From assembly GCA_020859985.1 (NCBI GenBank), contig JAJBVD010000023.1, positions 1-64,000 on the forward strand: a stretch of 64,000 nucleotides of DNA, read 5' to 3'. Below the pieces are notes generated by a model. The model made no database searches. It saw nothing but the letters and a program-made list of their open reading frames with translations, and had not been told where the DNA came from. Source of the stretch: Clostridiales bacterium. Its GTDB lineage: Bacteria; Bacillota; Clostridia; Lachnospirales; Lachnospiraceae. Positions within the stretch are counted from its first letter, which is position 1, and every line of letters begins with the position of its first letter. Positions 1-64,000 of this stretch are shown piece after piece. The translations under genes were made by a program, and so were the position numbers.

Positions 1-844
1 AAGAAACGATCTCATCGGTGTTGTAACCGAAGGACTCGGTAGCCTGAGCCTTCATCTCTGCATTGATACCCTCTACAGTAGCCTCACCCTTAACGACTGC
101 GTTGAGGATGGTGGTAGAACCTGTCGGGGTCGGTACACGCTGTGCAGCGCCGATAAGCTTGCCGTTCAGCTCCGGGATAACAAGGCCGATAGCCTTTGCA
201 GCACCAGTGGAGTTCGGAACGATGTTAACAGCGCCTGCGCGGGATCTTCTCAGATCGCCTTTTCTCTGCGGGCCGTCAAGGATCATCTGATCGCCGGTGT
301 AAGCATGGATCGTGCACATAATACCGGACTCGATCGGCATATAATCGTTCAGAGCCTTAGCCATCGGAGCGAGGCAGTTGGTCGTGCAGGAAGCTGCAGA
401 AATAACGGTATCTTCCTTGGTCAGTGTGGTGTGGTTTACATTGTAAACGATGGTCGGAAGATCATTTCCAGCCGGTGCGGAGATAACAACCTTCTTAGCG
501 CCTGCAGTGATATGAGCCTCAGCCTTAGCCTTGGAGGTATAGAAACCTGTGCACTCCAGAACTACGTCTACACCAAGCTCACCCCACGGAAGCTTAGAAG
601 CGTCTGCCTCTTTGTAGATCGTGATGGTGTGACCATCTACTACGATTGCGTCATCCGTATAAGAAACGGTGTCAGCCTTCTCATATTTGCCCTGAGAAGA
701 ATCATACTTCAGAAGGTGAGCCAGCATCTTCGGGCTGGTCAGATCGTTGATCGCTACTACATCGTAGCCCTCTGCCTGGAACATCTGTCTGAATGCCAGA
801 CGGCCGATACGTCCAAATCCATTGATCGCAACTTTTACTGCCAT
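1..844 (-). CDS. gap: Glyceraldehyde-3-phosphate dehydrogenase (partial, C-terminus outside window)
   Basis: Converts glyceraldehyde 3-phosphate, NAD+ and phosphate to 1,3-bisphosphoglycerate in cytosolic glycolysis. The first 281 codons are visible. The protein opens with [15 protein letters not shown], the NAD-binding Rossmann motif, and carries the active-site signature [12 protein letters not shown] with the catalytic cysteine near residue 153. The ATG at 844 follows a strong ribosome-binding site (AGGAGG, 10 bases upstream), and a good sigma-A promoter lies further upstream. The gene runs off the left edge, so about 50-60 residues of the usual 330-340 are missing. It is a chromosomal housekeeping gene and not part of the prophage. 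Confidence 0.97.
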
Positions 845-1208
845 GATAATAATTCCTCCTATATGTGATTTTTAATAGGTAAGTGCCGGGGAAATCATCA
901 TTTGTTAAAAAATCCCCAACCTTTTGCTATTCTACCTAATTTTTCCCAGAATTTCAAGAGCTAATATGCGTTCTGATAAAATTTTTATAGACTTTTTTTC
1001 AGTTTTTCGCTATGATAAATTCATATTGGGCTTCAAATAAATCAGAAGAGCCCGTTTTCGCGAAAACATTTGTCATGCTACATTGTTTGCTGTATTGTAT
1101 CTGATGTAACTCATCAGAAACCGGCATACACAAAAATGAATGCTTTCAGCTGCAGATCATTACACTTACCGGCTATGATATGCCGGATTGGAAAGGATTT
1201 CCGCTCAC
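845..1208. other. Divergent intergenic region between gap and the PHP gene
   Basis: This AT-rich 364-bp segment separates divergently read genes. It holds the gap promoter and leader. For the plus-strand PHP gene I see no clear consensus promoter; TTGTTT near 1083 is a weak -35 candidate only. No coding potential or strong hairpin was noticed. Confidence 0.5.
929..957 (-). promoter_or_regulatory. Sigma-A promoter of gap
   Basis: On the minus strand TTGAAA is followed after 17 bases by TAGAAT. The distance to the gap start leaves a leader of about 80 bases. Spacing is ideal and both boxes are close to consensus. Confidence 0.6.
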
Positions 1209-2030
1209 ATGAATATTCGATATGATTGTCATCTTCACTCCGATTTTTCTGCCGACAGCGAGACCCCCATGGAGGAAATGGTACGCCGGGCCGAGGCGCT
1301 CGGGCTTCAAGGCATGTGTTTTACTGAACATCTTGATATTGATGCTCCACCGGATCCGCTTGGGTCTGATTTTACCTTTCTGGATTTTGAAGAGTATTTT
1401 GCAAAAGCTGCGAATCTGCGTACCCAATACACAGGAATAATACAGATTGGAAACGGTATGGAATTCGGCATGCTCCCGCATCTGTCAGGTGAGCTATCTT
1501 CTTTAAATCAAAAATATCCGTTTGATTTTATCATTCTCTCACAGCATTTTGTGGATGGTATGGATCCGTATTTCCCGGAATATTTTTCCGACAAAAGCGA
1601 GCGGGAGGGATATGAAAACTATTTTCGTACAGAATACGAGTGTCTGTTGCAGTTTGATTCGGGGGACTACGACACACTTGGTCATATGGACTATATTGTC
1701 CGCTACGGTCCAAACCGGAACCAGGAATATTCTTATCAGGCCTATTCCGATTATATTGACCCGATCCTGCACTATCTGATCGAACATGGCAAGTGTCTGG
1801 AACTGAATACAGGTGGTTATAAATACGGTCTCGGTGAGCCAAATCCCTGTGCTGACATCTTCCGGCGCTACCGCGAGCTTGGAGGTGAGCTTGTCACCAT
1901 CGGCTCCGACGCACACAGACCGGAACATCTGGCTTATGATTTTGACAGAGCTGCAGCGCTGCTTCAGACTCTTGGATTTCGTTATTATACCGTATTTGAG
2001 CAGCGAAAGGGACGGCAGGTCAGATTCTGA
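1209..2030 (+). CDS. hisK: Histidinol-phosphatase, PHP family (HisK/HisJ type)
   Basis: Likely removes phosphate from L-histidinol phosphate, the penultimate step of histidine synthesis, in the cytosol. The sequence shows the four PHP metal-binding segments: HLHSDFS at the N-terminus, a TEHLDI segment, SQHFVDG in the middle and GSDAHR near the C-terminus. The length (273 residues) fits the family (about 260-280). The open frame extends to a TTG at 1188, but the ATG at 1209 preceded by GGAAAGGA gives the classical start MNIRYDCHLHS. It is a lone gene with its own terminator. Other PHP phosphoesterases share these motifs, so substrate is inferred from family resemblance. Confidence 0.85.
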   Translation: MNIRYDCHLHSDFSADSETPMEEMVRRAEALGLQGMCFTEHLDIDAPPDPLGSDFTFLDFEEYFAKAANLRTQYTGIIQIGNGMEFGMLPHLSGELSSLNQKYPFDFIILSQHFVDGMDPYFPEYFSDKSEREGYENYFRTEYECLLQFDSGDYDTLGHMDYIVRYGPNRNQEYSYQAYSDYIDPILHYLIEHGKCLELNTGGYKYGLGEPNPCADIFRRYRELGGELVTIGSDAHRPEHLAYDFDRAAALLQTLGFRYYTVFEQRKGRQVRF

Positions 2031-2043
2031 CCTGCCGCTTTTG
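2013..2043 (+). terminator. Rho-independent terminator of the PHP gene
   Basis: GGCAGGTCA and TGACCTGCC form a perfect 9-bp stem with a 5-base loop, followed by GCTTTTGC. The stop codon of the PHP gene lies in the hairpin. It may also stop transcription arriving from the convergent dacF-like gene. Confidence 0.8.
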
Positions 2044-2091
2044 CAAACATTTTCACTGGTTTCAATATAAAAATACCTGTTTTACTCCATC

Positions 2092-3285
2092 TTATCCGGC
2101 TGTATTTTCTTCTGTTGTATCCTCCGTATATCCCAGAGCTTCCCCCAGCAGATCATATCCGGTAAATGCATCTTTTATATGATAAGAACTCACATCCTCA
2201 GAAGACCATCCGGCCGTTACCAGAATATATTCCCGGTCGCCAACCTCGGCCAGAGTAGCAAGGCAAAGTCCGGCTTCTTCGGTATACCCAGTTTTCGCAC
2301 CGATAATCTCTCCGCCTGTCACAATCTCATCCGCTACATTTTTAAAGAAAGTGCTCCATACAGTAAACCCGTCCGGGTGAACGTCCGTCGCGGACATCAC
2401 GTGGTAATGCGTGGTAAAAACTGTGCGGAATGTGCTGTTTTCCAGAGCTGCCTGAAGGATCAAAGCCATCTCGTAGACGGTCGTGTACTGATCGTCGTTA
2501 TGAAGTCCCGTACAGTTCATAAAATGGCTCTGCGTCAAACCCAGCTCTTCCACTTTCTGATTCATCAGCTCCACGAGACCTTCCTCAGACCCGGCAGCCT
2601 CTATCGCCAGCTGCATACAGCATTCCGCGCCGGACGGCAACAGAGCTCCATAAAGCAGCTCGCGTATCACCGTTGTCTCTCCCGGCTCAAACCCGGCCTG
2701 TGAGGCTCCTTCCGCATACAAAGCGTCATAAAAATCCGTATCCATCGTCACAGAAGCATCCAGATTTTTGATATTCTCAATCGCCACCCAGACAGTAAGA
2801 ATTTTCGTCATGGATGCCGGGAAAATCACCTCATCGCTGCTTTTCGCTCCCATAACCATACCGGTATTTTTATCAATCAACACTGCATGAGGGCTGTAAA
2901 GAGAATCCAGATTGACAGATATGTCCGGTGCGGCATCCGCTTCTGTCTCTGACAGATTCAACAGGGAAAAAATATTAGCTTCGGAGCCGGAACCGTTCTT
3001 TTTACGGCTCGATCCGCCCAGCAGGAGACTGCCGATAAACGCAATACAGACAAGCATTATAAACACAATGCCAAAAAGCAGCATGCTTTTCCGGGCATTA
3101 TGTCTTTTGCGTCTGCGGCGACGACTCGAGGAAGAGCGTTTTCTTTCTGTCCTGATACTGCCACTATCATTTCGTCGGCTCTCACGGGATCTTCTGTTTT
3201 TATCATCATACCGGCTGCTGCCATAAGCTTCCGCTCTGTTGCTGCGTCTATCGCTGTTGACAGCATTCTTTTTTTCAATCCGCAT
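2092..3285 (-). CDS. D-alanyl-D-alanine carboxypeptidase, DacF-like (peptidase S11)
   Basis: A penicillin-binding-protein-type enzyme that trims the terminal D-alanine of peptidoglycan stem peptides outside the membrane. The N-terminal 70 residues are very rich in Arg, Ser and Lys and cytoplasmic. One membrane segment follows (SMLLFGIVFIMLVCIAF region), then an extracellular S11 domain with SMTK (Ser-x-x-Lys nucleophile motif) and KTGYT (Lys-Thr-Gly box). The middle box, normally SGN, reads SGA. The typical C-terminal PBP5 stalk is lacking, as in many short clostridial DacF proteins. I use the ATG at 3285; a TTG at 3297 is also possible. It is the last chromosomal gene before the prophage. 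Confidence 0.85.
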   Translation of the reverse strand: MRIEKKNAVNSDRRSNRAEAYGSSRYDDKNRRSRESRRNDSGSIRTERKRSSSSRRRRRKRHNARKSMLLFGIVFIMLVCIAFIGSLLLGGSSRKKNGSGSEANIFSLLNLSETEADAAPDISVNLDSLYSPHAVLIDKNTGMVMGAKSSDEVIFPASMTKILTVWVAIENIKNLDASVTMDTDFYDALYAEGASQAGFEPGETTVIRELLYGALLPSGAECCMQLAIEAAGSEEGLVELMNQKVEELGLTQSHFMNCTGLHNDDQYTTVYEMALILQAALENSTFRTVFTTHYHVMSATDVHPDGFTVWSTFFKNVADEIVTGGEIIGAKTGYTEEAGLCLATLAEVGDREYILVTAGWSSEDVSSYHIKDAFTGYDLLGEALGYTEDTTEENTAG

Positions 3286-3714
3286 ATTGTCGTCCAATCT
3301 GTTTCAAAGCATATAACTTATATCAAAACAACAGGTCCAAAATATCTCTGACTTTTGTTCTGGATTGTCGCAGTTAAGATTATACTGTTAATTTCAGCTT
3401 CGGGCAAGCCCCAACCGGAAATTCGAAATAATACTGGTTATGCGGGAAAAATTGCAGGAAATAAATTCTCGAAATGAACCCTGCGAAATGAGTGTAGGAA
3501 TAATGTAGGAATACCGGTGTAGGAATAATGTAGGAATAATGTAGGAGTGACCGCAATATTTAGCACTGCGAACCACTCCTACATAATTTAAAAACGTTGA
3601 ATTTAAGCCATTTCTTTAGAACTTCCCAGCCTGAGCTGCTTCCTCTACGGAAGCTGAAAAGCCAGTAAAATCAACACTTTTACCCACCAAATGTAGGAGT
3701 AATATAGGAGTGTT
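3286..3714. other. Chromosome-prophage junction, intergenic
   Basis: There is no convincing gene in this 429-bp gap. Its right half holds the TGTAGGA iteron array described separately. It lies between a housekeeping gene and the last phage late gene, so it should contain the left attachment site. The exact att core cannot be named without the other prophage end. Confidence 0.5.
3493..3709. repeat. TGTAGGA iteron array at the prophage edge
   Basis: TGTAGGA(A/G)T recurs at 3493, 3504, 3518, 3529 and 3540, in steps of 11, 14, 11 and 11 bases, so the copies lie on nearly one helix face. An inverted copy at 3577 makes an 11-bp inverted repeat with the fifth copy (ATGTAGGAGTG ... CACTCCTACAT). Two more direct copies sit at 3692 and 3703 (the last is TATAGGA), again 11 apart. 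Arm-type integrase/excisionase sites next to an attachment site are the natural reading; operators are an alternative. Confidence 0.65.
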
Positions 3715-4263
3715 TCAACCCTCTGCCGCACGATACGCGTTTAAAACCCATTGGGCAATGATTTCTACCGGATAATCTCCTTCGACCAGATAGTCGATGT
3801 ACCCGCCGTCACGGATAAGTTTGAAATCTGCTTCATCGCCTGCAACACGTCGGTCAAGTTCCTGCTGGGTATCTCCTCTGGCATATCCACGACTGAATAT
3901 TGCGGCATACGTAGGATAAAGATACACCGTAAATATAAAGTCGTCAAGAGCTGTGATGCCACGTGGATTGAGCACAATAACTTTCTTGTTGCCGTCATCT
4001 GTGAAATCCTTGAGAGCAGAACCGTAGTAACACTTCCCAAAAGTAGCATCATAAGAAGTAGACTCAGCAAAGAATGCTTCTGACTGTTTCTTCAAAAATT
4101 CCGTTTCAGATATAAAGTGGTAATCTACACCATCACGTTCTCCTCTTCGCATAGGTCGGGTCGTGTACGTAACTATCTGCTCGAATCCATATTTGGCCAG
4201 GAACTTTGCAAGGGTCGTTTTACCTGAGCAGGTAGGGCCGGCAATTGCTATAACTTTACCCAT
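3715..4263 (-). CDS. Guanylate kinase-like protein (phage)
   Basis: Probably phosphorylates GMP/dGMP with ATP in the cytosol, feeding nucleotides to phage synthesis. The P-loop GPTCSGKTT is at residues 9-17. The GMP-binding stretch is clear (TYTTRPMRRGERDGVDYHF), and a lid-like arginine-rich segment follows further on. At 182 residues it matches guanylate kinases (about 190-205) with a slightly shortened C-terminus. It is the last gene of the phage late operon, next to the chromosome junction, after a small membrane-protein gene with which it is co-oriented. The edge position is typical of accessory cargo. Guanylate-kinase-like domains without catalysis exist, so activity is inferred. Confidence 0.75.
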   Translation of the reverse strand: MGKVIAIAGPTCSGKTTLAKFLAKYGFEQIVTYTTRPMRRGERDGVDYHFISETEFLKKQSEAFFAESTSYDATFGKCYYGSALKDFTDDGNKKVIVLNPRGITALDDFIFTVYLYPTYAAIFSRGYARGDTQQELDRRVAGDEADFKLIRDGGYIDYLVEGDYPVEIIAQWVLNAYRAAEG

Positions 4264-4281
4264 TTTGAATTTTCCTCCCCT

Positions 4282-4407
4282 CTAAGGCCAGCCGTCATCT
4301 TCGTCGTCCTTCCAGTTATCCCAGTCACAGTTCACAAGCAGGTCTACCCACTTAGTAACCGCAGCTATGATAACTGTCAAGCCGACGAAGGACAGTACGG
4401 CGCTCAT
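4282..4407 (-). CDS. Small membrane protein, 41 residues, coupled to the endolysin
   Basis: The ATG overlaps the endolysin stop (ATGA), so translation is probably coupled. One hydrophobic segment (LSFVGLTVIIAAVTKWVDLLV region) is followed by an acidic, Trp-rich tail ending DDEDDGWP. Position inside the lysis cassette suggests an accessory holin or lysis regulator, but the sequence alone does not show function. Confidence 0.6.
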   Translation of the reverse strand: MSAVLSFVGLTVIIAAVTKWVDLLVNCDWDNWKDDEDDGWP

Positions 4408-5120
4408 TTCACATACACCTGCCCGTTATAGTACGCCGCAATCCAACCAGACGGAATCAGCATCCAGATGTCATTGCCGACAGTGCTCAGCTCCTGACAG
4501 GTAACTTTCGTACCCTTGTCCAGAGCGCCATCGTTATCGGTGTCATTCTTCTTGGCATTAGCAGTCAGCTCGGAATGGGTCAGAGCATCCGCATCAGTTC
4601 CCGGAGCCTTACGCACTTTCAGTTCTACCTGCAGAGTGTACGTCGAGCCTATCTTATACGTAGGAGCGCTGGACGAAGACGAACTTGCAGTTGTAGTAAC
4701 CGGTGTATCAAACAGTTCTTTCTCAGCCGCACGTCTCTTGACCAAACCGGAAAGAGTAACTCCTCCCGCCTTGCAGTACGCAGGAATCTTTGCACTGATA
4801 GTAGCAATAGACCTTGTCCCACTTGCTGTCAGCTGCTTGATAGAACCGATATTGAACGCAAACGAAACCAGAGCATCAAACTGATTCTGGTTCCATTTGT
4901 ACGTCGAATAGTATTTATTTACACAGGCCTCTGCAGTTGCCAGATCAGCTTTCAGAAAAGCCGTAGCCTGTGCTTTGGTTATTGTCTGACCTTTCTTTAC
5001 TCCGGACGTGTGCCCATAACCGATTGTCCAGATGCCAACGCTGTCCTGATATGCAGTCAGCTTACAACCTTCAAACTGCTTGATAAGTTCCAATCCGGTG
5101 TCACTGGTTGTTAATCCCAT
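4404..5120 (-). CDS. Endolysin: GH24 lysozyme with C-terminal SH3-like domain
   Basis: A muramidase that hydrolyses peptidoglycan at the end of infection. Residues 1-140 form a phage-lysozyme (GH24) domain with the catalytic pattern E17-x8-D26-x5-T32 and the family stretch WTIGYGHT. A Thr/Ser linker follows. The C-terminal 75 residues have the YTLQVELKVRKAPG and WMLIPSGWIA patterns of a bacterial SH3 wall-binding domain. There is no signal peptide, so export needs the holin encoded four bases upstream. The modular form is usual for Firmicutes phages. Confidence 0.9.
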   Translation of the reverse strand: MGLTTSDTGLELIKQFEGCKLTAYQDSVGIWTIGYGHTSGVKKGQTITKAQATAFLKADLATAEACVNKYYSTYKWNQNQFDALVSFAFNIGSIKQLTASGTRSIATISAKIPAYCKAGGVTLSGLVKRRAAEKELFDTPVTTTASSSSSSAPTYKIGSTYTLQVELKVRKAPGTDADALTHSELTANAKKNDTDNDGALDKGTKVTCQELSTVGNDIWMLIPSGWIAAYYNGQVYVK

Positions 5121-5123
5121 AAC

Positions 5124-5366
5124 TTATTCCTCCTCTTCATCTGTGTAGTCATAGGTCTCTTCTGTCTCAATCGTATACGAAACAGACTTCCCATCCACAT
5201 AAGCTTCACAACCGGCATAGATCGCAGTTGAGACAACCGAGCAGATAACACCTACAATAGTAATCGCCTGATTCTCGATTGTGATACCTGCAATGCTCGT
5301 TGCGATACTTGCCAGAAAAGCTGCTACACTCATCCAGAATTTTCTACTTTTAAGTTTTGAACTCAT
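5124..5366 (-). CDS. Holin, phi-LC3 family
   Basis: This 80-residue membrane protein opens with SRKFWMSVAAFLASI, carries two hydrophobic stretches around GITIENQAITIVGVI and ends in a strongly acidic tail, the typical pattern of phi-LC3-type holins. It would form the inner-membrane hole that releases the endolysin encoded directly downstream. Confidence 0.8.
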   Translation of the reverse strand: MSSKLKSRKFWMSVAAFLASIATSIAGITIENQAITIVGVICSVVSTAIYAGCEAYVDGKSVSYTIETEETYDYTDEEEE

Positions 5367-5380
5367 TTCATTCTCCTTTC

Positions 5381-5719
5381 TCAGCCCTTAGGCTCATCAT
5401 TAGTTGCTGTTTCCAGTTCTATCTCATCCACATCTACTTTAGGGAAATCCATATGGGCCTGTTTTCCGTCTCGGTTAGCAATCGCATGCTGAACGGAATT
5501 CTTGATCATCCATATAGCCCCACCTGCAGATAATGGGACGGATACAAGTTCACCTACGTAAGACCACATGCCTGTGTCTCCGTATACTACTGTTGCGTAA
5601 ATGGCAAATATAACCATGATAACCACTACTGCAAGCCAGTCGATAACCATCACAATCACGAATAAATCCGAATAGTAATTAATCGGGCTGTCTTGAAGCG
5701 CTTTCGTAATCTTCTTCAT
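5381..5719 (-). CDS. Two-span membrane protein of the lysis cassette
   Basis: I start at the ATG at 5719 (MKKITKALQ), behind AGGTGAG; the frame opens further upstream but would then overlap the preceding gene. Two hydrophobic spans (FVIVMVIDWLAVVVIMVIF, then a weaker LSAGGAIWMI segment) are followed by a soluble acidic tail, 112 residues in all. It sits between an XhlA-like protein and the holin, so a second holin or antiholin is plausible but unproven. Confidence 0.6.
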   Translation of the reverse strand: MKKITKALQDSPINYYSDLFVIVMVIDWLAVVVIMVIFAIYATVVYGDTGMWSYVGELVSVPLSAGGAIWMIKNSVQHAIANRDGKQAHMDFPKVDVDEIELETATNDEPKG

Positions 5720-5730
5720 ATCAGTCTCAC

Positions 5731-6072
5731 CTAAATTCCCATCAGTGCACGTATGTAGGCACCAACTACTGCGGTTAAGACGCCAACAACAAACGTGCCG
5801 AGATACTTCATTGTTGATTGCCACTTCTTAGCGTCTCTGTCTTCAAGTTCATCCAGACGATGCTCCGCTTCTTTTTGCGTCTGTACCATAGCTGTCATGT
5901 TCTTAGCCAGTTCCTGAACCGAAAATGTCAGAGAAGTAAGTTCCTTGTTTTGCTCTTCCAACAACTCAAGTCTTCTATTTTGACGGTTATCCTCCGCATG
6001 AACTTCTTTAAACTCAGCCTCTACAGTTCGTCTAAATTCTTCGTGTTCTCCACGATTTAATGGTGAATCCAT
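5731..6072 (-). CDS. XhlA-like coiled-coil lysis protein
   Basis: The first 80 residues form a Glu/Arg/Leu-rich coiled coil (HEEFRRTVEAEFKEV onward). One C-terminal membrane segment follows (GTFVVGVLTAVVGAYI). This architecture matches the hemolysin XhlA family that works with holins in Bacillus prophage lysis. It lies directly downstream of the DGR reverse transcriptase and upstream of the holin and endolysin. Confidence 0.7.
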   Translation of the reverse strand: MDSPLNRGEHEEFRRTVEAEFKEVHAEDNRQNRRLELLEEQNKELTSLTFSVQELAKNMTAMVQTQKEAEHRLDELEDRDAKKWQSTMKYLGTFVVGVLTAVVGAYIRALMGI

Positions 6073-6104
6073 ACTGTTCTCCCTTCTGTGTTATGCTAAG
6101 ATGT

Positions 6105-7349
6105 TCAGGCGGCTTTCAAATATTCCACATTGGAAGCACCTCCCTCTGTATCCGGGTTATCTATAATCATCAGTTTCTTGTTGGATACTGTTATCTTCTT
6201 ATTAAATAGCTCTTCGTATAAAGTCAGTATATTTATTCTCTGCTGCTTAGACATTAGTTTATAGAAACTACCCATCCAGCTTCTGAATGTGGCTTCGACA
6301 TTTTTATAAGGAAGCTCGCCTAACAGGACTTTAACCTGTAAGCTCTTTAGTTTACGCCTCATAGCTGTAACTCGTTTTGGGTTAATTCGTTTAATAACCT
6401 TTCCGTCAGCAGTTAACGTGTATTTGATTTGCAAATATTTATAGGTACTGGAAAGTTTTACGATACGTGTTTTCTGTTTATTGATGTGAATGCCCAGAGA
6501 TTCAGCAATAACTTCTATAGCTTCAAATAACTCTACGATTTCTTCTTTTGTTCTGGCCATGATATAAAAGTCGTCCATATATCTGCCATAAAATTTAACT
6601 GAACGGACATACTTCACATAGTTATCAATCGGATGAGGATAATAGATACCTACAATCTGAGAAAGCTGGTCTCCGATATTAACCGACTTATCCATGTACT
6701 TCTCGCCAGTTAATAAGGTCTTGTCTATATTACGATACTCGATTTTATTGAATAAATCGGTTAAGCAATGTTCGTACTCTTCATCTGTCATATAGGAAAC
6801 ATCTACCCGAAATGCTTCAAATACAATATCAAGCAACCACGCTACAAACTCGTCATAATCGACTAAGCTGAGTAATTGGTCTTTAGCAATGCTATGAATA
6901 ATGTTATCGTAGAACTTTGAGAAATCTCCAAATCCAATATAGCCTTCATTTGTACCATACGCTTTGTAATACTTATGCAGGTGAATCTCGAATCGGTTTC
7001 TCTGCATTGAGATTCCCCGTCCTTTAACTGAAGCACAGTTGTCGTAAATAATATGCTTCTTAATTTCCGGCATAAGAATATCATCGCAGATAACATGACG
7101 AACCGTACGATCCGGAAGAGTAATACTTGTGATAGGCCTGAGTCTTCCTCGTTCCACCTGCATGAATTCTTCTACCGGACCATTTTTCAGAGTACGATTC
7201 GTAAGATCATCTTTAATCCGAAATATAAGTCTGAGGAAATTCATCATGGCTTTCTGGCTGCTGTCTTTCCATTTGCTGCCCTTGACAGATGCCTTATACG
7301 CTTCATATAAGACATTGGCGTCACATGCGATTTCCTCATATCTCGTCAT
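6105..7349 (-). CDS. Reverse transcriptase of a diversity-generating retroelement
   Basis: Makes error-prone cDNA from the template-repeat RNA, misincorporating opposite adenines, so that a tail gene is rewritten. Palm motif A is GDFSKFYDN (residues 141-149). The family-specific motif 4 reads NIGDQLSQIVG (224-234), with the SQ that separates DGR enzymes from group II intron and retron types. The catalytic box is YMDD (257-260). There is no maturase or nuclease domain; 414 residues is at the long end for the class. It lies directly after the template repeat, as in most DGRs, and should share the late transcript with avd and the target gene. Confidence 0.95.
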   Translation of the reverse strand: MTRYEEIACDANVLYEAYKASVKGSKWKDSSQKAMMNFLRLIFRIKDDLTNRTLKNGPVEEFMQVERGRLRPITSITLPDRTVRHVICDDILMPEIKKHIIYDNCASVKGRGISMQRNRFEIHLHKYYKAYGTNEGYIGFGDFSKFYDNIIHSIAKDQLLSLVDYDEFVAWLLDIVFEAFRVDVSYMTDEEYEHCLTDLFNKIEYRNIDKTLLTGEKYMDKSVNIGDQLSQIVGIYYPHPIDNYVKYVRSVKFYGRYMDDFYIMARTKEEIVELFEAIEVIAESLGIHINKQKTRIVKLSSTYKYLQIKYTLTADGKVIKRINPKRVTAMRRKLKSLQVKVLLGELPYKNVEATFRSWMGSFYKLMSKQQRINILTLYEELFNKKITVSNKKLMIIDNPDTEGGASNVEYLKAA

Positions 7350-7467
7350 AGGTATTCGCCACTATAGTAATACTTACCGTAGTAAATTACGTTCGGTTTT
7401 GTCATTAATCTGCAAGAATAAACTGCAGAACGGATAACGTCTCCTTCCCATCCGATAGAGGTTGGGA

Positions 7468-7556
7468 ATCAGTACGGACTGCATTAGAGTTCGAAGCGTT
7501 GTTGTAGTTGCAATTCCCGTTGTTGTTCACATTAGCGAAGTTAGCCGCCGAGACAA
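7468..7556 (-). repeat. DGR template repeat (TR)
   Basis: These 89 bases align without gaps to 8601-8689. Read on the minus strand, 18 positions differ and 17 of them are adenines in this copy (17 of its 26 adenines changed). That is the signature of adenine mutagenesis. As codons the TR is Asn-rich (AAC/AAT), which gives the widest amino-acid choice. It lies between avd and the reverse transcriptase gene. The matching block may extend a few bases on either side. Confidence 0.95.
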
Positions 7557-7563
7557 ACAGTTA

Positions 7564-8061
7564 TCAGACGTTACCCTTTTGGAGACGAGATTTTATAGAG
7601 TTATCACGTTGACGCCAATTCTTTATCTTCTCGATTTCTCGATAGATAGCTTTAACATATGGCTCATACTCGTTGAGATCCACATTCAGTTTGTCAGCGA
7701 TTCTCTGAAGTTCATTTATAATCTGCTCGCAATTAATTATTGCTTTATCCTGATACTCTCTTCTCAGATTGTATTCGTCCATAGTAGTAGGCCAGCAAAT
7801 AGCATAAGCAGCACGTAGGTTGTTCGTAAGATCAGCAGAAAAATGTTCTATCCGAGTTGTTGCACCATTCATAAAAACATAAAACTTTGCTATGTTCTCT
7901 TCCTCGGTATTGCGATTGTCTCCAATCTTACGAGCCATCTTAGCATAGTCTTTCACACCAAATGACCTTTGACTAAAATCTGCGAGCATATTATAAATGT
8001 CAGTAGCATCGTTTATAACAGTGAATCTTGACTCTGAGCGTTTAGAAGCAAGGACAGACAA
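7564..8061 (-). CDS. avd: Avd-like accessory protein of the DGR
   Basis: A small, helix-rich, basic protein with no membrane segment, placed immediately upstream of the template repeat, where DGRs carry the accessory variability determinant. Avd forms a pentameric four-helix-bundle barrel that binds the reverse transcriptase and the template RNA. The sequence has long amphipathic helices (EEENIAKFYVF, NCEQIINELQRIADKL) and a basic C-terminus (NWRQRDNSIKSRLQKG). At 165 residues it is longer than the Bordetella protein (about 128). Translation starts at a TTG directly abutting the XkdX stop, behind GGTGAGG, so the two are coupled. Confidence 0.8.
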   Translation of the reverse strand: MSVLASKRSESRFTVINDATDIYNMLADFSQRSFGVKDYAKMARKIGDNRNTEEENIAKFYVFMNGATTRIEHFSADLTNNLRAAYAICWPTTMDEYNLRREYQDKAIINCEQIINELQRIADKLNVDLNEYEPYVKAIYREIEKIKNWRQRDNSIKSRLQKGNV

Positions 8062-8196
8062 TTAATAATCCTCACCAGTAATAAGCGTAAACTCTTCCTC
8101 TGTAATCCAGCCAGTAGAAACTGCATTGCGAACCCGATCAATACTCCACATTCCAAACCGATAGTAATTTCTTACCTTAGTATAATTACTGCTCAA
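8062..8196 (-). CDS. XkdX family phage protein
   Basis: This 44-residue protein is too short for most gene callers. It starts at a TTG 8 bases after GGAGGAAG and shows the XkdX pattern: a YYxxGxW segment, VRNAVSTGWIT in the middle and ITGEDY at the end. XkdX proteins are tiny, of unknown function, and usually sit just after tail-fibre genes in Firmicutes phages, which is the position here. The avd start abuts its stop codon. Confidence 0.85.
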   Translation of the reverse strand: MSSNYTKVRNYYRFGMWSIDRVRNAVSTGWITEEEFTLITGEDY

Positions 8197-8212
8197 GCGA
8201 CTTCCTCCTTTC

Positions 8213-8524
8213 TTATAATTCAACGCCGGTCATCATTGCGATATAGTCAATGTCAGACCGAACCTGCATAGTCGCCAGTTCCTCAGGAGTCATTTCACGC
8301 AGAGCAAAGCCCCACTGAGAATCTCCGAACTTAATAATGTTGATGAGTTCCATATTGGTAAGTGTTGAGGTGGTTTCGCCATCAGACACCGTCACAGCAT
8401 TGCAGTTCCCATCAAAGATATCTTCTGTAATCTCCTGATCAGTAACATAATAGCTGCCATTGATTGACAAATTTTCAAACATAGTACCGTCAGACAGTTC
8501 GACGGAATAGGTTTTATCATCCAT
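8213..8524 (-). CDS. Conserved tail-region protein of unknown function
   Basis: An acidic 103-residue soluble protein lying between the DGR target gene and XkdX. It has no motif I can name. The middle (TVSDGETTSTLTNM) and C-terminus (MTPEELATMQVRSDIDY) look like a compact alpha/beta domain. Its start codon overlaps one of the 13 late-region CATTTTGA motifs. Its place in the tail block suggests a role in fibre assembly, but this is only context. Confidence 0.6.
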   Translation of the reverse strand: MDDKTYSVELSDGTMFENLSINGSYYVTDQEITEDIFDGNCNAVTVSDGETTSTLTNMELINIIKFGDSQWGFALREMTPEELATMQVRSDIDYIAMMTGVEL

Positions 8525-8582
8525 TTTGAAGTTTTCCTTTCTTTTAAAATCGGGGGCACAAGGCCCCCTGAGACCTCAGTCG

Positions 8583-9410
8583 CTACGCTCCTATCGGGAA
8601 AGCAGGACGGACCGCAAGAGAGGTCGAAGCGTCGTCGCAGGCGCAATTCCCGTTGCCGCTCACACGAGCGAAGTCCGCCGCCGAGACAATATCTCTCAGC
8701 CAGAAGCTCAATCTAATGTTCAGCCTCTTCGGATTAAGCATGAACAGAGCCAACTGCTGCTTGTCAATCGTATACTGATTCGGAACTGATGCTCCACAAG
8801 CCGGAGTAAATGGCTGATACCCATAGCACATACACTGGTTCATGAGTTCAATGCAGGAATCATACCAAGCACCTGCAGAAGCTACCCCACTTGAAACTGC
8901 TGTGGTCAAATACTCTCTGTGAGTCAGCAACGCATCGCCAAACGCAGCTTCGATCGTGGCTTTCGCCGTTTCCATGTTTGTCGTGTACATCTCCGAACCG
9001 ACATAACCACCGTCTGTAGTGTTTGACGAATTCATCTGAGCAGAACCAAGAGAGCTTCTCGGTACCATAACCAGATGGTGTTTTGTGAATGCTGTATCGC
9101 CCTGATTGTACCAATAGTCCATGTCGGCCACGTCATAGTTAACCGAGGAGATTGTCCAGTAGTTGCCAATGAACAGCCCGCTGAATGTACCATCAGAGAT
9201 ATTCGACAGCTGAGTGCTGGTCACAGAACTGCCAAGGTTTTTCTCCTGATAGAGATTCTTTCTGTTCATTACGTCCAGACTGGCCGGAAATAATTCTGCT
9301 GCAGTGGCCAGTGACATTTTATTGGTTTTAGCATTTGTCGCACTGGCAATTAAAAAGACGCCGTCGCTCGGAAATGAGTCGGCAGCGTCATATGCTGTGA
9401 TTTTTGACAT
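8583..9410 (-). CDS. DGR target: variable tail adhesin (C-type-lectin-like C-terminus)
   Basis: Probably the receptor-binding protein whose tip is rewritten by the DGR. I start at the ATG at 9410 (MSKITAYDAAD), behind GGGAG and two bases before the upstream gene's stop. Residues 1-90 look like an attachment domain. The rest resembles the formylglycine-enzyme/C-type-lectin fold found in DGR targets, with WLRDIVSAADF near the end and the terminal pattern AVRPAFPIGA. The variable repeat encodes residues 241-270 of 275. Cysteines around 248-250 lie inside it. It follows two small tail genes and precedes XkdX and avd. Confidence 0.9.
   Translation of the reverse strand: MSKITAYDAADSFPSDGVFLIASATNAKTNKMSLATAAELFPASLDVMNRKNLYQEKNLGSSVTSTQLSNISDGTFSGLFIGNYWTISSVNYDVADMDYWYNQGDTAFTKHHLVMVPRSSLGSAQMNSSNTTDGGYVGSEMYTTNMETAKATIEAAFGDALLTHREYLTTAVSSGVASAGAWYDSCIELMNQCMCYGYQPFTPACGASVPNQYTIDKQQLALFMLNPKRLNIRLSFWLRDIVSAADFARVSGNGNCACDDASTSLAVRPAFPIGA
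8601..8689 (-). repeat. DGR variable repeat (VR)
   Basis: This is the rewritten copy at the 3' end of the target gene, 89 bases matching the template at 7468-7556. Compared with the template, AAC/AAT codons have become GAC, CGT, AGC, GGC, GCC, ACC and CTT, while non-adenine positions are unchanged except one (template T, here G, at 8676). Only five codons and the stop follow the repeat. Confidence 0.95.
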
Positions 9411-9412
9411 TA

Positions 9413-9823
9413 TTATTCTCCCTTCTTCCTCGTCATCCAGTCGAGCTTCATCTCCTGAACAGCCGTAGGAATATCGTAACGTTCTACCTCTTCGCACCGA
9501 TCGAACTCGGACTCATCGAAAGTAACGATGTTGAGATCAAACTCAGTCTCGTCAATATCATGCTGCTCGGTCAGATAAGCTTCCTTATCCTCATCTGAAG
9601 CAAAGCAATACTGTTTGTTCTCGATGACAGGATTACCTTTTTCATCCTTGAGGACATAACGATCAACAACATCCAGCCGCTGCTTATTCATGGTCTCGAT
9701 TTCCTTCTCAAACAGGGCCAGGTTCCGATGAATAGCAACTGTGATTTTCCGGGGAAGAACAAGATTACCAACTTCCATAAGATACTGGTGGTTTCTAACC
9801 AACTCTGAAAATGTCATTTTCAT
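9413..9823 (-). CDS. Tail-region protein, DUF1617-like
   Basis: A 136-residue soluble protein with an N-terminal helical part (MTFSELVRNHQYLMEV) and an acidic C-terminal half. The overall pattern recalls the DUF1617 family found next to tail-fibre genes in lactococcal-type phages, but I recognise it only loosely. It overlaps the upstream gene by four bases and its stop abuts the DGR target start. Confidence 0.5.
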   Translation of the reverse strand: MKMTFSELVRNHQYLMEVGNLVLPRKITVAIHRNLALFEKEIETMNKQRLDVVDRYVLKDEKGNPVIENKQYCFASDEDKEAYLTEQHDIDETEFDLNIVTFDESEFDRCEEVERYDIPTAVQEMKLDWMTRKKGE

Positions 9824-10074
9824 TCTGCTTCTTCCTCCTCCTTAGCTGCCAGAAGTTCGTTCTTGAGAGCAATGGCTGCGTCCTCGAACTCATTACGCTC
9901 GGCTCGGCAAGTCTCCAGATTTGCTTCAGAAAGAGACTTGTTGACCTTGATACCGAGATTGATACTCATCTCTTCCGGATTATCGCTGTTGATGGTGGCT
10001 GCGTGCCTCTCAGCAATTACACCGTCAATCTTGGTGGTTCCTGTGAGTGTGATAGATTTTGTTACTGTGAGCAT
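9820..10074 (-). CDS. Small tail-region protein of unknown function
   Basis: An 84-residue protein with a beta-rich N-terminus (MLTVTKSITLTGTTKIDGV) and an acidic helical C-terminus ending in a run of Glu/Ala. Its ATG overlaps nothing upstream, and it lies just after the tail-fibre terminator. Its TGA is shared with the next start (ATGA). Confidence 0.55.
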   Translation of the reverse strand: MLTVTKSITLTGTTKIDGVIAERHAATINSDNPEEMSINLGIKVNKSLSEANLETCRAERNEFEDAAIALKNELLAAKEEEEAE

Positions 10075-10098
10075 GTTGCTCCTCCTTTCTTTTGGTTG

Positions 10099-10133
10099 AA
10101 AATATAAAAGGCACCAGCGTTATGCCGATGCCT
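10099..10133 (-). terminator. Terminator at the end of the tail-fibre gene
   Basis: GGCATCGGC and GCTGGTGCC pair over 9 bp (two G-T pairs) with a 5-base loop, followed by TTTTATATTTT on the minus strand. The fibre stop codon lies in the loop. It should separate strong structural expression from the DGR and lysis genes downstream. Confidence 0.75.
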
Positions 10134-13100
10134 GTAATACCGCTAACTGAGCTTGCAACTCTGCGATTTGGGATTTAAGTGTTTCGATTTCTGAGTGGTT
10201 GTGTTTAACCATCTCAAATGTTAAAGGAACAACGATATTGCTGTTCCACATCTCTGCCGAACCATCTTCGAGATGGTCTACTGCGATAGGAAGCACTTCA
10301 TTCCAACGTTCTGCTATAAATCCCGGGATATTCTGCAAATAGCGCTCATCGTCTTCCTTTAAGTAGTCGTCCTTATACTGGAACCAATACGTAGGAATAT
10401 CGTACAGAGGCAATATATCTTCCTCTGATAGTTCGGAAACAATATTTTTATATCGTTCAGAAGAAGAACTGTACCTCCACAAGCCACCTGCCGAGCCTAC
10501 ATGCACGTTGGCCGAGCTCGTTATAGTATTGTTATACGCAGCTTGGATCGAAACAAAGTCGCCTCCAATATAGAACGTTTGACCATAAGTCCCATCTCCA
10601 TCCATATAAATATCTGCATACAAGTCAGAATCGCTACGATCATAAAAACGTATTTTTGTATCGCCACTATTGCCTTTTAAGCATATAGCACCAGATACGT
10701 TATTATCTCCAATATAGCAATCGTCTCCCATTAAATTCATGATACCATTACCAAAGGTTACTCGTCCGGTAAATGAAGCCGTTCCACTAACACTTAAAGC
10801 CGAAACGGAAACTCCAGAAGTCTTAATTGAAATAGGAAAATAATTCGTACTGTTATAAGTACAATAAACTCTAAGATCACCGTTATACGCATCTATCTGA
10901 TATGATTTGCCATATGATGAAGGTGATGTGATACTAATATTTCCGCCTTCTGAGTCCGTCCACATGCTAACACTATCACCATAGAAACCAACACCAGTCC
11001 CTGATGCGTAAAAGCTTCCGCCAGAAAACGTACTGGCACCAACCTCAGAACCTAAGATATTAACACCACCATTTACAGTGCGAAATGCATACGCTTCTAT
11101 ATATGTATCCGCATATATACCGTAACCACTTTGTATAACAAAAGCCGGTACACTGTTGGTAGTTGTTCCTATCGACAACGTAACACCGCTTAAGGCAAAT
11201 GAAGATGCATAAACACTGCCAGTAAATGATCCGCCTGTGGCGTTTATAGTGCCTGTGATGTTCGCACTTGTGGCTGTTAATGATCCATCGTGTCCCACTC
11301 TAAAAGGTGCCGAACCTGCATTATCAAATGTTGTTCCAGCCCAGAACGCTGTCCTTCCACCATATTTACCAATCCCGGCCTGATACGTTTCACTTGTTTT
11401 ATCATATATGTCAGTAGGTGTTATATACCATCCACCAACATATCCGTATGTGGCTTCGATGTAAGTGCCGTATAAGTTCAAACCAGTAATAGAGCCTGTA
11501 GCAGTAATTGTCTGTGCAAACAAATTTGTTACATCAATTTCATTTGCGGTAATCGTACCAGCAGCTATCTGAGTAGCTGTAATGGTTCTGGTAATGATGT
11601 TTCCGCCATTGATGAGCGTTGAACCTGCAGCCTTGAACGAACTTGCCATCTGGGTAGAACTTGACACTTCTTCGACCATGATAGCATCGAAGTATGCAGT
11701 AACGGTTGCTGACGAATCCGTAGAACCGCTCTCATCCAGGATCGTACTTCCGCTTGTGTCCGTGATATAGTCTCCGTCAGTATCAGTAATACCTCCAGAA
11801 GCTGTACCTTGAACACCCACACGAATAGATATATACGGGTAAGTGCTGGTTGCAAGATAAGTTCCTTCGATTCTTGTCCAACCGGTTCCAGCAGTTGCAG
11901 TAAACTCGGTGTGCTCAGAATTTGTAGTGTTTATATCAGTGTGACCAACTACAAATATTCGGACAGTGGCTTCCGAGGAACATTTCACGTATACGGATAT
12001 CCGATAATACTGGCCTGCGGTCACAGGAATGCAGCCATAGTTGTTCGCTTCATTGCCAAGATACACATATGCATCGCCAGTGCCCACCATTTTTAGGCAT
12101 TTTGACCCAAACCAAGCTGTGTCCGTCGTTACCGTAGCTGAGCTGACATTCGTAGCCGCATAATACAGTGTGGAATCAGTTATCTGCTCGAAAGTGTCGT
12201 AGTTCGAATACAGATTTCCACCAGTACCGATTGACAACTTGTCCGCAGTGATTGACTCAGCTACCAGTTTATCGCCAGTAATGGTCAAAGCCGCAATATT
12301 CTCACCCGTAATAGTCTCTGCTGCTAAGCTCGAACCTACAATGGAACCTGCTCGGATATTATCAGACGTAATCGTATATGCCGCAATCTGAGTAGCTGTG
12401 ATCGTTCCGGCAACGAGCTTTCCGCCGGTGATGGTCTCGGCCGCTATCAGATCGCCGGTAATTGTTTCCGAAGCAATCTCGTCTGCGGTAATCGTTCCAG
12501 CCGCAATATTTGTTGCAGTAATCGTGTTCGCTGCTATCAAACTGCCAGTAATGGTTCCCGACTTGATATTGCTCGCTGTAATCGTCCCAGAGGCAATCTC
12601 TTCGCTGGTTATAGTACCGGATGCAATATTGCTCGCTGTAATCGTGTTCGCTGCTATCAAACTGCTTGTTATGGCATTTGCCGCAATTAAATCGCCAGTT
12701 ATAGTTTCCGAAGCAATCTCATCAGCAGTGATTGTTCCCGCTACGATATGGCTTGCTGTTATAGAATTGGCGGCAATCAAACTGCCAGTTATTGCTTCTG
12801 CTGCGATTTTTTCAGTAGTAATAGCCTCAGCAGCTATCTCATTACTGGTAATCGTACCCGCAACAAGGTTTGAAGCAGTAATCGTGTTCGCAGCTATCAG
12901 ATTACCAGTTATAGTGTTGGCGGCAATATTATCGGCAGTTATCGTATTGGCAGCTATTTTATCGCCAGTAATGGTATTTGCCGCTATGGTGTCCGCAGTT
13001 ACCGCTCCAGCCGCAATCTTGCCAGCAACAATGGCACCTGCGACAATCTTATCCGCAGTAATCGCGTTATCACTGATGGCGTTTGTTCCATACTGGCCTT

Positions 13101-15606
13101 GAACCCACTGACTACCGTCCCAGTAGTACATGGCGTTACCATCATCAGTGTCGTACCATATGTCGTTGACCGTGTACGCATCATCCTCCATCCCATAAAT
13201 CGGTTCTTCAGACTCATCGAGAATAACATTTCCGGACTCGTCAAGAATTCGATCGTTGGACGGTTCATCATCCTGATAATAGGCAGTTGTTTTACCTACA
13301 GCAACCGTATACGCTCCAGTTGCTTCATCCCACGCTAAGCCAGCTGTTTCTAACGCTTCAGCTATGTTCAATGATATGTCGGTTTCCAATGCTCCATAAC
13401 CAAGAGAAGCTGCTACCCACTCGCTGCCATTCCAATAGTACATAAGGAAGCCATTGGCAGTGTCGTACCAAATGTCATTAATCTCACAATCGGAACCATC
13501 TGGTGCTGAATCCGAATAATAAACAGTATTCTTACCAGCTGCTAAAGTGTAAGCGTTTGTAGCTTCATCGTAAGCAGCTCCGGCAGTTGTTAAAGCAGTA
13601 TTAATCTGCGAAGTAACATCTGTTCCAAGAGCCCCGGTTCCTAATGCCGCTTCTACCCATTGGCTTCCGTCCCAATAGTACATTAGGAAACCATTCGAGG
13701 TGTCATACCAGACGTCATTAACTTGATATGTTCCGGTATCCGCAATCGGGTTACCATCTTCGTCGAGTATGGTGTTTCCGCTTGTATCGAGTAAGTATCC
13801 CTCTGATGGTTCTGTAGCCGAATAGAATACCGAACTCTTACCTGTTGCTAACACGTATGCGTCACTTGCTGTATCATACGCTAATCCGGCATCTTCCAGA
13901 GCGTTTTCTATCAGTGAAGTAACATCAACTGACAGAGCATTATACCCAAGAGATGCTTCAACCCACTCAGTACCGTCCCAATAGTACATCAGCATGTCAT
14001 TGCTGAGGTCATACCAAATGTCGTTTACACTGTACTCGCCACCTGTAGGCTCTTCACTTGCATAGTAAATGGTATTCTTACCAGCTGCTAAAGTGTAAGC
14101 GTTTGAGGCTTCATCGTAAGCAGCTCCAGCAGTCGTTAAAGCTTCTTTAATATTGGAACTTACCGTTTCTTCCAGAGCTCCATAACCTAAAGCAGCCTGA
14201 ACCCACTCAGTGCCATTCCAGTAATACATAAGGAAACCATTGGCAGTGTCATACCAGACATCATTGACCTGAAGGCTGCCAATATCGACAATTGGGTCTC
14301 CGTCCTCATCCAGAACCTTATCTCCGGATTCATCAAGAACATATCCATTCCCCGGAGCCGTATCTGAATAGTAAATTGTGTTCTTTCCTGAGGCTATCGT
14401 GTAAGCATCCGTAGCGGCATCATAGGCAGCACCAGCAGTTGTCACAACATCGCTGATAGTCGTCCGCACATCACTTGATAAAGCATCCATTCCAAACGTT
14501 GCAGCAACCCATTTTGACCCATCCCAGTAGTACATGGCATAGTCATTGGCAGTATCAAACCACAAATCGTTTACTGAGTAGTTTCCGCCACTCGGTTCTG
14601 TGCTTTGATAATAGGCTGTATTCTTACCAGACGCCAAGGTGTACGCATCAGTTGCCTCATCATACGCAAGACCGGCTTCAGTCAAGGCCGCGTTAATCTC
14701 GTCAGTTACATCCGAGGCCAAATTTTCCAGTGTAATGGTTCCTGAAGAAATCTGAGTACCGTTAATCGTTCCGACAGTCAGATTTGCGCAGTTCAGATTC
14801 ACCACATCAATGGTGCCGGCGTCGATAGTTCCGGATGTCAGACATGATGCACTTATAGTTACACCATTCAATTCGCCCGTGATATATGCATCAGCGATTG
14901 TTGCGTTCGTCAGCAAACCAACAGTAACAAACAGATTCTTTACCGATTCTGTCTCAACATTTAAAAGCTCGATATCCGCGTATTTGGCGTCCATATCCTC
15001 AGTCTTGAGATAATAGTTGTCCAAATACGTAATCGAGGCATAATTCGCGGTTAACGTACCAGTTGTCACGTAGGTAGCCGCAATATCTTCGGCAGTAATA
15101 TACTTCGACGTCAAATACTCCGTTGAAACGTAATTCGCAGACAGGTATTCTGTGGTAATCGTGGTTGCTGCAAGGTCATTAACCGTTGCCTGTAAAGCCG
15201 TAAGCGAATTGATATCCGCATATGTAGCCGTCAGATACTCAGTTATCGTAGAATAAGTTTCCAGATAGGTAATATCCGCGAAGTATGCATCTAATTTCTG
15301 GAATTCGCCGTAATAGGCCTGTACAATCTCCTCGGTTTCAGTTGCTGTATATCCAGATGACGGCGTAGAGAGATTACTGGTAACTGTAGCCGTGTGATTC
15401 TCGATGGTGACAATAACTCTGTCTCCGGCTCTGCAATCGGATGCTTCCACAATTGCCGTCAGTGTAGTCGCCCCATCCAGCATGACATACCGTTTACCGT
15501 CGCTCTCGTACACCGTTCCATATGCAGTACCAACCGAACTGGTATTGCTATCCGTGTCGTTTGTTGTAGCGGCAAAGCTTTTCAAAAGAGAGCTTGACAA
15601 CTCCAT
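10120..15606 (-). CDS. Giant tail-fibre/tail-tip protein with S74 chaperone end
   Basis: An 1828-residue trimeric fibre protein. The first 280 residues are repeats of short beta/coil segments. Then come six copies of a module of about 65-90 residues containing NDxWYDT...MYYW(D/N)G(S/T)xWV. After these follow about 26 decapeptide-like units of the type ITADKIAANT, which probably form a beta-helical shaft. A carbohydrate-binding-like section precedes a stalk. The C-terminal 110 residues are an intramolecular chaperone (peptidase S74): SSERYKNIV holds the Ser/Lys pair, and a coiled coil ends the chain. Self-cleavage would release the chaperone after trimer folding. The ATG at 15606 follows GGAGGTGAT. 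Confidence 0.85.
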   Translation of the reverse strand: MELSSSLLKSFAATTNDTDSNTSSVGTAYGTVYESDGKRYVMLDGATTLTAIVEASDCRAGDRVIVTIENHTATVTSNLSTPSSGYTATETEEIVQAYYGEFQKLDAYFADITYLETYSTITEYLTATYADINSLTALQATVNDLAATTITTEYLSANYVSTEYLTSKYITAEDIAATYVTTGTLTANYASITYLDNYYLKTEDMDAKYADIELLNVETESVKNLFVTVGLLTNATIADAYITGELNGVTISASCLTSGTIDAGTIDVVNLNCANLTVGTINGTQISSGTITLENLASDVTDEINAALTEAGLAYDEATDAYTLASGKNTAYYQSTEPSGGNYSVNDLWFDTANDYAMYYWDGSKWVAATFGMDALSSDVRTTISDVVTTAGAAYDAATDAYTIASGKNTIYYSDTAPGNGYVLDESGDKVLDEDGDPIVDIGSLQVNDVWYDTANGFLMYYWNGTEWVQAALGYGALEETVSSNIKEALTTAGAAYDEASNAYTLAAGKNTIYYASEEPTGGEYSVNDIWYDLSNDMLMYYWDGTEWVEASLGYNALSVDVTSLIENALEDAGLAYDTASDAYVLATGKSSVFYSATEPSEGYLLDTSGNTILDEDGNPIADTGTYQVNDVWYDTSNGFLMYYWDGSQWVEAALGTGALGTDVTSQINTALTTAGAAYDEATNAYTLAAGKNTVYYSDSAPDGSDCEINDIWYDTANGFLMYYWNGSEWVAASLGYGALETDISLNIAEALETAGLAWDEATGAYTVAVGKTTAYYQDDEPSNDRILDESGNVILDESEEPIYGMEDDAYTVNDIWYDTDDGNAMYYWDGSQWVQGQYGTNAISDNAITADKIVAGAIVAGKIAAGAVTADTIAANTITGDKIAANTITADNIAANTITGNLIAANTITASNLVAGTITSNEIAAEAITTEKIAAEAITGSLIAANSITASHIVAGTITADEIASETITGDLIAANAITSSLIAANTITASNIASGTITSEEIASGTITASNIKSGTITGSLIAANTITATNIAAGTITADEIASETITGDLIAAETITGGKLVAGTITATQIAAYTITSDNIRAGSIVGSSLAAETITGENIAALTITGDKLVAESITADKLSIGTGGNLYSNYDTFEQITDSTLYYAATNVSSATVTTDTAWFGSKCLKMVGTGDAYVYLGNEANNYGCIPVTAGQYYRISVYVKCSSEATVRIFVVGHTDINTTNSEHTEFTATAGTGWTRIEGTYLATSTYPYISIRVGVQGTASGGITDTDGDYITDTSGSTILDESGSTDSSATVTAYFDAIMVEEVSSSTQMASSFKAAGSTLINGGNIITRTITATQIAAGTITANEIDVTNLFAQTITATGSITGLNLYGTYIEATYGYVGGWYITPTDIYDKTSETYQAGIGKYGGRTAFWAGTTFDNAGSAPFRVGHDGSLTATSANITGTINATGGSFTGSVYASSFALSGVTLSIGTTTNSVPAFVIQSGYGIYADTYIEAYAFRTVNGGVNILGSEVGASTFSGGSFYASGTGVGFYGDSVSMWTDSEGGNISITSPSSYGKSYQIDAYNGDLRVYCTYNSTNYFPISIKTSGVSVSALSVSGTASFTGRVTFGNGIMNLMGDDCYIGDNNVSGAICLKGNSGDTKIRFYDRSDSDLYADIYMDGDGTYGQTFYIGGDFVSIQAAYNNTITSSANVHVGSAGGLWRYSSSSERYKNIVSELSEEDILPLYDIPTYWFQYKDDYLKEDDERYLQNIPGFIAERWNEVLPIAVDHLEDGSAEMWNSNIVVPLTFEMVKHNHSEIETLKSQIAELQAQLAVLQASA
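12243..13075 (-). repeat. Coding tandem repeat (about 30 bp) inside the fibre gene
   Basis: About 26 imperfect units of 30 bp encode decapeptides of the form (I/V)(T/V)(A/G)xxI(A/V)A(N/G/E)(T/A). Identity at DNA level is high enough for recombination or slippage to change shaft length. It is a coding repeat and not a CRISPR array. Confidence 0.8.
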
Positions 15607-15612
15607 GTAGCA

Positions 15613-16674
15613 TCACCTCCACAATTTTGTCGTATAAACAGCAGTCTCCTCTACCGGGCATCCGGTTTCACAAGAAATAGATTGAGCCGTAACTTTTGCC
15701 TTAACATGGCTAAGTCCGGCTCTCTCATAATTAAGCTCAACACAGTCACCAACTCTTACTCCGCAGTAACCGTGTTTATATGTTATTGTGTGCTCCAGAC
15801 AGGACAAGTCACGAAGTAAGCTCGTAGCGTAGTCATCCAAAACTCCCTGCGTTGGTGTCCCAGAAAGGCTTGGACTACTGTCTCTGTAAACGATCTCCCG
15901 ACCGCGAGTCACTGTCGATATCGGACTGCCAGGATCATCATTTACTACTCTCGAATACAAGTACCCGGTATCCGTTGAATACACAACCTCAACCACATTT
16001 GGAATTCCATACAAATCTCTCTCATCTTCCACATCCGGATACAGAATCGAGCTGTTATCGTCGTTGTACTTCCAGACAGGTTGCAGGGATGCGATGTCTT
16101 GATCCGGAGCAAATAAAACTCGTCCAAGCTCGTCCAGATCGTATGTATAATCTGCATTGGCAATCAAGTCGATTAAGAACGTCAGCCATGTATCCGATAC
16201 ATTTGCCACAAAATCAGAAGAAAGCACCTCGGTATCCGTTGCAGGTACCACAGGTGCTCTTAAATGTTCGCGGGTAAGTGAAACCGCTGTATCCATGATT
16301 TCGGTGTTCTTAAAGATTGTGTATCCGATCGGCGGCAAGTTCTCTTTCAGCTCCATCAATGGCGTGTACGCGTCAACCGATACTGTCTGACTCTTACCAT
16401 CAAAGCTTATACCCGGAGTCTGTATCAAGAATGTGCCGAGTGGAACCTGATATTTCAAGCCATTTTGAATCACTATGAGGTATACCCGAAGATAACATTC
16501 GTCCATGGTATCCTTAGCATCAATACTCGCACTTCCAAGGGTCTGCTGAGAGGAATCCCGGTCTATCTTGCAGCTCTTAATAGTCGTTACTGCATCCACA
16601 TCTTTCCATGTATTCGGGTCAACTGTGTAAAACTCAAAAGTTTGCTGCATTGAGGCAGTCCAGTCTATAGCCAT
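15613..16674 (-). CDS. Tail hub/baseplate-like protein
   Basis: A 353-residue protein between the Fn3-rich tail protein and the fibre. It begins WTASMQQTFEFYTVDP and has the beta-barrel pattern of late-control/hub-like tail proteins (YQVPLGTFLIQTP; VRVGDCVELNYERAG near the C-terminus). A tail-tip hub that links tube to fibre fits the gene order. I cannot assign a family with confidence. Confidence 0.6.
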   Translation of the reverse strand: MAIDWTASMQQTFEFYTVDPNTWKDVDAVTTIKSCKIDRDSSQQTLGSASIDAKDTMDECYLRVYLIVIQNGLKYQVPLGTFLIQTPGISFDGKSQTVSVDAYTPLMELKENLPPIGYTIFKNTEIMDTAVSLTREHLRAPVVPATDTEVLSSDFVANVSDTWLTFLIDLIANADYTYDLDELGRVLFAPDQDIASLQPVWKYNDDNSSILYPDVEDERDLYGIPNVVEVVYSTDTGYLYSRVVNDDPGSPISTVTRGREIVYRDSSPSLSGTPTQGVLDDYATSLLRDLSCLEHTITYKHGYCGVRVGDCVELNYERAGLSHVKAKVTAQSISCETGCPVEETAVYTTKLWR

Positions 16675-16676
16675 AC

Positions 16677-18950
16677 TTACATTCCTCCCTCTACACGCGT
16701 GATAGCGAATGATACAGGAATCGTCAGTTCAGCATGAGTATCAGATATAGAAACAGTTACCTGTGCCCAGTAACCAACACCCGATGGATTGCGGACGTAT
16801 ACATCTCCCTGATACACAGCCAATCGGCGAAGGGCATAGAGAGTGTCAGTGTCGTCCTTAACAATCACGCACGACCAAGTCGCAGTCTCGCCTTTCTGTG
16901 TGCCGTAATAGCTGACCGGATGCTCCCGACCAATGTACTCAACCAGAGAAACATCCTGTGAATGCTCCTCGGTAGTGTCGATATTGTACAAGAGCTTGAC
17001 CATTGATCCCGACCATGCCGGTTCTTCACGCTCGTCGTCCCCATCCTCATAGTTGAATGTTGACCATGTTTCGTCCCATTGCATCACAATGTATGGCAAT
17101 CCGACAGGTTCTCCCGGCAGGTCATCGTATGACATTGCTCCAGTCGTTGTTGACTTAACCACAATACGGTATCTAGCATAATCCAGTGCAGGATGAGGAT
17201 CTGTAACCGTGATGCTGCCATTGTTTTCAAGGCCAGTAGCAATTTCTGTAAATGTGCCATCAAATTCTCTTCTGTATACAGACAGAGTGACTCCATCTGC
17301 ATAGTTGTCGTCTTCATCCACCGCAAAAGGACTTATGTAAGCGACCATTTTATCTTTGTCGATTAATATGCCAGCATCCGCATCATAGTCCACGTCATCC
17401 CATTCAACAGAAAACGAGAATGATGTTTCAGCCGTCAAACCGACATCCGTAGCGACTGTTACTGTAACTGTGTAGCTCTGGCTATTTGCCAGTGAAACAT
17501 TATCAGCTGAGAGAGCTATCGTGTACGGTGTAGTTGACGTATAATATGTCTCAGAGAAGACTATTTCTCCAGCATTCACCGTAACGTCAGAACCAAATTC
17601 GTTAGTAGTCTCATGCGTACTGTTGGCGGTTACTGTTACCGTATAGCACATAGGAGTCTGCGAAGATGGGCCTGCCGTAGCTACTATATTATAAGGAAAT
17701 GACGTCAGAGTTGAGTCATAGGTTAGCATCAGAGTAGCCGGAGCATATACGTCAATCTGTCGCTGAACAGACCAATCGCCATAAGTGTCTGTTACACCCA
17801 TAGTTCTGACCCGCCAGTACACAGTTGCACCCTCTCCATAACCGGAAAGATCAAGTGTATACGAATGAGTCAGTTCTTCATCCTCAGAGTCATAGTCGTC
17901 ATTCGTCACAACCACATACGAAGTAGTTCCGTTCAAGATAAGCTCAATCTGGGCCTGTTTGGACTTAGAACCATCTTCCGAGTTATGCACCCAGTACAAA
18001 GTAACTGTCTCGCCGGTTATAGCCGAAGTTGTGGATGACCAAGTAGTCGGTGCTTCCGGATCAGAACCAATTATTACCGATACAGGATCACTCCAGCCAG
18101 AATCTCCTGAAGTATTAACCGCTTTAACACGGAACCACCATTCTTGACCAGAATCAAGACCAGTCACATAAGCTGGGCTGGCCGTGATTCCAGTTAAACT
18201 CTGTACTTCGTTCGAACTATCGAAATAATACTTTTCCGTAGTGTATTCAACCGTATAGCTTTCGGCATTTGATACCAACGGAAAGGTTACAGATACCGAC
18301 GTTGAACTCTCGGCTTTAGCGGTAATGCTGGTTACTGAGTTTGGGACTGTGGTGACATTGCTGGAATAATCACCCCAATCACTGTAAATAGCTGAACCGT
18401 TATAGTCGTTAATAGCTCGGCACCGGACCTTATAATCGGAGCCAGCAGTTACGCTACACGAATAGGACGCGGTTCCAGTCGTTACGCTTGAAATCCCAGT
18501 TGAAAATACCGTGGAATCATCCTTCACAACTTGGAACTCAATCCTATCTGTGTAGTCCGCTGTGGTGTCGAGTCTTGCCGTTAATTTGTAATCTTCGATA
18601 GTTACCGTCGGTGCTGACGGTGTTTCGGGAGTAGTCCCAGCAAATAAATAAGTTTTTTCTGTATAAGCACCTGTCCAGTACGATGCTCCGCTGCTCTTCG
18701 TCTTGGATACAGGCTTTACCTTAACTTTTACCTGAACAGCATTTGAGGGAGCTGTGTATGTTGACTGCTTTAACGTAGTATCAGATGCTTCCTGACCAAC
18801 AAACCATACACTGTCTCCTGTGTGATAATACCAAGCAACTTTGTAGCCACTGATGTTCTTCAAAGTGCTGGCAACTGTCCAAGTGGCGTAAATCAGTCTG
18901 TCACTTCCAGTCTGTAAACCGATAGTAAGAGATGCAACTTTCTTTGCCAT
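16677..18950 (-). CDS. Fibronectin type III-rich tail protein
   Basis: The 757 residues include several Fn3-like beta-sandwich repeats (SVSVTFPLVSNAESYTVEY; GQEWWFRVKAVNTSG; TVYWRVRTMGVTDTYGDW). The C-terminal 150 residues (SWSGSMVKLLYN...GREHPVSYYG...ISDTHAELTIPVSF) resemble the tail-tip part of distal tail proteins. It follows the tape measure directly, where Dit/Tal proteins lie. Fn3 domains in phage tails commonly give weak carbohydrate adhesion. Confidence 0.75.
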   Translation of the reverse strand: MAKKVASLTIGLQTGSDRLIYATWTVASTLKNISGYKVAWYYHTGDSVWFVGQEASDTTLKQSTYTAPSNAVQVKVKVKPVSKTKSSGASYWTGAYTEKTYLFAGTTPETPSAPTVTIEDYKLTARLDTTADYTDRIEFQVVKDDSTVFSTGISSVTTGTASYSCSVTAGSDYKVRCRAINDYNGSAIYSDWGDYSSNVTTVPNSVTSITAKAESSTSVSVTFPLVSNAESYTVEYTTEKYYFDSSNEVQSLTGITASPAYVTGLDSGQEWWFRVKAVNTSGDSGWSDPVSVIIGSDPEAPTTWSSTTSAITGETVTLYWVHNSEDGSKSKQAQIELILNGTTSYVVVTNDDYDSEDEELTHSYTLDLSGYGEGATVYWRVRTMGVTDTYGDWSVQRQIDVYAPATLMLTYDSTLTSFPYNIVATAGPSSQTPMCYTVTVTANSTHETTNEFGSDVTVNAGEIVFSETYYTSTTPYTIALSADNVSLANSQSYTVTVTVATDVGLTAETSFSFSVEWDDVDYDADAGILIDKDKMVAYISPFAVDEDDNYADGVTLSVYRREFDGTFTEIATGLENNGSITVTDPHPALDYARYRIVVKSTTTGAMSYDDLPGEPVGLPYIVMQWDETWSTFNYEDGDDEREEPAWSGSMVKLLYNIDTTEEHSQDVSLVEYIGREHPVSYYGTQKGETATWSCVIVKDDTDTLYALRRLAVYQGDVYVRNPSGVGYWAQVTVSISDTHAELTIPVSFAITRVEGGM

Positions 18951-18954
18951 AGAC

Positions 18955-21900
18955 TTACGCCCTCCTTGCTATAGATGCAGCACGAACCAACTGCTGAACT
19001 GCGCTGGATACATTGCTACCATCGTCATAGGTAACCCCGTTGACATTGTAAATGTTCTGCCTATCCGTAGACATTGTATTGTTGAGCTTCTTAATGGCCG
19101 ACACAACGTCGTCATTCGTAGAGCCATTTTGACGGTTTTGCATTGCTGCTGAAAGTGTGTTGATCTTAGCTGTGTCGATGTTTAGACCATAGCTTCTTCC
19201 GAGCATTCCGCTGATCTGCTGTGCTCCTGATGAGACATTACTCAGGTCAAGAACCGGTGTAATCGACGGCGTGAATGACTGCTCTTCACTTAAATAGGAA
19301 GAAATCTTATCCGAAACGCCAGCCAATGCACTCAAAGCTACCGAACCAACAGAAGAACTCTCATCTGCTACTCTTCCTGCCAAGTCAGCGATACCCAGAG
19401 CAAAGCCCTCATCGAAATACTGGCCCGATTGTCTCGTAGCTTTCGATGGTGAGTGCTCATCCAAAGCTTCATTAAGAGCTTTCAGAGTGTTCGTCGCTGT
19501 AGTCGTTGCCGCGTTGATTGCTTTGTACTGGTTGTTGGTGATACCCTGAGCCAGACCCTCCATGAGATATTTACCCGAGTTATAGAAACTCTGATACCGA
19601 TTTCGAATTTTCGATACAGAAGATGACAATACAGACGTAGCCGCTGTTGAAACATCTTCTGAACCATCGCCAATCCCATCAGCAACAGCGTCAATGAGTA
19701 CGGTTCCTGCCGATTCGAAATCATCAACAGAAAGGGCTAATGTGACACTACCCACTTCAGCCATTGTAGTCATAGCTACAGAAAACGTATCGTTAAACGT
19801 AGCCTGATTTGTGGTTATTTCTTCGGATATCGCTATAGCAAATGATTCGACCAGAGTGGCAGCTCCCGCTGATATACTATCGGATAACTCAGCAGAAGCA
19901 TTGGTCATTCCAGTCACTATTTCGCTAACTGCTGTCTCACCAGCGGCCTGAAGCTCTGCACCAGACTCAGATAATGCGCTAACATATCCTGATACTTCGG
20001 CATTACCTATTTCTTCCAGATTGCCCACGATCTTTTTAAGCTTTGAACCATCACCGGCATCCTTTGATAATGCCACAATGTTTACAATGTCTTCCAAAGC
20101 CTCGGTCATGGACGTCGTGTCGGACCAAGTAGTACCAGATATTGATGCAGCAAACGATTTAAATGCAGTGCCAAGAGCTTCAAGGTTTTCCCCAAAATCG
20201 GTAAATGTAGTATCTTCTCCGGTAAAGAAAGTCCACCAACCTCCATCGCTACCGAGTGAATCCTGAAACTCTGCTAACTTCTTAGATGCTGTTATTGCAG
20301 TATCAATGTCATCCGTATTCAAATCGGCGACATACGTTGAAAAATTGCCAAGAGCTTCACCAAATTCGGCAAGTCCACCGCCTAAAGTTTCCCAACTCTT
20401 TTCGCCTGTGAATTTTTGAAGATAGCCATCAGCGCTTGGGACCGCATCTAGCAATGTGGCTAAACTCTCTCCAGCAGCGGCAGAAGCAGCAATGGCCTCT
20501 GTGTCTATATTTTGGCCAGATACTGTGGCTGAATAAAGCAATAGCGCAAGACCAAAACTAACCAGTCCTCCACTTAATGTTTCCCAGTCTTTTTCACCAC
20601 TAAATTTTTGCAAATATCCGCCAGAAGACGGAATAGCATCCAGCAAGGTAACAAGACTTCCCGCAGCAGTTGCAGAAGCTTCAATTGCTGCTGTGTCAAA
20701 GGCTTCTCCTGATACTTGCTCTGAATATCCTTTAAGTGCTTCACCAAAATCTTCAAGGCCATCTCCTAACGTTGACCAGTCTTCGGTACCCAGTGCGCCA
20801 TCAAGCCATCCACCCTCACTCGGGATGGCATTAAGGACTTCGACAAGTGCAGACGCAGCCGTTGCCGATGATGATATAGCATCCGCATCAAAAGATTCCC
20901 CGGATACAGAATCCGAGAAACTAACAAGGGCACTGCCAAACTCGGCTAATCCTCCGCCTAGGGTTTCCCAGCTTTGTTCGCCAACAAGTTTCTGATACAA
21001 CCCGTCACTGCTTGGAATACTATTCTCAAGATCCACAAGTGCCGAAGCAGCGTCAATAGCCCCCGATAAACTATCGGAAGACAGGCCACTCGTAGCAGCC
21101 GCAAAAGCAACCATCGAATTTCCGAAAGCCTCAAGTTCAGCGCCAAATGTTTCCATGCTGCTATCGCCACTAATGAACCCTGCTATGGCATCAAGTAATT
21201 CTGCACCCGTAAGTTTAAGTATAGCAGAAGCCAAAGTAGAAGCATTATCGAGTATTGATGAATCAACAGACGATAAAGATGACACAGAATCAGTTAATGA
21301 AGTAAGCATACTAGACATACTTTCTATAGCTCCAGTACCTTCTGTAGCATCACCAACTCCATTTACAATACCGCCAATAAGTTCGCCAATCCACTCTCCA
21401 ATAACTTCAAAGCCACTTCCAACAAGACTCATGAAATCTGGAACAAAATTGTTAAGTGTAGCAACTACTCCTGCAACAGCAACCAAAGTCCCTAGCAATG
21501 CAACCAGACCAACGCATTTTGAAACTGCAGATGCTGGATTTGACGGTATCGCTATCATAGCTACCATCATCACTGATAACGCTAATATTACCTCTGTCAT
21601 GGCATCTGCTACGGTTAATAGATTGCTCGGGTTTTCCATAGAGCCAAGCATCTGAAACACCAAAGCCAAACCAGCCACAACTAATGCCAAACCAGCCAAA
21701 GTAACCACTGATGACGTGCCCTTCGACATAAGGCCGGTTACTGCTTCTAACACAGACAACGTTATAAGAAGTTCTGAAAGGCAATCAGTAGCATTTTTTA
21801 GTGCTGATGGGTCAACAAAGAGTGCTAAAGCGGCAACCGCACCAGCGAGAACGGTGATAACTGCCGCCAATGCTATAATCGAACTCATCTTGCCTTTAGC

Positions 21901-24900
21901 GAAACCAGAGAACGCTTCAATCATCGCAAATGAGGCACCAAGAGCCAGAATCGCAGCACTAGCATTGGCTAATTTGTTTTTATCTATTTGCGCCAGCACG
22001 AGCATAGCGGCCGCCATTACACCAATAGCCACAGCAGCAGCCAGCAAAGTTCCAGCACCAGATTTAATTTTTCCACCAGCGCTTACACTCTTCGAGGTTG
22101 CGTTAGCCAGAGTGACAAATACAATCAATAGCCCAACTATTTCCATCATGGCAACCATAGCCTGATCCATGTCGCTTGAATTAATTTCAGAAAGCATTTG
22201 CATTGCTTTGGCAATAACGATAACACTCACTGTCATAGCAAGTATGGATGTACCGCCACTTTTATTTCCCGCTAAACGAGCGAGAAGCATGACAGCCGCT
22301 AATTCGGTTAATATAATGGCGAGCTTCGGAATTGCTGCCACAATGGTTTTCAAAGGCATAGCCGCTATATCATCCAATATACTAATGAAAGCCTTCAATG
22401 ATATAACGGTTGCTAAAATAGAAACAGAACTGCCTATTGAACTTCCCTTACTTGCCGAAGAAATTAGGATCATAGCTGCAGCTAATTCAGCAAGTAAAAT
22501 ACCCAATGCCGCAAGATCGTCGATGGTGTATGAAGTCTGTGTAAGGTCATTCAATGCCGACACAAGAAGCTTTAAAGCTACAGCAATGGCCAAAATTGTT
22601 ATCGCCGTTTTCTGCAGAGTCTTTTCGCCTCTTGATAACACTGGCGAAGTCACCTGCAAAGCCACCACAGCCAATGTCAAAGCACCTATTATGGCGAGAA
22701 TAGCATTAGAAGCGTTGCTGCTTACAGTAACAGAAGACAGTCCTTGAAGAGCATCTACAATGATCCAAAGAGCAGCCGCTAAAGCAAGAATAGTCACACC
22801 CATTCCTTTGAATGATCCAGATAGGCCTTTCTTACTCATGAGTCCGCTCACACCCTGCAATATCAATAAAAGTGCGGCAAGTGCGGCAAGTGTAATTCCA
22901 GCTTTCTTTAAATCGTTAACATCCTGCTTTCCAAGTGCAATCAACACTCCCGCTAAAACAGCTAAAGACAAGCACAATGTAACTATCTTGCTTGTCCCGG
23001 ATTTGGAAGACGCTGTTGAATTTGAAATAGAATTTTCAGTTTGTGTTACAGCCGATGCTGTGTTTGTCACCCTCTGCATAATTCCGCTAAGCGAGTCGAA
23101 GAAACCACCAACGGATAACGCTGCTTTTCCAAAATTACTAATAGTGCCTAGTAATTTAAACAGCATCACCAAATAACCTATTCCCACTATAGCCGCGGCA
23201 ATTGCACCAAAATTAATATTGAAATCGGCATCACCGATTGACTTATTAAGCTTCGATAGTGCATCTTTAACCGCATCTATAACAGTTACTGTATTGTCTA
23301 TATTTTCGCTTACTTCACTTCCATCACCAAGTTCAGCTGAAGAAACATGTGACATGTTAACAATTTCTGAAATACTATTCAGAAATGCCTGAACACCATC
23401 GCTAATTGAAATTCCAGATAAGAACCCAAAAGCTTTCTGTAGTTTTTCGATAGCAGTGGTTATTGCATTAACTGCACTCGGAAACAGCTCACTCAGCTCA
23501 GTTAAAGTCGGGAACTTGAATCCTTTATCGCCATTCTGGAATGCTTCAATCAGAGATTTAATCTTCTCGGAAATCTTGTCCAGAGTCGGTGTATCGAAAT
23601 TCTTAATCTTGTTGATGAAATCCTGAATAGCTTCTGCAGCTTTCGGAAATTTCTCTTTAATCTTGTCAAGACTTGGGAAATCGAAAGTCAGTTTTCCATC
23701 CTTAATAGTCGTAAAGAGGTCTTTAAATGTCTGTTTAACATCTTCCAGTGTCAGATCATCCAAAGTGCCAAGCCATTCCGTGAAATTTCCAAACCACTTC
23801 TGGATGGTTGGGAAGCCATTTTGAATTTCATCCTTCAAACTCTCGAAGACATTCTTCAAAACCTTGATAACCTGCGCTACTTTAGGAATCTCAGCCGCTT
23901 TGCTGACCATGCTCTTAAGCCCATTTCCAGCTTTCTTAAGTAACGGAACCATAGCGTCAATTGCTTTATTCGCAATATCGTTCGATTCATACCACTGACG
24001 GAAACGATCAATAGCCAGACCCAAATCTCCAGTAAATCCAAGAACATCTATATCCAATCCGCCAAGAGTATTGGAAAATAGCTTGAATACGCGGCTAATA
24101 ACTGCAGAAACGGTAGTCTTGATAATGCTAAGAATCGAGAACAAACCTCTGAATGTTCTCTGCAACTTATTTGCGGTCTCTTGATTAATCAGAAGCTTCT
24201 CAGTAAATCCTTCAATAGCTGCGATGACATTGTAAATCTGCTCCGATGTAGTCGTACCGAAAACATTCTTCCAAGCAGAACCGACGGTGCCGAGAATACG
24301 TGAAAGACCCTCGATGGTATTCAAGATCGAATCCCAAAGAAGTTCTCGACCGCTCGCCTTGCCGCCATTCAAGTCATCTACGAACTGCTGAAGCTCATCG
24401 TCAGTCAGCCCCATATTGGTTTTTAATTTCATGAGGGCTTCTGCTTCTTCTTCAGTAGCACCGGCTGCGATGAGAGCTTCCTCGGTATAATTATCCCAGT
24501 TCAGAGTTGAACCATCCCAGACAGCATTTACAATAGTCTGAAGCTGTTCTGCATCGTAACCAAGCTCTTCGAGAGCAGATGTTCGTGCTGCGCCATTCCC
24601 GTAGGTTCCTTTAACAATGTTTTCAACAATTTGCTGACATTCGGAAAGATTGGTTGCTGTTTCTTCCGTGTACTTGTCCCAGTCAAGAGTAGAACCGTTC
24701 CAGACCTTATCTACTATTTTCTGCAATTCCTCGGCATCGTAGCCAAGCTCTTCCAATGCTGATACACGGTCCGCACCATTGCCATATACACCCGCAATAA
24801 TGTCTTCAACGACATCTTGGCATTCTTCAAGAGAATATTTAGCTTCACTTGCGGAAGATGTAGTCACGCCACCCAGTTTAGCGATGGCATCATTCAACAA

Positions 24901-26187
24901 ATCAGCGCTCAGCCAGCCTTTAGAAAGTGTATTCTCAAGTCCTCCGGCATCTTCAATCATTTCCTCAGTAACCTTGCCGGTATTGATGGCAAGTTCCTGC
25001 ATAGTTTCATTGAAGTCATCTGCACTGATGCCCACGTCAGTAAATTTCCGTAAAAGCTGATCCCAAGAACTGTCCATGGCTCCTGCGAGTTTAGTGTTCC
25101 TGCTATCTGCTGATTTGTCAATGAAAGCACCAAGAGCTTCGGATACTGCAGTCCAACCCTCTTTTGCTTCCTCAAGATTACCAAAGACAGTTTCCCATGT
25201 TTCAGTCCATCCAGAACCCATTGCTTCCTTCAAGGTGTCAATCAACATGGAGAAAGTCTTTACTTCAGTAGCCGCTGCGGATGCCTTAGCACCTATCTCG
25301 GTTGTGGCATCACCATAGTCTTTCAATGTTTCAATCAAGACTTCGGTTGTCAACCACTGATAAGATAAAGAATCTCTAAAGCCGTCAGTAGCATCAATAG
25401 CATCCGACAAAGTACTTCCGCTGGCATTCTTAGTAAGAACCTTATACATGCCGTCAGAAGTCTCTTTAACAGTCCCACAGGCAACAGCGGTCTCAAGCAA
25501 CTGCTCCTTGAATTCTTTTGTCGCCATGTTTGCATTCTCGATAGACTTCCAGTCAATGAGCGCCACATAACCAGTCGACAGAGCCTGAGCAAAGTTATAC
25601 ATAGCTCTGGATGCTTCGTTTGCATTAGCACCAGACACTGCTGCTTCGTTACTGATACCCTTGATGGCAGTAACAGCATCCTCAAGACTTACACCAGAGT
25701 TGGTGAACTTACCAATACTCTCAGTCATATCTGAAAATGAGTAAATGGTGTCATCTGCATACTGGTTCAGTTCTTCCAAATACTGGTTAACAGTGTCTAT
25801 ATCTTCTCCTGTACTTGACATAATTGTCTGTACAGAGTTCATTTTCAGTTCATACTCATCCCAACCTGCAGATACCGGCTCTGTTGTCACTGCAGAAACC
25901 AGTGCATCAGCCATGGACTCAATCTTTCGGGTCACGTCCTGAATTACAGTAGCCGCAGAAATACCGAATACCGAAAATCTACTGGTCATGGACTCAATGC
26001 CAGACAATACACTGTTGAAGTTCATCTTACTCAGAGTGTTGCTGACATTATCGAGTGTTGTGGCAGAGGTATCCTTGCTTAAGCTCTGCTTAAATTTGGT
26101 AAGAGAATCGCTACTTTCTTTTATGCCCTGTTCAAACTCGTCGTTATCAAAGGTCATTTTGACGATTCGTTCATCTACGCTGCTCAT
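18955..26187 (-). CDS. Tail tape measure protein
   Basis: A 2410-residue protein that fixes tail length and lies in the tail lumen. The N-terminal third is helical with the usual tape-measure start (DERIVKMTFDNDEFEQGI). Two repeats containing ALEELGYDAEELQ/ALEELGYDAEQLQ lie around residues 450-560. The middle (about residues 1010-1600) has many hydrophobic helices for membrane passage. The C-terminal third has at least five repeats containing SWETLGGGLAEFG. I start at the ATG at 26187 behind GGAGG; the upstream stop overlaps it (ATGA). By the usual 1.5 angstrom per residue rule the tail would be about 350 nm. Confidence 0.95.
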   Translation of the reverse strand: MSSVDERIVKMTFDNDEFEQGIKESSDSLTKFKQSLSKDTSATTLDNVSNTLSKMNFNSVLSGIESMTSRFSVFGISAATVIQDVTRKIESMADALVSAVTTEPVSAGWDEYELKMNSVQTIMSSTGEDIDTVNQYLEELNQYADDTIYSFSDMTESIGKFTNSGVSLEDAVTAIKGISNEAAVSGANANEASRAMYNFAQALSTGYVALIDWKSIENANMATKEFKEQLLETAVACGTVKETSDGMYKVLTKNASGSTLSDAIDATDGFRDSLSYQWLTTEVLIETLKDYGDATTEIGAKASAAATEVKTFSMLIDTLKEAMGSGWTETWETVFGNLEEAKEGWTAVSEALGAFIDKSADSRNTKLAGAMDSSWDQLLRKFTDVGISADDFNETMQELAINTGKVTEEMIEDAGGLENTLSKGWLSADLLNDAIAKLGGVTTSSASEAKYSLEECQDVVEDIIAGVYGNGADRVSALEELGYDAEELQKIVDKVWNGSTLDWDKYTEETATNLSECQQIVENIVKGTYGNGAARTSALEELGYDAEQLQTIVNAVWDGSTLNWDNYTEEALIAAGATEEEAEALMKLKTNMGLTDDELQQFVDDLNGGKASGRELLWDSILNTIEGLSRILGTVGSAWKNVFGTTTSEQIYNVIAAIEGFTEKLLINQETANKLQRTFRGLFSILSIIKTTVSAVISRVFKLFSNTLGGLDIDVLGFTGDLGLAIDRFRQWYESNDIANKAIDAMVPLLKKAGNGLKSMVSKAAEIPKVAQVIKVLKNVFESLKDEIQNGFPTIQKWFGNFTEWLGTLDDLTLEDVKQTFKDLFTTIKDGKLTFDFPSLDKIKEKFPKAAEAIQDFINKIKNFDTPTLDKISEKIKSLIEAFQNGDKGFKFPTLTELSELFPSAVNAITTAIEKLQKAFGFLSGISISDGVQAFLNSISEIVNMSHVSSAELGDGSEVSENIDNTVTVIDAVKDALSKLNKSIGDADFNINFGAIAAAIVGIGYLVMLFKLLGTISNFGKAALSVGGFFDSLSGIMQRVTNTASAVTQTENSISNSTASSKSGTSKIVTLCLSLAVLAGVLIALGKQDVNDLKKAGITLAALAALLLILQGVSGLMSKKGLSGSFKGMGVTILALAAALWIIVDALQGLSSVTVSSNASNAILAIIGALTLAVVALQVTSPVLSRGEKTLQKTAITILAIAVALKLLVSALNDLTQTSYTIDDLAALGILLAELAAAMILISSASKGSSIGSSVSILATVISLKAFISILDDIAAMPLKTIVAAIPKLAIILTELAAVMLLARLAGNKSGGTSILAMTVSVIVIAKAMQMLSEINSSDMDQAMVAMMEIVGLLIVFVTLANATSKSVSAGGKIKSGAGTLLAAAVAIGVMAAAMLVLAQIDKNKLANASAAILALGASFAMIEAFSGFAKGKMSSIIALAAVITVLAGAVAALALFVDPSALKNATDCLSELLITLSVLEAVTGLMSKGTSSVVTLAGLALVVAGLALVFQMLGSMENPSNLLTVADAMTEVILALSVMMVAMIAIPSNPASAVSKCVGLVALLGTLVAVAGVVATLNNFVPDFMSLVGSGFEVIGEWIGELIGGIVNGVGDATEGTGAIESMSSMLTSLTDSVSSLSSVDSSILDNASTLASAILKLTGAELLDAIAGFISGDSSMETFGAELEAFGNSMVAFAAATSGLSSDSLSGAIDAASALVDLENSIPSSDGLYQKLVGEQSWETLGGGLAEFGSALVSFSDSVSGESFDADAISSSATAASALVEVLNAIPSEGGWLDGALGTEDWSTLGDGLEDFGEALKGYSEQVSGEAFDTAAIEASATAAGSLVTLLDAIPSSGGYLQKFSGEKDWETLSGGLVSFGLALLLYSATVSGQNIDTEAIAASAAAGESLATLLDAVPSADGYLQKFTGEKSWETLGGGLAEFGEALGNFSTYVADLNTDDIDTAITASKKLAEFQDSLGSDGGWWTFFTGEDTTFTDFGENLEALGTAFKSFAASISGTTWSDTTSMTEALEDIVNIVALSKDAGDGSKLKKIVGNLEEIGNAEVSGYVSALSESGAELQAAGETAVSEIVTGMTNASAELSDSISAGAATLVESFAIAISEEITTNQATFNDTFSVAMTTMAEVGSVTLALSVDDFESAGTVLIDAVADGIGDGSEDVSTAATSVLSSSVSKIRNRYQSFYNSGKYLMEGLAQGITNNQYKAINAATTTATNTLKALNEALDEHSPSKATRQSGQYFDEGFALGIADLAGRVADESSSVGSVALSALAGVSDKISSYLSEEQSFTPSITPVLDLSNVSSGAQQISGMLGRSYGLNIDTAKINTLSAAMQNRQNGSTNDDVVSAIKKLNNTMSTDRQNIYNVNGVTYDDGSNVSSAVQQLVRAASIARRA

Positions 26188-26573
26188 GACGAGGTTACCT
26201 CCTTCCATATGTCATCCGCCATAGCGTCAAACACCGGCTGGATTGCAGGATTGATGTAATCTCGCCCCTGTACATATCCGCCGGTGCCTGTTCCGTGTCC
26301 ATATTGCAAAAGAACCGCTATGTTCACTCCATTGTTTACGTTTGAGTTTGTCCAATAAACTCCTATCGTGTTTCCGTCATCGTGTATCTCATATCCCCAA
26401 GAAGAAGCCGTCAGACCAGTGTCAACCGGAGTGGCTGAAGCCAGAGCATCGACCCCAGCCTTGCCATACTTGTCCAATGTTTTAACCAAACGATGGTCTT
26501 TCATCTTCTGGAAGAATTCTTCAATGTGCTTAAAGTTTCCTCTGGTCTCAAACGAAATCTTCATGTCGGTCAT
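26184..26573 (-). CDS. HK97 gp10-like tail completion protein
   Basis: The 129 residues show the gp10 pattern: an N-terminal helix (LVKTLDKYGKAGVDALASATPVDTG), then WGYEIH and a beta-rich end with LLQYGHGTGTGGYVQGRDYINP. Such proteins join head and tail or complete the tail tube. Its position just before the tape measure, away from the other connectors, is unusual. Confidence 0.75.
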   Translation of the reverse strand: MTDMKISFETRGNFKHIEEFFQKMKDHRLVKTLDKYGKAGVDALASATPVDTGLTASSWGYEIHDDGNTIGVYWTNSNVNNGVNIAVLLQYGHGTGTGGYVQGRDYINPAIQPVFDAMADDIWKEVTSS

Positions 26574-27127
26574 CCTCTCGTATGCATTTTCTTCTTTCGA
26601 GCCTCATTCAACGCCCGATTTCGACTGTATAAAGCTTTACCTTTGAGCGGCTTCTTCGGGTTATTCTCTTCATTGCAAACACGGATGAGTGTGATCAGCT
26701 GATTAAGGTGCCATTTCTGGCATTCGAAAGGTATGTGGTACATAACCATCCAGCAATACACCAACTCAGCCGTGATTGTTTTCTCTTTTCTTACTGTCTT
26801 ATTTTTCTTTTTCTGCTTATCCTCTACAAACCACGTAGCTGTCATAGGTGCATCAATGTAGTTGTTGATGTCTTCCAAATTCTGTGCGGACAAAGCACCA
26901 TACACATACGGATTAACGTTCTGGGTAAGTGTCATACATCTGATGTAATCTATGGTTTGCTCTGTAGTTTTGGGATTTCCGTCGAGAAAGGGGATGCACC
27001 ACTTGGCTTCCCACTTCTTTAAACTTAAAAGGGAGTGTTCGAGTTGTAAGACAGTTTCTTTCACTTGGATAAATTCGTTCGTATCTTCCACGAACAGTTC
27101 CGTTGCAGGAACAACGATTGGAAGCAT
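26570..27127 (-). CDS. Probable second tail assembly protein
   Basis: The 185-residue protein sits between a tail chaperone and the gp10-like gene, where GT-type chaperone extensions occur. It is helical, with WKCIP/W-rich segments and a very basic C-terminus (RNRALNEARKKKMHTRG). No frameshift link to the preceding gene is visible; it has its own ATG 15 bases after the upstream stop. Function comes from context only. Confidence 0.5.
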   Translation of the reverse strand: MLPIVVPATELFVEDTNEFIQVKETVLQLEHSLLSLKKWEAKWCIPFLDGNPKTTEQTIDYIRCMTLTQNVNPYVYGALSAQNLEDINNYIDAPMTATWFVEDKQKKKNKTVRKEKTITAELVYCWMVMYHIPFECQKWHLNQLITLIRVCNEENNPKKPLKGKALYSRNRALNEARKKKMHTRG

Positions 27128-27142
27128 CGAATCACCCTTTCT

Positions 27143-27568
27143 TTACGTTGCTGAAGCCAGTAGATTCGCCGCAGATTCTTCGACGTTCTTTTCGTCAATT
27201 GCTCCAGCCAAGTCAGCCGGCATGATTCCTTTAATGAAAGCAATGGCCGCTTTTGTATCTGATGCAAGTTCCATGAACAGCACATCGTATGCATTGGTGC
27301 TTGTGAAGTCCGCAAGAATTTCCGGAGACTTCTTGAAACGCAGACCATCATCCGACTTCTCGCCATACGACATCTGAATCAGCTTCTGGAAATATTCAAG
27401 CAGCTTGGACGGACTCTTCTCCTGTACAATCCGCTGCAGAAGAACACTCATACCGCCGTCATAGCTATTCTCCCAAGCATAAAGCTCGGTCTTAGTAAGA
27501 TTGAAATAATAATCCTGAGTACGAGTGACTCCATTGAAGTCCTCATACGTGATAGTTTTCTTTAACAT
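27143..27568 (-). CDS. Tail assembly chaperone
   Basis: A 141-residue acidic helical protein, starting LKKTITYEDFNGVTRTQDYYF and containing the ETYAW-type segment ELYAWENSYDGG. This pattern is seen in gpG-like chaperones that lie between the tail tube and tape measure genes. It lies 90 bp after the tube-protein terminator. Confidence 0.7.
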   Translation of the reverse strand: MLKKTITYEDFNGVTRTQDYYFNLTKTELYAWENSYDGGMSVLLQRIVQEKSPSKLLEYFQKLIQMSYGEKSDDGLRFKKSPEILADFTSTNAYDVLFMELASDTKAAIAFIKGIMPADLAGAIDEKNVEESAANLLASAT

Positions 27569-27595
27569 GTCCTTATCTCCTTTCGGTTTTGCACT

Positions 27596-27640
27596 AAAAA
27601 AGAGCCGCCAGCCATTAACCCTGAATACGGCTCTTCAAAA
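27596..27640 (-). terminator. Terminator after the tail tube gene
   Basis: AAGAGCCG pairs with CGGCTCTT across a 20-base loop, followed by a run of six T on the minus strand. A leaky terminator here would raise tube protein over the downstream chaperone and tape measure. Confidence 0.75.
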
Positions 27641-27656
27641 CAATATTAGCTAATCA

Positions 27657-28316
27657 TCATGCTGCATCTTCAGCAAACAGCGCCATAACGTCATCCGGCA
27701 ACGGCAGATAAGCTTCAGTATCATCTGTACCGTAAAGAATATCTTCCAGTGCGGCAAGCTTTGTTGCGTCTACCTTTGTAGAGTCGATCGTAATAGTCGA
27801 ACAATTCTTGAAACCGGTGCAAGGAATTGGCGTGGTGCTGCATTCCCAAGAAAATGTAATCGCTTCCGGGCTATCATTGACAGTGGAGCGAGACTTCTCT
27901 GACGGAGATGCGGTGGAGTTGTAGACCAGATGCAGCTTGTAACCAGCCTCCTCATCGGTGTCATCTCCGATCTGAGAACGATAAGTGAAGCCAAATGCGC
28001 TTCTCTTCTGCTGACCAACATATACACCAGTAGCAAGCTCTGCAGAACCATCACACTCTTCCCACTCCGGCGGATATGTGTAAGCCTCGATCGTGTAATC
28101 GAACGTCTCTGCTGAACGCAAGCTTCCATACTTGATGTTATCCGCGTAAAGCGCAGTCTCCTCTGCACCACCCGGAGATTCCGTTACGGCAGTCAGACCA
28201 TTCCAAGCAACTCCGCTCGGATATGCGCCAGAACTGTCTTTCTTATAAAGAACGCCATGGTCAGTACCGGTTTCATACCGGCGCTCGCCAGTTCCATCCC
28301 ATGTGATTTTAGACAT
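27657..28316 (-). CDS. Major tail (tube) protein
   Basis: A 219-residue beta-rich acidic protein (SKITWDGTGERRYETGTDHGV; FGFTYRSQIGDDT). The motif pattern and place between head-completion genes and the chaperone fit phi13/TP901-type tube proteins, which polymerise around the tape measure. It is followed by a terminator, as expected for a high-copy product. Confidence 0.85.
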   Translation of the reverse strand: MSKITWDGTGERRYETGTDHGVLYKKDSSGAYPSGVAWNGLTAVTESPGGAEETALYADNIKYGSLRSAETFDYTIEAYTYPPEWEECDGSAELATGVYVGQQKRSAFGFTYRSQIGDDTDEEAGYKLHLVYNSTASPSEKSRSTVNDSPEAITFSWECSTTPIPCTGFKNCSTITIDSTKVDATKLAALEDILYGTDDTEAYLPLPDDVMALFAEDAA

Positions 28317-28330
28317 GATATAAATCCTCC

Positions 28331-28657
28331 TTAATAATATATTTTGTATACGTCATGATGAAGATTATCCGACGTAAAATGGCGGTCATAGATAGTCATA
28401 GAAAGCATTGCCACCTTTGCCGGAATCTCGCTGTCCGGGTTCCTATCTATAACCGTCACCGTGTACCTGACATTGTGAATGTATGGAGCATTGTCAGCAA
28501 ACTGCGTGTCGCCGGTATCCCGCTCGTAAACGATGCATGGATAAACCATTTTGATTGTTTCAGGCGGTTGAAAGTATACCTGAGCACTCGCCGAGGAACC
28601 GCATGTGTCGACCATAATGTCACTCAGTATCTGATGAAGATTCTTCCTCTGGCCCAT
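28331..28657 (-). CDS. Tail terminator/neck-like protein
   Basis: The 108-residue alpha/beta protein contains PCIVYERDTGDTQFADN and ends before the tube gene, the usual position of the tail terminator. I start at ATG 28657 (MGQRKNL), 8 bases after AGGAGG; the frame extends nine bases further to a GTG. It overlaps the upstream gene by 38 bases. Confidence 0.7.
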   Translation of the reverse strand: MGQRKNLHQILSDIMVDTCGSSASAQVYFQPPETIKMVYPCIVYERDTGDTQFADNAPYIHNVRYTVTVIDRNPDSEIPAKVAMLSMTIYDRHFTSDNLHHDVYKIYY

Positions 28658-28964
28658 TGTATACACCTCCTATAGTCAGGATTAACCGCGGCTGAGAAAC
28701 CTCAACGTTGGTTACCTGATACCTTGCTCCCATCCATTCAACGTATCGGATGGCGAGAACGTGTTCGTAAGCGAATGGATCAGCAACAATACTGATTACG
28801 TTGTTGACATTAATGTCTTTATTGGCTCCATCGCCTGACTGTGTCTTCACATAGTTGCGAGTAACGTCACCATAGTAAGACCGAGTTTTTATCTGTGGGG
28901 TGAAAACGCCATATCCACTATCCACAGTGATCTCATAGCCAACTTTTCCATAGAACTTATTCAT
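28620..28964 (-). CDS. Head-tail connector protein
   Basis: A 114-residue beta-rich protein (GKVGYEITVDSGYGVF; WMGARYQVTNVEVSQPRLIL) right after the capsid gene. The pattern agrees with head-closure proteins of HK97-like phages, although the specific family is uncertain. The acidic tail overlaps the next start. Confidence 0.65.
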   Translation of the reverse strand: MNKFYGKVGYEITVDSGYGVFTPQIKTRSYYGDVTRNYVKTQSGDGANKDINVNNVISIVADPFAYEHVLAIRYVEWMGARYQVTNVEVSQPRLILTIGGVYNGPEEESSSDTE

Positions 28965-28990
28965 CAGTTCTCACCTCCGATCTGAATTGC

Positions 28991-30781
28991 TTACTCAGCA
29001 GCGGTACCTGCAGACTCCAGAACGATTGCAGAATACGGCTTAACCAGAGCGCCGGAGCAACGAGTCTCCATCAGGTACTTCTGCTGGTTGTAGTCGATAT
29101 CGAAATCATCAAAGGTATTTACTGCTCCACCCTTGTCTGCACCAACCTTGTAGTCGTTCAGGTTGATGATAATCGCATATACGTCATGCACAAGCGAGCT
29201 AGAATCCGTTCTGGTGCAGTTCTCCATAACCGGAACCGGAACAATTTCCTTTACCATCATAGCAGTAGCCAGCTCATTGACATCCTTATAGATACGTCTC
29301 TGGTTGAGGTCCTTCAGCAGAAGCATCTCAGTCAGATAAGATTCCGCGATGTACATAACCGGAGAGCCCGAGCCTCTGTAGTCGATACGAGAACGAACAG
29401 CCTGATCAATGAGTGCGGATGCCAGTTCCTCATCGGTATCCGGAGTCACCGTAGACTTGATGGTATACAGGTCATCATCCGTAAGGATCGGGCGGATATG
29501 AGACTCCTGAATCTTATCCTCGGAGTCAGCAAGTCTGCCATCACCGATCAGGAACGCACGAGCCAGTTCCTCATCCAGCATCTGACGCATCTCCTGCTTG
29601 ATCCACGCAACAACGTCGAAATCCGTGATGTCCAGAATGTCATCACGATCCAGTTTCTGCTTCTTATACACAGTCTGCGGATCGGTTGTTCTCTTAAGCA
29701 GCGTGAAGACCTCTTCCTTCTTCTTGTTGCCCTTGATGTAACCTAATGCACGTGCCTCATCTGCGGTAATGTCCGCGTGGATGGTCTTGATCCGGCTGAA
29801 CGGGGTGTGGCTGACACCGTTCATAACCTTGGACACCCAGTCCATCTTCCGAGAAATGAAATCCGGCTGCTTCTCGATAGTTCTGTAATCCGGAAACAGA
29901 TAGTCGATATCTGTAATGCCGTACTCATCCGCATGGGACAAGAATGAATCTTTCAGGCTCCCCAGACGCTTAGCATCCTTGAAGATCACATCCATCTGAT
30001 CATGGCTGAGAACATTCGGCTGCTGCTGGGTGCTCTGGTCAAACACGTTAACTTTCATGTCGCTTCCTCCTTCTGAAATGCCGCTATGTGCGGCAGTTTT
30101 GTCGTCATCTTCGTCATTGTCCTTCTTGTCATCATCGGATGAGTCAGAGGACTTCTTACTCTGAGCTGCTGCCCCAACCAGATAGTTGAGGACTTTCTTT
30201 TGCTTTTCATCCATGGTGTCAATAACATCCTGAACGGTCTCGTCGTCATCAGACTTCGAGCTCTCGTTCTTGTCATCATCTGCATCCTCAGACTTCTTCT
30301 CGTCATCCGCAGCGGAGTGAAACAGTTCATCAAGATTCATTCCGCTATAAATGATCGCTTCATCGTCTGAATCAGCTCCATGAGCCAGTGCAACTGAGTC
30401 GATGTAAGCGCCAGGATTCGCCCCAGCAAGTACCAGACTCACCTCACGAATAATGCCGTGCACAACATTCGACCCTTTCTGCTGCAGGTCATCTGCCCAG
30501 ATAGACAAAGCTGTGATGTCACCATGTTTTAGCTGTTTCTTTACATTCTGGGCCCGATCAGTATCGTTCAGATAACCGTAGGCATAAACGCCATCTCCGC
30601 GGTTCTCCAGATACGCATGACCCAGAACATTCTCCGGGTTCTTATGATCGTGGCTCCATACGAGCGGTACCTTAGCTCCGTCGCAATCTTTAAATGCATC
30701 TGTCATGATCATCCGACCATCACTACATCTGATATTGCTACGAGTCGCCCAACCGCAAAGGTCGTATCCTTCATAAGCCAT
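28991..30781 (-). CDS. Prohead protease-major capsid fusion with internal capsid start
   Basis: One 596-residue frame joins three parts. Residues 1-130 are an HK97-type prohead protease, with H44/H46 in WSHDHKN and the Ser nucleophile in ALSIWA (S93). Residues 150-235 are an extremely acidic Asp/Ser/Lys stretch, probably a scaffold-like delta domain. Residues 242-596 are an HK97-fold capsid (VFDQSTQQ start; YRGSGSPVMYIAESYL; CSGALVKPYSAIVL). At 30058 an in-frame ATG lies 8 bases after AGGAGG, so capsid alone (355 residues) can be made from the same message. The full-length chain would be a minor, self-cleaving protease-scaffold-capsid form. Confidence 0.9.
   Translation of the reverse strand: MAYEGYDLCGWATRSNIRCSDGRMIMTDAFKDCDGAKVPLVWSHDHKNPENVLGHAYLENRGDGVYAYGYLNDTDRAQNVKKQLKHGDITALSIWADDLQQKGSNVVHGIIREVSLVLAGANPGAYIDSVALAHGADSDDEAIIYSGMNLDELFHSAADDEKKSEDADDDKNESSKSDDDETVQDVIDTMDEKQKKVLNYLVGAAAQSKKSSDSSDDDKKDNDEDDDKTAAHSGISEGGSDMKVNVFDQSTQQQPNVLSHDQMDVIFKDAKRLGSLKDSFLSHADEYGITDIDYLFPDYRTIEKQPDFISRKMDWVSKVMNGVSHTPFSRIKTIHADITADEARALGYIKGNKKKEEVFTLLKRTTDPQTVYKKQKLDRDDILDITDFDVVAWIKQEMRQMLDEELARAFLIGDGRLADSEDKIQESHIRPILTDDDLYTIKSTVTPDTDEELASALIDQAVRSRIDYRGSGSPVMYIAESYLTEMLLLKDLNQRRIYKDVNELATAMMVKEIVPVPVMENCTRTDSSSLVHDVYAIIINLNDYKVGADKGGAVNTFDDFDIDYNQQKYLMETRCSGALVKPYSAIVLESAGTAAE
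30059..30074 (-). promoter_or_regulatory. Internal ribosome-binding site for the capsid domain
   Basis: AAGGAGGAAGCGAC precedes an in-frame ATG at 30058, exactly where the acidic linker ends and the capsid fold begins. The purine run also encodes SEGGSD, so it is silent in the fusion but an excellent initiation signal. Confidence 0.7.
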
Positions 30782-30964
30782 TTTGAAATTCCTCCTCTTA
30801 TTGGCTGTCGATTCGTCTATTGGTTCTTCTCATCTGTTCGGAATGTGGTTAAGCTCTCATTTCTAGTTAGATTCAACTAACCTATAGGCAAATTTTTAGC
30901 CTGCTTTATCAGTGATTTCGCTAAGCTTAATATTCTTGCTTACACTACTCTCACCGTTGGCTTC
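30782..30964 (-). other. Portal-capsid intergenic region with in-frame portal extension
   Basis: The 183 bases hold no separate gene. After the portal stop (TAA at 30965-30967) the same frame stays open for 22 codons (EANGESSVSKNIK...) to a second TAA at 30896. A hairpin TTAG...CTAA lies near 30870. Loss of a longer portal tail by a new stop, or readthrough, are both possible. Confidence 0.4.
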
Positions 30965-32146
30965 TTAGCTTGGTTGACTTAGATTCTTATTTCTCAACTC
31001 ATCAGCAGACGGATCATCCGCAGGCTGCATACCAATAATCTGACGTATCTCATTGGACGTCATAATCTCATTTCGAGTCATCTTATCAGCGATTTCCGCC
31101 AATTCACTAACCGGAACAAGCTTGAACGGATCGCGGAAGAACATGATCGACTGCTTCTGACTTCGTGCTGTTTTTGTGAGAAATTTGCGCCGCATTTCTT
31201 CAACGAGCGCAGACATGATTGGCTCGATAGTTCGGTTATAGTAGTTCTGCATAGTCTCTTCGTTTGCCGAACCATCGAGAATGTCCTGAGACAGCCCCAA
31301 TTGGCTGTATAGAAGACTTGTCAAATATTCGACCTGAGTTAAAAGGTTATTATCCACCGACCGGTTAAGCTGAGTGATATGCTCTGTACCATCTGTATAC
31401 GCAATTCCATATTTGGAACCCGTAAGCTGATCTTCAATCATCTTTCGTCTCTGCTCAGCCTGTTTCTGGCGGGCTTCAGACTTGACAATATACGGTAACT
31501 GAATAATTAAATCCATCTTACCGCTACTTGTCTGGTCATCCACAACATCCAACAGGTTAAGCTTTCGAATAAGGCGCTGCAGTGTAGAGTTGTACTCATT
31601 CATCACTGCATACAGGGGGTTTTCGATAATAGCAGTGTAATCTTTGGAAACAACGATATCCTGCTTCCGGCCAGTCTGCTCATTATACACTTCAACTTTC
31701 ACGTGCGACGGATACCACTCTCGTATTTTTCCGGTTCGAAGAGTGAGTATGTCATACGACCCTGTGAGATTCGGATCTTCGTTGGTATCTACCGGAACCA
31801 GAGCTACACAACCTTCGTCAAGCATAGACATAACCGCATCCTGAATGAACGCTCTGCCTGTCTGGTCAACGTTGGCTTCAACCGTAAGACAGTTGTTAAG
31901 TCCTGTATTCATTGTCTCTGAATAACGTTCATTGTCATCGAGACGAACATGCTTAACATCAATCGCTGCACAATCCAGAGCTATCCGATTGTATATCGAG
32001 GTAACAATGGATCGTTCGTTTCCTCTGGTGAACCGTACCCTATCCGGCCGGTATGAATAACCCATACCCAAGTCCTGATAATATCCCGTGGGGTCTTTAT
32101 TAAAGAAAGCGTTCCATGAACGTTGGAACCGATTAAGTAAACCCAT
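30965..32146 (-). CDS. Portal protein (HK97 family)
   Basis: A dodecameric ring at the capsid vertex through which DNA is packed and ejected. The sequence has the family N-terminus (GLLNRFQRSWNAFF), SIVTSIYNRIALDCAAIDVKH, the DILTLRTGKIREWYP wing and LSQDILDGSANEETMQNYYNRTI near the clip/stem. Its 393 residues are about normal. It lies between the terminase block and the capsid gene, with the three plus-strand units on its upstream side. Confidence 0.95.
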   Translation of the reverse strand: MGLLNRFQRSWNAFFNKDPTGYYQDLGMGYSYRPDRVRFTRGNERSIVTSIYNRIALDCAAIDVKHVRLDDNERYSETMNTGLNNCLTVEANVDQTGRAFIQDAVMSMLDEGCVALVPVDTNEDPNLTGSYDILTLRTGKIREWYPSHVKVEVYNEQTGRKQDIVVSKDYTAIIENPLYAVMNEYNSTLQRLIRKLNLLDVVDDQTSSGKMDLIIQLPYIVKSEARQKQAEQRRKMIEDQLTGSKYGIAYTDGTEHITQLNRSVDNNLLTQVEYLTSLLYSQLGLSQDILDGSANEETMQNYYNRTIEPIMSALVEEMRRKFLTKTARSQKQSIMFFRDPFKLVPVSELAEIADKMTRNEIMTSNEIRQIIGMQPADDPSADELRNKNLSQPS

Positions 32147-32168
32147 GTCGGTTATCCTCCTTAAGTTG

Positions 32169-32197
32169 TTGTAATTATTATGCGAACGTGATATCTT
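32169..32197 (+). promoter_or_regulatory. Promoter of plus-strand unit 1
   Basis: TTGTAA, 17 bases, TATCTT. It shares the word TTATTATGC in its spacer with the promoter of unit 2. It points against the surrounding genes. Confidence 0.6.
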
Positions 32198-32267
32198 AGT
32201 AAGAGGTACTCGAAGTCACCACTTTCCTCATATGATTCCTTCATCCCTGTGGAAAGGAGGTGATATG

Positions 32268-32360
32268 ATGAAACGAGTACCTGTAAAGGTTACCAAATCC
32301 CGCAACCAGTCGGGATCTCGGAAGTCCGTCAAAGTGCGGATTTCCACTAAGACTCGGTAA
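32268..32360 (+). CDS. 30-residue basic peptide, copy 1
   Basis: Encodes MKRVPVKVTKSRNQSGS followed by RKSVKVRISTKTR. The ATG lies 7 bases after AGGAGG. An ATG one codon upstream is only 4 bases from it and is less likely. The product is strongly basic with no membrane segment. Copy 2 at 32631 matches it at about 23 of 30 positions, with conservative changes, which argues for a translated gene. It reads opposite to all neighbours and has its own promoter and terminator. Nucleic-acid binding, RNA-polymerase binding or host shut-off are possible; the sequence does not say. Confidence 0.75.
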   Translation: MKRVPVKVTKSRNQSGSRKSVKVRISTKTR

Positions 32361-32370
32361 CCGACAAAAG

Positions 32371-32400
32371 AGAGCCTCTGCGTATAGGGGCTCTTTCTTG
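32371..32400 (+). terminator. Terminator of plus-strand unit 1
   Basis: GAGCCTCT and AGGGGCTC form an 8-bp stem with one T-G pair and a 6-base loop, followed by TTTCTTGTTG. Confidence 0.75.
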
Positions 32401-32429
32401 TTGCAATTATTATGCAAATATGCTACAGT
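32401..32429 (+). promoter_or_regulatory. Promoter of plus-strand unit 2
   Basis: TTGCAA, 17 bases, TACAGT, with TGC directly before the -10 box (extended -10). It begins immediately after terminator 1. Confidence 0.6.
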
Positions 32430-32435
32430 AATTAA

Positions 32436-32527
32436 CGGTTACTCATTCCCTTTTCAGTTGTAAAGGGCACCCTTTAAACCTACAGTAACCGCATACGAAA
32501 AGGGCCTCAAACTCCCGAGGCTCTTTT
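32436..32527 (+). ncRNA. Candidate small RNA, plus-strand unit 2
   Basis: A transcript of about 90 bases from promoter 2 would have no good reading frame. GGTTACT pairs with AGTAACC (32437-32443 with 32484-32490), enclosing a second hairpin CCCTTT...AAAGGG. A terminator follows (GGGCCTC...GAGGCTC then five T). It takes the place occupied by the peptide gene in units 1 and 3. Confidence 0.6.
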
Positions 32528-32532
32528 TATAC

Positions 32533-32561
32533 TTGAAATAGTCAAACAATCATGCTACTAT
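32533..32561 (+). promoter_or_regulatory. Promoter of plus-strand unit 3
   Basis: TTGAAA, 17 bases, TACTAT, again with TGC before the -10 box. It is the best sigma-A-like promoter of the three. Confidence 0.7.
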
Positions 32562-32630
32562 GTCTTCGGGTGATCCATATGGTCATCTTCTTCTGAAAGG
32601 AGGTAAACTTTTTAGAAAGGAGGTGATACT

Positions 32631-32723
32631 ATGAAACGACCGCCTGTAAAGGTTACAAAGTCTAAGAGCCAATCTGGTTCTCGGAAATCCGTAAAAATTC
32701 GGATCACGCCGAAGACACGGTAA
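32631..32723 (+). CDS. 30-residue basic peptide, copy 2
   Basis: Encodes MKRPPVKVTKSKSQSGS followed by RKSVKIRITPKTR, a paralogue of the peptide at 32268. The start lies 7 bases after AGGAGG. A second perfect ribosome-binding sequence (GAAAGGAGGT) lies 26 bases further upstream with no start codon near it, a trace of duplication. Differences between the copies are mostly conservative or synonymous, so selection at protein level is likely. Confidence 0.75.
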   Translation: MKRPPVKVTKSKSQSGSRKSVKIRITPKTR

Positions 32724-32737
32724 CCAAGTATATAAAA

Positions 32738-32770
32738 AGGGCCTCTATTCAAGGGGGCGAGGCTCTTTTT
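32738..32770 (+). terminator. Terminator of plus-strand unit 3
   Basis: GGGCCTC pairs with GAGGCTC, followed by five T. It ends 9 bases before the convergent terminase stop. Confidence 0.75.
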
Positions 32771-32778
32771 ACCAATAA

Positions 32779-34524
32779 TTATTCGAACGCATCTTTGTTA
32801 ACCTTAAAGGCCACATACGCGTCCATCATAGCTGCTACGGCGTCAATCTTCTGGTCGTAACGTTTCTTATACAACTTCCGATTGCCGTTTGTATCTTCCA
32901 TGACAATGCAGTTCCCCATCGTGAATGTCATGAGACTCTGATCGAAAAGCAGCATTCTCTCCTCAGACAAATGCTTCAATTCTCCCAATGGAACAGACTC
33001 TGTTCGGGAACCCTGTGGAACTTTCTCAATACCGAATGCTCCATTCTCCAATTCCCACCGGTTCACAAACTCTTTAGCATTGTATGGGTCATAACCGAAA
33101 CAACGAACATCATAGTCATGCTTCTGGATAAACTCGTCCAGCTCATCATAAACTTCCATCATGTCAAGCACAGAACCTTCCATAATTACGAGACTGTCTT
33201 CGTCCATGAACTCATCATACTTTGCTCGCATAGCCGCCTGCAGCTTCATAAGAGTAAGACTTGTAATATAGCAGCGAGTCTTAACGCCAAACTCTCCATG
33301 AGACAGAGGAAACAGAAAAGTGAAAGCACAGAAGTCGTCTCCCTGTGACATATCTGCACCAAGAGCACAAGGCATCTCCCAGAATTCGCGATGTTGATGC
33401 GGCAGAGTTTCTTCGTACGTAAAGTAATACGTATAGCCCTCCATAGGAATTCCGAATCTCTTTGCCAGAATGTCGTTTCTGGTTGCTGGTGCCTGCTCCG
33501 CTCTCTCTACCTCAATCTGATAAGTTTCATAGCTAACAGTCTTCCCAAGATTCGGGTTAGCCTTAATCCACATATCCGGATCATTTACTTCGTCAATACT
33601 GTCCAGCTTGTACCACCAGATAGACACGTGGGGATTGATGTACTCTCCTTTAAGGATGTTCATCAACTCCATTTTGATTGTATCGCCACTTCCGTTTCGA
33701 ACTGTACCCTCCGAACTGGTAGCTACAATCAGCCAGTCGTCTACCTTAGCTGCACCCTGCTCAATAGCGCCGACGACATCCTCTCTGACATCACCCGATA
33801 GCCATTCATCCACAGTAGCCACCTTAGGTCTCATACCCTGCAGCTTATGAATACTCATCGGACGAATCTCAATCAGAGAACCGGTAAGGAAATTTTCTAT
33901 TCCTTTCTTGGTTGGGCATAGCTTCTGGCGTTTAGCTCTGGAACCTGTGGTGTTTTGGAGAGAACCCTCCGTAAGGAATTGGAACAGAGGACCACGAGAA
34001 CGTGTAATAGCGGTTCGAATCGGCGACATAATTTCCTCAGCCTGCTTCATGGTCGGAGCCGTAGTCATCTGATAGGTTGTAGACAAGTCAATGTTCAGGA
34101 AATAGCTCTGAATACATGAATCGTACAAAGATTTCGAAGCACCTCGTCCAACAATCAAATACTGCTTGTTTCGAAGACGCTTCTTAACGCTCTTGTATTC
34201 GTAATGACCGCCATGCCCGGACTTATTTGGAACGTATACATCGTGCTCGACAAAATAATACCAACCGAAAATGTCTTCAGCCCAGAGCTTAAAAGTATCC
34301 AGCAAATGAAGGTCTGCTCCATCGGTCAAAGTCATTTCATTCTCACAATAAGCCACAAACCCCTCAACTGCTTCATCGTCATAGTAAAAATTCGGATCAG
34401 CAATCAGATCGTCGATGAGATTCATTTGCATAGAGATTTCCTCGCAGACCGGTATGTCACCTCTTAATACGGCATCTCGAAACTGGCCGTAATAAATGGG
34501 AGTGGCCGTGTTCGATAACGCCAT
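32779..34524 (-). CDS. terL: Terminase large subunit
   Basis: ATP-driven motor and nuclease that cuts and packs phage DNA through the portal. The Walker A-like segment is LIVGRGASKS; the Walker B region is VATVDEW. The C-terminal nuclease has acidic residues in GADMSQGDDFCAF and FGYDPYNAKEF. The 581-residue length is normal. I use ATG 34524 behind TAGGTG; a GTG three codons upstream directly follows the preceding stop. Confidence 0.95.
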   Translation of the reverse strand: MALSNTATPIYYGQFRDAVLRGDIPVCEEISMQMNLIDDLIADPNFYYDDEAVEGFVAYCENEMTLTDGADLHLLDTFKLWAEDIFGWYYFVEHDVYVPNKSGHGGHYEYKSVKKRLRNKQYLIVGRGASKSLYDSCIQSYFLNIDLSTTYQMTTAPTMKQAEEIMSPIRTAITRSRGPLFQFLTEGSLQNTTGSRAKRQKLCPTKKGIENFLTGSLIEIRPMSIHKLQGMRPKVATVDEWLSGDVREDVVGAIEQGAAKVDDWLIVATSSEGTVRNGSGDTIKMELMNILKGEYINPHVSIWWYKLDSIDEVNDPDMWIKANPNLGKTVSYETYQIEVERAEQAPATRNDILAKRFGIPMEGYTYYFTYEETLPHQHREFWEMPCALGADMSQGDDFCAFTFLFPLSHGEFGVKTRCYITSLTLMKLQAAMRAKYDEFMDEDSLVIMEGSVLDMMEVYDELDEFIQKHDYDVRCFGYDPYNAKEFVNRWELENGAFGIEKVPQGSRTESVPLGELKHLSEERMLLFDQSLMTFTMGNCIVMEDTNGNRKLYKKRYDQKIDAVAAMMDAYVAFKVNKDAFE

Positions 34525-34533
34525 ATGTTTCAC

Positions 34534-35139
34534 CTACTTGTCCTTTTGCCCTTTTTTCGGGTTGATTGAATTGTCGTCATCAATGCCGTTCTTAGCATTG
34601 TATTTCTTCAGCAGCTTGTTAACTTCAACACCAAGTACATAAGTTGCCGTCTGAGAACCAATGTTACTGAGTGTTTGCGTGGCAATGTTCTTGGTCACAT
34701 CTTTCACAATCTGGCTGCCCAAACTGGCCTTCTTCTTTTCCTCAGGCTTTGAAGTGAGTTCCGTATACTTCTTTTCGTTTTCCAGACGCTTTATAGCTGC
34801 AGATAACTCGGAATCGGTCATGTTTTTCACCGGTTTCTTCGTATCTGTAGTGGTAGAAGATTTGGTCTCATCAGAGTCTTTTTTCTTCTCTTCCTCAGAA
34901 GATTTGCTTGAAGAACTGGATGATTTCTTAAGAATCCGGTCTTTCAAACTTGTCTTAGTTGAAGTTGAGTCCGATCCAGATGAGGAACCGCCACCTGCAG
35001 CTTTCTTTTCCTCTGAAGTCTTCTGATCACTGCCTAATGGATAGGGCGGACCATTTCGAACGCCCCAATGAGCACCTTTAATTTGGTAATGGTAAAGCTC
35101 ATCTGTAGGACGCCAGATTAAATAGTCATAAGCATTCAA
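34534..35139 (-). CDS. Head-associated protein with N-terminal YHYQIKGAHWGVRNG motif
   Basis: The first 40 residues carry LYHYQIKGAHWGVRNGPPY, a short motif that recurs at the N-termini of many Firmicutes phage structural proteins (HGxKGMxWGVR type). Then follows a Ser/Lys/Glu-rich low-complexity stretch (about residues 40-105), a helical part and a basic C-terminus. It lies between a connector and the large terminase. A capsid-internal or packaged protein is likely; the enzyme role, if any, is unknown. Confidence 0.6.
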   Translation of the reverse strand: MNAYDYLIWRPTDELYHYQIKGAHWGVRNGPPYPLGSDQKTSEEKKAAGGGSSSGSDSTSTKTSLKDRILKKSSSSSSKSSEEEKKKDSDETKSSTTTDTKKPVKNMTDSELSAAIKRLENEKKYTELTSKPEEKKKASLGSQIVKDVTKNIATQTLSNIGSQTATYVLGVEVNKLLKKYNAKNGIDDDNSINPKKGQKDK

Positions 35140-35505
35140 TTAACTCACCTCCTCTGCAGGGTCAACTGCTACATTCAATCTCCACTCATACTCTTTCTCC
35201 AGCTCTTTGTAAGACTCCAGAACTGCAGTGCTCTGTGGCGGGTCAAACATTCGCCGGACCTTGATGTGCATGTAACTCACAACATCGTTCAGTCGTGAAT
35301 CAGTTCCAATAAAGTCACTCCACACCGCAGAGCTATCTGAAATGGAGAATCCTTCATCCGGACCGACGCCTAACTGATTGAGAACTGAGAAAACTGAATT
35401 GATATGAATGATAACGTCAGGGTCGAAATACTCATAGTCTTCAGCTATGCCGAGTAATTTCTTAACCGACGTAAGAATGCTGTCTGTTACGGCAACTGTA
35501 GCCAT
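35140..35505 (-). CDS. gp6-like head-tail connector
   Basis: An all-helical 121-residue protein (VTDSILTSVKKLLGI; FDPDVIIHINSVFSVLNQLG; FKSY-like VRRMFDPPQST). This matches the pattern of HK97 gp6/SPP1 gp15 connectors that extend the portal ring. Its location upstream of the large terminase and not after the capsid is a rearranged order. Confidence 0.75.
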   Translation of the reverse strand: MATVAVTDSILTSVKKLLGIAEDYEYFDPDVIIHINSVFSVLNQLGVGPDEGFSISDSSAVWSDFIGTDSRLNDVVSYMHIKVRRMFDPPQSTAVLESYKELEKEYEWRLNVAVDPAEEVS

Positions 35506-35520
35506 TTTGAAAACCTCCCC

Positions 35521-35943
35521 TCATCGACGCCAAGGACAGGTGTCGCCCGGCTGCCGTTCAACTGGCGGTAAAGGAAGCTGACTCTTATCGCCATAGTGTA
35601 TTGCATTGTGTGTTCCGTGAGTAGTTGTGATCAGATAGTCGGGATCAAGAAGAAAATCTGTACTATGAATAATGTCTTCTATTGAGATAGGATTCATATG
35701 GTGAATGTAAATCTTCTGGCCGTAAATCTCGTAACCGTCACAGGCAAGGTCTTTGCCGTAATCACGAGCAATTACATGAGCTCTGACTCTTTTCCACTCT
35801 GCAGAACGCTGGTAAAAGTCCTGATTGAGATAACGGTCATAGCCAAAGGTTTCGACACCTACAGAACCATCCAACCGGAGATACTCGAACCGCTCTTCAA
35901 AAGTAGGAATCCGGATAAGTTCCTGATAGGTTCTAATCCTCAT
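35521..35943 (-). CDS. HNH endonuclease
   Basis: The core has DYGKDLACDGYEIYGQKIYIHHMNPIS, with the catalytic HH pair, and THGTHNAIHYG as the last metal-binding helix. HNH proteins next to terminase genes help cos cleavage in many phages. I start at ATG 35943 (MRIRTYQEL), 9 bases after AGGAGG. The frame reaches far upstream but overlaps the small terminase gene. Confidence 0.85.
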   Translation of the reverse strand: MRIRTYQELIRIPTFEERFEYLRLDGSVGVETFGYDRYLNQDFYQRSAEWKRVRAHVIARDYGKDLACDGYEIYGQKIYIHHMNPISIEDIIHSTDFLLDPDYLITTTHGTHNAIHYGDKSQLPLPPVERQPGDTCPWRR

Positions 35944-36295
35944 AGTCATCGTCCTCCTCGGACTTCTGAGAATTTCCGCTGTACAACCGCATGGCATCGA
36001 GTGCTTTCGTGTACACCTCTTCAATCCGCTGAGCTGCGTCAAGAGATTCCTTCTGAGCAGTCATGAGTTCGACTTTCTTTTCCAACATCTCTTTCTCTAT
36101 CCGCTCTCTGGTCGAAGCGAGCTTAAGATAATGCACAACAACTGACGGTGAAGCTGTACCTTCTCGAAGCTGCTTCTCGGCAAGATCAACTGCCAAAGAG
36201 CAGAGCTGATTCTCGCGTCCCTCTGGCGTGGTTGCCGGCATTGTCTTCGGAGTGTTAAGACCAGATGATTCCGAAGATTTTTTGCTTCTCGTCAT
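35933..36295 (-). CDS. terS: Terminase small subunit (probable)
   Basis: A 120-residue helical protein with a basic Ser/Thr-rich N-terminus, the segment ENQLCSLAVDLAEKQLREGTAS followed by a long coiled coil, and an acidic tail (EEDDDYED). It lies first in the packaging block and next to a non-coding region, as expected for the DNA-recognition subunit. Start ATG 36295 follows GGAGG by 7 bases. Confidence 0.65.
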   Translation of the reverse strand: MTRSKKSSESSGLNTPKTMPATTPEGRENQLCSLAVDLAEKQLREGTASPSVVVHYLKLASTRERIEKEMLEKKVELMTAQKESLDAAQRIEEVYTKALDAMRLYSGNSQKSEEDDDYED

Positions 36296-36321
36296 GTTAT
36301 CGCCTCCAATCAAATATAAAA

Positions 36322-36487
36322 CCAGTATCTGAAACGGCCTACAGCGCCAGAAAGAAGGTGTGTATCGGAACTTATCAATCTTTACCGAAAGGAGGTATGG
36401 GAGGAAAAGTAAAGTCCTCGCTTATCAAGGGGGCTTGACCTTTACGAGTCTGCGAACTTTGGCACCATAGGCTCTTTCAGATACTGG
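36322..36487. ncRNA. Candidate structured RNA closed by a 20-bp stem
   Basis: CCAGTATCTGAAA (36322-36334) is exactly complementary to TTTCAGATACTGG (36475-36487). The pairing resumes after two mismatches, giving 18 of 20 positions. Inside, on the plus strand, GAGGA/TCCTC, TCAAG/CTTGA and GGTG/CACC can form further stems. CAAATATAA lies just outside the 5' end. Orientation is not certain. A packaging-related RNA or a DNA structure for cos recognition are options. Confidence 0.5.
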
Positions 36488-36540
36488 AAAAACAAGAAAT
36501 ATAATCCCCCGGGGAATTTTTGAAGACGACGCCGATGCTG

Positions 36541-36568
36541 AGGGGGTGCCTATTTTTCGAGACCCCCT
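36541..36568. other. Inverted repeat AGGGGGT / ACCCCCT
   Basis: A perfect 7-bp stem with a 14-base loop containing TATTTTT. It could act as a weak terminator in either direction or as part of the packaging site. Confidence 0.5.
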
Positions 36569-36657
36569 CCCTATGCATCAGAAGCATCAATAGCCCCTAA
36601 AAACACACAATAAACTGCAAAAACAGCCAAATCTAAACCAAAAGGAGGACAAATTCC

Positions 36658-36699
36658 ATGATTTCTTCGATTATTTGTGTGTTTCAAAAGGATTATTAA
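36658..36699 (+). CDS. Possible 13-residue peptide
   Basis: MISSIICVFQKDY is preceded by AAAAGGAGG at a spacing of 9. The good ribosome-binding site is the only support, and no promoter is evident. Confidence 0.25.
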   Translation: MISSIICVFQKDY

Positions 36700-36787
36700 T
36701 TGATAGATTAATAAAAGTGTGTAGATTTTTTAATAACTGCACAGACTGTAAGCAGAAACAAATGAAATCAAAAGAATGAATCAACAA

Positions 36788-37087
36788 TTAAGCTGTTGCT
36801 TTGTTTGCTTCTTTGTAAAGTCTATTGATTTCTTTGATATCAAACTTCTTGTTTCTGTTTAAAGTAATGTATTTGTTTGTAAAATCAGTTTTAATAACTT
36901 CATTGCAAGCTCGCTTAAATTCTTCTTCATTTTCTTTATCTGAAAAAGCATCAGAAGTTCTTGCAATTCTTGCTATTAAACCACAAGTATGGTAGCCCAT
37001 ACCCTCATCATACAGGAACCACTGACTGAACTGAGTGAATGGGTTATATGGATTGTCCATAGTTGTGAGTAAGGTATCACCATACAT
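36788..37087 (-). CDS. Conserved phage protein of unknown function
   Basis: A 99-residue protein beginning MYGDTLLTTMDNPYNPFTQF and containing GYHTCGLIARIARTSD. I recall this pattern from other clostridial phages, always without a known function. The start at 37087 lies just after the stop of the polymerase-like gene, behind AGGAG. Aromatic-rich N-terminus and basic C-terminus. Confidence 0.65.
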   Translation of the reverse strand: MYGDTLLTTMDNPYNPFTQFSQWFLYDEGMGYHTCGLIARIARTSDAFSDKENEEEFKRACNEVIKTDFTNKYITLNRNKKFDIKEINRLYKEANKATA

Positions 37088-37088
37088 G

Positions 37089-39902
37089 TCATGCACTCTC
37101 CTTTCCGTCATTGTCTGCATACTTCCATACGGTACTCTTAGCAACGCCAAGGGCGGAGGCTATCTCTTCTGTAGAGTACCCTGAGGCTCTAAGGGCTTTG
37201 ATACGGGCTACCTGTCCACTGGTAAGGGCGGTACCAGAAGTCTTTCTGGGGGTGGCCCTTTTCTTAACAGTATCCGTATCGGCATACTTAAGAAGCTGGG
37301 ATAGGGTGTTATCTGAGACGGCACCCGCTTGGATGGCTTCCCACTGCCGGTCTGTAAATGTAACAGACTGCCTCTTAGCCCCTACTTGGTTCCTATACTT
37401 GGTAATAGCCCGCTGCTTTTCTTTCTTAAGGTCCTCCTTGGAGATGCCGGGGTTTGATTTCTTAAGAGCATCTATGTAAGAAGTTGCACGGGCTTGTGCT
37501 TCCCTTTCTTTAGGGGCATTCCTCTTGGCAAGGTTAAGCTGGGCGTTCAGTTCTTCTACCTCGGTCGCATAAGTTTTCTTGGCGGTAGAGTCGAATTTCA
37601 AACGACCGGTGGCCAGCATTTCTTTACGGGCGGAGTTGGCCAGGGCTTTCATCTGGTTGGCATAGTCCGCATAGAGCTCCTCCTGTACAGTACCAGAGGA
37701 TAGGGTATGGGCATCCTTAGTCTCCGCCATCTTGGTGGAGTTCTCTGTACGTTTGATGGTCTTACCATCTTTCTCATAAGTCTCCCCTGTGTATTTAGTT
37801 TCTTCTTTACCCGTCACAGGATTGATTCTGGTCCAAACCTGCTCACCTGTATCCGGATCAATCCATGCATTACCACGACGCTTGTCAACAATTTCTCGTG
37901 ACTTAGCCTTAGTAATCAGTGTAGAAGCTCCACCATACTTGTCATCATCTGTATGCTGCTGATAGGTACGCTTCAGCTCGTCAATGTCATTGTCTATTTC
38001 AGACTTCTTGTAGTTGAGGTTGTGTTTTTCAGCATCAATGACAACCATTGAATGACGAACTGCTTTCGCTAACTCTGGCTCGGTTGCTCCTTTAAGAGTC
38101 ATGTCCATAATCAAGTTACTAACAACACCCATTTCCTGCTGAGTGTTCTTCATGGTCTTCATGCCCTCAACTGCATGGTACTCGGACTTAGGATCGAATC
38201 CTTTCAGACCTTCCAAAGAATTGGTGCTTGTGATGTGTACCTTGCTGTATGCTGAGTCACATGGGATCACCATTACAGTATCGCCATCGAAATCAGCTCC
38301 AGACAATCGCTCTGCAACCTTACTGTTAATACCAACTGCATCTTTGGCATCACCGATAACACTCTTGGCTTCTGCCTGATTATTATTAACTGTAAGTTTA
38401 GGAATTTCGAATGTTCCGCCATGAGGATATCGAACCAAAGCAACAGTTTCGCCATTGATATAGTTCGGTGCATAGACTTCATTCTCAGATAAGGATTCAA
38501 CAGGTAGAATAACTTGATAAGATTGGCGAGGCAAAGCTGCAGCTTTCAGTGTAACAGCAGCGGAGTCACATTCTTCAGCAAATGTTTGAAGCATTTGGCG
38601 CTTGACTGTAGGATTCTCCAAAGCACAAATCTCTTCATACTCTGCCTGCTTATCTGCATAGGTAAGGTTAAGCTGCTTTCTGATAAGTGATTCTGACTGC
38701 TTGGCCAAGAACTGGGACGGAAGTGTGTTATCCCATTCATCCCACTTACCTTCTGCTCTGGTCTTATTGATAAGGCCGAGCTGCTTATTGCCATCTGCAT
38801 CTGTGTATTCGTATTGTCCATCGGCAGATATTAAAGAACCAAATGGATTCTCTGGGTTGTTTTTAATCTTCTTAAGAACTGTATTGTTCTTGTCATCAGA
38901 CATCATCGGAGTTCCGGACTTCTTGTTGGTATTAAACAAAACATCAACTCCATCGGGCAAGTCATCCGAATAAATGGCCATTCCTTTTAGGTAATGTGTT
39001 CCATCTACAAGAATTCGAACCTGTGCATAGCGCGAATCTCCTAAAGATAAATCATCACATCCTCTGCGAATCTCAATGACACCATCTTTGGCAGTTCCAC
39101 CCTCATCACCGTATCTAATGGCTAACCTGCTGCTATCAAGACTTGATGGGTACTGGTAAGTGCGAAAAGTCTCTCCATTATCATCCGAAGTGAATTCTCC
39201 TAATGAATGAATCGTAACTGGATTGCCATCTGCATCTTGATATGCTTCACTGTAAGTAGTTCCCGGAGGGCAAAGAACTGTCAATATGGTCTGTTGACCC
39301 GGATTGGTGACTTGTGCCCGTCCACGAGAATATAATTCATAACCCTCCATCTGAAGCATAAGCAATGCATCATCGAACTTCTGTCTGCTCACTCCGTTGA
39401 GTGCACTGTATTCAGCGCCTGCTCCGACATCTATTAGTCCTTTCTGGGCAACCTGTTCTTTTAGAAACTCTGCAGTAGCCATAGCCTGTGTCTGTCTGGC
39501 GTTCTTATCTGCATCTAACAGATTTCGAACCGATGAATCGTTCTTAAAACCCATAGCATCAGCAATTTCTTTAAGAGTCTTGCCTTCTTCTCTTAGCTTG
39601 GTTGCCATAGACACCTGTTCTGCATATCTCTCTGCCTTAGCTACTGACTTCGCTGTACGAAGTTCTTTTGTGCTTAAGCCCATGGTCTGTGCAATTTCAA
39701 GTTCAGACAAACCTTTCTTTTGTAAATCAGCAACACGGTCAAGGAATTCACCAGAGCTGTTACAATGCCATGACTCATGCTGATAAGGATCATCACCAGA
39801 ACCCCATGGAAACCGACCCGAATGTCGCTTAGTGCCATAATGCAGCAACTGATTGAGCTCCGAGTCGGAACAGGTATCTGGGTCTATAAATATAATGTCC
39901 AT
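37089..39902 (-). CDS. DFDGD-type single-chain RNA polymerase-like protein with HTH domains
   Basis: Residues 525-550 read NSKVAERLSGADFDGDTVMVIP, the catalytic loop of two-barrel RNA polymerases (beta' NADFDGD; YonO of SPbeta; crAss-like phage polymerases). A strand pattern before it (VALVRYPHGGTFEIPKL) matches the same barrel. Residues 55-140 hold two helix-turn-helix units (LSELEIAQTMGLSTKEL; KTLKEIADAMGFKND). Residues 895-930 hold a third, resolvase-like (GYSTEEIASALGVAKSTVWKY). The N-terminus carries LLHYGTKRHSGRFPWGSGDDP, like the tag of the protein at 34534. It is probably a phage transcriptase made of one 937-residue chain. Codon choice in the last 250 residues looks richer in GCC/GGG than the rest. 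Confidence 0.75.
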   Translation of the reverse strand: MDIIFIDPDTCSDSELNQLLHYGTKRHSGRFPWGSGDDPYQHESWHCNSSGEFLDRVADLQKKGLSELEIAQTMGLSTKELRTAKSVAKAERYAEQVSMATKLREEGKTLKEIADAMGFKNDSSVRNLLDADKNARQTQAMATAEFLKEQVAQKGLIDVGAGAEYSALNGVSRQKFDDALLMLQMEGYELYSRGRAQVTNPGQQTILTVLCPPGTTYSEAYQDADGNPVTIHSLGEFTSDDNGETFRTYQYPSSLDSSRLAIRYGDEGGTAKDGVIEIRRGCDDLSLGDSRYAQVRILVDGTHYLKGMAIYSDDLPDGVDVLFNTNKKSGTPMMSDDKNNTVLKKIKNNPENPFGSLISADGQYEYTDADGNKQLGLINKTRAEGKWDEWDNTLPSQFLAKQSESLIRKQLNLTYADKQAEYEEICALENPTVKRQMLQTFAEECDSAAVTLKAAALPRQSYQVILPVESLSENEVYAPNYINGETVALVRYPHGGTFEIPKLTVNNNQAEAKSVIGDAKDAVGINSKVAERLSGADFDGDTVMVIPCDSAYSKVHITSTNSLEGLKGFDPKSEYHAVEGMKTMKNTQQEMGVVSNLIMDMTLKGATEPELAKAVRHSMVVIDAEKHNLNYKKSEIDNDIDELKRTYQQHTDDDKYGGASTLITKAKSREIVDKRRGNAWIDPDTGEQVWTRINPVTGKEETKYTGETYEKDGKTIKRTENSTKMAETKDAHTLSSGTVQEELYADYANQMKALANSARKEMLATGRLKFDSTAKKTYATEVEELNAQLNLAKRNAPKEREAQARATSYIDALKKSNPGISKEDLKKEKQRAITKYRNQVGAKRQSVTFTDRQWEAIQAGAVSDNTLSQLLKYADTDTVKKRATPRKTSGTALTSGQVARIKALRASGYSTEEIASALGVAKSTVWKYADNDGKESA

Positions 39903-39904
39903 GA

Positions 39905-40459
39905 CTATGCCTCCTCTTTGATTGATTCAATAATCTTGTCAAAGGTAACGATTCTATCCATAATCGGCCCGATATCTTCAGCCGTTGGATTGTCATAGAC
40001 GATTTCATTGTTCTGATAGATTCGAAGCTCGATTCCGATTTCACCCGGCTTCACTCTGTATTCAAGACAGAATAAAGCTGCATAAATCAGAAGCTGCTCC
40101 ATGTGTGCAGGAACTTCGCCGGTCTTCAAATCATGGATTCTCAGAAAGTTGTTCCTGAAGCAAATAGCATCTGCAGTACCGAAGCAGTTATCCGAGTAAT
40201 ATAATTTCTGTTCGGCCTGCATCTTGTAACCGATAGCGTCATTCACGAACATGTTGAAAGTCTTCGGCAAATCCTCAACTTTCTCTCCATGCTTAATCAG
40301 CCATTCAGCACCTGCGTGATACTCAGTTCCTCGCTGAACCGCAAGAAAACTGTTATAACGATCTGCCATCTTCTCATCGTCGTAGTTAATCCAGTGATAA
40401 CTGCTTGGACTGAGAAAGGCGTGTCGGCCCTCAAGATTTGAATGTTTGTTCCAGTTCAT
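39905..40459 (-). CDS. PD-(D/E)XK nuclease (RecB/Cas4-like)
   Basis: Residues around 120-135 read FGTADAICFRNNFLRIHDLKTGEV, the classical GxxD...hDxKtG core of the PDDEXK superfamily; an acidic residue in GAEWLIKHGE provides the first helix. Probably an exonuclease acting in replication or recombination. I start at ATG 40459 (MNWNKHSNLEG) behind AGGAGG. It overlaps the VRR-NUC gene and precedes the polymerase-like gene by two bases. Confidence 0.85.
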   Translation of the reverse strand: MNWNKHSNLEGRHAFLSPSSYHWINYDDEKMADRYNSFLAVQRGTEYHAGAEWLIKHGEKVEDLPKTFNMFVNDAIGYKMQAEQKLYYSDNCFGTADAICFRNNFLRIHDLKTGEVPAHMEQLLIYAALFCLEYRVKPGEIGIELRIYQNNEIVYDNPTAEDIGPIMDRIVTFDKIIESIKEEA

Positions 40460-40721
40460 GTAAAACGTCCTCCTTATTTTCCGGAGAGATGAATCTTGAA
40501 AAAGACATCTCGTCCATTTTGCTGACATAGAATTCCTGATTAGGTTGTCTGTGTGCTTTAGAAGTACGTTTACATTCCAGAGACGCCCACTTAGAGCCGT
40601 GCAAAACTAAGAGATCAGGCATCCCCTGAATATAATCCGCATCAGTCTTCATGACGATGCAGCCGGGAAACCGATCTTTAATCTCCTTGATAAGCTTGCT
40701 TTGAAATTGACTTTCTAACAT
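40431..40721 (-). CDS. VRR-NUC domain endonuclease
   Basis: The 96 residues contain the whole VRR-NUC core: MLESQFQSKLIKEIKDRFPG with the first Glu/Gln pair, GMPDLLVL with the metal-binding Asp, and WASLECKRTSKAHRQPNQ with the E-x-K. These small nucleases cut branched or flapped DNA. It lies with a second nuclease in one block at the end of the replication region. Confidence 0.9.
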   Translation of the reverse strand: MLESQFQSKLIKEIKDRFPGCIVMKTDADYIQGMPDLLVLHGSKWASLECKRTSKAHRQPNQEFYVSKMDEMSFSRFISPENKEDVLHELEQTFKS

Positions 40722-40780
40722 GAGCTTTACCCCCTTAGCAAAACAAAGAGAAAATGACGTTTACGACCTTTTCTCTCTCC

Positions 40781-40811
40781 TCTCATAAAAGCCCCTGTAA
40801 ATTTTGCGCAA
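40781..40811 (-). repeat. Early intergenic element, copy 1 (left repeat beside the tRNA-like element)
   Basis: This 31-bp copy is identical to 40905-40935. On the minus strand it reads TTGCGCA...TTTACAG...TTATGAGA and lies in the leader of the VRR-NUC gene. Confidence 0.75.
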
Positions 40812-40829
40812 GATTCACGCAAAGCGAAA

Positions 40830-40907
40830 AGAGAAAGTCATTGGATTCGAACCAACCTCTCTTTAATCTCTTAAAGCGCTCTACCACTGAGCTATCCTCT
40901 TCTCTCT
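40830..40907 (-). tRNA. tRNA-like element with a tetraloop in place of the anticodon loop
   Basis: On the minus strand a normal D arm (GCTC AGTGGTA GAGC) and T arm (GTTGG TTCGAAT CCAAT) are clear. AGAGAGA and TTTCTCT can form a 7-bp end helix, but it is 8 bases too far from the D arm. The anticodon arm is CTTTAA-GAGA-TTAAAG, a 6-bp stem with a GNRA tetraloop and no T33, so it cannot decode. It may be a decayed tRNA, a tRNA mimic or an RNA-processing landmark. It is flanked by perfect 31-bp repeats. Confidence 0.5.
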
Positions 40908-40935
40908 CATAAAAGCCCCTGTAAATTTTGCGCAA
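40905..40935 (-). repeat. Early intergenic element, copy 2
   Basis: Identical to copy 1; its last bases touch the 5' end of the tRNA-like element. It lies directly after a terminator. Confidence 0.75.
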
Positions 40936-40936
40936 A

Positions 40937-40978
40937 GAAAAAAGAGGGCTTGTACTAATCCAGCACAGAACCCTCTCA
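40937..40978 (-). terminator. Terminator before the tRNA-like element
   Basis: GAGAGGG pairs with GCCCTCTT across a loop of about 20 bases, followed by six T on the minus strand. It ends the early operon that includes the two small membrane proteins. Confidence 0.7.
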
Positions 40979-40999
40979 ACCTAAACAAGAATATAATTG

Positions 41000-41086
41000 T
41001 TAATCTTCGTCACGAGCACACGTAAGAATAGCAGCCAGTGAGAATCCGAGAATAACTCCAACTGCGATGCAAATTACATAACCCAT
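41000..41086 (-). CDS. 28-residue membrane protein (DUF3789-like)
   Basis: MGYVICIAVGVILGFSLAA is one membrane span, followed by ILTCARDED. Such short proteins with a glycine-rich span and charged end match the DUF3789 pattern common in clostridial phages and plasmids. GAGGGTG lies 7 bases upstream. Confidence 0.6.
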   Translation of the reverse strand: MGYVICIAVGVILGFSLAAILTCARDED

Positions 41087-41092
41087 TTCATT

Positions 41093-41215
41093 TCACCCTC
41101 TTTCTCTACAATTACAGTGAATAGCAAACGCGATTATTATGGCACCTCCGATTATTGCCCATACAACGGAATCCTGTGTAACGGCAGTACCACAAAAATA
41201 AATCATCAACACCAT
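41093..41215 (-). CDS. Possible 40-residue membrane protein
   Basis: The frame from the ATG at 41215 (MVLMIYFCGTAV) contains a span VVWAIIGGAIIIAFAIH and ends NCRERG, eight bases before the next start. There is no good ribosome-binding site at this ATG. The frame stays open upstream without a usual start codon, so the true start is unclear. Confidence 0.35.
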   Translation of the reverse strand: MVLMIYFCGTAVTQDSVVWAIIGGAIIIAFAIHCNCRERG

Positions 41216-41688
41216 CTCGCAAAGTGCCTGAACAATATCAAAGAGTAAATCAAACGTATCAGTCCTCCAAAATCCGAAACCTGATCATCAACCGAGCCAA
41301 GACCAAAACCCCAACTTTTAACCTAGATTTAATTTCTAATCTAGGTTAGAGCCGCAAACCACGAAAAAATCCGTCAGTGACCAAATTTGCGAAAAAATAC
41401 TATATTTATATATATAAAATTTTTATATTAGGGTAGAAAAAAAAGTGGCCATTTGGCCGATAGTAGTCATAGCGTAGCAGTTAGTAGCAGTTAGTAGCCG
41501 TTCGTGAAATAGTGAGACCACCCCCTTTTCAAAAGTGGCCACAAATCTGACCACAAACCACGTCTTATTTCGACTTATTTCGATTAAGCCCAAAATTCGC
41601 CATTTTTTGCAGTTAATTTGGCCAGATTGGCCATTTTGCTGGCCACTTTTTGCCCACTTTTGGCCAAAAAACTGACCACAGACTACGT
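41216..41688. other. AT-rich, repeat-rich non-coding region; possible replication origin
   Basis: This 473-bp stretch has no gene. From left to right: a perfect 10-bp inverted repeat AACCTAGATT/AATCTAGGTT (41320-41347); an almost pure A/T block (41398-41435); AAAAGTGGCCA twice direct (41441, 41531) and once inverted (41640-41650), with further TTGGCC boxes at 41453, 41618, 41628 and 41661; and the repeated word AGCAGTTAGTAG (41476-41505). Unwinding element plus iterons is the usual look of an origin. It also divides early genes from the nuclease/late block, so a regulatory region is the alternative. Confidence 0.5.
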
Positions 41689-41895
41689 CTAACTACGTTT
41701 AACTGCTACTTCGAAAATCTCCCGTTTGTCAGCCAAATTCTTCATCTGTTCCCACTTGGAACGACGTAAGGGTTTCCCTTCACCATCCATCATGACGGTT
41801 ATTCCCTTCGTCGTCTCCAAATACATGACACCTGTATAGACTTCCACTAGCACTCTGTAAGTCAAATCATGCGCCATCTCCATAATTTCCATCAT
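41689..41895 (-). CDS. Small protein, DUF6440-like
   Basis: The 68 residues contain YRVLVEVYTGVMYLET followed by GITVMMDGEGKPL, a compact beta domain that resembles DUF6440. The ATG at 41895 follows AGGAGG and one copy of the early AATATAA motif. Unknown function. Confidence 0.55.
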   Translation of the reverse strand: MMEIMEMAHDLTYRVLVEVYTGVMYLETTKGITVMMDGEGKPLRRSKWEQMKNLADKREIFEVAVKRS

Positions 41896-41912
41896 AAATA
41901 TAATTCCTCCTT

Positions 41913-42194
41913 TCACCGTTCATATGGGAAACAGATTGTTGTAACACTTCTGTCCGACTCAGTGATTATGTAGATGCTTACATCGTCAGAATATTTGTAC
42001 AGAGCCACAATCTGTTCTCCATCACGTACCGCAGCATCGTTCAGTTCCTTGTCTTCTTCACAGATGTCACCCCAATCCTGTTTTTGATATTTTTTCAACG
42101 AGTTCGTCATGAAATAATCAAAATCCTTGTCGGTGATTCTTCGATAACATACTTCGTTAGTCATGACTGTACGTCCAAGTTCAAACTCAGCCAT
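41913..42194 (-). CDS. Conserved mobile-element protein of unknown function
   Basis: The 93 residues begin MAEFELGRTVMTNEV and contain KYQKQDWGDICEEDKELND and YIITESDRSVTTICFP. This pattern is common on clostridial plasmids and phages (plasmid-related protein type) with no known role. GAAAGGGGG precedes the start. Confidence 0.7.
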   Translation of the reverse strand: MAEFELGRTVMTNEVCYRRITDKDFDYFMTNSLKKYQKQDWGDICEEDKELNDAAVRDGEQIVALYKYSDDVSIYIITESDRSVTTICFPYER

Positions 42195-42224
42195 ACCCAA
42201 GCCCCCTTTCAAATATAATTCCGG

Positions 42225-42455
42225 TTAAGCCTGAACCTTTTTACAATATTCACGCCATTTCTTGAAACTCGCAGCGCACATCGGGCACAGATCCATTCCA
42301 AAAATCTTCTGCCACTTCTCCGGATATTCTGGTTTGGTACATTCAAGCCGATTTATCCCCGATTCTTCAGTTGGTATCGACTTTGGTGTCGGATCGCTCA
42401 TAAAGATGCTCTCATCACATCTGTCGCAGGTATATAATTGTCCTTTGCTGATCAT
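42225..42455 (-). CDS. Zinc-ribbon protein
   Basis: Two CxxC pairs (CDRCDE at the N-terminus, CPMC near the C-terminus) indicate a small zinc ribbon of 76 residues. It belongs to a set of four zinc-knuckle proteins in the early region. Confidence 0.6.
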   Translation of the reverse strand: MISKGQLYTCDRCDESIFMSDPTPKSIPTEESGINRLECTKPEYPEKWQKIFGMDLCPMCAASFKKWREYCKKVQA

Positions 42456-42487
42456 AAAAATCCTCCTTTAAAAACCAAACTATAGAA

Positions 42488-42757
42488 TTACTTCCAAACT
42501 TTCCCGGTTTTCTTGTCACGAAGCACAATCCGAGACTCAACGCGATATCCTGCACACTCGGCCATTGCAAACATGGTCTTCAGCAGCTTATAAAACTTTG
42601 CCTCATCCGGATCATAAGGCCGATCATAGGGTTTCCCGTCCCCATCAACCGCCTTCTTCTTACTTTTCGCCTCCAAATCAGCCTTAGCAATCGCGTGTAA
42701 AGCGGTTGAATCACGGTATCCAGAAGCATTTGTGCTTAAATCAGGTGTGTAGCTCAT
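42488..42757 (-). CDS. Small early protein, unknown
   Basis: An 89-residue Lys/Asp-rich soluble protein (KKKAVDGDGKPYDRPYDPDEA; ends RDKKTGKVWK). The start overlaps the upstream stop (ATGA). No recognised domain. Confidence 0.55.
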   Translation of the reverse strand: MSYTPDLSTNASGYRDSTALHAIAKADLEAKSKKKAVDGDGKPYDRPYDPDEAKFYKLLKTMFAMAECAGYRVESRIVLRDKKTGKVWK

Positions 42758-43110
42758 CCTATTTTCCTCCCTTCAGATCGAATTACTATGCCAGTTTCCT
42801 CCTTAAGAGCCTCAACGTACTCAGGCATAGTACAAACATCGCTGTTAATGTCGCCCATAAGCTGGTCAATATAATTTAGAGTCCTCATAATTCTGGTTGG
42901 ACCGAAACCATAGAGCCGATGTTCAGCCAAACCAATGCAGGTAAGAAGCATATCGACACTGTACATACTAACTTCTTCACGCACATCATCTTTCAACTTG
43001 TTAATATCGCTCTTATGCATTCTCACAGTTTGCTTATTATCCTCGATTCGCGCTCTTCTCTCGGCTTTTCTACGTTCTGCTCGTCCCAAAACCCTCACCT
43101 CACATTCCAT
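42754..43110 (-). CDS. Small early regulator-like protein, unknown
   Basis: The N-terminus (MECEVRVLGRAERRKAERR) is very basic, then a helical part has LLTCIGLAEHRLYGFGPTRI and MRTLNYIDQL, a pattern I know from other clostridial phages without function. I start at ATG 43110, which overlaps the upstream stop. DNA or RNA binding would fit the charge but is not shown. Confidence 0.6.
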   Translation of the reverse strand: MECEVRVLGRAERRKAERRARIEDNKQTVRMHKSDINKLKDDVREEVSMYSVDMLLTCIGLAEHRLYGFGPTRIMRTLNYIDQLMGDINSDVCTMPEYVEALKEETGIVIRSEGRKIG

Positions 43111-43768
43111 AATTCCATCGTCCGTAACTGTCCCGTCCAAAAAGGTACACATGATCGGATAAATATTCTTTACCGATGTGTTTCTCCTCATTAACTTCGC
43201 GGATATAAGTGCTGATTTTAGCTTTACCAGTCTTAACGTTGCATTTTAGCTCAGTTATAGGGATGCACAAAATCTCATGAACGCTGGAAGGGATGACGTA
43301 TAATGGAGAAGCAGCATCTTTTGCAATCTCAATCATTGCATGTATGTTAAGAAAACTACAGGAACCGTAGAATGCATCCTTATTTGTCATGCAAACCATG
43401 TCTAATTCTTCGTACTCTTCACCTTTCTTTTCCGCGTCCTTCCGAAGCATGTCATTCATTTCACCAGATGCCTTTATGACAGTGTTATTCTCAACGTTAT
43501 TCATAGCGTCACCAAACAGCTGACCCTGTTCGACACCCCAACTTTTCATGATGCCGTTATCAACCTTAAGTACAGCACCGCCCTCAACACCATCTACCAG
43601 TCCGTAATTGATAATTGGCACTACATAGAAATCAAGAATCTTCCACATAGGGTAATTCTCAATCAAATCTATATCAGCACGATCTTGCCTGATCAGTTGT
43701 AGACTGAGATGTGGTCTCATTATGTCGTAAGTTTTAACCTCCATATTTGCTTTGTTTTTATCATCCAT
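43100..43768 (-). CDS. DUF5688-like protein
   Basis: The 222 residues contain YVVPIINYGLVDG and LYVIPSSVHEILCIP followed by YIREVNEEKHIGKEYLSDHVYLFGR region. That agrees with DUF5688, a family abundant in Lachnospiraceae genomes and phages. Its function is unknown. The C-terminus overlaps the next gene by 11 bases. Confidence 0.7.
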   Translation of the reverse strand: MDDKNKANMEVKTYDIMRPHLSLQLIRQDRADIDLIENYPMWKILDFYVVPIINYGLVDGVEGGAVLKVDNGIMKSWGVEQGQLFGDAMNNVENNTVIKASGEMNDMLRKDAEKKGEEYEELDMVCMTNKDAFYGSCSFLNIHAMIEIAKDAASPLYVIPSSVHEILCIPITELKCNVKTGKAKISTYIREVNEEKHIGKEYLSDHVYLFGRDSYGRWNYGM

Positions 43769-43791
43769 ATATTTGCCCCCTTGAAATATAA

Positions 43792-44166
43792 TTAACGGTA
43801 CCCATAGCTTCTGCTTGCTCGCCGATAACTTAATTCCTCTTCTTCACCGTCATCTTTGTCCGTAATAAAGCCATCCTCCGCAATAGCAATATAATTGAAC
43901 GTCAGACCATTAGGATTCAACGCGGTTACATTGGCTTTCGGCCCAAGCTGCAGCCATAAAGCACCAATCTCAGCATCGTTGCTTCCCTTGTCACGGTAAT
44001 AACTGAAGATTTCATCCTGTACGGCAGGTGTGACACAAACTTTCCTGCAATCAAAACGAGTGGAGTCTGTAATCTCGACCCCACTCAACTTAGCCAGCAT
44101 ATTGTAAAACTCATAGATACCTGTGTGGCATAAATCCTTGCCCAAAATTAATGCCATAGTTGCCAT
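43792..44166 (-). CDS. Early protein, unknown
   Basis: A 124-residue soluble protein (ALILGKDLCHTGIYEFYNML; RKVCVTPAVQDEIFSYYRDKG) with an acidic stretch and a Tyr/Arg-rich end. No family recognised. An early motif copy follows its stop codon. Confidence 0.55.
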   Translation of the reverse strand: MATMALILGKDLCHTGIYEFYNMLAKLSGVEITDSTRFDCRKVCVTPAVQDEIFSYYRDKGSNDAEIGALWLQLGPKANVTALNPNGLTFNYIAIAEDGFITDKDDGEEEELSYRRASRSYGYR

Positions 44167-44195
44167 AAAACCCTCCTCCTTTCGGTTAAATATAA

Positions 44196-44540
44196 TTAGG
44201 TGTCCTCAATCCGCTTCAGGTCACGGTCGAGCTTGACATTAATAGCTCGGTTTACTTCAGTTGCGTCTATACCAATATAACCGTTTTTATCAGGTCGAGA
44301 CATCAACTGAATTCCAATCCAAACGTCAGCCATTTCCTGTAGAACATCGTCCATGTTATCAAAGCCACGCAGATTCTTAACCAGAGCCTGCTGTAATTCT
44401 GCCATCTCTTCTATTAACCAGGTAGCATTTGTTTTCCAGTCCTCTGTTGCAGCAATTGGTTTTAAACAGTTATAAGATTTTTCTGTAATATAACCGTGAA
44501 CCTCACTCTCCATCGCTGCTTTGAACTTTTCTCTGTCCAT
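44196..44540 (-). CDS. MazG-like all-alpha NTP pyrophosphatase
   Basis: Residues 35-80 have WLIEEMAELQQALVK and DVLQEMADVWIGIQL, the E-x-x-E and E-x-x-D metal-binding helices of the MazG/dUTPase superfamily. Such enzymes remove non-canonical or signalling nucleotides. Start ATG 44540 follows AGGAGG by 8 bases. Confidence 0.8.
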   Translation of the reverse strand: MDREKFKAAMESEVHGYITEKSYNCLKPIAATEDWKTNATWLIEEMAELQQALVKNLRGFDNMDDVLQEMADVWIGIQLMSRPDKNGYIGIDATEVNRAINVKLDRDLKRIEDT

Positions 44541-44545
44541 CGGAT

Positions 44546-44722
44546 TCACCTCCTTTTCTGCAATTTATACAAATGTAATGGTGGAACAGCTTTCATTGCA
44601 TTACTCAGATCCGTCATTTTATCCGACATTTCTTTAGCTGAAACCGCAAGGGACGCATATGATTCGGCCATTGTTGATACTGCATCTAAAAGACTATCCA
44701 TACGTTTTTCTTCTTCACTCAT
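44546..44722 (-). CDS. Small helical protein, unknown
   Basis: A 58-residue helical protein (MSEEEKRMDSLLDAVSTMA; SAKEMSDKMTDLSNAM) with a basic end. Probably a small coiled coil. Start ATG 44722 after GAAAGAGGTG. Confidence 0.5.
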   Translation of the reverse strand: MSEEEKRMDSLLDAVSTMAESYASLAVSAKEMSDKMTDLSNAMKAVPPLHLYKLQKRR

Positions 44723-44742
44723 CGGATTCACCTCTTTCTTTT

Positions 44743-44928
44743 TCATAATACTAATGCGGCCGCACTAAAACCAAGTGCGATAATTAAGCTTATAATGGAC
44801 ACGTTCACGGCAATATCACTGTCTTTTCCGATATGAACAAGTAACGAAGTGTAAGCAATTATCCACGATAGAAGCATTACGACTATAAGTAAATCTTTTA
44901 CGTTAACTATTACAGTAAAAGTCATCAC
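44743..44928 (-). CDS. Small two-span membrane protein
   Basis: Two hydrophobic spans (LLIVVMLLSWIIAYTSLL; VSIISLIIALGFSAAALVL) fill most of the 61 residues. It overlaps both neighbours by four bases. Function unknown. Confidence 0.6.
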   Translation of the reverse strand: MMTFTVIVNVKDLLIVVMLLSWIIAYTSLLVHIGKDSDIAVNVSIISLIIALGFSAAALVL

Positions 44929-45659
44929 TCTTCCTCCCCAATAATAATCTCCGAATACGGCAGATGTTCAATCCACTCACAGAAGTCATGCCACTCATCC
45001 AACTTGTGATTCTTTCTTGACGGGTAAATCCCAGCCAGAACCTCGTAATTCATCATGACTGTCCGTTTCTGGTTGTACGAGCTCGGAAGAAGCTGAATCA
45101 TCTGCCACCAGTAGGTCTTGTCCTTGGTATCAAGATATAATTCACGGCATTTATTCAACATAGCTATTATCCAGTCCTGCATTATCTCGATAGGAGATTC
45201 TCCATAGTCTTCATAAGAATCTCCAGTGTTAGTAAGTATATATACGTCGCTGTCATCTCCGAGCAGATGTTCACACGAGAAATCCTCCAGCGTAAACTCC
45301 TTATCCGCAATCTTATGCATTGTCGAACACGAGTTAGCCACGGTTCCAATCTTGTATGTATCGAACTCCTTCCACCAATATAATGGCGCGGTGATATCCA
45401 CATACACGGTTATCATCCGACGGAACTTAGCGTGCACAGAACCACCCCTCACCAGTTTCATCATCAGCTCGTGGTCATTTGGGCCGATTACATAATCTGG
45501 GCATTTACTTACTGCGTGCTTTTTGCCTACAGTACATTTATAACAAGGAATCATCACACATGGTGCGCTATCACTCTTCTCCCAGCTATTCATCGGGTTT
45601 CTCATTCCGCGGATAGCTTCTTTCCATCCATATGTCTGTGTTTTTTCAAGCTTAATCAT
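44925..45659 (-). CDS. Divergent ThyX-like protein
   Basis: The 244 residues follow the flavin-dependent thymidylate synthase outline: AIRGMRNPMNSWEKSD, GPNDHELMMKLVRGGS, ITAPLYWWKEFDTYKIG, TVANSCSTMHK, then LLPSSYNQKRTVMMNYEVL and a C-terminal W-rich helix. The signature RHRxxSxNxxSxR is replaced by FDTYKIGTVANSCSTMHK. So dUMP or flavin binding may be changed. Related proteins are common in clostridial phages. Confidence 0.55.
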   Translation of the reverse strand: MIKLEKTQTYGWKEAIRGMRNPMNSWEKSDSAPCVMIPCYKCTVGKKHAVSKCPDYVIGPNDHELMMKLVRGGSVHAKFRRMITVYVDITAPLYWWKEFDTYKIGTVANSCSTMHKIADKEFTLEDFSCEHLLGDDSDVYILTNTGDSYEDYGESPIEIMQDWIIAMLNKCRELYLDTKDKTYWWQMIQLLPSSYNQKRTVMMNYEVLAGIYPSRKNHKLDEWHDFCEWIEHLPYSEIIIGEEE

Positions 45660-45873
45660 TTATTGCTCCTCCTTTCGTTAAATTGTTTAATCCCTCGACT
45701 GGTTCACCGAAATATAATATGCTGTCTACAGGGATAAAGGTTCGTTGATTATCAGTCGTGAAATAAAACATATTAGGGTTTGTAGTACAAAAACCATATT
45801 CAGTACACGGGTTAATCCGTACCGGTTGATCGGGTCTTGACTTGAATATGATTATTAAATCAAAGCAACGCAT
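45652..45873 (-). CDS. Small early protein, unknown
   Basis: 73 residues, beta-rich (FDLIIIFKSRPDQPVRI; TFIPVDSILYFGEPVEG). It overlaps the ThyX-like start by 8 bases. No known domain. Confidence 0.5.
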   Translation of the reverse strand: MRCFDLIIIFKSRPDQPVRINPCTEYGFCTTNPNMFYFTTDNQRTFIPVDSILYFGEPVEGLNNLTKGGAIND

Positions 45874-45885
45874 TTCGTTCTCCTT

Positions 45886-46266
45886 TCAAATCAGATAAGG
45901 TTTATCTAAAACAATATAGTATCCAGTTTGCCTATACTGCTTTATATAAGCACGATCCAGATTTACCCAGCCATATTTGGTGTCCTCGTAGTCAGAATCC
46001 ATGCCACACATTTTGTAATAGTCTTTCATACGAACAACACCATATTTCTGCAGAAGCTCTTTAAGATTATTTAACACCTGTACTGCATCATCTAAATTAT
46101 TAAATATTGGCTTTTTAATATTTTGGTAATAATGTAATTTGCGGTAATCAGCCGGTTTAATTATTGGTTCCTCAAGGTTCTTCTCCAGCAGAACCCGAAT
46201 ATTCTGAAGCTCAACCCCGAGCAAACGAATTTCATTGATAAGCTCCCTTTGTTCAGTTTTGTTCAT
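45886..46266 (-). CDS. Protein with YGVVRMKDYYKMCG domain, paralogue of 57594
   Basis: The helical N-terminal half precedes a C-terminal domain (about residues 60-125) with LLQKYGVVRMKDYYKMCGM and SDYEDTKYGWVNLD. The same arrangement closes the protein at 57594 (LIKRYGIATVRDLYDLCGL; SDYTDCKYGWTNV). It is a recurring phage domain of unknown use. Confidence 0.6.
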   Translation of the reverse strand: MNKTEQRELINEIRLLGVELQNIRVLLEKNLEEPIIKPADYRKLHYYQNIKKPIFNNLDDAVQVLNNLKELLQKYGVVRMKDYYKMCGMDSDYEDTKYGWVNLDRAYIKQYRQTGYYIVLDKPYLI

Positions 46267-46486
46267 GATTTTCTCCTTTCTTAGCCAGATATTCCCTACT
46301 CTTTGCTACCATTTCAAAAGCTTCCTGTGTCTGTTTGGCACCTTCCTTGAGTAATTCGTTTGCATATGATACCAGATCGCAATATGAATGTTTTTCATCC
46401 TCGTCACATCTATATGCCGGACAGTCCGCGCAATCCATGCAGTAACAATGTTCTTTTTCAGTGATTAATTTGCCTAAATTGCACAT
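46253..46486 (-). CDS. Possible separate product: cysteine-rich 77-residue protein
   Basis: An internal ATG at 46486 (MCNLGKLITEKEHCYC) behind GAAAGGAG reads in frame with the NrdG-like gene. It would give a small zinc-binding helical protein. One base of frame change upstream would restore two normal adjacent genes. Confidence 0.45.
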   Translation of the reverse strand: MCNLGKLITEKEHCYCMDCADCPAYRCDEDEKHSYCDLVSYANELLKEGAKQTQEAFEMVAKSREYLAKKGENHEQN

Positions 46487-46948
46487 CGGTCTCCTTTCAA
46501 AATATAAGATTCTCTGGTTTCTACTTCCGCGGAATTTTAAAGTAATGCCTTTCTGCTCTTCGATGAATTCACCATCCACAAGAACGTCGATATATTTCAT
46601 CATTTCTTTTCCGCGTAAATCCCGCTCATACGTATACCCTGTGTAACACCAAATATCTTTCTCCGGGTATGTCTCTCGGATTTTCTTAAGCAGTTCAGTT
46701 ACAACCGGTTCATTCTCGGGTTCAAACGGCTCTCCTCCCAAAACTGTAAACCCTTGAATATAATCCGGTTTCAATGCTTCGAGAATCATCTGCTCAGTTT
46801 CTTCGGTGAAAGGTTGGCCATAATTAAAATCCCACGCAGCACTGTTAAAGCATCCTTTGCATTTACGTCGGCATCCAGATACGAAAAGCGAAACTCTAAC
46901 CCCGGTTCCATTAGATATATCGTAGGTGTTTATTTTGCCATAATTCAT
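46253..46948 (-). CDS. nrdG: Anaerobic ribonucleotide reductase activase (NrdG-like) fused to a cysteine-rich tail
   Basis: A radical-SAM enzyme that makes the glycyl radical of NrdD. Residues 1-154 are NrdG: MNYGKINTYDISNGTG, the cluster motif GCRRKCKGC and VLGGEPFEPEN. NrdG should end near ILYF, but the frame continues for 77 residues with six cysteines (CYCMDCADCPAYRCDEDE) and a helical tail. At the joint GAAAGGAG lies 4 bases before an in-frame ATG at 46486. So the second part can also be made alone. A lost stop codon between two genes is the simplest history. Confidence 0.85.
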   Translation of the reverse strand: MNYGKINTYDISNGTGVRVSLFVSGCRRKCKGCFNSAAWDFNYGQPFTEETEQMILEALKPDYIQGFTVLGGEPFEPENEPVVTELLKKIRETYPEKDIWCYTGYTYERDLRGKEMMKYIDVLVDGEFIEEQKGITLKFRGSRNQRILYFERRPMCNLGKLITEKEHCYCMDCADCPAYRCDEDEKHSYCDLVSYANELLKEGAKQTQEAFEMVAKSREYLAKKGENHEQN

Positions 46949-47259
46949 GCCAGGCACCTCCTCTTCACAAATATAAGCCCCAATCCAATAGGAATACCGA
47001 AGCAGGCAAAGGTCAGATCCGCGCAAACCACAGTAACCACGGCAGTCAATCCAAGAACCAAAGCCCCATAAGCCCTCTGCTTACGAATATAATTCTGTAG
47101 TTCTCTCTTAGCAGCTGCTTCTCTACGGATGTCCATCCAACAAGCAACGTATCCAATCTCATAGCCACCGTTTAAGCCTTCGCTGTAACCACCAGCATAA
47201 CCAGCCTGATAGGACTGAATATCAATCACATCCTGCTGCCTCGTTACTATTGCCCCCAT
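46945..47259 (-). CDS. Membrane protein, unknown
   Basis: The N-terminal 60 residues are soluble (YQAGYAGGYSEGLNGGYEIGY). Then two hydrophobic spans (ALVLGLTAVVTVVCADLTF; FGIPIGLGLIFV) and a basic end follow. It overlaps NrdG by four bases. Confidence 0.55.
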   Translation of the reverse strand: MGAIVTRQQDVIDIQSYQAGYAGGYSEGLNGGYEIGYVACWMDIRREAAAKRELQNYIRKQRAYGALVLGLTAVVTVVCADLTFACFGIPIGLGLIFVKRRCLA

Positions 47260-47428
47260 TTTTCTGTACCTCCTTTAAATGCTTCTCGATATTTGCACAT
47301 CTTCTGGCATTGCCGCAGTAAATGGTATACTCCTTAGTGAAGTTACTCAATAAAGTGTTCTTTTCGGAAACTTTGAAATCGAATTCTGAACAAGTCTGGC
47401 AGTAGTCTTTAACATTTAATGTTATCAT
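47222..47428 (-). CDS. Cysteine-rich small protein, possible zinc binder
   Basis: 68 residues with CQTC and YCGNARRC, a four-cysteine arrangement. It overlaps the next gene by 38 bases and the previous one by 20. Confidence 0.55.
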   Translation of the reverse strand: MITLNVKDYCQTCSEFDFKVSEKNTLLSNFTKEYTIYCGNARRCANIEKHLKEVQKNGGNSNEAAGCD

Positions 47429-47717
47429 TCTTATCTCTACCTTTCTTCAAACTATTGAGCATCCTATCAGCTAGTTTCAATGCGGCTTTTCCGATAATAT
47501 AACGTATTTTTAAATAGCCGATTCTCCATGCTATAAAAGGCCAGAACGTAGCTATAACCATCCAAATCCAAACTGGCCAATCAGAAGGTTGCATATTTCC
47601 AGATAGTTGCTTGTAAAATTCAAGGTCATTTATTCTCCTATACATCCAGATAAGACAAACGGCCCATCCAAATAGATAGACCGCCAATATAATATCCACC
47701 ACAGTTCGTACCATCAT
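47409..47717 (-). CDS. Membrane protein, unknown
   Basis: Two Trp-rich spans (DIILAVYLFGWAVCLIWMY; PVWIWMVIATFWPFIAWRI) and a basic cytoplasmic tail (LKKGRDKNDNIKC). Start ATG 47717 follows GGGAGG and overlaps the upstream stop. Confidence 0.55.
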   Translation of the reverse strand: MMVRTVVDIILAVYLFGWAVCLIWMYRRINDLEFYKQLSGNMQPSDWPVWIWMVIATFWPFIAWRIGYLKIRYIIGKAALKLADRMLNSLKKGRDKNDNIKC

Positions 47718-47872
47718 TCTTTCTCCTCCCACTTAACCGGTTTATGAGAATATAAATTCACAGTTTCGTCGAGGCACTCCCAGCACGGACTCTCACCCTC
47801 ATCCACGTCGCAATGCTTACATGATTCACAATACTGGTCAAAGTAAACCTCTTTCTCCTGATTAATTACCAT
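47714..47872 (-). CDS. 52-residue zinc-knuckle protein
   Basis: Contains YCESCKHCDVDEGESPCWECL, with five cysteines fit for one zinc site. The start is 10 bases after AGGAGG; the stop overlaps the next ATG. Not long enough for routine gene calling. Confidence 0.6.
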   Translation of the reverse strand: MVINQEKEVYFDQYCESCKHCDVDEGESPCWECLDETVNLYSHKPVKWEEKE

Positions 47873-48029
47873 AGCAAAACGTCCTCCTTTCTTTCACGAG
47901 TGTGCTTCTTAGCACTCTTATAACAAGCTGTATCTGCTCAATTTCTGCAGTTGTCTTAGCTCGGATAAGTCTGTCCTCCATCATTCTTATCCGGTTCTCT
48001 AAATGTCTTAATTCTGAGGTTGTTACCAT
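47862..48029 (-). CDS. 55-residue coiled-coil protein
   Basis: SELRHLENRIRMMEDRLIRAK and IEQIQLVIRVLRS form a heptad-like helix. ATG 48029 follows GGGAGG. It overlaps the next start by 11 bases. Confidence 0.55.
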   Translation of the reverse strand: MVTTSELRHLENRIRMMEDRLIRAKTTAEIEQIQLVIRVLRSTLVKERRTFCYGN

Positions 48030-48035
48030 AGTTGC

Positions 48036-49310
48036 TTACCTCCCGTAAAATTTTTGTTCGTTGAACTGTTTCTTTCTCGTTACGGCTCTGTCAATAGCAA
48101 GATCAATAGATGCTTTGCTTTTCAGATGGTAGTACCAAAGATCGGTATAAGGTGTATTCCGTCTGTCGATTCTCCCAGCAGATTGAGCCATGATCTTGTA
48201 ACTGTAGTTTTGTGAAAAAAATATAATCGTGTCAGTTTCAGTTGTGTTCCATCCCTCAGCGCCAGCGGAATAGTTAACGAGGTATACCCATCGTTCTGAC
48301 TTAGGAATACCATCATGGTTATGTCCATTCCATTCGGCAACTTGTACCCCATCTCCCCATCCGGCATTTCTGAGCATTTCGAGTTCATAGTCGAAGTTGT
48401 AAAATATAATTGCCTTAGGATGATCCTCCATGAGTTCAAGACAAGCCACCAGTCGTCGTTCATCTGAGTTCACCACCTTTCTTAAGCAGTAACAGAACCC
48501 ACCGGCATTGGCGATAGGTTCGTCTTTAAACGGGTCCCAGCGAGTCCGCATAGTATCCAAATATAATTTCTTGTCATACTCCACTATGACGTCCTCGTGA
48601 TGAGCTACTGTCTTCTTGTCGTACTCCAAGTCGATCAGAATACTGTTTCGAAGTCTCATCAGTTTCCCTGTTCCAAGATACTTTTCCACCATTGGATAAT
48701 TGACGTGCGGATTGAAGACGACGTGATCATTGTTGAATTCAGTCCTGTTTTTAAAGAAACCATTCGCAATGAAAACCGGAATGTAGTCAGACCATGTATC
48801 ACCGGGTGTTGCGGACAATATGATCCATTCGTTGTTCTTGGCTATCTTCAGGAAAGCCTTAACCCATGCTCCTTTTCCGGTCACTCTGTCCTCGTCAAAT
48901 ATAAAGAATGCATCTGTCACGTCTTGGTACTTCTTAATGTTGTTCCACGAGTCAATCACAATCGTATTGACGTACAAGCTTTTTTCCGGGTCAGTGCTCA
49001 TGAGGAACGGAGCCATCTCAAACTCCCATTCTCGGTCATCCCGTTTTTTCGCAGTTGTGATAATATAAAGGTCTTGAGGCGGGTCACCCATGGGAATATA
49101 CTCGTCACCGTCTTCAGTTGGTTCAAGCCAGCAGTCATCATCACAGCCAAACATTTCGCCAAAGCCACCGCCGTTCCTGAAGAAATAATAAAGGAGCGCG
49201 GTCCTAGATTTACCCGAACCAACGCCCCCATTCAAGATACAGCCGTTCTTCATCCTGTTGACTGCTTCAACCTGCTTTTCGTCCAACTCCAACGGTGCAG
49301 GCAGCCTCAT
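48036..49310 (-). CDS. SF2 (SNF2-like) DNA helicase
   Basis: ATP-driven DNA translocase for replication or recombination. Walker A is NGGVGSGKSRT (near residue 28), motif II is FIFDEDR, motif III is ILSATPGDTW, and motif VI is QSAGRIDRRN. The 424-residue length is minimal for the class. It precedes a possible SSB and overlaps its stop. Phages with one-piece primase-polymerase genes often carry such a second helicase. Confidence 0.85.
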   Translation of the reverse strand: MRLPAPLELDEKQVEAVNRMKNGCILNGGVGSGKSRTALLYYFFRNGGGFGEMFGCDDDCWLEPTEDGDEYIPMGDPPQDLYIITTAKKRDDREWEFEMAPFLMSTDPEKSLYVNTIVIDSWNNIKKYQDVTDAFFIFDEDRVTGKGAWVKAFLKIAKNNEWIILSATPGDTWSDYIPVFIANGFFKNRTEFNNDHVVFNPHVNYPMVEKYLGTGKLMRLRNSILIDLEYDKKTVAHHEDVIVEYDKKLYLDTMRTRWDPFKDEPIANAGGFCYCLRKVVNSDERRLVACLELMEDHPKAIIFYNFDYELEMLRNAGWGDGVQVAEWNGHNHDGIPKSERWVYLVNYSAGAEGWNTTETDTIIFFSQNYSYKIMAQSAGRIDRRNTPYTDLWYYHLKSKASIDLAIDRAVTRKKQFNEQKFYGR

Positions 49311-49819
49311 TACTCATCCTCCGGATATTCTTCCTCTGCGTATTTCTCGGCAAAGGCATCATCCGGTTTAGCAATCGTAACCCGCATCACACTCACGTAG
49401 GCCTTGATATGGCCATCACCTGTATCCGGGTTGTCCTCGATCCAGCGCCCACGGATTGTGATGTCGATATTAACGATCCTGCTTCTCGCCAGCTTGCTCA
49501 CGGTTCTCTCGTTCAGAGTAACTCTGTGATCCATTCTGCCCTCGACATACATGTAAATCCGCGGCTGAAGATTCTCGTACTCCTCAGGCACATCGTACTT
49601 AATCTCTACCGGCAGGAAATGTCTCGGTTCCGGGAAGTTCTCGCTCGGTCTCGTCACGTGAATATTCCAGCCCTCATCCACAAGAGACTGAATATCTTCC
49701 GGTGACATATCCAGAAACACACAGATGGATTTCTTACCGAAGTTATCCCGGTCAAATCCCTGTCTTGACATAATCTCCGCGTTCTCAATGTTAATGTTTG
49801 CAATCTGCTTGTAAGCCAT
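49310..49819 (-). CDS. Possible single-stranded DNA-binding protein
   Basis: The 169-residue beta-rich protein has an OB-like strand pattern (SRIVNIDITIRGRWIED; HIKAYVSVMRVTI) and a very acidic end (YAEEEYPEDE), which in SSBs recruits partners. It lies directly before the helicase. No family is certain. It is one of the few early genes lacking any AATATAA motif. Confidence 0.5.
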   Translation of the reverse strand: MAYKQIANINIENAEIMSRQGFDRDNFGKKSICVFLDMSPEDIQSLVDEGWNIHVTRPSENFPEPRHFLPVEIKYDVPEEYENLQPRIYMYVEGRMDHRVTLNERTVSKLARSRIVNIDITIRGRWIEDNPDTGDGHIKAYVSVMRVTIAKPDDAFAEKYAEEEYPEDE

Positions 49820-49820
49820 C

Positions 49821-50036
49821 TTATTTTTCCTCCTGATTTTCTTTATTTTTGTGTTCGTTCAACCACTGCTTGAGTTTTTCTTCGCATTCCGGGCAGAAGT
49901 CATATGTCACCATAAAGCTCGGATTTGCGTGTTCATGAAAATTTTCCACAAGAGCCATTCTTGGTTCATAAATGCTTTTTGAAGCCTGTGGATCATAAAT
50001 AGTTCCACACCGATCACATTTCTTTACATCTGCCAT
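49821..50036 (-). CDS. Zinc-ribbon protein
   Basis: CDRCGTIYDP and FCPECEEKLKQWL are the two halves of a zinc ribbon in 71 residues, with a Lys/Glu tail. It is paralogous to the next gene and similar to 42225. Confidence 0.65.
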   Translation of the reverse strand: MADVKKCDRCGTIYDPQASKSIYEPRMALVENFHEHANPSFMVTYDFCPECEEKLKQWLNEHKNKENQEEK

Positions 50037-50038
50037 AT

Positions 50039-50257
50039 TTACTCCTGATTTTCTTTAACATTTTCTTCAAATAAGTTGCCGGTTAACCACGAAGCCAATT
50101 TGTCGCTACACGAAAGGCATAAATCATAACATTTATGTCTATTATCGTAACAATACTCGTGCACAGATATATTTTGCATTCTTAACTGTCCGATCTTAGG
50201 ATCTTTAGTTATGATTTGTCCGCACCTATCACAGGTGTATACAATTGATGCTGCCAT
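50039..50257 (-). CDS. Zinc-ribbon protein, tandem paralogue
   Basis: YTCDRCGQIITKDP and CYDLCLSCSDKLASWLTG repeat the pattern of its neighbour. Tandem copies suggest duplication. Confidence 0.65.
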   Translation of the reverse strand: MAASIVYTCDRCGQIITKDPKIGQLRMQNISVHEYCYDNRHKCYDLCLSCSDKLASWLTGNLFEENVKENQE

Positions 50258-50268
50258 CAGTTACCTCC

Positions 50269-50619
50269 TTAATTCTGAAGCCATGGTGGTAATTCTTTGC
50301 GATCCACCCACGCTCTCTGTTTGTCTACAATTACATCCACTCCTGTTAACCGCTTCATCTCATCGACAAAGTCCTGTCTGAACTGTTCTGTCATGAATGC
50401 TACGGATGCCTCAAACGTCGGGTCTTTCAACCGAGTCAAAGGCATTCCGCCGCACCGTCTGACCAGAGCATTGAACTCAATCACGTGCAAATAAACAGCC
50501 GGAGCATCTTCCTTAGCGATATGAGCTATAAATACTTCTTTCTCGCCAATATGAGCATGTGGTTGTCTTTCCACAGGTTTGTCCAGTTCACCGAAGTAGA
50601 ACGATTTACTATCACTCAT
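50269..50619 (-). CDS. Early protein, unknown
   Basis: A 116-residue alpha/beta protein (GEKEVFIAHIAKEDAPAVYLH; FRQDFVDEMKRLTGVDV). I recognise no family. Start at the second Met of the frame. Confidence 0.5.
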   Translation of the reverse strand: MSDSKSFYFGELDKPVERQPHAHIGEKEVFIAHIAKEDAPAVYLHVIEFNALVRRCGGMPLTRLKDPTFEASVAFMTEQFRQDFVDEMKRLTGVDVIVDKQRAWVDRKELPPWLQN

Positions 50620-50622
50620 CAC

Positions 50623-50919
50623 TTACCTCCTGTACTTAGCCTTACCGAATCCGTTAGCCAACTGAATGACCGTATAGCGAACGTTGTGGTCTTTTAAAGT
50701 CCTGCTCAACAGACCGTAGACTTTGCCGCTTTCTCTACCGACAAGGTTGTAGAAGTTCCACGGGTCTTCATCTTCGTACTTTTTACGCAGAATAACAGCG
50801 CGGTCACCATTTTTAAACATCATACTGTTCTCGTCATGTAATAAGCACCCCACAGCTTCTGTCAGTTCTCTGATGCCATACGTTTTGTACTTCTGAATAG
50901 TTCCTGTTTTACGTTTCAT
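50623..50919 (-). CDS. Early protein, unknown
   Basis: A 98-residue basic protein (KRKTGTIQKYKTYGIRELTE; FYNLVGRESGKVYGLL). The start follows GGAGG, and a strong terminator precedes it. Confidence 0.5.
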   Translation of the reverse strand: MKRKTGTIQKYKTYGIRELTEAVGCLLHDENSMMFKNGDRAVILRKKYEDEDPWNFYNLVGRESGKVYGLLSRTLKDHNVRYTVIQLANGFGKAKYRR

Positions 50920-50939
50920 CACTTACCTCCTTTCGCATA

Positions 50940-50986
50940 AATAAGAGAGAGCCCCGACAATATAATGCCGAAGCTCTCTCTTATTA
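50940..50986. terminator. Strong bidirectional terminator
   Basis: AATAAGAGAGAGC and GCTCTCTCTTATT form a perfect 13-bp stem. The loop holds one AATATAAT motif. The upstream stop codon (TAATAAG) is in the stem. Confidence 0.85.
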
Positions 50987-51190
50987 CTTTTTGGAATTTC
51001 CTTGATCTTCTGACTCCATTTTCTTATGGTATGCATCAGTCATAACATCCGCAAAGTGCTCCTGACCTTTGTCCCAACCCATGCTGAACATTAAATACAT
51101 GCTCACAGCGGTTAGAACGCCAGCAACAGTTGGACGGATTTTTTGCCATGATGTTTCATTGTTCCATGGATACCTCCCAGATTTTGCCAT
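50984..51190 (-). CDS. Small membrane protein
   Basis: One span (TVAGVLTAVSMYLMFSMGW) in 68 residues with a charged C-terminus. It lies between the replicase gene and a terminator, with an intergenic element in its leader. Confidence 0.6.
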   Translation of the reverse strand: MAKSGRYPWNNETSWQKIRPTVAGVLTAVSMYLMFSMGWDKGQEHFADVMTDAYHKKMESEDQGNSKK

Positions 51191-51206
51191 AGTTAATTCC
51201 TCCTTT

Positions 51207-51235
51207 CATAAAGAAGACTGCAAATTATGCGTAAT
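51207..51235 (-). repeat. Early intergenic element, copy 3
   Basis: TTACGCATAATTTGCAG...TTATGA on the minus strand, directly before AAGGAGG of the gene at 51190. Confidence 0.7.
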
Positions 51236-54200
51236 TAATGGAATGGTAATTCATCCGGATAGACAGGATATAATCCATACTCTCCTGTTTCCCAGAAAGG
51301 TTCGGGCATCGGATCATCACTCAGGAACATCTCAACGTCCATATCTGATGACACCGCCATAGTAGCCTCGGCATCATCAACCAGTTTCGTGTAATACGAT
51401 TTGTCGATCTTGTCCTTCATGTCGAGATTCTGAACCATTTCGGATTCCAACCAGCGATAACCCTTAGCTCCCTGTGCATAGGAATACTTATCGTCTCGTT
51501 TGGCCATGAGCAGACCTCCACCACAACCGGATATAATAGGACAGAACAGACCTACCTTTCCAACAAAGTGATAATCATGTCCTTTCTCTATCTCCGGAAG
51601 CAGCCGTTCACACTCAGCCTCCCAAGTCGTATCTGATAATTCTCCCTTGCGGTATTTTCCGTCCAGCTTCCAATACTCTTTCTCCAGAGCATCCACATTC
51701 GGAAGATTCTCGTTGGTATCCAGATATAATGCGTCACCTTTGTCAATAGCAAAGGTTTCACACATATCTTTAAATAAAATAGGCTCCTTAGAGAACAGAG
51801 TCTTATGCACATACGGAACCGCGAACTGCTTACCGGTTGCTGTCCACCAAATCCACTTTTTCTCATCTTTGTCCCAATGTGCTTCTTTATACTTGGCAAT
51901 ATAAACTGCATCGTTAACTAAACACATCCGGTCATAGGTTGCCTCGTGCTCGAACGTATACCCATATTCCTTTGCGAAATCCATGCAGAACTGAATTATC
52001 TCGGGTGTAGCGTTCGGAATCTTTATAGAATCCGTCTTGATATGCGCTACAATGAATCCTCTTTTCTGGACTTCCTCTTTCAGTTTGGTCATGAACAGAG
52101 CACCACGCTTTGCCACTATGTTGTCGATGTTGTTCGGATCACGGAATCGGTTCTTATAAGTAGCTGCAGTTTGACCGTACACTGCATTAATCATTATCTT
52201 AAACGACTGAGCCAAAGCCTTTGAGTCCTCTTCGTCGTTCAGATATTTAGCAAGTTTTCCATCAAACATCTTTCTTGCTGTATCGAAGTCTTTGTGCTTG
52301 ATGGCAATTCTGGCATCTACGAGCTCCTTAAATCTTGCAGTATAATATGGGCCAAATGCTACTTCTGCAATAATGCTGTGTGGATGCATTGACGCGATGT
52401 CCAACAGAGCTACATCCGAATACATTCCCGGTTCAGCATAGACCCGTCCTCCTTCACCCACTTCTTGCCCCAGATAAGTTGACTTGTGTTTAAACTTGTC
52501 ATACGTATAACCCGGGAAGAATGGTAATACGCTCCATCCATCCGGCAGGTTCATTCCGTTCTGATATGTTTGATACGTCGGGTTACCATCAGCGTCAAAC
52601 ACTCTGAACACATAATCTTTACCGTATTTATCCAGCAAGTCATCAGACCAAGGAACCGGTTTAGACATATCACGATAATTGAACTGACTTTGCGGTTCTT
52701 TATCGTCTTCGAATACAAACTGCTGAGACAATTGATTTGTAGAGCTATTCGCAGTCATATCTGTTAAATCAGCAGCCATCTCCCTTGTCTCGTAGTCGCT
52801 TTTCTGTTCGTTAAACACTGCCTCAGTTGCAAGAACATCATTATCACAATACTCGGCAACTTTAGGCCACATTTCTTCCGGAACAGGCTGATCCCACGGT
52901 AAACCAAGCTCCTGATGGTGAATACCAAGTTCAATCTCCCATTTCTTCAAGCTCTGTTTCTTCGAGCAGAAATCATAGACATCCGTATAGCTCAGATTCC
53001 ATGCGCTGCCAAAGAACGGACCTTGCTCACCTTTCTTAGTAGATATAATTTGCTGAGACAATCGGTAGAGCTGTTCGTTGTTATAACCCAGCTCGCCTCT
53101 TGCGTACAGTATATGGTTGTCGTACCGTTTGTTGTTGAAACCAACCAGCTTGTACTTAAACAGCTTTCTTACCTCATCAGGTGATGGATTGATCATCCGC
53201 ATGACTTTCTCGTTTTCACCCAAGAACTTCCAGTTGATAAGAAACAGATTCGGGAAGACCTCACAGTCAAATATAACTATCTTGTCTTCCTCGGATTCTA
53301 CCTCATCAACCGGCTCATCTGACCGGAAGTGCATGTCACAAACTTTGTTCATGCAATACTCTGCCTGATTGGTGCTGTTGGCCGCGAAGGATATAATTGC
53401 CTCCTCCATGTCGCTAACGTCGTACTTCATGCCGCTGTTGTACGCATTCTCCAGATCCTTGAATATAAAGTCGATGCTGCACTTGGTACTGCTCTGATAC
53501 TCTTTATTCAGGTTCTTTTTAATAAGCGTCCTCAGGGCTTTCTCATTCTTTATTCCCTCGAAATCTACCACGTCTTTGCCCCCTTTCAATGGTAATCCCG
53601 AACTGATAGTTGCTATTGGCAGGTCATTACAGAGAGTCAGCTTCCTCCTCAACGAACTCTTACCTGTAAAGACCTTTACCTCAATATGGTCGTCATACAC
53701 TAAACTGAGCTGAGAAACGTCTCCGTTGTAAATATAATGCAGGTGAATTCCTTGTCCGCTCTTGCTCAGTTCTGCGTATGTTGCCGGCCAGTGTTTTGCT
53801 GCTTCAATGTTCCGTTCGAGACATTTGTTTCCATCGTCGTCCGGAATATCAAAGTCAATTACTATGTGATTCTCTGGCGGCCGAATATAATGCGTCTTAC
53901 TCGTGTCAATGTCTTTCAGAGTTGTTTTAACAAAGTCCCAGCCGTGACGCGGTTTCTCTTCATCATTCGCGTACTGAGCCGGGCAATCCGATAAGACTGT
54001 GTCCAAAATTGAATACATTGCCCTGAAGTCCACGATGGGTGATAACTCACTGTCTTGTCCTTCGTCGGGCTGAGATCCATTTCCGTCAAATATCTCGTAC
54101 TTGAATCCGCTGTAGTAGTTCCTAACTCTGGTTCCATCGGATAGAGTCTTCCTGTCGTCCCAGTGTTTGAAATAAGACTTCAACTCCTCTCTGAACAACC

Positions 54201-55395
54201 GCTGTGTCAACGGATAATTCACACGAGCTTCATCGCAGTATTTCTTATAGCTGTCCCATGCAGATTTCATGGTTACTCCGTCGTCTTTCTTGAAGTCGAA
54301 GTACATTTCCTCCACATAGTTGAAGAAGTCGTTTGTAACTGACATCATCCGGATTGGCTGATAGCTGTCGTATCTATTCGGTTCGCTCAAATATAATTCC
54401 TTACATTTCCATGCGATTCCACCCAGTTCAAACTTCACCTGCTTTGTCAGCCGGTTGTACTCTTTTATTGGCAGTTTTCTTCCGGATGGCTCGACGTCGA
54501 TCAATCGTCTTGTAAGACCAGACTTGGCATCTGTAATCTTAACCGGTTCGTTCGTACCAATATAAAGAAAGCACTTAAACCGGGTGGAATAAGTGCTTCT
54601 GAATTTCTCGTTTACAGTCATTTCCTCATGAGAGACCAGACTGTTAATCCGAGTGTTGTTCTCAATCCGTGATAATTTCCCATCGTGCTCAATTGCAACC
54701 AGCGGGTTTGTCTTAAAAGCTTCCAAAGCAAAAGCGTCGTTTGAAGAACCGAGTGCCTGTGAGTTGAATACACAGTAATACCCCTCAAACAACTGCTGAA
54801 TGATGTTCAGGATGGTGGACTTACCGGTACCTGCGCCACCATAGAACACCATGAACTTCTGCAGAAACTTAGACTCACCGGTTACGATTGCTCCGATGCT
54901 CCACTCGATTTTCTCCCGTTCTTCCGGTTCGTACAGAGTGGATATAATTTTGTCCCACGAAGGAGTCTCGCAAGCCCCCAGCGGATAATTCAACCGATGA
55001 CTTGCGTAGTCCTCTTTCTTCACATCAGTGTTGGAGAATATAAGTCTCTCATCCAACTGATGGTAATTGTCTCGTAGTTGCTTCTGACAATACTTGTGCC
55101 ATTTGTCAATCTGACCTGAATCCGCATCCCACAAATATAATGGCTTGATGAGGTCTTCAGGATGAGTTGATCGCAGTTCTTCAGCTTTATCCCGCACAAT
55201 ATCATCAATCTGTCGCAACGCATCTTCTTCATCAACGGACCATCTCTGATCGTTCTCGACCCAGACAGCATAGAAATCTCCGCCTCGTATCATGAGGTCT
55301 TCTGATTTCTTTTTGCCATAAGTCTTAAATGCCGGTGAGACCTCGATGATACCCTGTTTCGGAGACTTAATTTTTACGCTAACAAAGTCAAGCAT
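51235..55395 (-). CDS. Single-chain replicase: SF3 helicase, AEP primase and family B DNA polymerase
   Basis: 1386 residues. About 140-430: D5/P4-like SF3 helicase, Walker A FYGGAGTGKST (184-194), sensor segment YIGTNEPVKITDAKSGLTRR. About 500-620: archaeo-eukaryotic primase, acidic pair IDFDIPDD (513-520) and SKSGQGIHLHYIY (544-556). About 705-865: DnaQ-like exonuclease, FDCEVFPN (709-716), FNNKRYDN, YCDNDVLATEAVF. About 990-1250: family B polymerase, motif A LDIASMHPHS (998-1007), motif B KIMINAVYG (1066-1074), motif C HIKTDS (1118-1123; usual DTDS, the first Asp is Lys). It should unwind, prime, copy and proofread in one protein. AATATAA motifs recur through it about every 280 bases. Confidence 0.9.
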   Translation of the reverse strand: MLDFVSVKIKSPKQGIIEVSPAFKTYGKKKSEDLMIRGGDFYAVWVENDQRWSVDEEDALRQIDDIVRDKAEELRSTHPEDLIKPLYLWDADSGQIDKWHKYCQKQLRDNYHQLDERLIFSNTDVKKEDYASHRLNYPLGACETPSWDKIISTLYEPEEREKIEWSIGAIVTGESKFLQKFMVFYGGAGTGKSTILNIIQQLFEGYYCVFNSQALGSSNDAFALEAFKTNPLVAIEHDGKLSRIENNTRINSLVSHEEMTVNEKFRSTYSTRFKCFLYIGTNEPVKITDAKSGLTRRLIDVEPSGRKLPIKEYNRLTKQVKFELGGIAWKCKELYLSEPNRYDSYQPIRMMSVTNDFFNYVEEMYFDFKKDDGVTMKSAWDSYKKYCDEARVNYPLTQRLFREELKSYFKHWDDRKTLSDGTRVRNYYSGFKYEIFDGNGSQPDEGQDSELSPIVDFRAMYSILDTVLSDCPAQYANDEEKPRHGWDFVKTTLKDIDTSKTHYIRPPENHIVIDFDIPDDDGNKCLERNIEAAKHWPATYAELSKSGQGIHLHYIYNGDVSQLSLVYDDHIEVKVFTGKSSLRRKLTLCNDLPIATISSGLPLKGGKDVVDFEGIKNEKALRTLIKKNLNKEYQSSTKCSIDFIFKDLENAYNSGMKYDVSDMEEAIISFAANSTNQAEYCMNKVCDMHFRSDEPVDEVESEEDKIVIFDCEVFPNLFLINWKFLGENEKVMRMINPSPDEVRKLFKYKLVGFNNKRYDNHILYARGELGYNNEQLYRLSQQIISTKKGEQGPFFGSAWNLSYTDVYDFCSKKQSLKKWEIELGIHHQELGLPWDQPVPEEMWPKVAEYCDNDVLATEAVFNEQKSDYETREMAADLTDMTANSSTNQLSQQFVFEDDKEPQSQFNYRDMSKPVPWSDDLLDKYGKDYVFRVFDADGNPTYQTYQNGMNLPDGWSVLPFFPGYTYDKFKHKSTYLGQEVGEGGRVYAEPGMYSDVALLDIASMHPHSIIAEVAFGPYYTARFKELVDARIAIKHKDFDTARKMFDGKLAKYLNDEEDSKALAQSFKIMINAVYGQTAATYKNRFRDPNNIDNIVAKRGALFMTKLKEEVQKRGFIVAHIKTDSIKIPNATPEIIQFCMDFAKEYGYTFEHEATYDRMCLVNDAVYIAKYKEAHWDKDEKKWIWWTATGKQFAVPYVHKTLFSKEPILFKDMCETFAIDKGDALYLDTNENLPNVDALEKEYWKLDGKYRKGELSDTTWEAECERLLPEIEKGHDYHFVGKVGLFCPIISGCGGGLLMAKRDDKYSYAQGAKGYRWLESEMVQNLDMKDKIDKSYYTKLVDDAEATMAVSSDMDVEMFLSDDPMPEPFWETGEYGLYPVYPDELPFH

Positions 55396-55417
55396 TTCAT
55401 TTCCGGTCCTCCTTTCG

Positions 55418-55912
55418 TCAACGGCGAAGACTCAGATACCAGTAGTTCATCTGATACCAAATCTCTACCTGTCTCAAATCTCCCTCGTAACCGGGAATGT
55501 AGAACAAACCACCGCATCCATCCGGGTCGTATTCTCGTCTCAAGAACATCTCGATAGTCCTCATAGTAATACCACGGTTGAAATCATCATCCGTCATATC
55601 ACTTAAGGTCAGACTCTTTATCATGTTCTTGAACCACCACGATGCTCGACTGTGCTCGGGATTATCCGTGAGATGCTGGTCACAGCGGATAGCCAAAGCA
55701 ACCATCATCTCAAGTACTGAACATCCAGTGCCTCGAAAGTACCCTGCGGTTTTCCGCAGCTCAAGTCCATCTGATTCTCGATTCTTATCCATTTCGAGAA
55801 TATAATCAAACGGAACGTAGTCAAGATACTCAAGAAGATTCTGATACTGGCCTGTGTCGAACTCATCCGGATCGTCAATCTGCTCTAACATCCAAAGAAA
55901 GTAATCACTCAT
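55418..55912 (-). CDS. Conserved early protein, unknown
   Basis: The 164 residues start MSDYFLWMLEQIDDPDEFD and contain GTGCSVLEMMVALAIRCD and CGGLFYIPGYEGDLRQVEIW. I know this pattern from other clostridial and streptococcal phages next to replication genes. Function unknown. Confidence 0.65.
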   Translation of the reverse strand: MSDYFLWMLEQIDDPDEFDTGQYQNLLEYLDYVPFDYILEMDKNRESDGLELRKTAGYFRGTGCSVLEMMVALAIRCDQHLTDNPEHSRASWWFKNMIKSLTLSDMTDDDFNRGITMRTIEMFLRREYDPDGCGGLFYIPGYEGDLRQVEIWYQMNYWYLSLRR

Positions 55913-56542
55913 TTAATCCTCCAATCTCTTAGTTTTCGGCTTCTTGGCGTTGACCTCTTTCCAAGTCCTCTGGTCAAGAAGAACCTCGTAATCAATCTTC
56001 CGATTCTCATTCCGGACATGAATAGAGTCTTCCTCATACTCTCCGAAATGAGTCAGAATCTCCTTATCGCCGAGGATAGTGCTCATGTCCTCAATCTTGT
56101 TGCTGTCATTATCCGTGAGAACGCCATCCGCGAAATATAACAATGTCCGCGTCTCCCAGCCAAGCCCATCATCTGCATGCTCGTCGAACTGCTCCGGTGA
56201 GATAATATAAGGTGGAATCCAGTCTTTCTTCATTGGTGTTCTGTTCGTCTTTTCTCCCGGATTATCACCAGAATACTTGACGTAGCCCTCAGACTGTACA
56301 CGCTTACGGTACTCTTTCATATCCGCATCTTTATTCTCTACAGTCTCACCGGCCTTACGGATTTTTTCTGCTTTCTCAGGTTCTCCGTCCTCTTCGGCTT
56401 TCTTCATGTAAATGTTACGGATTTCCTCTACCTCTTTCTGCTTCTCATTCTCGAAATGCTTCTTCATAGCCAGAATCGAGGTACCAGCACCAACTGCAGC
56501 ACCAGTAAAAACACCAATAACTACTTCAGCTCCTGTACTCAT
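55913..56542 (-). CDS. Membrane-anchored early protein, unknown
   Basis: One N-terminal glycine-rich span (VVIGVFTGAAVGAGTSILAM), a charged coiled coil and a soluble domain (WIPPYIISPEQFDEHADDG...) with the end of a DUF-like module. It lies in a block of related membrane proteins (55.9-62.9 kb). Confidence 0.55.
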   Translation of the reverse strand: MSTGAEVVIGVFTGAAVGAGTSILAMKKHFENEKQKEVEEIRNIYMKKAEEDGEPEKAEKIRKAGETVENKDADMKEYRKRVQSEGYVKYSGDNPGEKTNRTPMKKDWIPPYIISPEQFDEHADDGLGWETRTLLYFADGVLTDNDSNKIEDMSTILGDKEILTHFGEYEEDSIHVRNENRKIDYEVLLDQRTWKEVNAKKPKTKRLED

Positions 56543-56557
56543 AATTAACCCCTTTCG

Positions 56558-57568
56558 TTATGCTGCTACTCTCTTGTTAATATAACCCAGAATGTTACCC
56601 TCCACATTCGGATCAATCATCCATATATTCTCACGCTTTGCATCCGGGTCAAGAGGATTGAACGGCTCGATCACTTCCTGAATCCGCAGGTCAAGTAAAT
56701 CTGTGTCAGAATGTGAAGGACGAATTCTGCTATCCGGATCGTAAATCCATCCAGCCATCTGACCATAGTCAACAATTGGCATTCCCAGCTCCTGATATAC
56801 CTCATTCAGGAACAGATAGCCTCTTGCTTTCAGCAGATTATTAAGATTCTCGTAACTGCATTTAAGGAAGTCTTCGTTGTACATGTGGTTTCTCTTGTAG
56901 TAGATGCTGGTTTGCTTGTTAAAATATCTTGCATACATACTACCCGGAGCATTGCTCAACGCAGAATATGTTGTCTGCTTCTCCGTTACAGTCTTGCCGT
57001 TCTCGTCCTTTGTCTTCACATCCACAGTCTCGGATTCCAGATTATAATGGATTTCTTTTTCCGCAGTTTCTCCAATCCGGGCAGCCACTCTTTCGCGGTA
57101 ATCCGAGAACTCCTGACTCAAAGCTGTGAACGCGGATGACAGAGCTACATTCCTTTTCTGCAGGATGTTGTTACTTGACAGAAAGCAGGTCAGACTCAAT
57201 CCGATCAGACACACAGCCGGCGCATACAGCTTAACGAACTTCAAGCCAGTCCGGAAATACGTATAAGTCAGATCTTTCTGGACGCTCTTCTTCGCTTCCG
57301 CTCCCTCTGAGGTGTTATCCTCACTATCAATCGCTTCGTTCTCCTCAGCTTCCTGATCGTGGATTTCACCAACTGCTTTACAATGCTCGTCAATGACGTC
57401 ATCTACCTTGCGGGACGCCATACAAGCAACTACAACACCACCGATAAGTGTAACCACACCACCGGCAATAAGCAGCTCAGGACTGTGAGCCTGAACCTTA
57501 AGTCCCAGCATACCAGTGCTTCTACTGATGCTGGTAGTAAGATTTGAAATTGCATTCTTGATACTCAT
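56558..57568 (-). CDS. DUF6353-like membrane protein, copy 1
   Basis: 336 residues from ATG 57568 (MSIKNAISNL). Spans HSPELLIAGGVVTLIGGVVV and LYAPAVCLIGLSLTCFL flank an acidic linker, and a soluble C-terminal domain contains SYENLNNLLKARGYLFLNEVYQELGMP. The same layout and end motif occur at 58902. These proteins are phage-encoded inner-membrane proteins with no known role. Confidence 0.65.
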   Translation of the reverse strand: MSIKNAISNLTTSISRSTGMLGLKVQAHSPELLIAGGVVTLIGGVVVACMASRKVDDVIDEHCKAVGEIHDQEAEENEAIDSEDNTSEGAEAKKSVQKDLTYTYFRTGLKFVKLYAPAVCLIGLSLTCFLSSNNILQKRNVALSSAFTALSQEFSDYRERVAARIGETAEKEIHYNLESETVDVKTKDENGKTVTEKQTTYSALSNAPGSMYARYFNKQTSIYYKRNHMYNEDFLKCSYENLNNLLKARGYLFLNEVYQELGMPIVDYGQMAGWIYDPDSRIRPSHSDTDLLDLRIQEVIEPFNPLDPDAKRENIWMIDPNVEGNILGYINKRVAA

Positions 57569-57593
57569 AGATTTATTCCTCCTTGAAATATAA

Positions 57594-58217
57594 TTAATCA
57601 ATCGCTACCGCAGTAGGCAGGTCAATCAGATAACCGTCACGAGTTGATGTAATCTTGGCCGAAGACACATTTGTCCAACCATACTTGCAATCTGTGTAAT
57701 CCGAACCTAAACCACACAGATCATACAGGTCTCGAACAGTGGCAATACCGTACCGCTTGATGAGGTCTTCCAACCCGATGATAATATCTTCAGCTTCTCT
57801 CCGGGTTGGTGTGATAATATCTCGGTAGTCGTATTGTCTCCTAGTTACAGTTCGTCGTTCATCTCTGTGCCTTTCCCGTTCCCTGTCGTCATATGACCGA
57901 GAATAATTGTAGCGAGAAGCAGATGTCCTTTCCTTGGGTCTGCCTTTCTCACCATAGAATATAACGTCAACACAGGCGTCCAAAGAATCTGCCATAAACT
58001 TCTTGACTTTCGGAATGAATACCTCATTCACCAGATGTTCTCCGATGTTCGAGATATCATCCGCAAAGAAAGCTCCTGCCAGTTTTCTCATCTTGTTGTT
58101 CTTAGCCACAACCTTACCGTCTACAACTTTGCGGACAACACGTTTTTCTTCCTGTTCAGAGGATGATGCTTCACTCTTTTCTCTATAGCTGTCTGTGTTA
58201 GGTCTGATTTCGTCCAT
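57594..58217 (-). CDS. Early protein with C-terminal YGIATVRDLYDLCG domain
   Basis: The middle is a highly charged Arg/Glu region (DDRERERHRDERRTV). The C-terminal 75 residues share the domain of 45886 (LIKRYGIATVRDLYDLCG; SDYTDCKYGWTNV) and end in a beta pair. It is common in clostridial phages. Function unknown. Confidence 0.65.
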   Translation of the reverse strand: MDEIRPNTDSYREKSEASSSEQEEKRVVRKVVDGKVVAKNNKMRKLAGAFFADDISNIGEHLVNEVFIPKVKKFMADSLDACVDVIFYGEKGRPKERTSASRYNYSRSYDDRERERHRDERRTVTRRQYDYRDIITPTRREAEDIIIGLEDLIKRYGIATVRDLYDLCGLGSDYTDCKYGWTNVSSAKITSTRDGYLIDLPTAVAID

Positions 58218-58416
58218 AGATGCCCTCCTCCACTAATATAATTTTGCCGGGTAATCCAATCTGGGCCGCGGCAAGTCTGTTGTTACGTACCTTGAACTGG
58301 TAAGCAAGATTTGAGCGGGCTTTTTTCTCACTCACAGCTCTGGTCGATCCGTGCCAGCTATTACAAATACACCTACCGTACTCTGTTACTGGCCCGCTGT
58401 ATGAATATTCGTTCAT
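58198..58416 (-). CDS. Conserved small phage protein
   Basis: 72 residues from ATG 58416: MNEYSYSGPVTEYGRCI and GSTRAVSEKKARSNLAYQFK. This pattern is widespread in Firmicutes phages. The start follows AGGAGG and a terminator; the stop overlaps the next gene by 20 bases. Confidence 0.65.
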   Translation of the reverse strand: MNEYSYSGPVTEYGRCICNSWHGSTRAVSEKKARSNLAYQFKVRNNRLAAAQIGLPGKIILVEEGIYGRNQT

Positions 58417-58433
58417 GCTGCACCTCCTGTAAA

Positions 58434-58470
58434 AACAAAAAGGCAAGCCCATGTAGGACTCACCTTTTAC
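58434..58470 (-). terminator. Terminator inside the early operon
   Basis: AAGG..AGTCC pairs with GGGCT..CCTT, followed by TTTTTGTTTTT on the minus strand. The next gene starts 18 bases downstream, so readthrough or attenuation is likely. Confidence 0.7.
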
Positions 58471-58487
58471 TTGGTTAGAATATAACC

Positions 58488-58844
58488 TTACTTCTTCTTC
58501 CGGGACTTACCCTGAACGTTTTCTTTCTGCTCAGGTTCCTCGGTTGACTCCTGATTGTCAATGTCCTCGGCTTCTGCCTCTGCGACACATCCGTCCTTGT
58601 CCGGTTTTACCTTTCTCTTGGCAGCAAGGCCCCGCCCAAAGTTGATTGCCTTACGTGCACCCCATTCGATACCTTTTCCAACAACGTATCCTCCGAATGC
58701 TAATCCACCAATCACCAATGCGGTGCCAAAGCCGCCACCAGAATTGCTTTCCGGCTGAACATCTGTGTTCTCAGATTCCACCTCGTCTACATCCGTTACC
58801 GGAATCTCCTCAAGTTCCACATAGCTTCTTTCTTCCTCGTTCAT
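58488..58844 (-). CDS. Glycine-rich membrane protein, unknown
   Basis: 118 residues: an acidic N-terminus, one glycine-rich span (GFGTALVIGGLAFGGYVVGKG), a basic helix and a Lys/Arg end. The type occurs next to DUF6353-like proteins. Confidence 0.55.
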   Translation of the reverse strand: MNEEERSYVELEEIPVTDVDEVESENTDVQPESNSGGGFGTALVIGGLAFGGYVVGKGIEWGARKAINFGRGLAAKRKVKPDKDGCVAEAEAEDIDNQESTEEPEQKENVQGKSRKKK

Positions 58845-58883
58845 AGTTTTGTTCTCCTTTCGTTATATAAAGTTTATTTCTTC

Positions 58884-58911
58884 CATAATAAAGCTTGCAA
58901 ATTATGCGTAA
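58884..58911 (-). repeat. Early intergenic element, copy 4
   Basis: TTACGCATAATTTGCA...TTATGG on the minus strand. The stop codon of the upstream gene lies within it. Confidence 0.7.
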
Positions 58912-59729
58912 CGCCGACGGAAGTCATATGTAGGCCCTTTTGGAATATAATCAATGCAGGCACAAGTTCTTCCGTCACGGGTGAATATTGCATCAAAGCT
59001 CGGTTCAAACTGTCCGTCCTCAACCGTCCAGCCCAAATCATCGCCGATACTTGTAGAGGGTAAGCCCAACTCAGAATATAATTCATTCAGCGTGATGTAC
59101 ATTTCGTTTATCATCCGCATATTCAGATTGTTAAAGCACTTTTGAATAAATTCTCGATCTGAGTAGAACAGACAGTTTTGAGTTGGTTCAAAGAATAACT
59201 GTGTTCCTCTTCCAGTTACAATGATATCGTCGTCGGATAGATTAGACTCGAATTTCTTGTCCAGTTGCTCTTTACTTACCGCAGCCTTGATTTCTTTCTC
59301 TTTCTTCGGTCCGACAGTCTCCAATGCTTTTTCCTGATATAATTTCAACTGCGAAGCCGATAGAGTTGCTGCTGTGACAACTGCATCCATTCGGTGTCGC
59401 TTGATTGTGTAACCACCAATGATACACCCGACGGATATAATCTCTATTGCCGCAACCGGAACGACTGTCTTCCAAACTGCTTTTGCGGTTTCTGCAGGTG
59501 TCAGCTCAACTTCTTCAACCTCTTTCTCAATCTCATCTGCCTTGTCCTGCTTGGCCACTTCAATCTCATCATCTACCTTACGAGATGCTTTCCAAGCCAT
59601 AACAGCGCCGGTTACAAGACCAATAGTCCCAGCCGCTATAAGTAATGCAGGACTTGCTTCTCTGGCATTCTCCAAACCGGTTTTAACCAGCGTTTCGATT
59701 GTGTTTGTATTAATAGTTGGTAGTTTCAT
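58902..59729 (-). CDS. DUF6353-like membrane protein, copy 2
   Basis: 275 residues from ATG 59729 (MKLPTINTNTIET). Spans ALLIAAGTIGLVTGAVMAW and VVPVAAIEIISVGCIIGGY, then SREFIQ-like and NNLNMRMINEMYITLNELYSELGLP, as in copy 1. The final part contains TCACIDYIPKG. Paralogy with 56558 is seen in layout and motifs more than identity. Confidence 0.65.
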   Translation of the reverse strand: MKLPTINTNTIETLVKTGLENAREASPALLIAAGTIGLVTGAVMAWKASRKVDDEIEVAKQDKADEIEKEVEEVELTPAETAKAVWKTVVPVAAIEIISVGCIIGGYTIKRHRMDAVVTAATLSASQLKLYQEKALETVGPKKEKEIKAAVSKEQLDKKFESNLSDDDIIVTGRGTQLFFEPTQNCLFYSDREFIQKCFNNLNMRMINEMYITLNELYSELGLPSTSIGDDLGWTVEDGQFEPSFDAIFTRDGRTCACIDYIPKGPTYDFRRRYA

Positions 59730-60021
59730 AATTAAATTCCTCCTCGTAAACATCTGCGCACAAGTCATAAATATAATTCGCTTCATCAAAAGCCGGAGAG
59801 AACACAGAGTTCATACACTGATACTCGTCCATCAGACAAACGAATTCTTCCAGTTTTGTCATAATCGGACAAGTGTCAGGACAACTTACTATGTCATACA
59901 GCTGATCCAACGCCCAGCCTTTGTAACTCCATTGTGAAAATTCAGCTTTTTTCCAATATACCGGCCTGTGCGTTTTGTGCCAGCGTATCTCTTCCATGAT
60001 TACTTCTTGATATTTATTCAT
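59710..60021 (-). CDS. Early protein, unknown
   Basis: 103 residues, helical, Trp/Tyr-rich (RWHKTHRPVYWKKAEFSQW) with several cysteines. Start ATG 60021 after AAGGGGGC; overlaps the next start by 20 bases. Confidence 0.5.
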   Translation of the reverse strand: MNKYQEVIMEEIRWHKTHRPVYWKKAEFSQWSYKGWALDQLYDIVSCPDTCPIMTKLEEFVCLMDEYQCMNSVFSPAFDEANYIYDLCADVYEEEFNYETTNY

Positions 60022-60060
60022 ATTTGCCCCCTTTGACTCGTGCAAAGATGAAAGGGCATG

Positions 60061-60201
60061 TTACTCGCCCTTAGACTCTTCTTCAGAGCCGTTGCTAGTT
60101 GCTTTCTCAGATAGTTTTTGGTTCTGGATAATCAACTGTCCAGCTGCACTAATTAGTGAACCAGCCAGAAATATAATGTATCCGCCAATCTTCTTACTCA
60201 T
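60061..60201 (-). CDS. 46-residue membrane protein
   Basis: One span (IGGYIIFLAGSLISAAGQLII) and a Glu/Ser tail. ATG 60201 follows AGGAGG. The longer open frame overlaps the upstream gene and is rejected. Confidence 0.55.
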   Translation of the reverse strand: MSKKIGGYIIFLAGSLISAAGQLIIQNQKLSEKATSNGSEEESKGE

Positions 60202-60216
60202 AGCAATCCCTCCTTT

Positions 60217-60244
60217 CATAAGGCTAACTGTAAGAAATGCGAAA
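60217..60244 (-). repeat. Early intergenic element, copy 5
   Basis: TTTCGCATTTCTTACAG...TTATGA, then AAGGAGG, on the minus strand. Confidence 0.7.
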
Positions 60245-60272
60245 CTAAGAGGCCCAATTACCCGGCCTCCAG
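60245..60272 (-). terminator. Terminator directly before intergenic element 5
   Basis: GAGGCC and GGCCTC form a 6-bp stem with a short loop, followed by TTAGTTTC on the minus strand. Confidence 0.6.
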
Positions 60273-60278
60273 TCTGAG

Positions 60279-60443
60279 TTACTTCTTCTTTCTGATGGCT
60301 TTCCATAATGCCTTAGCCACCATCGCAAATACCGCTATGTCCAGAAATAACCATCCGAATAGCAATGTTCCTCCTCCGAGAATCAACGCTACAGGGATAA
60401 GTATCAGTAATAACAGTACCGCCAAAATTGCTAATATAATCAT
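60279..60443 (-). CDS. 54-residue membrane protein
   Basis: Almost wholly hydrophobic (IILAILAVLLLLILIPVAL; LFGWLFLDIAVFAMVA) with a basic end (RKKK). ATG 60443 follows AGGAGG. An early motif copy overlaps its start. Confidence 0.6.
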   Translation of the reverse strand: MIILAILAVLLLLILIPVALILGGGTLLFGWLFLDIAVFAMVAKALWKAIRKKK

Positions 60444-60471
60444 TGCTCAACCACCTCCTTTGTTAGTCTCT

Positions 60472-60499
60472 CATAAAGAGACCTGCAAAAAATGCGCAA
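60472..60499 (-). repeat. Early intergenic element, copy 6
   Basis: TTGCGCATTTTTTGCAG...TTATGAGAG. Here GTCTCT and AGAGAC form a hairpin around TTATG. Confidence 0.7.
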
Positions 60500-60540
60500 T
60501 AAAAAAAAAGGAGCCCACTGCTGTCAAGTGAGCCCTTTCG
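60500..60540 (-). terminator. Terminator of the DUF6591-like gene
   Basis: GGGCTCACT pairs with AGTGGGCTC, with two wobble pairs, followed by CTTTTTTTTT. Element 6 starts right after the T run. Confidence 0.75.
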
Positions 60541-60557
60541 GATTGGTGTAAATATAA

Positions 60558-61364
60558 TTATTCAGCAGATACTGTGAGAAGCTTTTGAGTAATCCGAGCT
60601 GAAACCTCTATGTAATAAGCGGCTTCAACATCGTTCAGGTCTTCGTCTTCCCATGCCTCAAATGCTTCCATGGTTTCTGAATACTGAGTCATGAACTTTG
60701 CGTACTGAGTAGCCAAGGTTACGATGTTATCTGATTCTGAATAGGTCTGCATGAATTCGACATACTCATCAAAGAATTCCTCGTATTCATCCATAGCTTC
60801 TTTGAACTCCGGCCTCATGCCATCTACCAGCTCTTCAGAGGATTCTGTTTCTGCTGCAACCGCCGCCTCCGTTTGAACTTCTGTTTCTACAACTGCTGCT
60901 GCGGTTTCTGCTTCCTCTTCTCCAGTTTCCGGTTCTTTTGGTGCGTTTAATGTGATACTCATTTCTTCGTCATCGTCATCATATGTTAACGTTAATGAAT
61001 ATCCGTCTTCATTTTCAGCGTCATACATGCTACTTGACTGATAATAATCAATCATATAACCTGCATCAGAGCACTCATTTATGTATGCTGTAAAATCGTC
61101 TGCAGATACATGACCAGTAGTTACATGTAAATAAGTCTCGCTTTTACTATGCAAAATTCCATATTCCTGCTCAGGTTCTGGAAGCATCAGTGCAATGCCA
61201 TCGGTTGGCCAGTAATCAGTGCTGTATGAAGCTTCTCGTTCTCGTTTCTCGCTCCACTGCATGTACACGTACAAAGCTGCAAATATAATAACTATCACCA
61301 GTACAACTTTTAATATTGTACCAAAGCAGCTTCCTTTCTTCTTCTCTTTCTTTTCTTTACTCAT
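60558..61364 (-). CDS. Membrane-anchored DUF6591-like protein
   Basis: 268 residues. A Lys-rich start, one span (TILKVVLVIVIIFAALYVYM), an extracytoplasmic domain (GILHSKSETYLHVTTGHVS...YINECSDAGYMIDYY...YSLTLTYDDDDEEMSI) typical of DUF6591, then an Ala/Glu/Thr linker and a helical acidic end. Exposure outside the membrane suggests action on the host envelope or superinfection. It has its own promoter with a G tract. Confidence 0.65.
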   Translation of the reverse strand: MSKEKKEKKKGSCFGTILKVVLVIVIIFAALYVYMQWSEKREREASYSTDYWPTDGIALMLPEPEQEYGILHSKSETYLHVTTGHVSADDFTAYINECSDAGYMIDYYQSSSMYDAENEDGYSLTLTYDDDDEEMSITLNAPKEPETGEEEAETAAAVVETEVQTEAAVAAETESSEELVDGMRPEFKEAMDEYEEFFDEYVEFMQTYSESDNIVTLATQYAKFMTQYSETMEAFEAWEDEDLNDVEAAYYIEVSARITQKLLTVSAE

Positions 61365-61406
61365 ATTTCCTTCTCCTTTCGTTTACTGTTATACAACAGA
61401 TAAGCC

Positions 61407-61436
61407 ATTATAGCATTACCCCCCCCCGCGATTCAA
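61407..61436 (-). promoter_or_regulatory. Promoter with a nine-G tract in its spacer
   Basis: On the minus strand TTGAAT is followed by an 18-base spacer (CGC, nine G, TAATGC) and TATAAT, with an extended TGC. It lies between a terminator and the DUF6591-like gene. Slippage to eight G would give the optimal 17-base spacer. Confidence 0.75.
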
Positions 61437-61454
61437 GCCCCATTTTTGTGTCAC

Positions 61455-61495
61455 ATAAAACTAAGAGGCCATACTTCTCGACCTCTTGTATTTGC
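61455..61495 (-). terminator. Terminator upstream of the G-tract promoter
   Basis: AAGAGGTC pairs with GGCCTCTT across a 9-base loop, followed by AGTTTTATGT on the minus strand. Confidence 0.65.
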
Positions 61496-61500
61496 TTAAA

Positions 61501-61701
61501 TCATGCGGTTTCTGATTTACGAGCTTTCTTGACGATTTTCTTAACGATCAAGAATATCGCGAATGCACCGTCCATTATCAGGAACGTCTTGAATCCGAAG
61601 TTTATTGATAACCCCAGAGTCACCGTTCCTAAAATCATTAGTACGAATGCGCACCCGATCAATGTTCCAATCACGCTGAAAACCTTCTTTATTGCCTTCA
61701 T
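61501..61701 (-). CDS. Small membrane protein
   Basis: 66 residues with two spans (VFSVIGTLIGCAFVLMILG; FLIMDGAFAIFLIV) and basic ends. ATG follows AGGAGGATTATATTT, which includes one early motif. Confidence 0.6.
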   Translation of the reverse strand: MKAIKKVFSVIGTLIGCAFVLMILGTVTLGLSINFGFKTFLIMDGAFAIFLIVKKIVKKARKSETA

Positions 61702-61729
61702 AAATATAATCCTCCTTATGATTTATTCT

Positions 61730-61757
61730 CATAAAGAGAGCTGTGAATCTTGCGGAA
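61730..61757 (-). repeat. Early intergenic element, copy 7
   Basis: TTCCGCAAGATTCACAG...TTATGAG. Its core matches copies 9 and 10 almost exactly. Confidence 0.75.
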
Positions 61758-61783
61758 AACAGAAGAGCACTTGCTAGGACTCC
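61755..61783 (-). terminator. Terminator overlapping a stop codon (EES-stop type), copy A
   Basis: GAGTCCT and AGTGCTC pair (one mismatch), followed by TTCTGTTTTCC on the minus strand. The TAG of the gene at 61774 is in the hairpin. A sister terminator lies at 63205. Confidence 0.6.
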
Positions 61784-62052
61784 TCCTCATTGGATGGTTT
61801 ACGTAAATGCTCTGCTGGTTCACCGTCTGCAAACAAACCAAGGTCTTCCATAGTATCGTACTCAGCTTGTTCATATGCCAAAGCTCCTTTGTTAAACGCC
61901 GACCGTAAGAGGCATCCGACACCTGCTGTTATCAGACTTCCTCCTACCAGTAGACTTTTCAAAGAAACCGGCATAGTAAAATTACTGACCTCGATGTCTT
62001 TGTACTCTGTTCCTTCGTGATTGTAGATTCTTCCCCAGTTAAAGTTTTTCAT
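61774..62052 (-). CDS. Membrane protein, unknown
   Basis: 92 residues: a short soluble start (MKNFNWGRIYNHEG), one span (SLLV GGSLITAGVGCLL region) and an acidic tail ending NEEES. Confidence 0.55.
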   Translation of the reverse strand: MKNFNWGRIYNHEGTEYKDIEVSNFTMPVSLKSLLVGGSLITAGVGCLLRSAFNKGALAYEQAEYDTMEDLGLFADGEPAEHLRKPSNEEES

Positions 62053-62069
62053 TTAAACCACTCTCCTTT

Positions 62070-62095
62070 CGTAAAGCAACCTGCAAGAAATGCGT
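62070..62095 (-). repeat. Early intergenic element, copy 8
   Basis: TGACGCATTTCTTGCAG...TTACGA, then AAGGAG. The most diverged copy; the upstream TGA stop is part of it. Confidence 0.65.
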
Positions 62096-62454
62096 CAGAC
62101 CGCTCTCCGATCGAACAAGGTTTCCCATCTCTGACGCTGCAGGGGCTTCATTTTCAACGCCCACATTATCTGTCGGATGCTAACTGTAGGATACAGGCCA
62201 TCTACACACTCACCCGCACGTTCGTCGAAGAACGCTTTAAACTTCGGATGCAAATATAATTGGTCAGTCAGCCACGGGTCTATTGCTCCCCACCAAGTCT
62301 GTTTGTTGGCCGGATTGAACCTCTGCTGGATAACCGCAAGACCCTTATCTCCAATCTTATATAGTGTGCATCTGTTGTAAACCGGATGATCGCAAATATA
62401 AGTCTCGCCATACATAGTGCTGTACAGTTCCGGTTTTTCTGTGTGATATCTCAT
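62095..62454 (-). CDS. Conserved phage protein, unknown
   Basis: The 119 residues contain GLAVIQQRFNPANKQTWWG, PWLTDQLYLHPKFKAFFDER and SIRQIMWALKMKPLQRQRWE. The pattern is strongly conserved in clostridial phages, but function is not known. Confidence 0.7.
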   Translation of the reverse strand: MRYHTEKPELYSTMYGETYICDHPVYNRCTLYKIGDKGLAVIQQRFNPANKQTWWGAIDPWLTDQLYLHPKFKAFFDERAGECVDGLYPTVSIRQIMWALKMKPLQRQRWETLFDRRAV

Positions 62455-62520
62455 AGCCTACTTCACCTCTTATATCACAATAACACATCCGACGGTCCTG
62501 TGAGTCCGAAGTTTAAGAAA

Positions 62521-62556
62521 AGCGAAAAGGCCATGCTAAATCTCCATAGCCCTTTC
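62521..62556 (-). terminator. Terminator before the gene at 62454
   Basis: AAAGGGCTATG pairs with CATGGCCTTTT, followed by CGCTTTTC on the minus strand. No clear promoter follows; a weak TATAAG lies near 62468. Confidence 0.6.
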
Positions 62557-62567
62557 TGCTCTGTTAA

Positions 62568-62987
62568 CTACATCTTTTTCGATCCGGGAGTTCTACCAAA
62601 GATTCCTCTCATCGTGTTGCTGGTGAAGGTTCCGGTTTCTTCGAATTTGAACCCTTCCTCAACTTCCTGCTTGTGTTTTCGGGATGCATAGACCTGCGAT
62701 CCGAATGTGGCTCCGACTCCAAGAACTCCCAGAAATACTTTTACACCGACGTCAACAATCTTCCATTTGTGCTCAGCATTTTTATTTTCCTGCTCTCGCT
62801 CAAACTTCTCAATCTCGACAATCTGTGCTTTGATTTCCTTTGCTCTCGAATGCCAGAAGTCCCATTTTTTCGTCAGTTCTTTGTACTCCTCCGAAAACGG
62901 ATCGGAAATGTTGCACATCTGCTCGTGTATCATTCGCATCTCACCGTTTGCTTCCTCCAGACTAACTTCTAAGTCTTCTGTACTCAT
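62568..62987 (-). CDS. Coiled-coil membrane protein, unknown
   Basis: 139 residues from ATG 62987 (MSTEDLEVSLEEANGEM). A long coiled coil is followed by one span (KVFLGVLGVGATFGSQVYA) and a basic C-terminal segment (NTMRGIFGRTPGSKKM). Confidence 0.6.
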   Translation of the reverse strand: MSTEDLEVSLEEANGEMRMIHEQMCNISDPFSEEYKELTKKWDFWHSRAKEIKAQIVEIEKFEREQENKNAEHKWKIVDVGVKVFLGVLGVGATFGSQVYASRKHKQEVEEGFKFEETGTFTSNTMRGIFGRTPGSKKM

Positions 62988-63018
62988 AGTTCTTCTCCTT
63001 TCGAAATATAATAGTTTC

Positions 63019-63180
63019 TCATAAGAACAGCTGTGAATCCTGCGAAACCTTGTCCACAGGAATGTACTTAGAATCAAGTTTCCGGATCGTCCAGCGGACT
63101 ACCTTTGCGATTCCATACACAGCTCCGCAGATTCCTACACCTACGGCACGCCCTAAAAAGAAATCCTTAAAATTTGTCAT
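63019..63180 (-). CDS. 53-residue membrane protein
   Basis: MTNFKDFFLGRAVGVGICG opens a glycine-rich span; the rest is basic. Its last codons (SQDSQLFL) are written by intergenic element 9. AGGAGG precedes the ATG. Confidence 0.6.
   Translation of the reverse strand: MTNFKDFFLGRAVGVGICGAVYGIAKVVRWTIRKLDSKYIPVDKVSQDSQLFL
63020..63045 (-). repeat. Early intergenic element, copy 9
   Basis: TTTCGCAGGATTCACAG...TTATGAG on the minus strand. Here the element is inside the end of a coding sequence. Confidence 0.7.
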
Positions 63181-63204
63181 AGCAGTTCCTCCTTTCTTTG
63201 ATTA

Positions 63205-63234
63205 ATAAAACAGAAGAGCCCTTGTTAGGACTCC
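63205..63234 (-). terminator. Terminator overlapping a stop codon (EES-stop type), copy B
   Basis: GAGTCCT and AGGGCTC form a 7-bp stem around the TAA of the gene at 63225, followed by TTCTGTTTTATT. Confidence 0.7.
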
Positions 63235-63512
63235 TCGTTTCGTTCTTTGTCAAATGATTCTAATAATGATCCCCATGCCAGCTCCTCCGAAGTAACAGCA
63301 CAGTCCCAATTGAAATGTTTCATCTCATTATGGCGGTTGTAACTAATGAGACAAACGGCGTCATAGGTATATTGAAAACCACTAGGGTTATCAAATATAA
63401 GCTCTATTTCCCGTATCTTCTCGTCCAACGATGCCGCCATTCGATAATAAGTCATCATACGGTCCTTTAAACTGTCAATATATTTCAGAGTTTCTTCACT
63501 TGGTTCATACAT
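63225..63512 (-). CDS. Early protein, unknown
   Basis: 95 residues from ATG 63512 (MYEPSEETLKYIDSLKDRM). A helical start and an alpha/beta rest (AVCLISYNRHNEMKHFNWD). Ends NEES like the protein at 61774. Confidence 0.5.
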   Translation of the reverse strand: MYEPSEETLKYIDSLKDRMMTYYRMAASLDEKIREIELIFDNPSGFQYTYDAVCLISYNRHNEMKHFNWDCAVTSEELAWGSLLESFDKERNEES

Positions 63513-63532
63513 AGTATAAATCACTCTCCTTT

Positions 63533-63559
63533 CATAAAGAGAGCTGTGAATCTTGCGTC
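63533..63559 (-). repeat. Early intergenic element, copy 10
   Basis: TTGACGCAAGATTCACAG...TTATGA, then AAGGAG. The upstream TGA stop is at its edge. Confidence 0.75.
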
Positions 63560-63941
63560 AACTCTTTATCTGGTCGAGTGTCCAAAAGAATTTTCTGCAG
63601 TAGCGGTAGTATGTATCTCTGCTGCAGGGTGGCTCAAGCTGACCGTAAGACAAACCCTCTGTTACTCCCCGCAAAATATAATTCGCCAGAATCGTATCCG
63701 TTTCCTTAGCAGCCTGCTCGACCTTAGCCATCTTGGTGTCCAGCTCATCCATAGCAATCGCGCATCTAGCCGTTGGATTACCATGACCAGTTTTCTGAGT
63801 CGGATTTTCAGGTGCCTGACTCAAACCGGTTAAGCTCATGTACTGTTTCTTCCATTCGGGATACTGGAGGCAGAAATACTTAAGCTCTTTGTAACGGTTT
63901 TCTTCCAGCCAGTATCGGTTGCTTTGTGACAGGTGTTTCAA
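63558..63941 (-). CDS. ArpU/RinA-like putative late regulator
   Basis: 127 residues from a TTG at 63941 (KHLSQSNRYWLEENRYKEL), behind AAAGGGG; the TTG overlaps the upstream stop. The C-terminal pattern LEPPCSRDTYYRYCRKFFWTLDQ recalls the ArpU/RinA family of phage late-gene activators, with the sigma-4-like helix before it (ILRGVTEGLSYGQL). The match is by eye only. Confidence 0.5.
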   Translation of the reverse strand: MKHLSQSNRYWLEENRYKELKYFCLQYPEWKKQYMSLTGLSQAPENPTQKTGHGNPTARCAIAMDELDTKMAKVEQAAKETDTILANYILRGVTEGLSYGQLEPPCSRDTYYRYCRKFFWTLDQIKS

Positions 63942-64000
63942 TGTCGTTCCCCTTTCCATATGTAGCCGGTATCCTCATACAGCTTCTGTGGAGAAATATA
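63938..64000 (-). CDS. 3' end of an early gene (N-terminus outside window)
   Basis: The last 20 codons (YISPQKLYEDTGYIWKGERH) are open to the edge and end in TGA overlapping the next start by TTGA. Too short to identify. Confidence 0.5.
   Translation of the reverse strand, partial: YISPQKLYEDTGYIWKGERH

Follow-up and report, generated by a model that had tools for sequence, protein, structure and literature searches.

An oriented eight-letter word spaced through the late genes of a phage clade, a candidate element of late transcription

The stoperators of mycobacteriophage L5 are repeated sites near gene starts and are bound by the repressor. The start-associated sequences of the cluster K phages are also repeated close to gene starts, at ribosome binding sites (PMC7302621). 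Nick sites, demonstrated in phage tf, in T5 and in phiKMV-like phages, are short and strict words on one strand, clustered in a part of the genome. In phage tf, a strict 9-mer occurs at 14 sites, all on the same strand; sites with a single substitution are not nicked, and the nick positions are similar in related phages and mostly located in one half of the genome (PMC3517423). In phage SPβ, the single-chain polymerase YonO transcribes DNA, and 37 late genes are silent without it. This enzyme, termed highly processive, is reported to start transcription at a single site, upstream of yonK, and its promoter sequence is left open in the sections of PMC5467207 cited here. The nvRNAP of phage phiKZ, a multisubunit double-psi-barrel enzyme, starts at the last G of the late motif TATG (PMC4666361).

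The word reported here, TCAAAATG, can be compared with each of these systems. With the phiKZ late promoters it shares a phage-owned enzyme, here predicted to be of the double-psi-barrel type, and the shape of a very short directional motif that ends in ATG and whose last G is the start, a mapped start in phiKZ but a predicted one here; the phiKZ motif has only four letters, and the enzyme of the present phages is single-chain (PMC4666361). As in SPβ, where the late genes depend on YonO, the gene of a single-chain polymerase precedes the late genes, but the one reported start upstream of yonK, the lack of TCAAAATG enrichment and the lack of similarity between the two polymerases set SPβ apart (PMC5467207). 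The nick sites resemble the word in their strictness, single strand and clustering, although no tie to a transcription module appears in the cited part of PMC3517423. The L5 and cluster K sequences are longer and are not spaced through coding sequence (for cluster K, in the cited part of PMC7302621).

Copies of the word in the window

The window, the whole stretch of 64,000 nucleotides analyzed, contains the late genes of a prophage, including those for endolysin, reverse transcriptase, tail, capsid, portal and terminase. The phage genes identified in it are located on the minus strand. A sequence-only reading of this DNA had reported 13 copies of a motif on one strand. This is correct for the 8-mer CATTTTGA on the plus strand, found 13 times from 4261 to 35503 and never reversed in the whole window, but not for the 9-mer of its title, CCATTTTGA, which has 10 copies. 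The transcribed, minus-strand form of the 8-mer is TCAAAATG (Table 1). The array is indeed confined to the late region: the word is absent before 4261, after 35510 and from the 60-80 kb part of the same contig.

Table 1. Positions of the word and of associated features in the window.
Feature	Position	Strand	Context
TCAAAATG copy	4261..4268	-	ATG is the start of the guanylate kinase-like gene 3715-4263
TCAAAATG copy	8522..8529	-	ATG is the start of ORF 8213-8524; hairpin and T-run just upstream
TCAAAATG copy	12098..12105	-	within ORF 10120-15606, frame 0
TCAAAATG copy	14510..14517	-	within ORF 10120-15606, frame 0
TCAAAATG copy	16461..16468	-	within tail ORF 15613-16674, frame 2
TCAAAATG copy	19125..19132	-	within tape measure ORF 18955-26208, frame 2
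TCAAAATG copy	21515..21522	-	within tape measure ORF 18955-26208, frame 0
TCAAAATG copy	23817..23824	-	within tape measure ORF 18955-26208, frame 2
TCAAAATG copy	26155..26162	-	within tape measure ORF 18955-26208, near the ORF start, frame 1
TCAAAATG copy	28547..28554	-	within ORF 28331-28666, frame 1
TCAAAATG copy	30779..30786	-	ATG is the start of the head protease/capsid gene 28991-30781
TCAAAATG copy	33670..33677	-	within the terminase large subunit gene (Ile-Lys-Met), frame 1
TCAAAATG copy	35503..35510	-	ATG is the start of ORF 35140-35505; first copy past the polymerase gene
Single-chain RNA polymerase-like protein, 937 aa, PHROG 4291	37089..39902	-	carries helix-turn-helix segments and the DFDGD signature; may be the protein that reads the word
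Early module within the window	36505..63689	-	own oriented word ATTATATT (plus strand AATATAAT)
Reverse transcriptase gene	6105-7349	-	in the longest gap of the array

TCAAAATG ranks first among the 8-mers of the late region in an order-3 Markov test, with 13 copies against 0.88 expected (P ~1e-11). No other 8-mer of that region is equally enriched in this test; such words, like reversed copies, had been named as evidence to the contrary. The chance expectation of about 0.5 given earlier is fair for the late coding strand, but too low for the whole window with both strands, where dinucleotide shuffles yield 4.2 copies, with a maximum of 9.

The last 11 copies, from 12 to 36 kb, follow one another in steps of 1833-2891 bp, in agreement with the 1.8-2.9 kb noticed before. 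The coefficient of variation (CV) of this spacing is 0.12, and 2 million random placements never produced such evenness. The widest gap (4261 bp) contains the reverse transcriptase gene, assigned earlier to a putative DGR cassette, but it is not the single wide one, as it is followed by a second of 3576 bp. Four of the 13 copies cover a start codon and nine are within genes, three per reading frame. As the word is present in all three frames, at start codons and between genes, it is read as nucleic acid and not as protein.

The 9-mer is balanced in the 3.8-Mb host assembly, with 27 and 32 copies on the two strands, 10 of these in this phage. With this balance, a host motif was rejected, and a role in host segregation, one of those proposed for the array, is unlikely. 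A Chi-like octamer pattern along the whole replicon was not found either: besides this balance in the host, the early modules are at expectation.

Conservation of the word in related phages

The first set for comparison consisted of the window and 17 phages or prophages with a PHROG 4291 gene, ranging from Clostridia to Lactococcus and Actinobacteria; the bounds of the late regions, whose G+C content varies from 35 to 61%, were set by hand. The 18 late regions contain 158 forward copies of TCAAAATG and a single reversed one. Among the 8-mers with at least 3 copies, the word ranks 1 to 3 in 14 of the 18 phages, and lower in Annihilus (16), BitterVaud1 (28), 1706 (113) and Mudcat (746). The late region of phage 1706 (L016:1-24000) displays another oriented word, CTATTCAA, with 11 forward copies and one reversed. 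The sequence is strict. When 15 late regions are pooled, TCAAAATG occurs 131 times in forward direction against 13.7 expected, and its 24 single-letter variants reach at most about twice their expectation, the highest being TGAAAATG (24, expected 13.9) and TCAAAATA (20, expected 9.8).

For replication, the word was fixed beforehand, and two new scans gave 160 loci. In the 72 replication loci, the polymerase gene is followed by more than 3 kb of sequence, and the already-seen L055, L084 and L118 are excluded; among the 42 of the 160 that were left out, the loci above 9 kb continue for less than 0.5 kb past the gene, and the others are short. No stretch of more than 2 kb in any of the 72 exceeds 90% identity with one of the first 18. 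Grouped at 90% identity, the 72 form 60 clusters. Downstream of the polymerase gene, 269 forward and 6 reversed copies were counted (expected 32 and 17), or 217 and 6 with one locus per cluster. Upstream of it, 110 loci yield 49 forward and 20 reversed copies (expected 46 and 37), and the gene itself holds 3 and 2. Only L065, L080 and L092 (3/72) are without a forward copy, and L092 has two reversed ones. The first kilobase after the polymerase gene is free of copies; beyond, there is one per ~1.9 kb.

Reversed copies are below expectation, with 4 instead of 12.4 in 14 phages and 6 instead of 16.9 downstream in the replication loci, as would be the case for a signal that has a direction and is read on DNA. 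The late genes almost all share one orientation; one site of FP_oengus is located inside a gene of the opposite strand, and its direction is unchanged.

From 69 of the 72 loci (without L065, L080 and L103), 52 distinct site patterns were taken. Their 150 gaps have a mean of 1.88 kb and a CV of 0.47. Only 5 of the 150 are shorter than 850 bp, whereas 2000 random placements gave 56 such gaps on average and never fewer than 35, which indicates a minimum spacing. In the same patterns, the best single-letter variant, TAAAAATG, has 34 forward and 13 reversed copies, compared with 202 and 3 for the word itself. At position 9, 199 of these 202 copies have G or A; in another count, by frame, ~90% of the internal copies in each frame have a purine there. 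In the first set without the window, the spacing is also more even than random (Fisher p 1.7e-10, 16 phages), although related phages share positions and six of the 16 individually have p >0.1; Annihilus, with 3 sites, was left out of this test.

As for the position relative to genes, 64 of the 158 sites of the first set are at starts or between genes and 94 inside genes. The word's own ATG is the called start codon in 38 of the 158. In a separate count, a Shine-Dalgarno-like 4-mer precedes 28 of 39 own-ATG sites compared with 14% of random positions. By manual reading, a further 15 sites are separated from the called start that follows by 10-41 bases, and a Shine-Dalgarno-like 4-mer is present in every one of these stretches, although the gene caller favors such starts. 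The protease-capsid gene carries the word on its start codon in 10 of 13 phages, ReqiPoco6, P078 and 1706 being the exceptions (manual reading). Terminator-like sites share gaps with the word modestly above expectation (odds ratio 3.3, p 0.014, 11 of 18 phages). Neither strongly conserved flanks nor an AT-rich upstream region was found at the word, and an extended promoter with conserved flanks was rejected for that reason.

The early module and the phage polymerase

The early module of the window's contig has its own word: ATTATATT occurs 42 times in forward direction, in all frames, and never reversed, its range continuing from the window into the 64-77 kb part of the contig. In 40 loci, the related word GATATT has 740 forward and 117 reversed copies upstream of the polymerase gene and 317 and 112 downstream; for TATATT, these numbers are 723 and 210 upstream and 165 and 99 downstream. 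Some actinophages show the bias of ATATT words genome-wide, and the first 50 kb of Schwartz33 contain 36 ATATTT and 38 ATATTC, all forward. The spacing of the early word is random or clustered where tested, with a CV of 0.9 to 1.7. An oriented and spaced code with different words for the two modules, as suggested from the window, thus holds across relatives, and the module bias of the early word favors a reading of both words in terms of transcription.

The polymerase gene is located upstream of the late genes of the window. The PHROG 4291 profile, in which the family bears the name RNA-dependent RNA polymerase, covers residues 12-930 of the 937 (E=0), and DFDGD, the catalytic DxDxD signature, is invariant in 12/12 and 31/31 aligned polymerases. 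Pfam matches a C-terminal helix-turn-helix in the window protein; a second, near residue 110, is visible in the alignment and is matched in Annihilus. In total, the window protein and three relatives have Pfam helix-turn-helix matches. A sequence search of solved structures with the polymerase gave only helix-turn-helix and designed or unrelated matches.

Between the window polymerase and YonO of SPβ, nothing significant was obtained by blastp or hhalign; the kinship is therefore one of kind and not demonstrated by sequence. The SPβ polymerase, the one scanned among three SPβ-type proteins, had no Pfam match. TCAAAATG is not enriched in SPβ, Perkons and CB473P1, which carry SPβ-type polymerases (L027, L047, L046), and no oriented late word of these three comes close to it in strength and regular spacing. 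Hence, TCAAAATG as an element of all SPβ-type polymerases was rejected.

An HNH endonuclease is encoded in 17/17 phages searched, and the polymerase in all 15 whose gene stretch was part of the search. Since the HNH protein is as universal as the polymerase, presence does not separate the two candidates.

Possible roles of the word

With its strict sequence, direction, confinement to the late module, independence of the reading frame, minimum spacing, conserved codons in the terminase gene and conservation across hosts, TCAAAATG is almost certainly a conserved functional DNA element of the late module of this clade. Its direction and late confinement and the switch of words near the polymerase gene point to late transcription, in which it probably acts. 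Whether it is the initiator promoter of the phage polymerase is more delicate: this is the most likely single reading, though with slightly less than even odds. The word with its purine resembles an initiator by analogy with the phiKZ late promoters, and we infer three things: the action in transcription, the polymerase as reader and the G as start. A single-chain polymerase of the double-psi-barrel type with helix-turn-helix segments would recognize TCAAAATG itself, in the form TCAAAAT-G(+1)-purine, with the final G as +1 and the purine at +2. It would start anew at each copy, so that the long late operon would be fed every 1 to 2.5 kb. Also in favor are the scarcity of reversed copies, the purine at position 9, the 15 sites shortly before called starts, the terminator-like sites that share gaps with the word, and the lack of enrichment in the three phages with SPβ-type polymerases.

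Several observations fit less well with a promoter. Promoters need no spacing rule, and even spacing is not a known promoter rule; for the phiKZ late promoters, we know of no even spacing or intragenic array. Moreover, 94 of 158 sites are intragenic and 38 of 158 are on called start codons, and where a Shine-Dalgarno-like 4-mer precedes the word's own ATG, the protein could not be made from a transcript beginning at that G. Also counted against it are the low rank of the word in four phages, the three loci without a forward copy, the lack of strongly conserved flanks and of an AT-rich upstream region, the equally universal HNH protein and the one reported start site of YonO. The spacing suggests a limited reach for each copy; this may reflect re-initiation, re-arming or pausing. 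One conceivable form, for which we would claim somewhat less than for the promoter, is a range-limited relay: to keep the operon transcribed by re-initiation or re-arming, the polymerase would have to come upon a new TCAAAATG after each 1 to 2.5 kb, also inside coding sequence, and the second word of the early module would mark another transcription regime. If this were true, selection would act on the spacing as such, and phage genomes would carry a further layer of information.

The main rival is linked to packaging, a role already suggested for the array: the TCAAAATG strand would be cut at the word by a nickase of the phage, possibly the HNH endonuclease encoded close to the terminase gene, and localized interruptions would be left in virion DNA. 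The strictness, the single strand and the kept positions are those of the tf sites, the HNH protein is present in every phage searched, and the site of FP_oengus keeps its direction in an opposite-strand gene. Nicking does not predict the halt of the word at the module boundary or the early module's own word, nickase and nicks are putative in these phages, and the tf sites are, by our reading of Table 1 of PMC3517423, unevenly spaced; we consider it unlikely. A pacing or re-arming of the elongating polymerase, in which the enzyme or a partner pauses, reloads or regains processivity at the word after starting elsewhere, appears rather improbable. It would account for the minimum spacing of ~0.85 kb with a mean of 1.9 kb, and for the copies at places of little apparent use to a promoter, within long genes or on start codons; no array of such a kind is known to us. 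Reversed copies should be neutral for pacing, yet they look avoided, and YonO is termed highly processive (PMC5467207).

The remaining explanations have little probability. A phage factor that binds or cuts the word in late mRNA would be in line with one transcribed strand and with the late module only, but such an RNA signal does not need the avoidance of reversed copies and is without a candidate protein, which makes it quite improbable. Still less credit is given to operators of the stoperator type, that is, to the repressor silencing of late genes in lysogeny proposed from the window. Oriented, asymmetric sites, many of them close to gene starts, would suit a repressor; on the other hand, the word is unchanged across hosts and intragenic in all frames, and it is retained in Camille, a phage listed as lytic (PMC7302621). 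The least probable origin, to which we assign hardly any weight, is that the word results from codon usage, from the context of start codons or from conserved motifs of the proteins. Some copies are indeed at start codons and some on conserved residues, as in the terminase gene, where the word coincides with Ile-Lys-Met in 15 phages. There, however, the lysine is AAA in 11 of 15, whereas at 25 other conserved lysine columns, which use AAG, AAA makes up 94 of 354 codons, and the isoleucine is ATC in 13 of 14, the most conserved codon of 349 columns. Together with the occurrence in all frames, this codon choice refutes a coding by-product for most copies; the strict word and its restriction to late genes argue in the same direction.

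Late transcription thus being the preferred reading, TCAAAATG is a candidate cis-element for another class of single-chain phage polymerases, unchanged from Lactococcus to Streptomyces phages. The promoter of YonO was left open in the cited part of PMC5467207, and TCAAAATG is a candidate for a different enzyme class. Among the papers listed by literature searches, those for the word itself being judged by title and start of the abstract, no report of the motif was found. A signal of eight letters repeated at intervals within coding sequence would amount to a rule of genome organization; we found none of this kind described for phages. In addition, the word makes the late modules of this phage clade easy to recognize.

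In the records of Lactococcus phage 1706 (L045:583-3672) and Rhodococcus phage ReqiPoco6 (L041:306-3026), the polymerase homologue is labeled as a structural protein; from these labels, it may be carried in the virion. The polymerase gene is followed by a small conserved gene, PHROG 4303 (L012:23000-23269; L041:3036-3278; L045:3676-3936), of 80-89 aa in the three scanned. Homologues are present in 15 of the 17 phages searched, the other two being without that stretch, and the protein is a possible partner of the polymerase.
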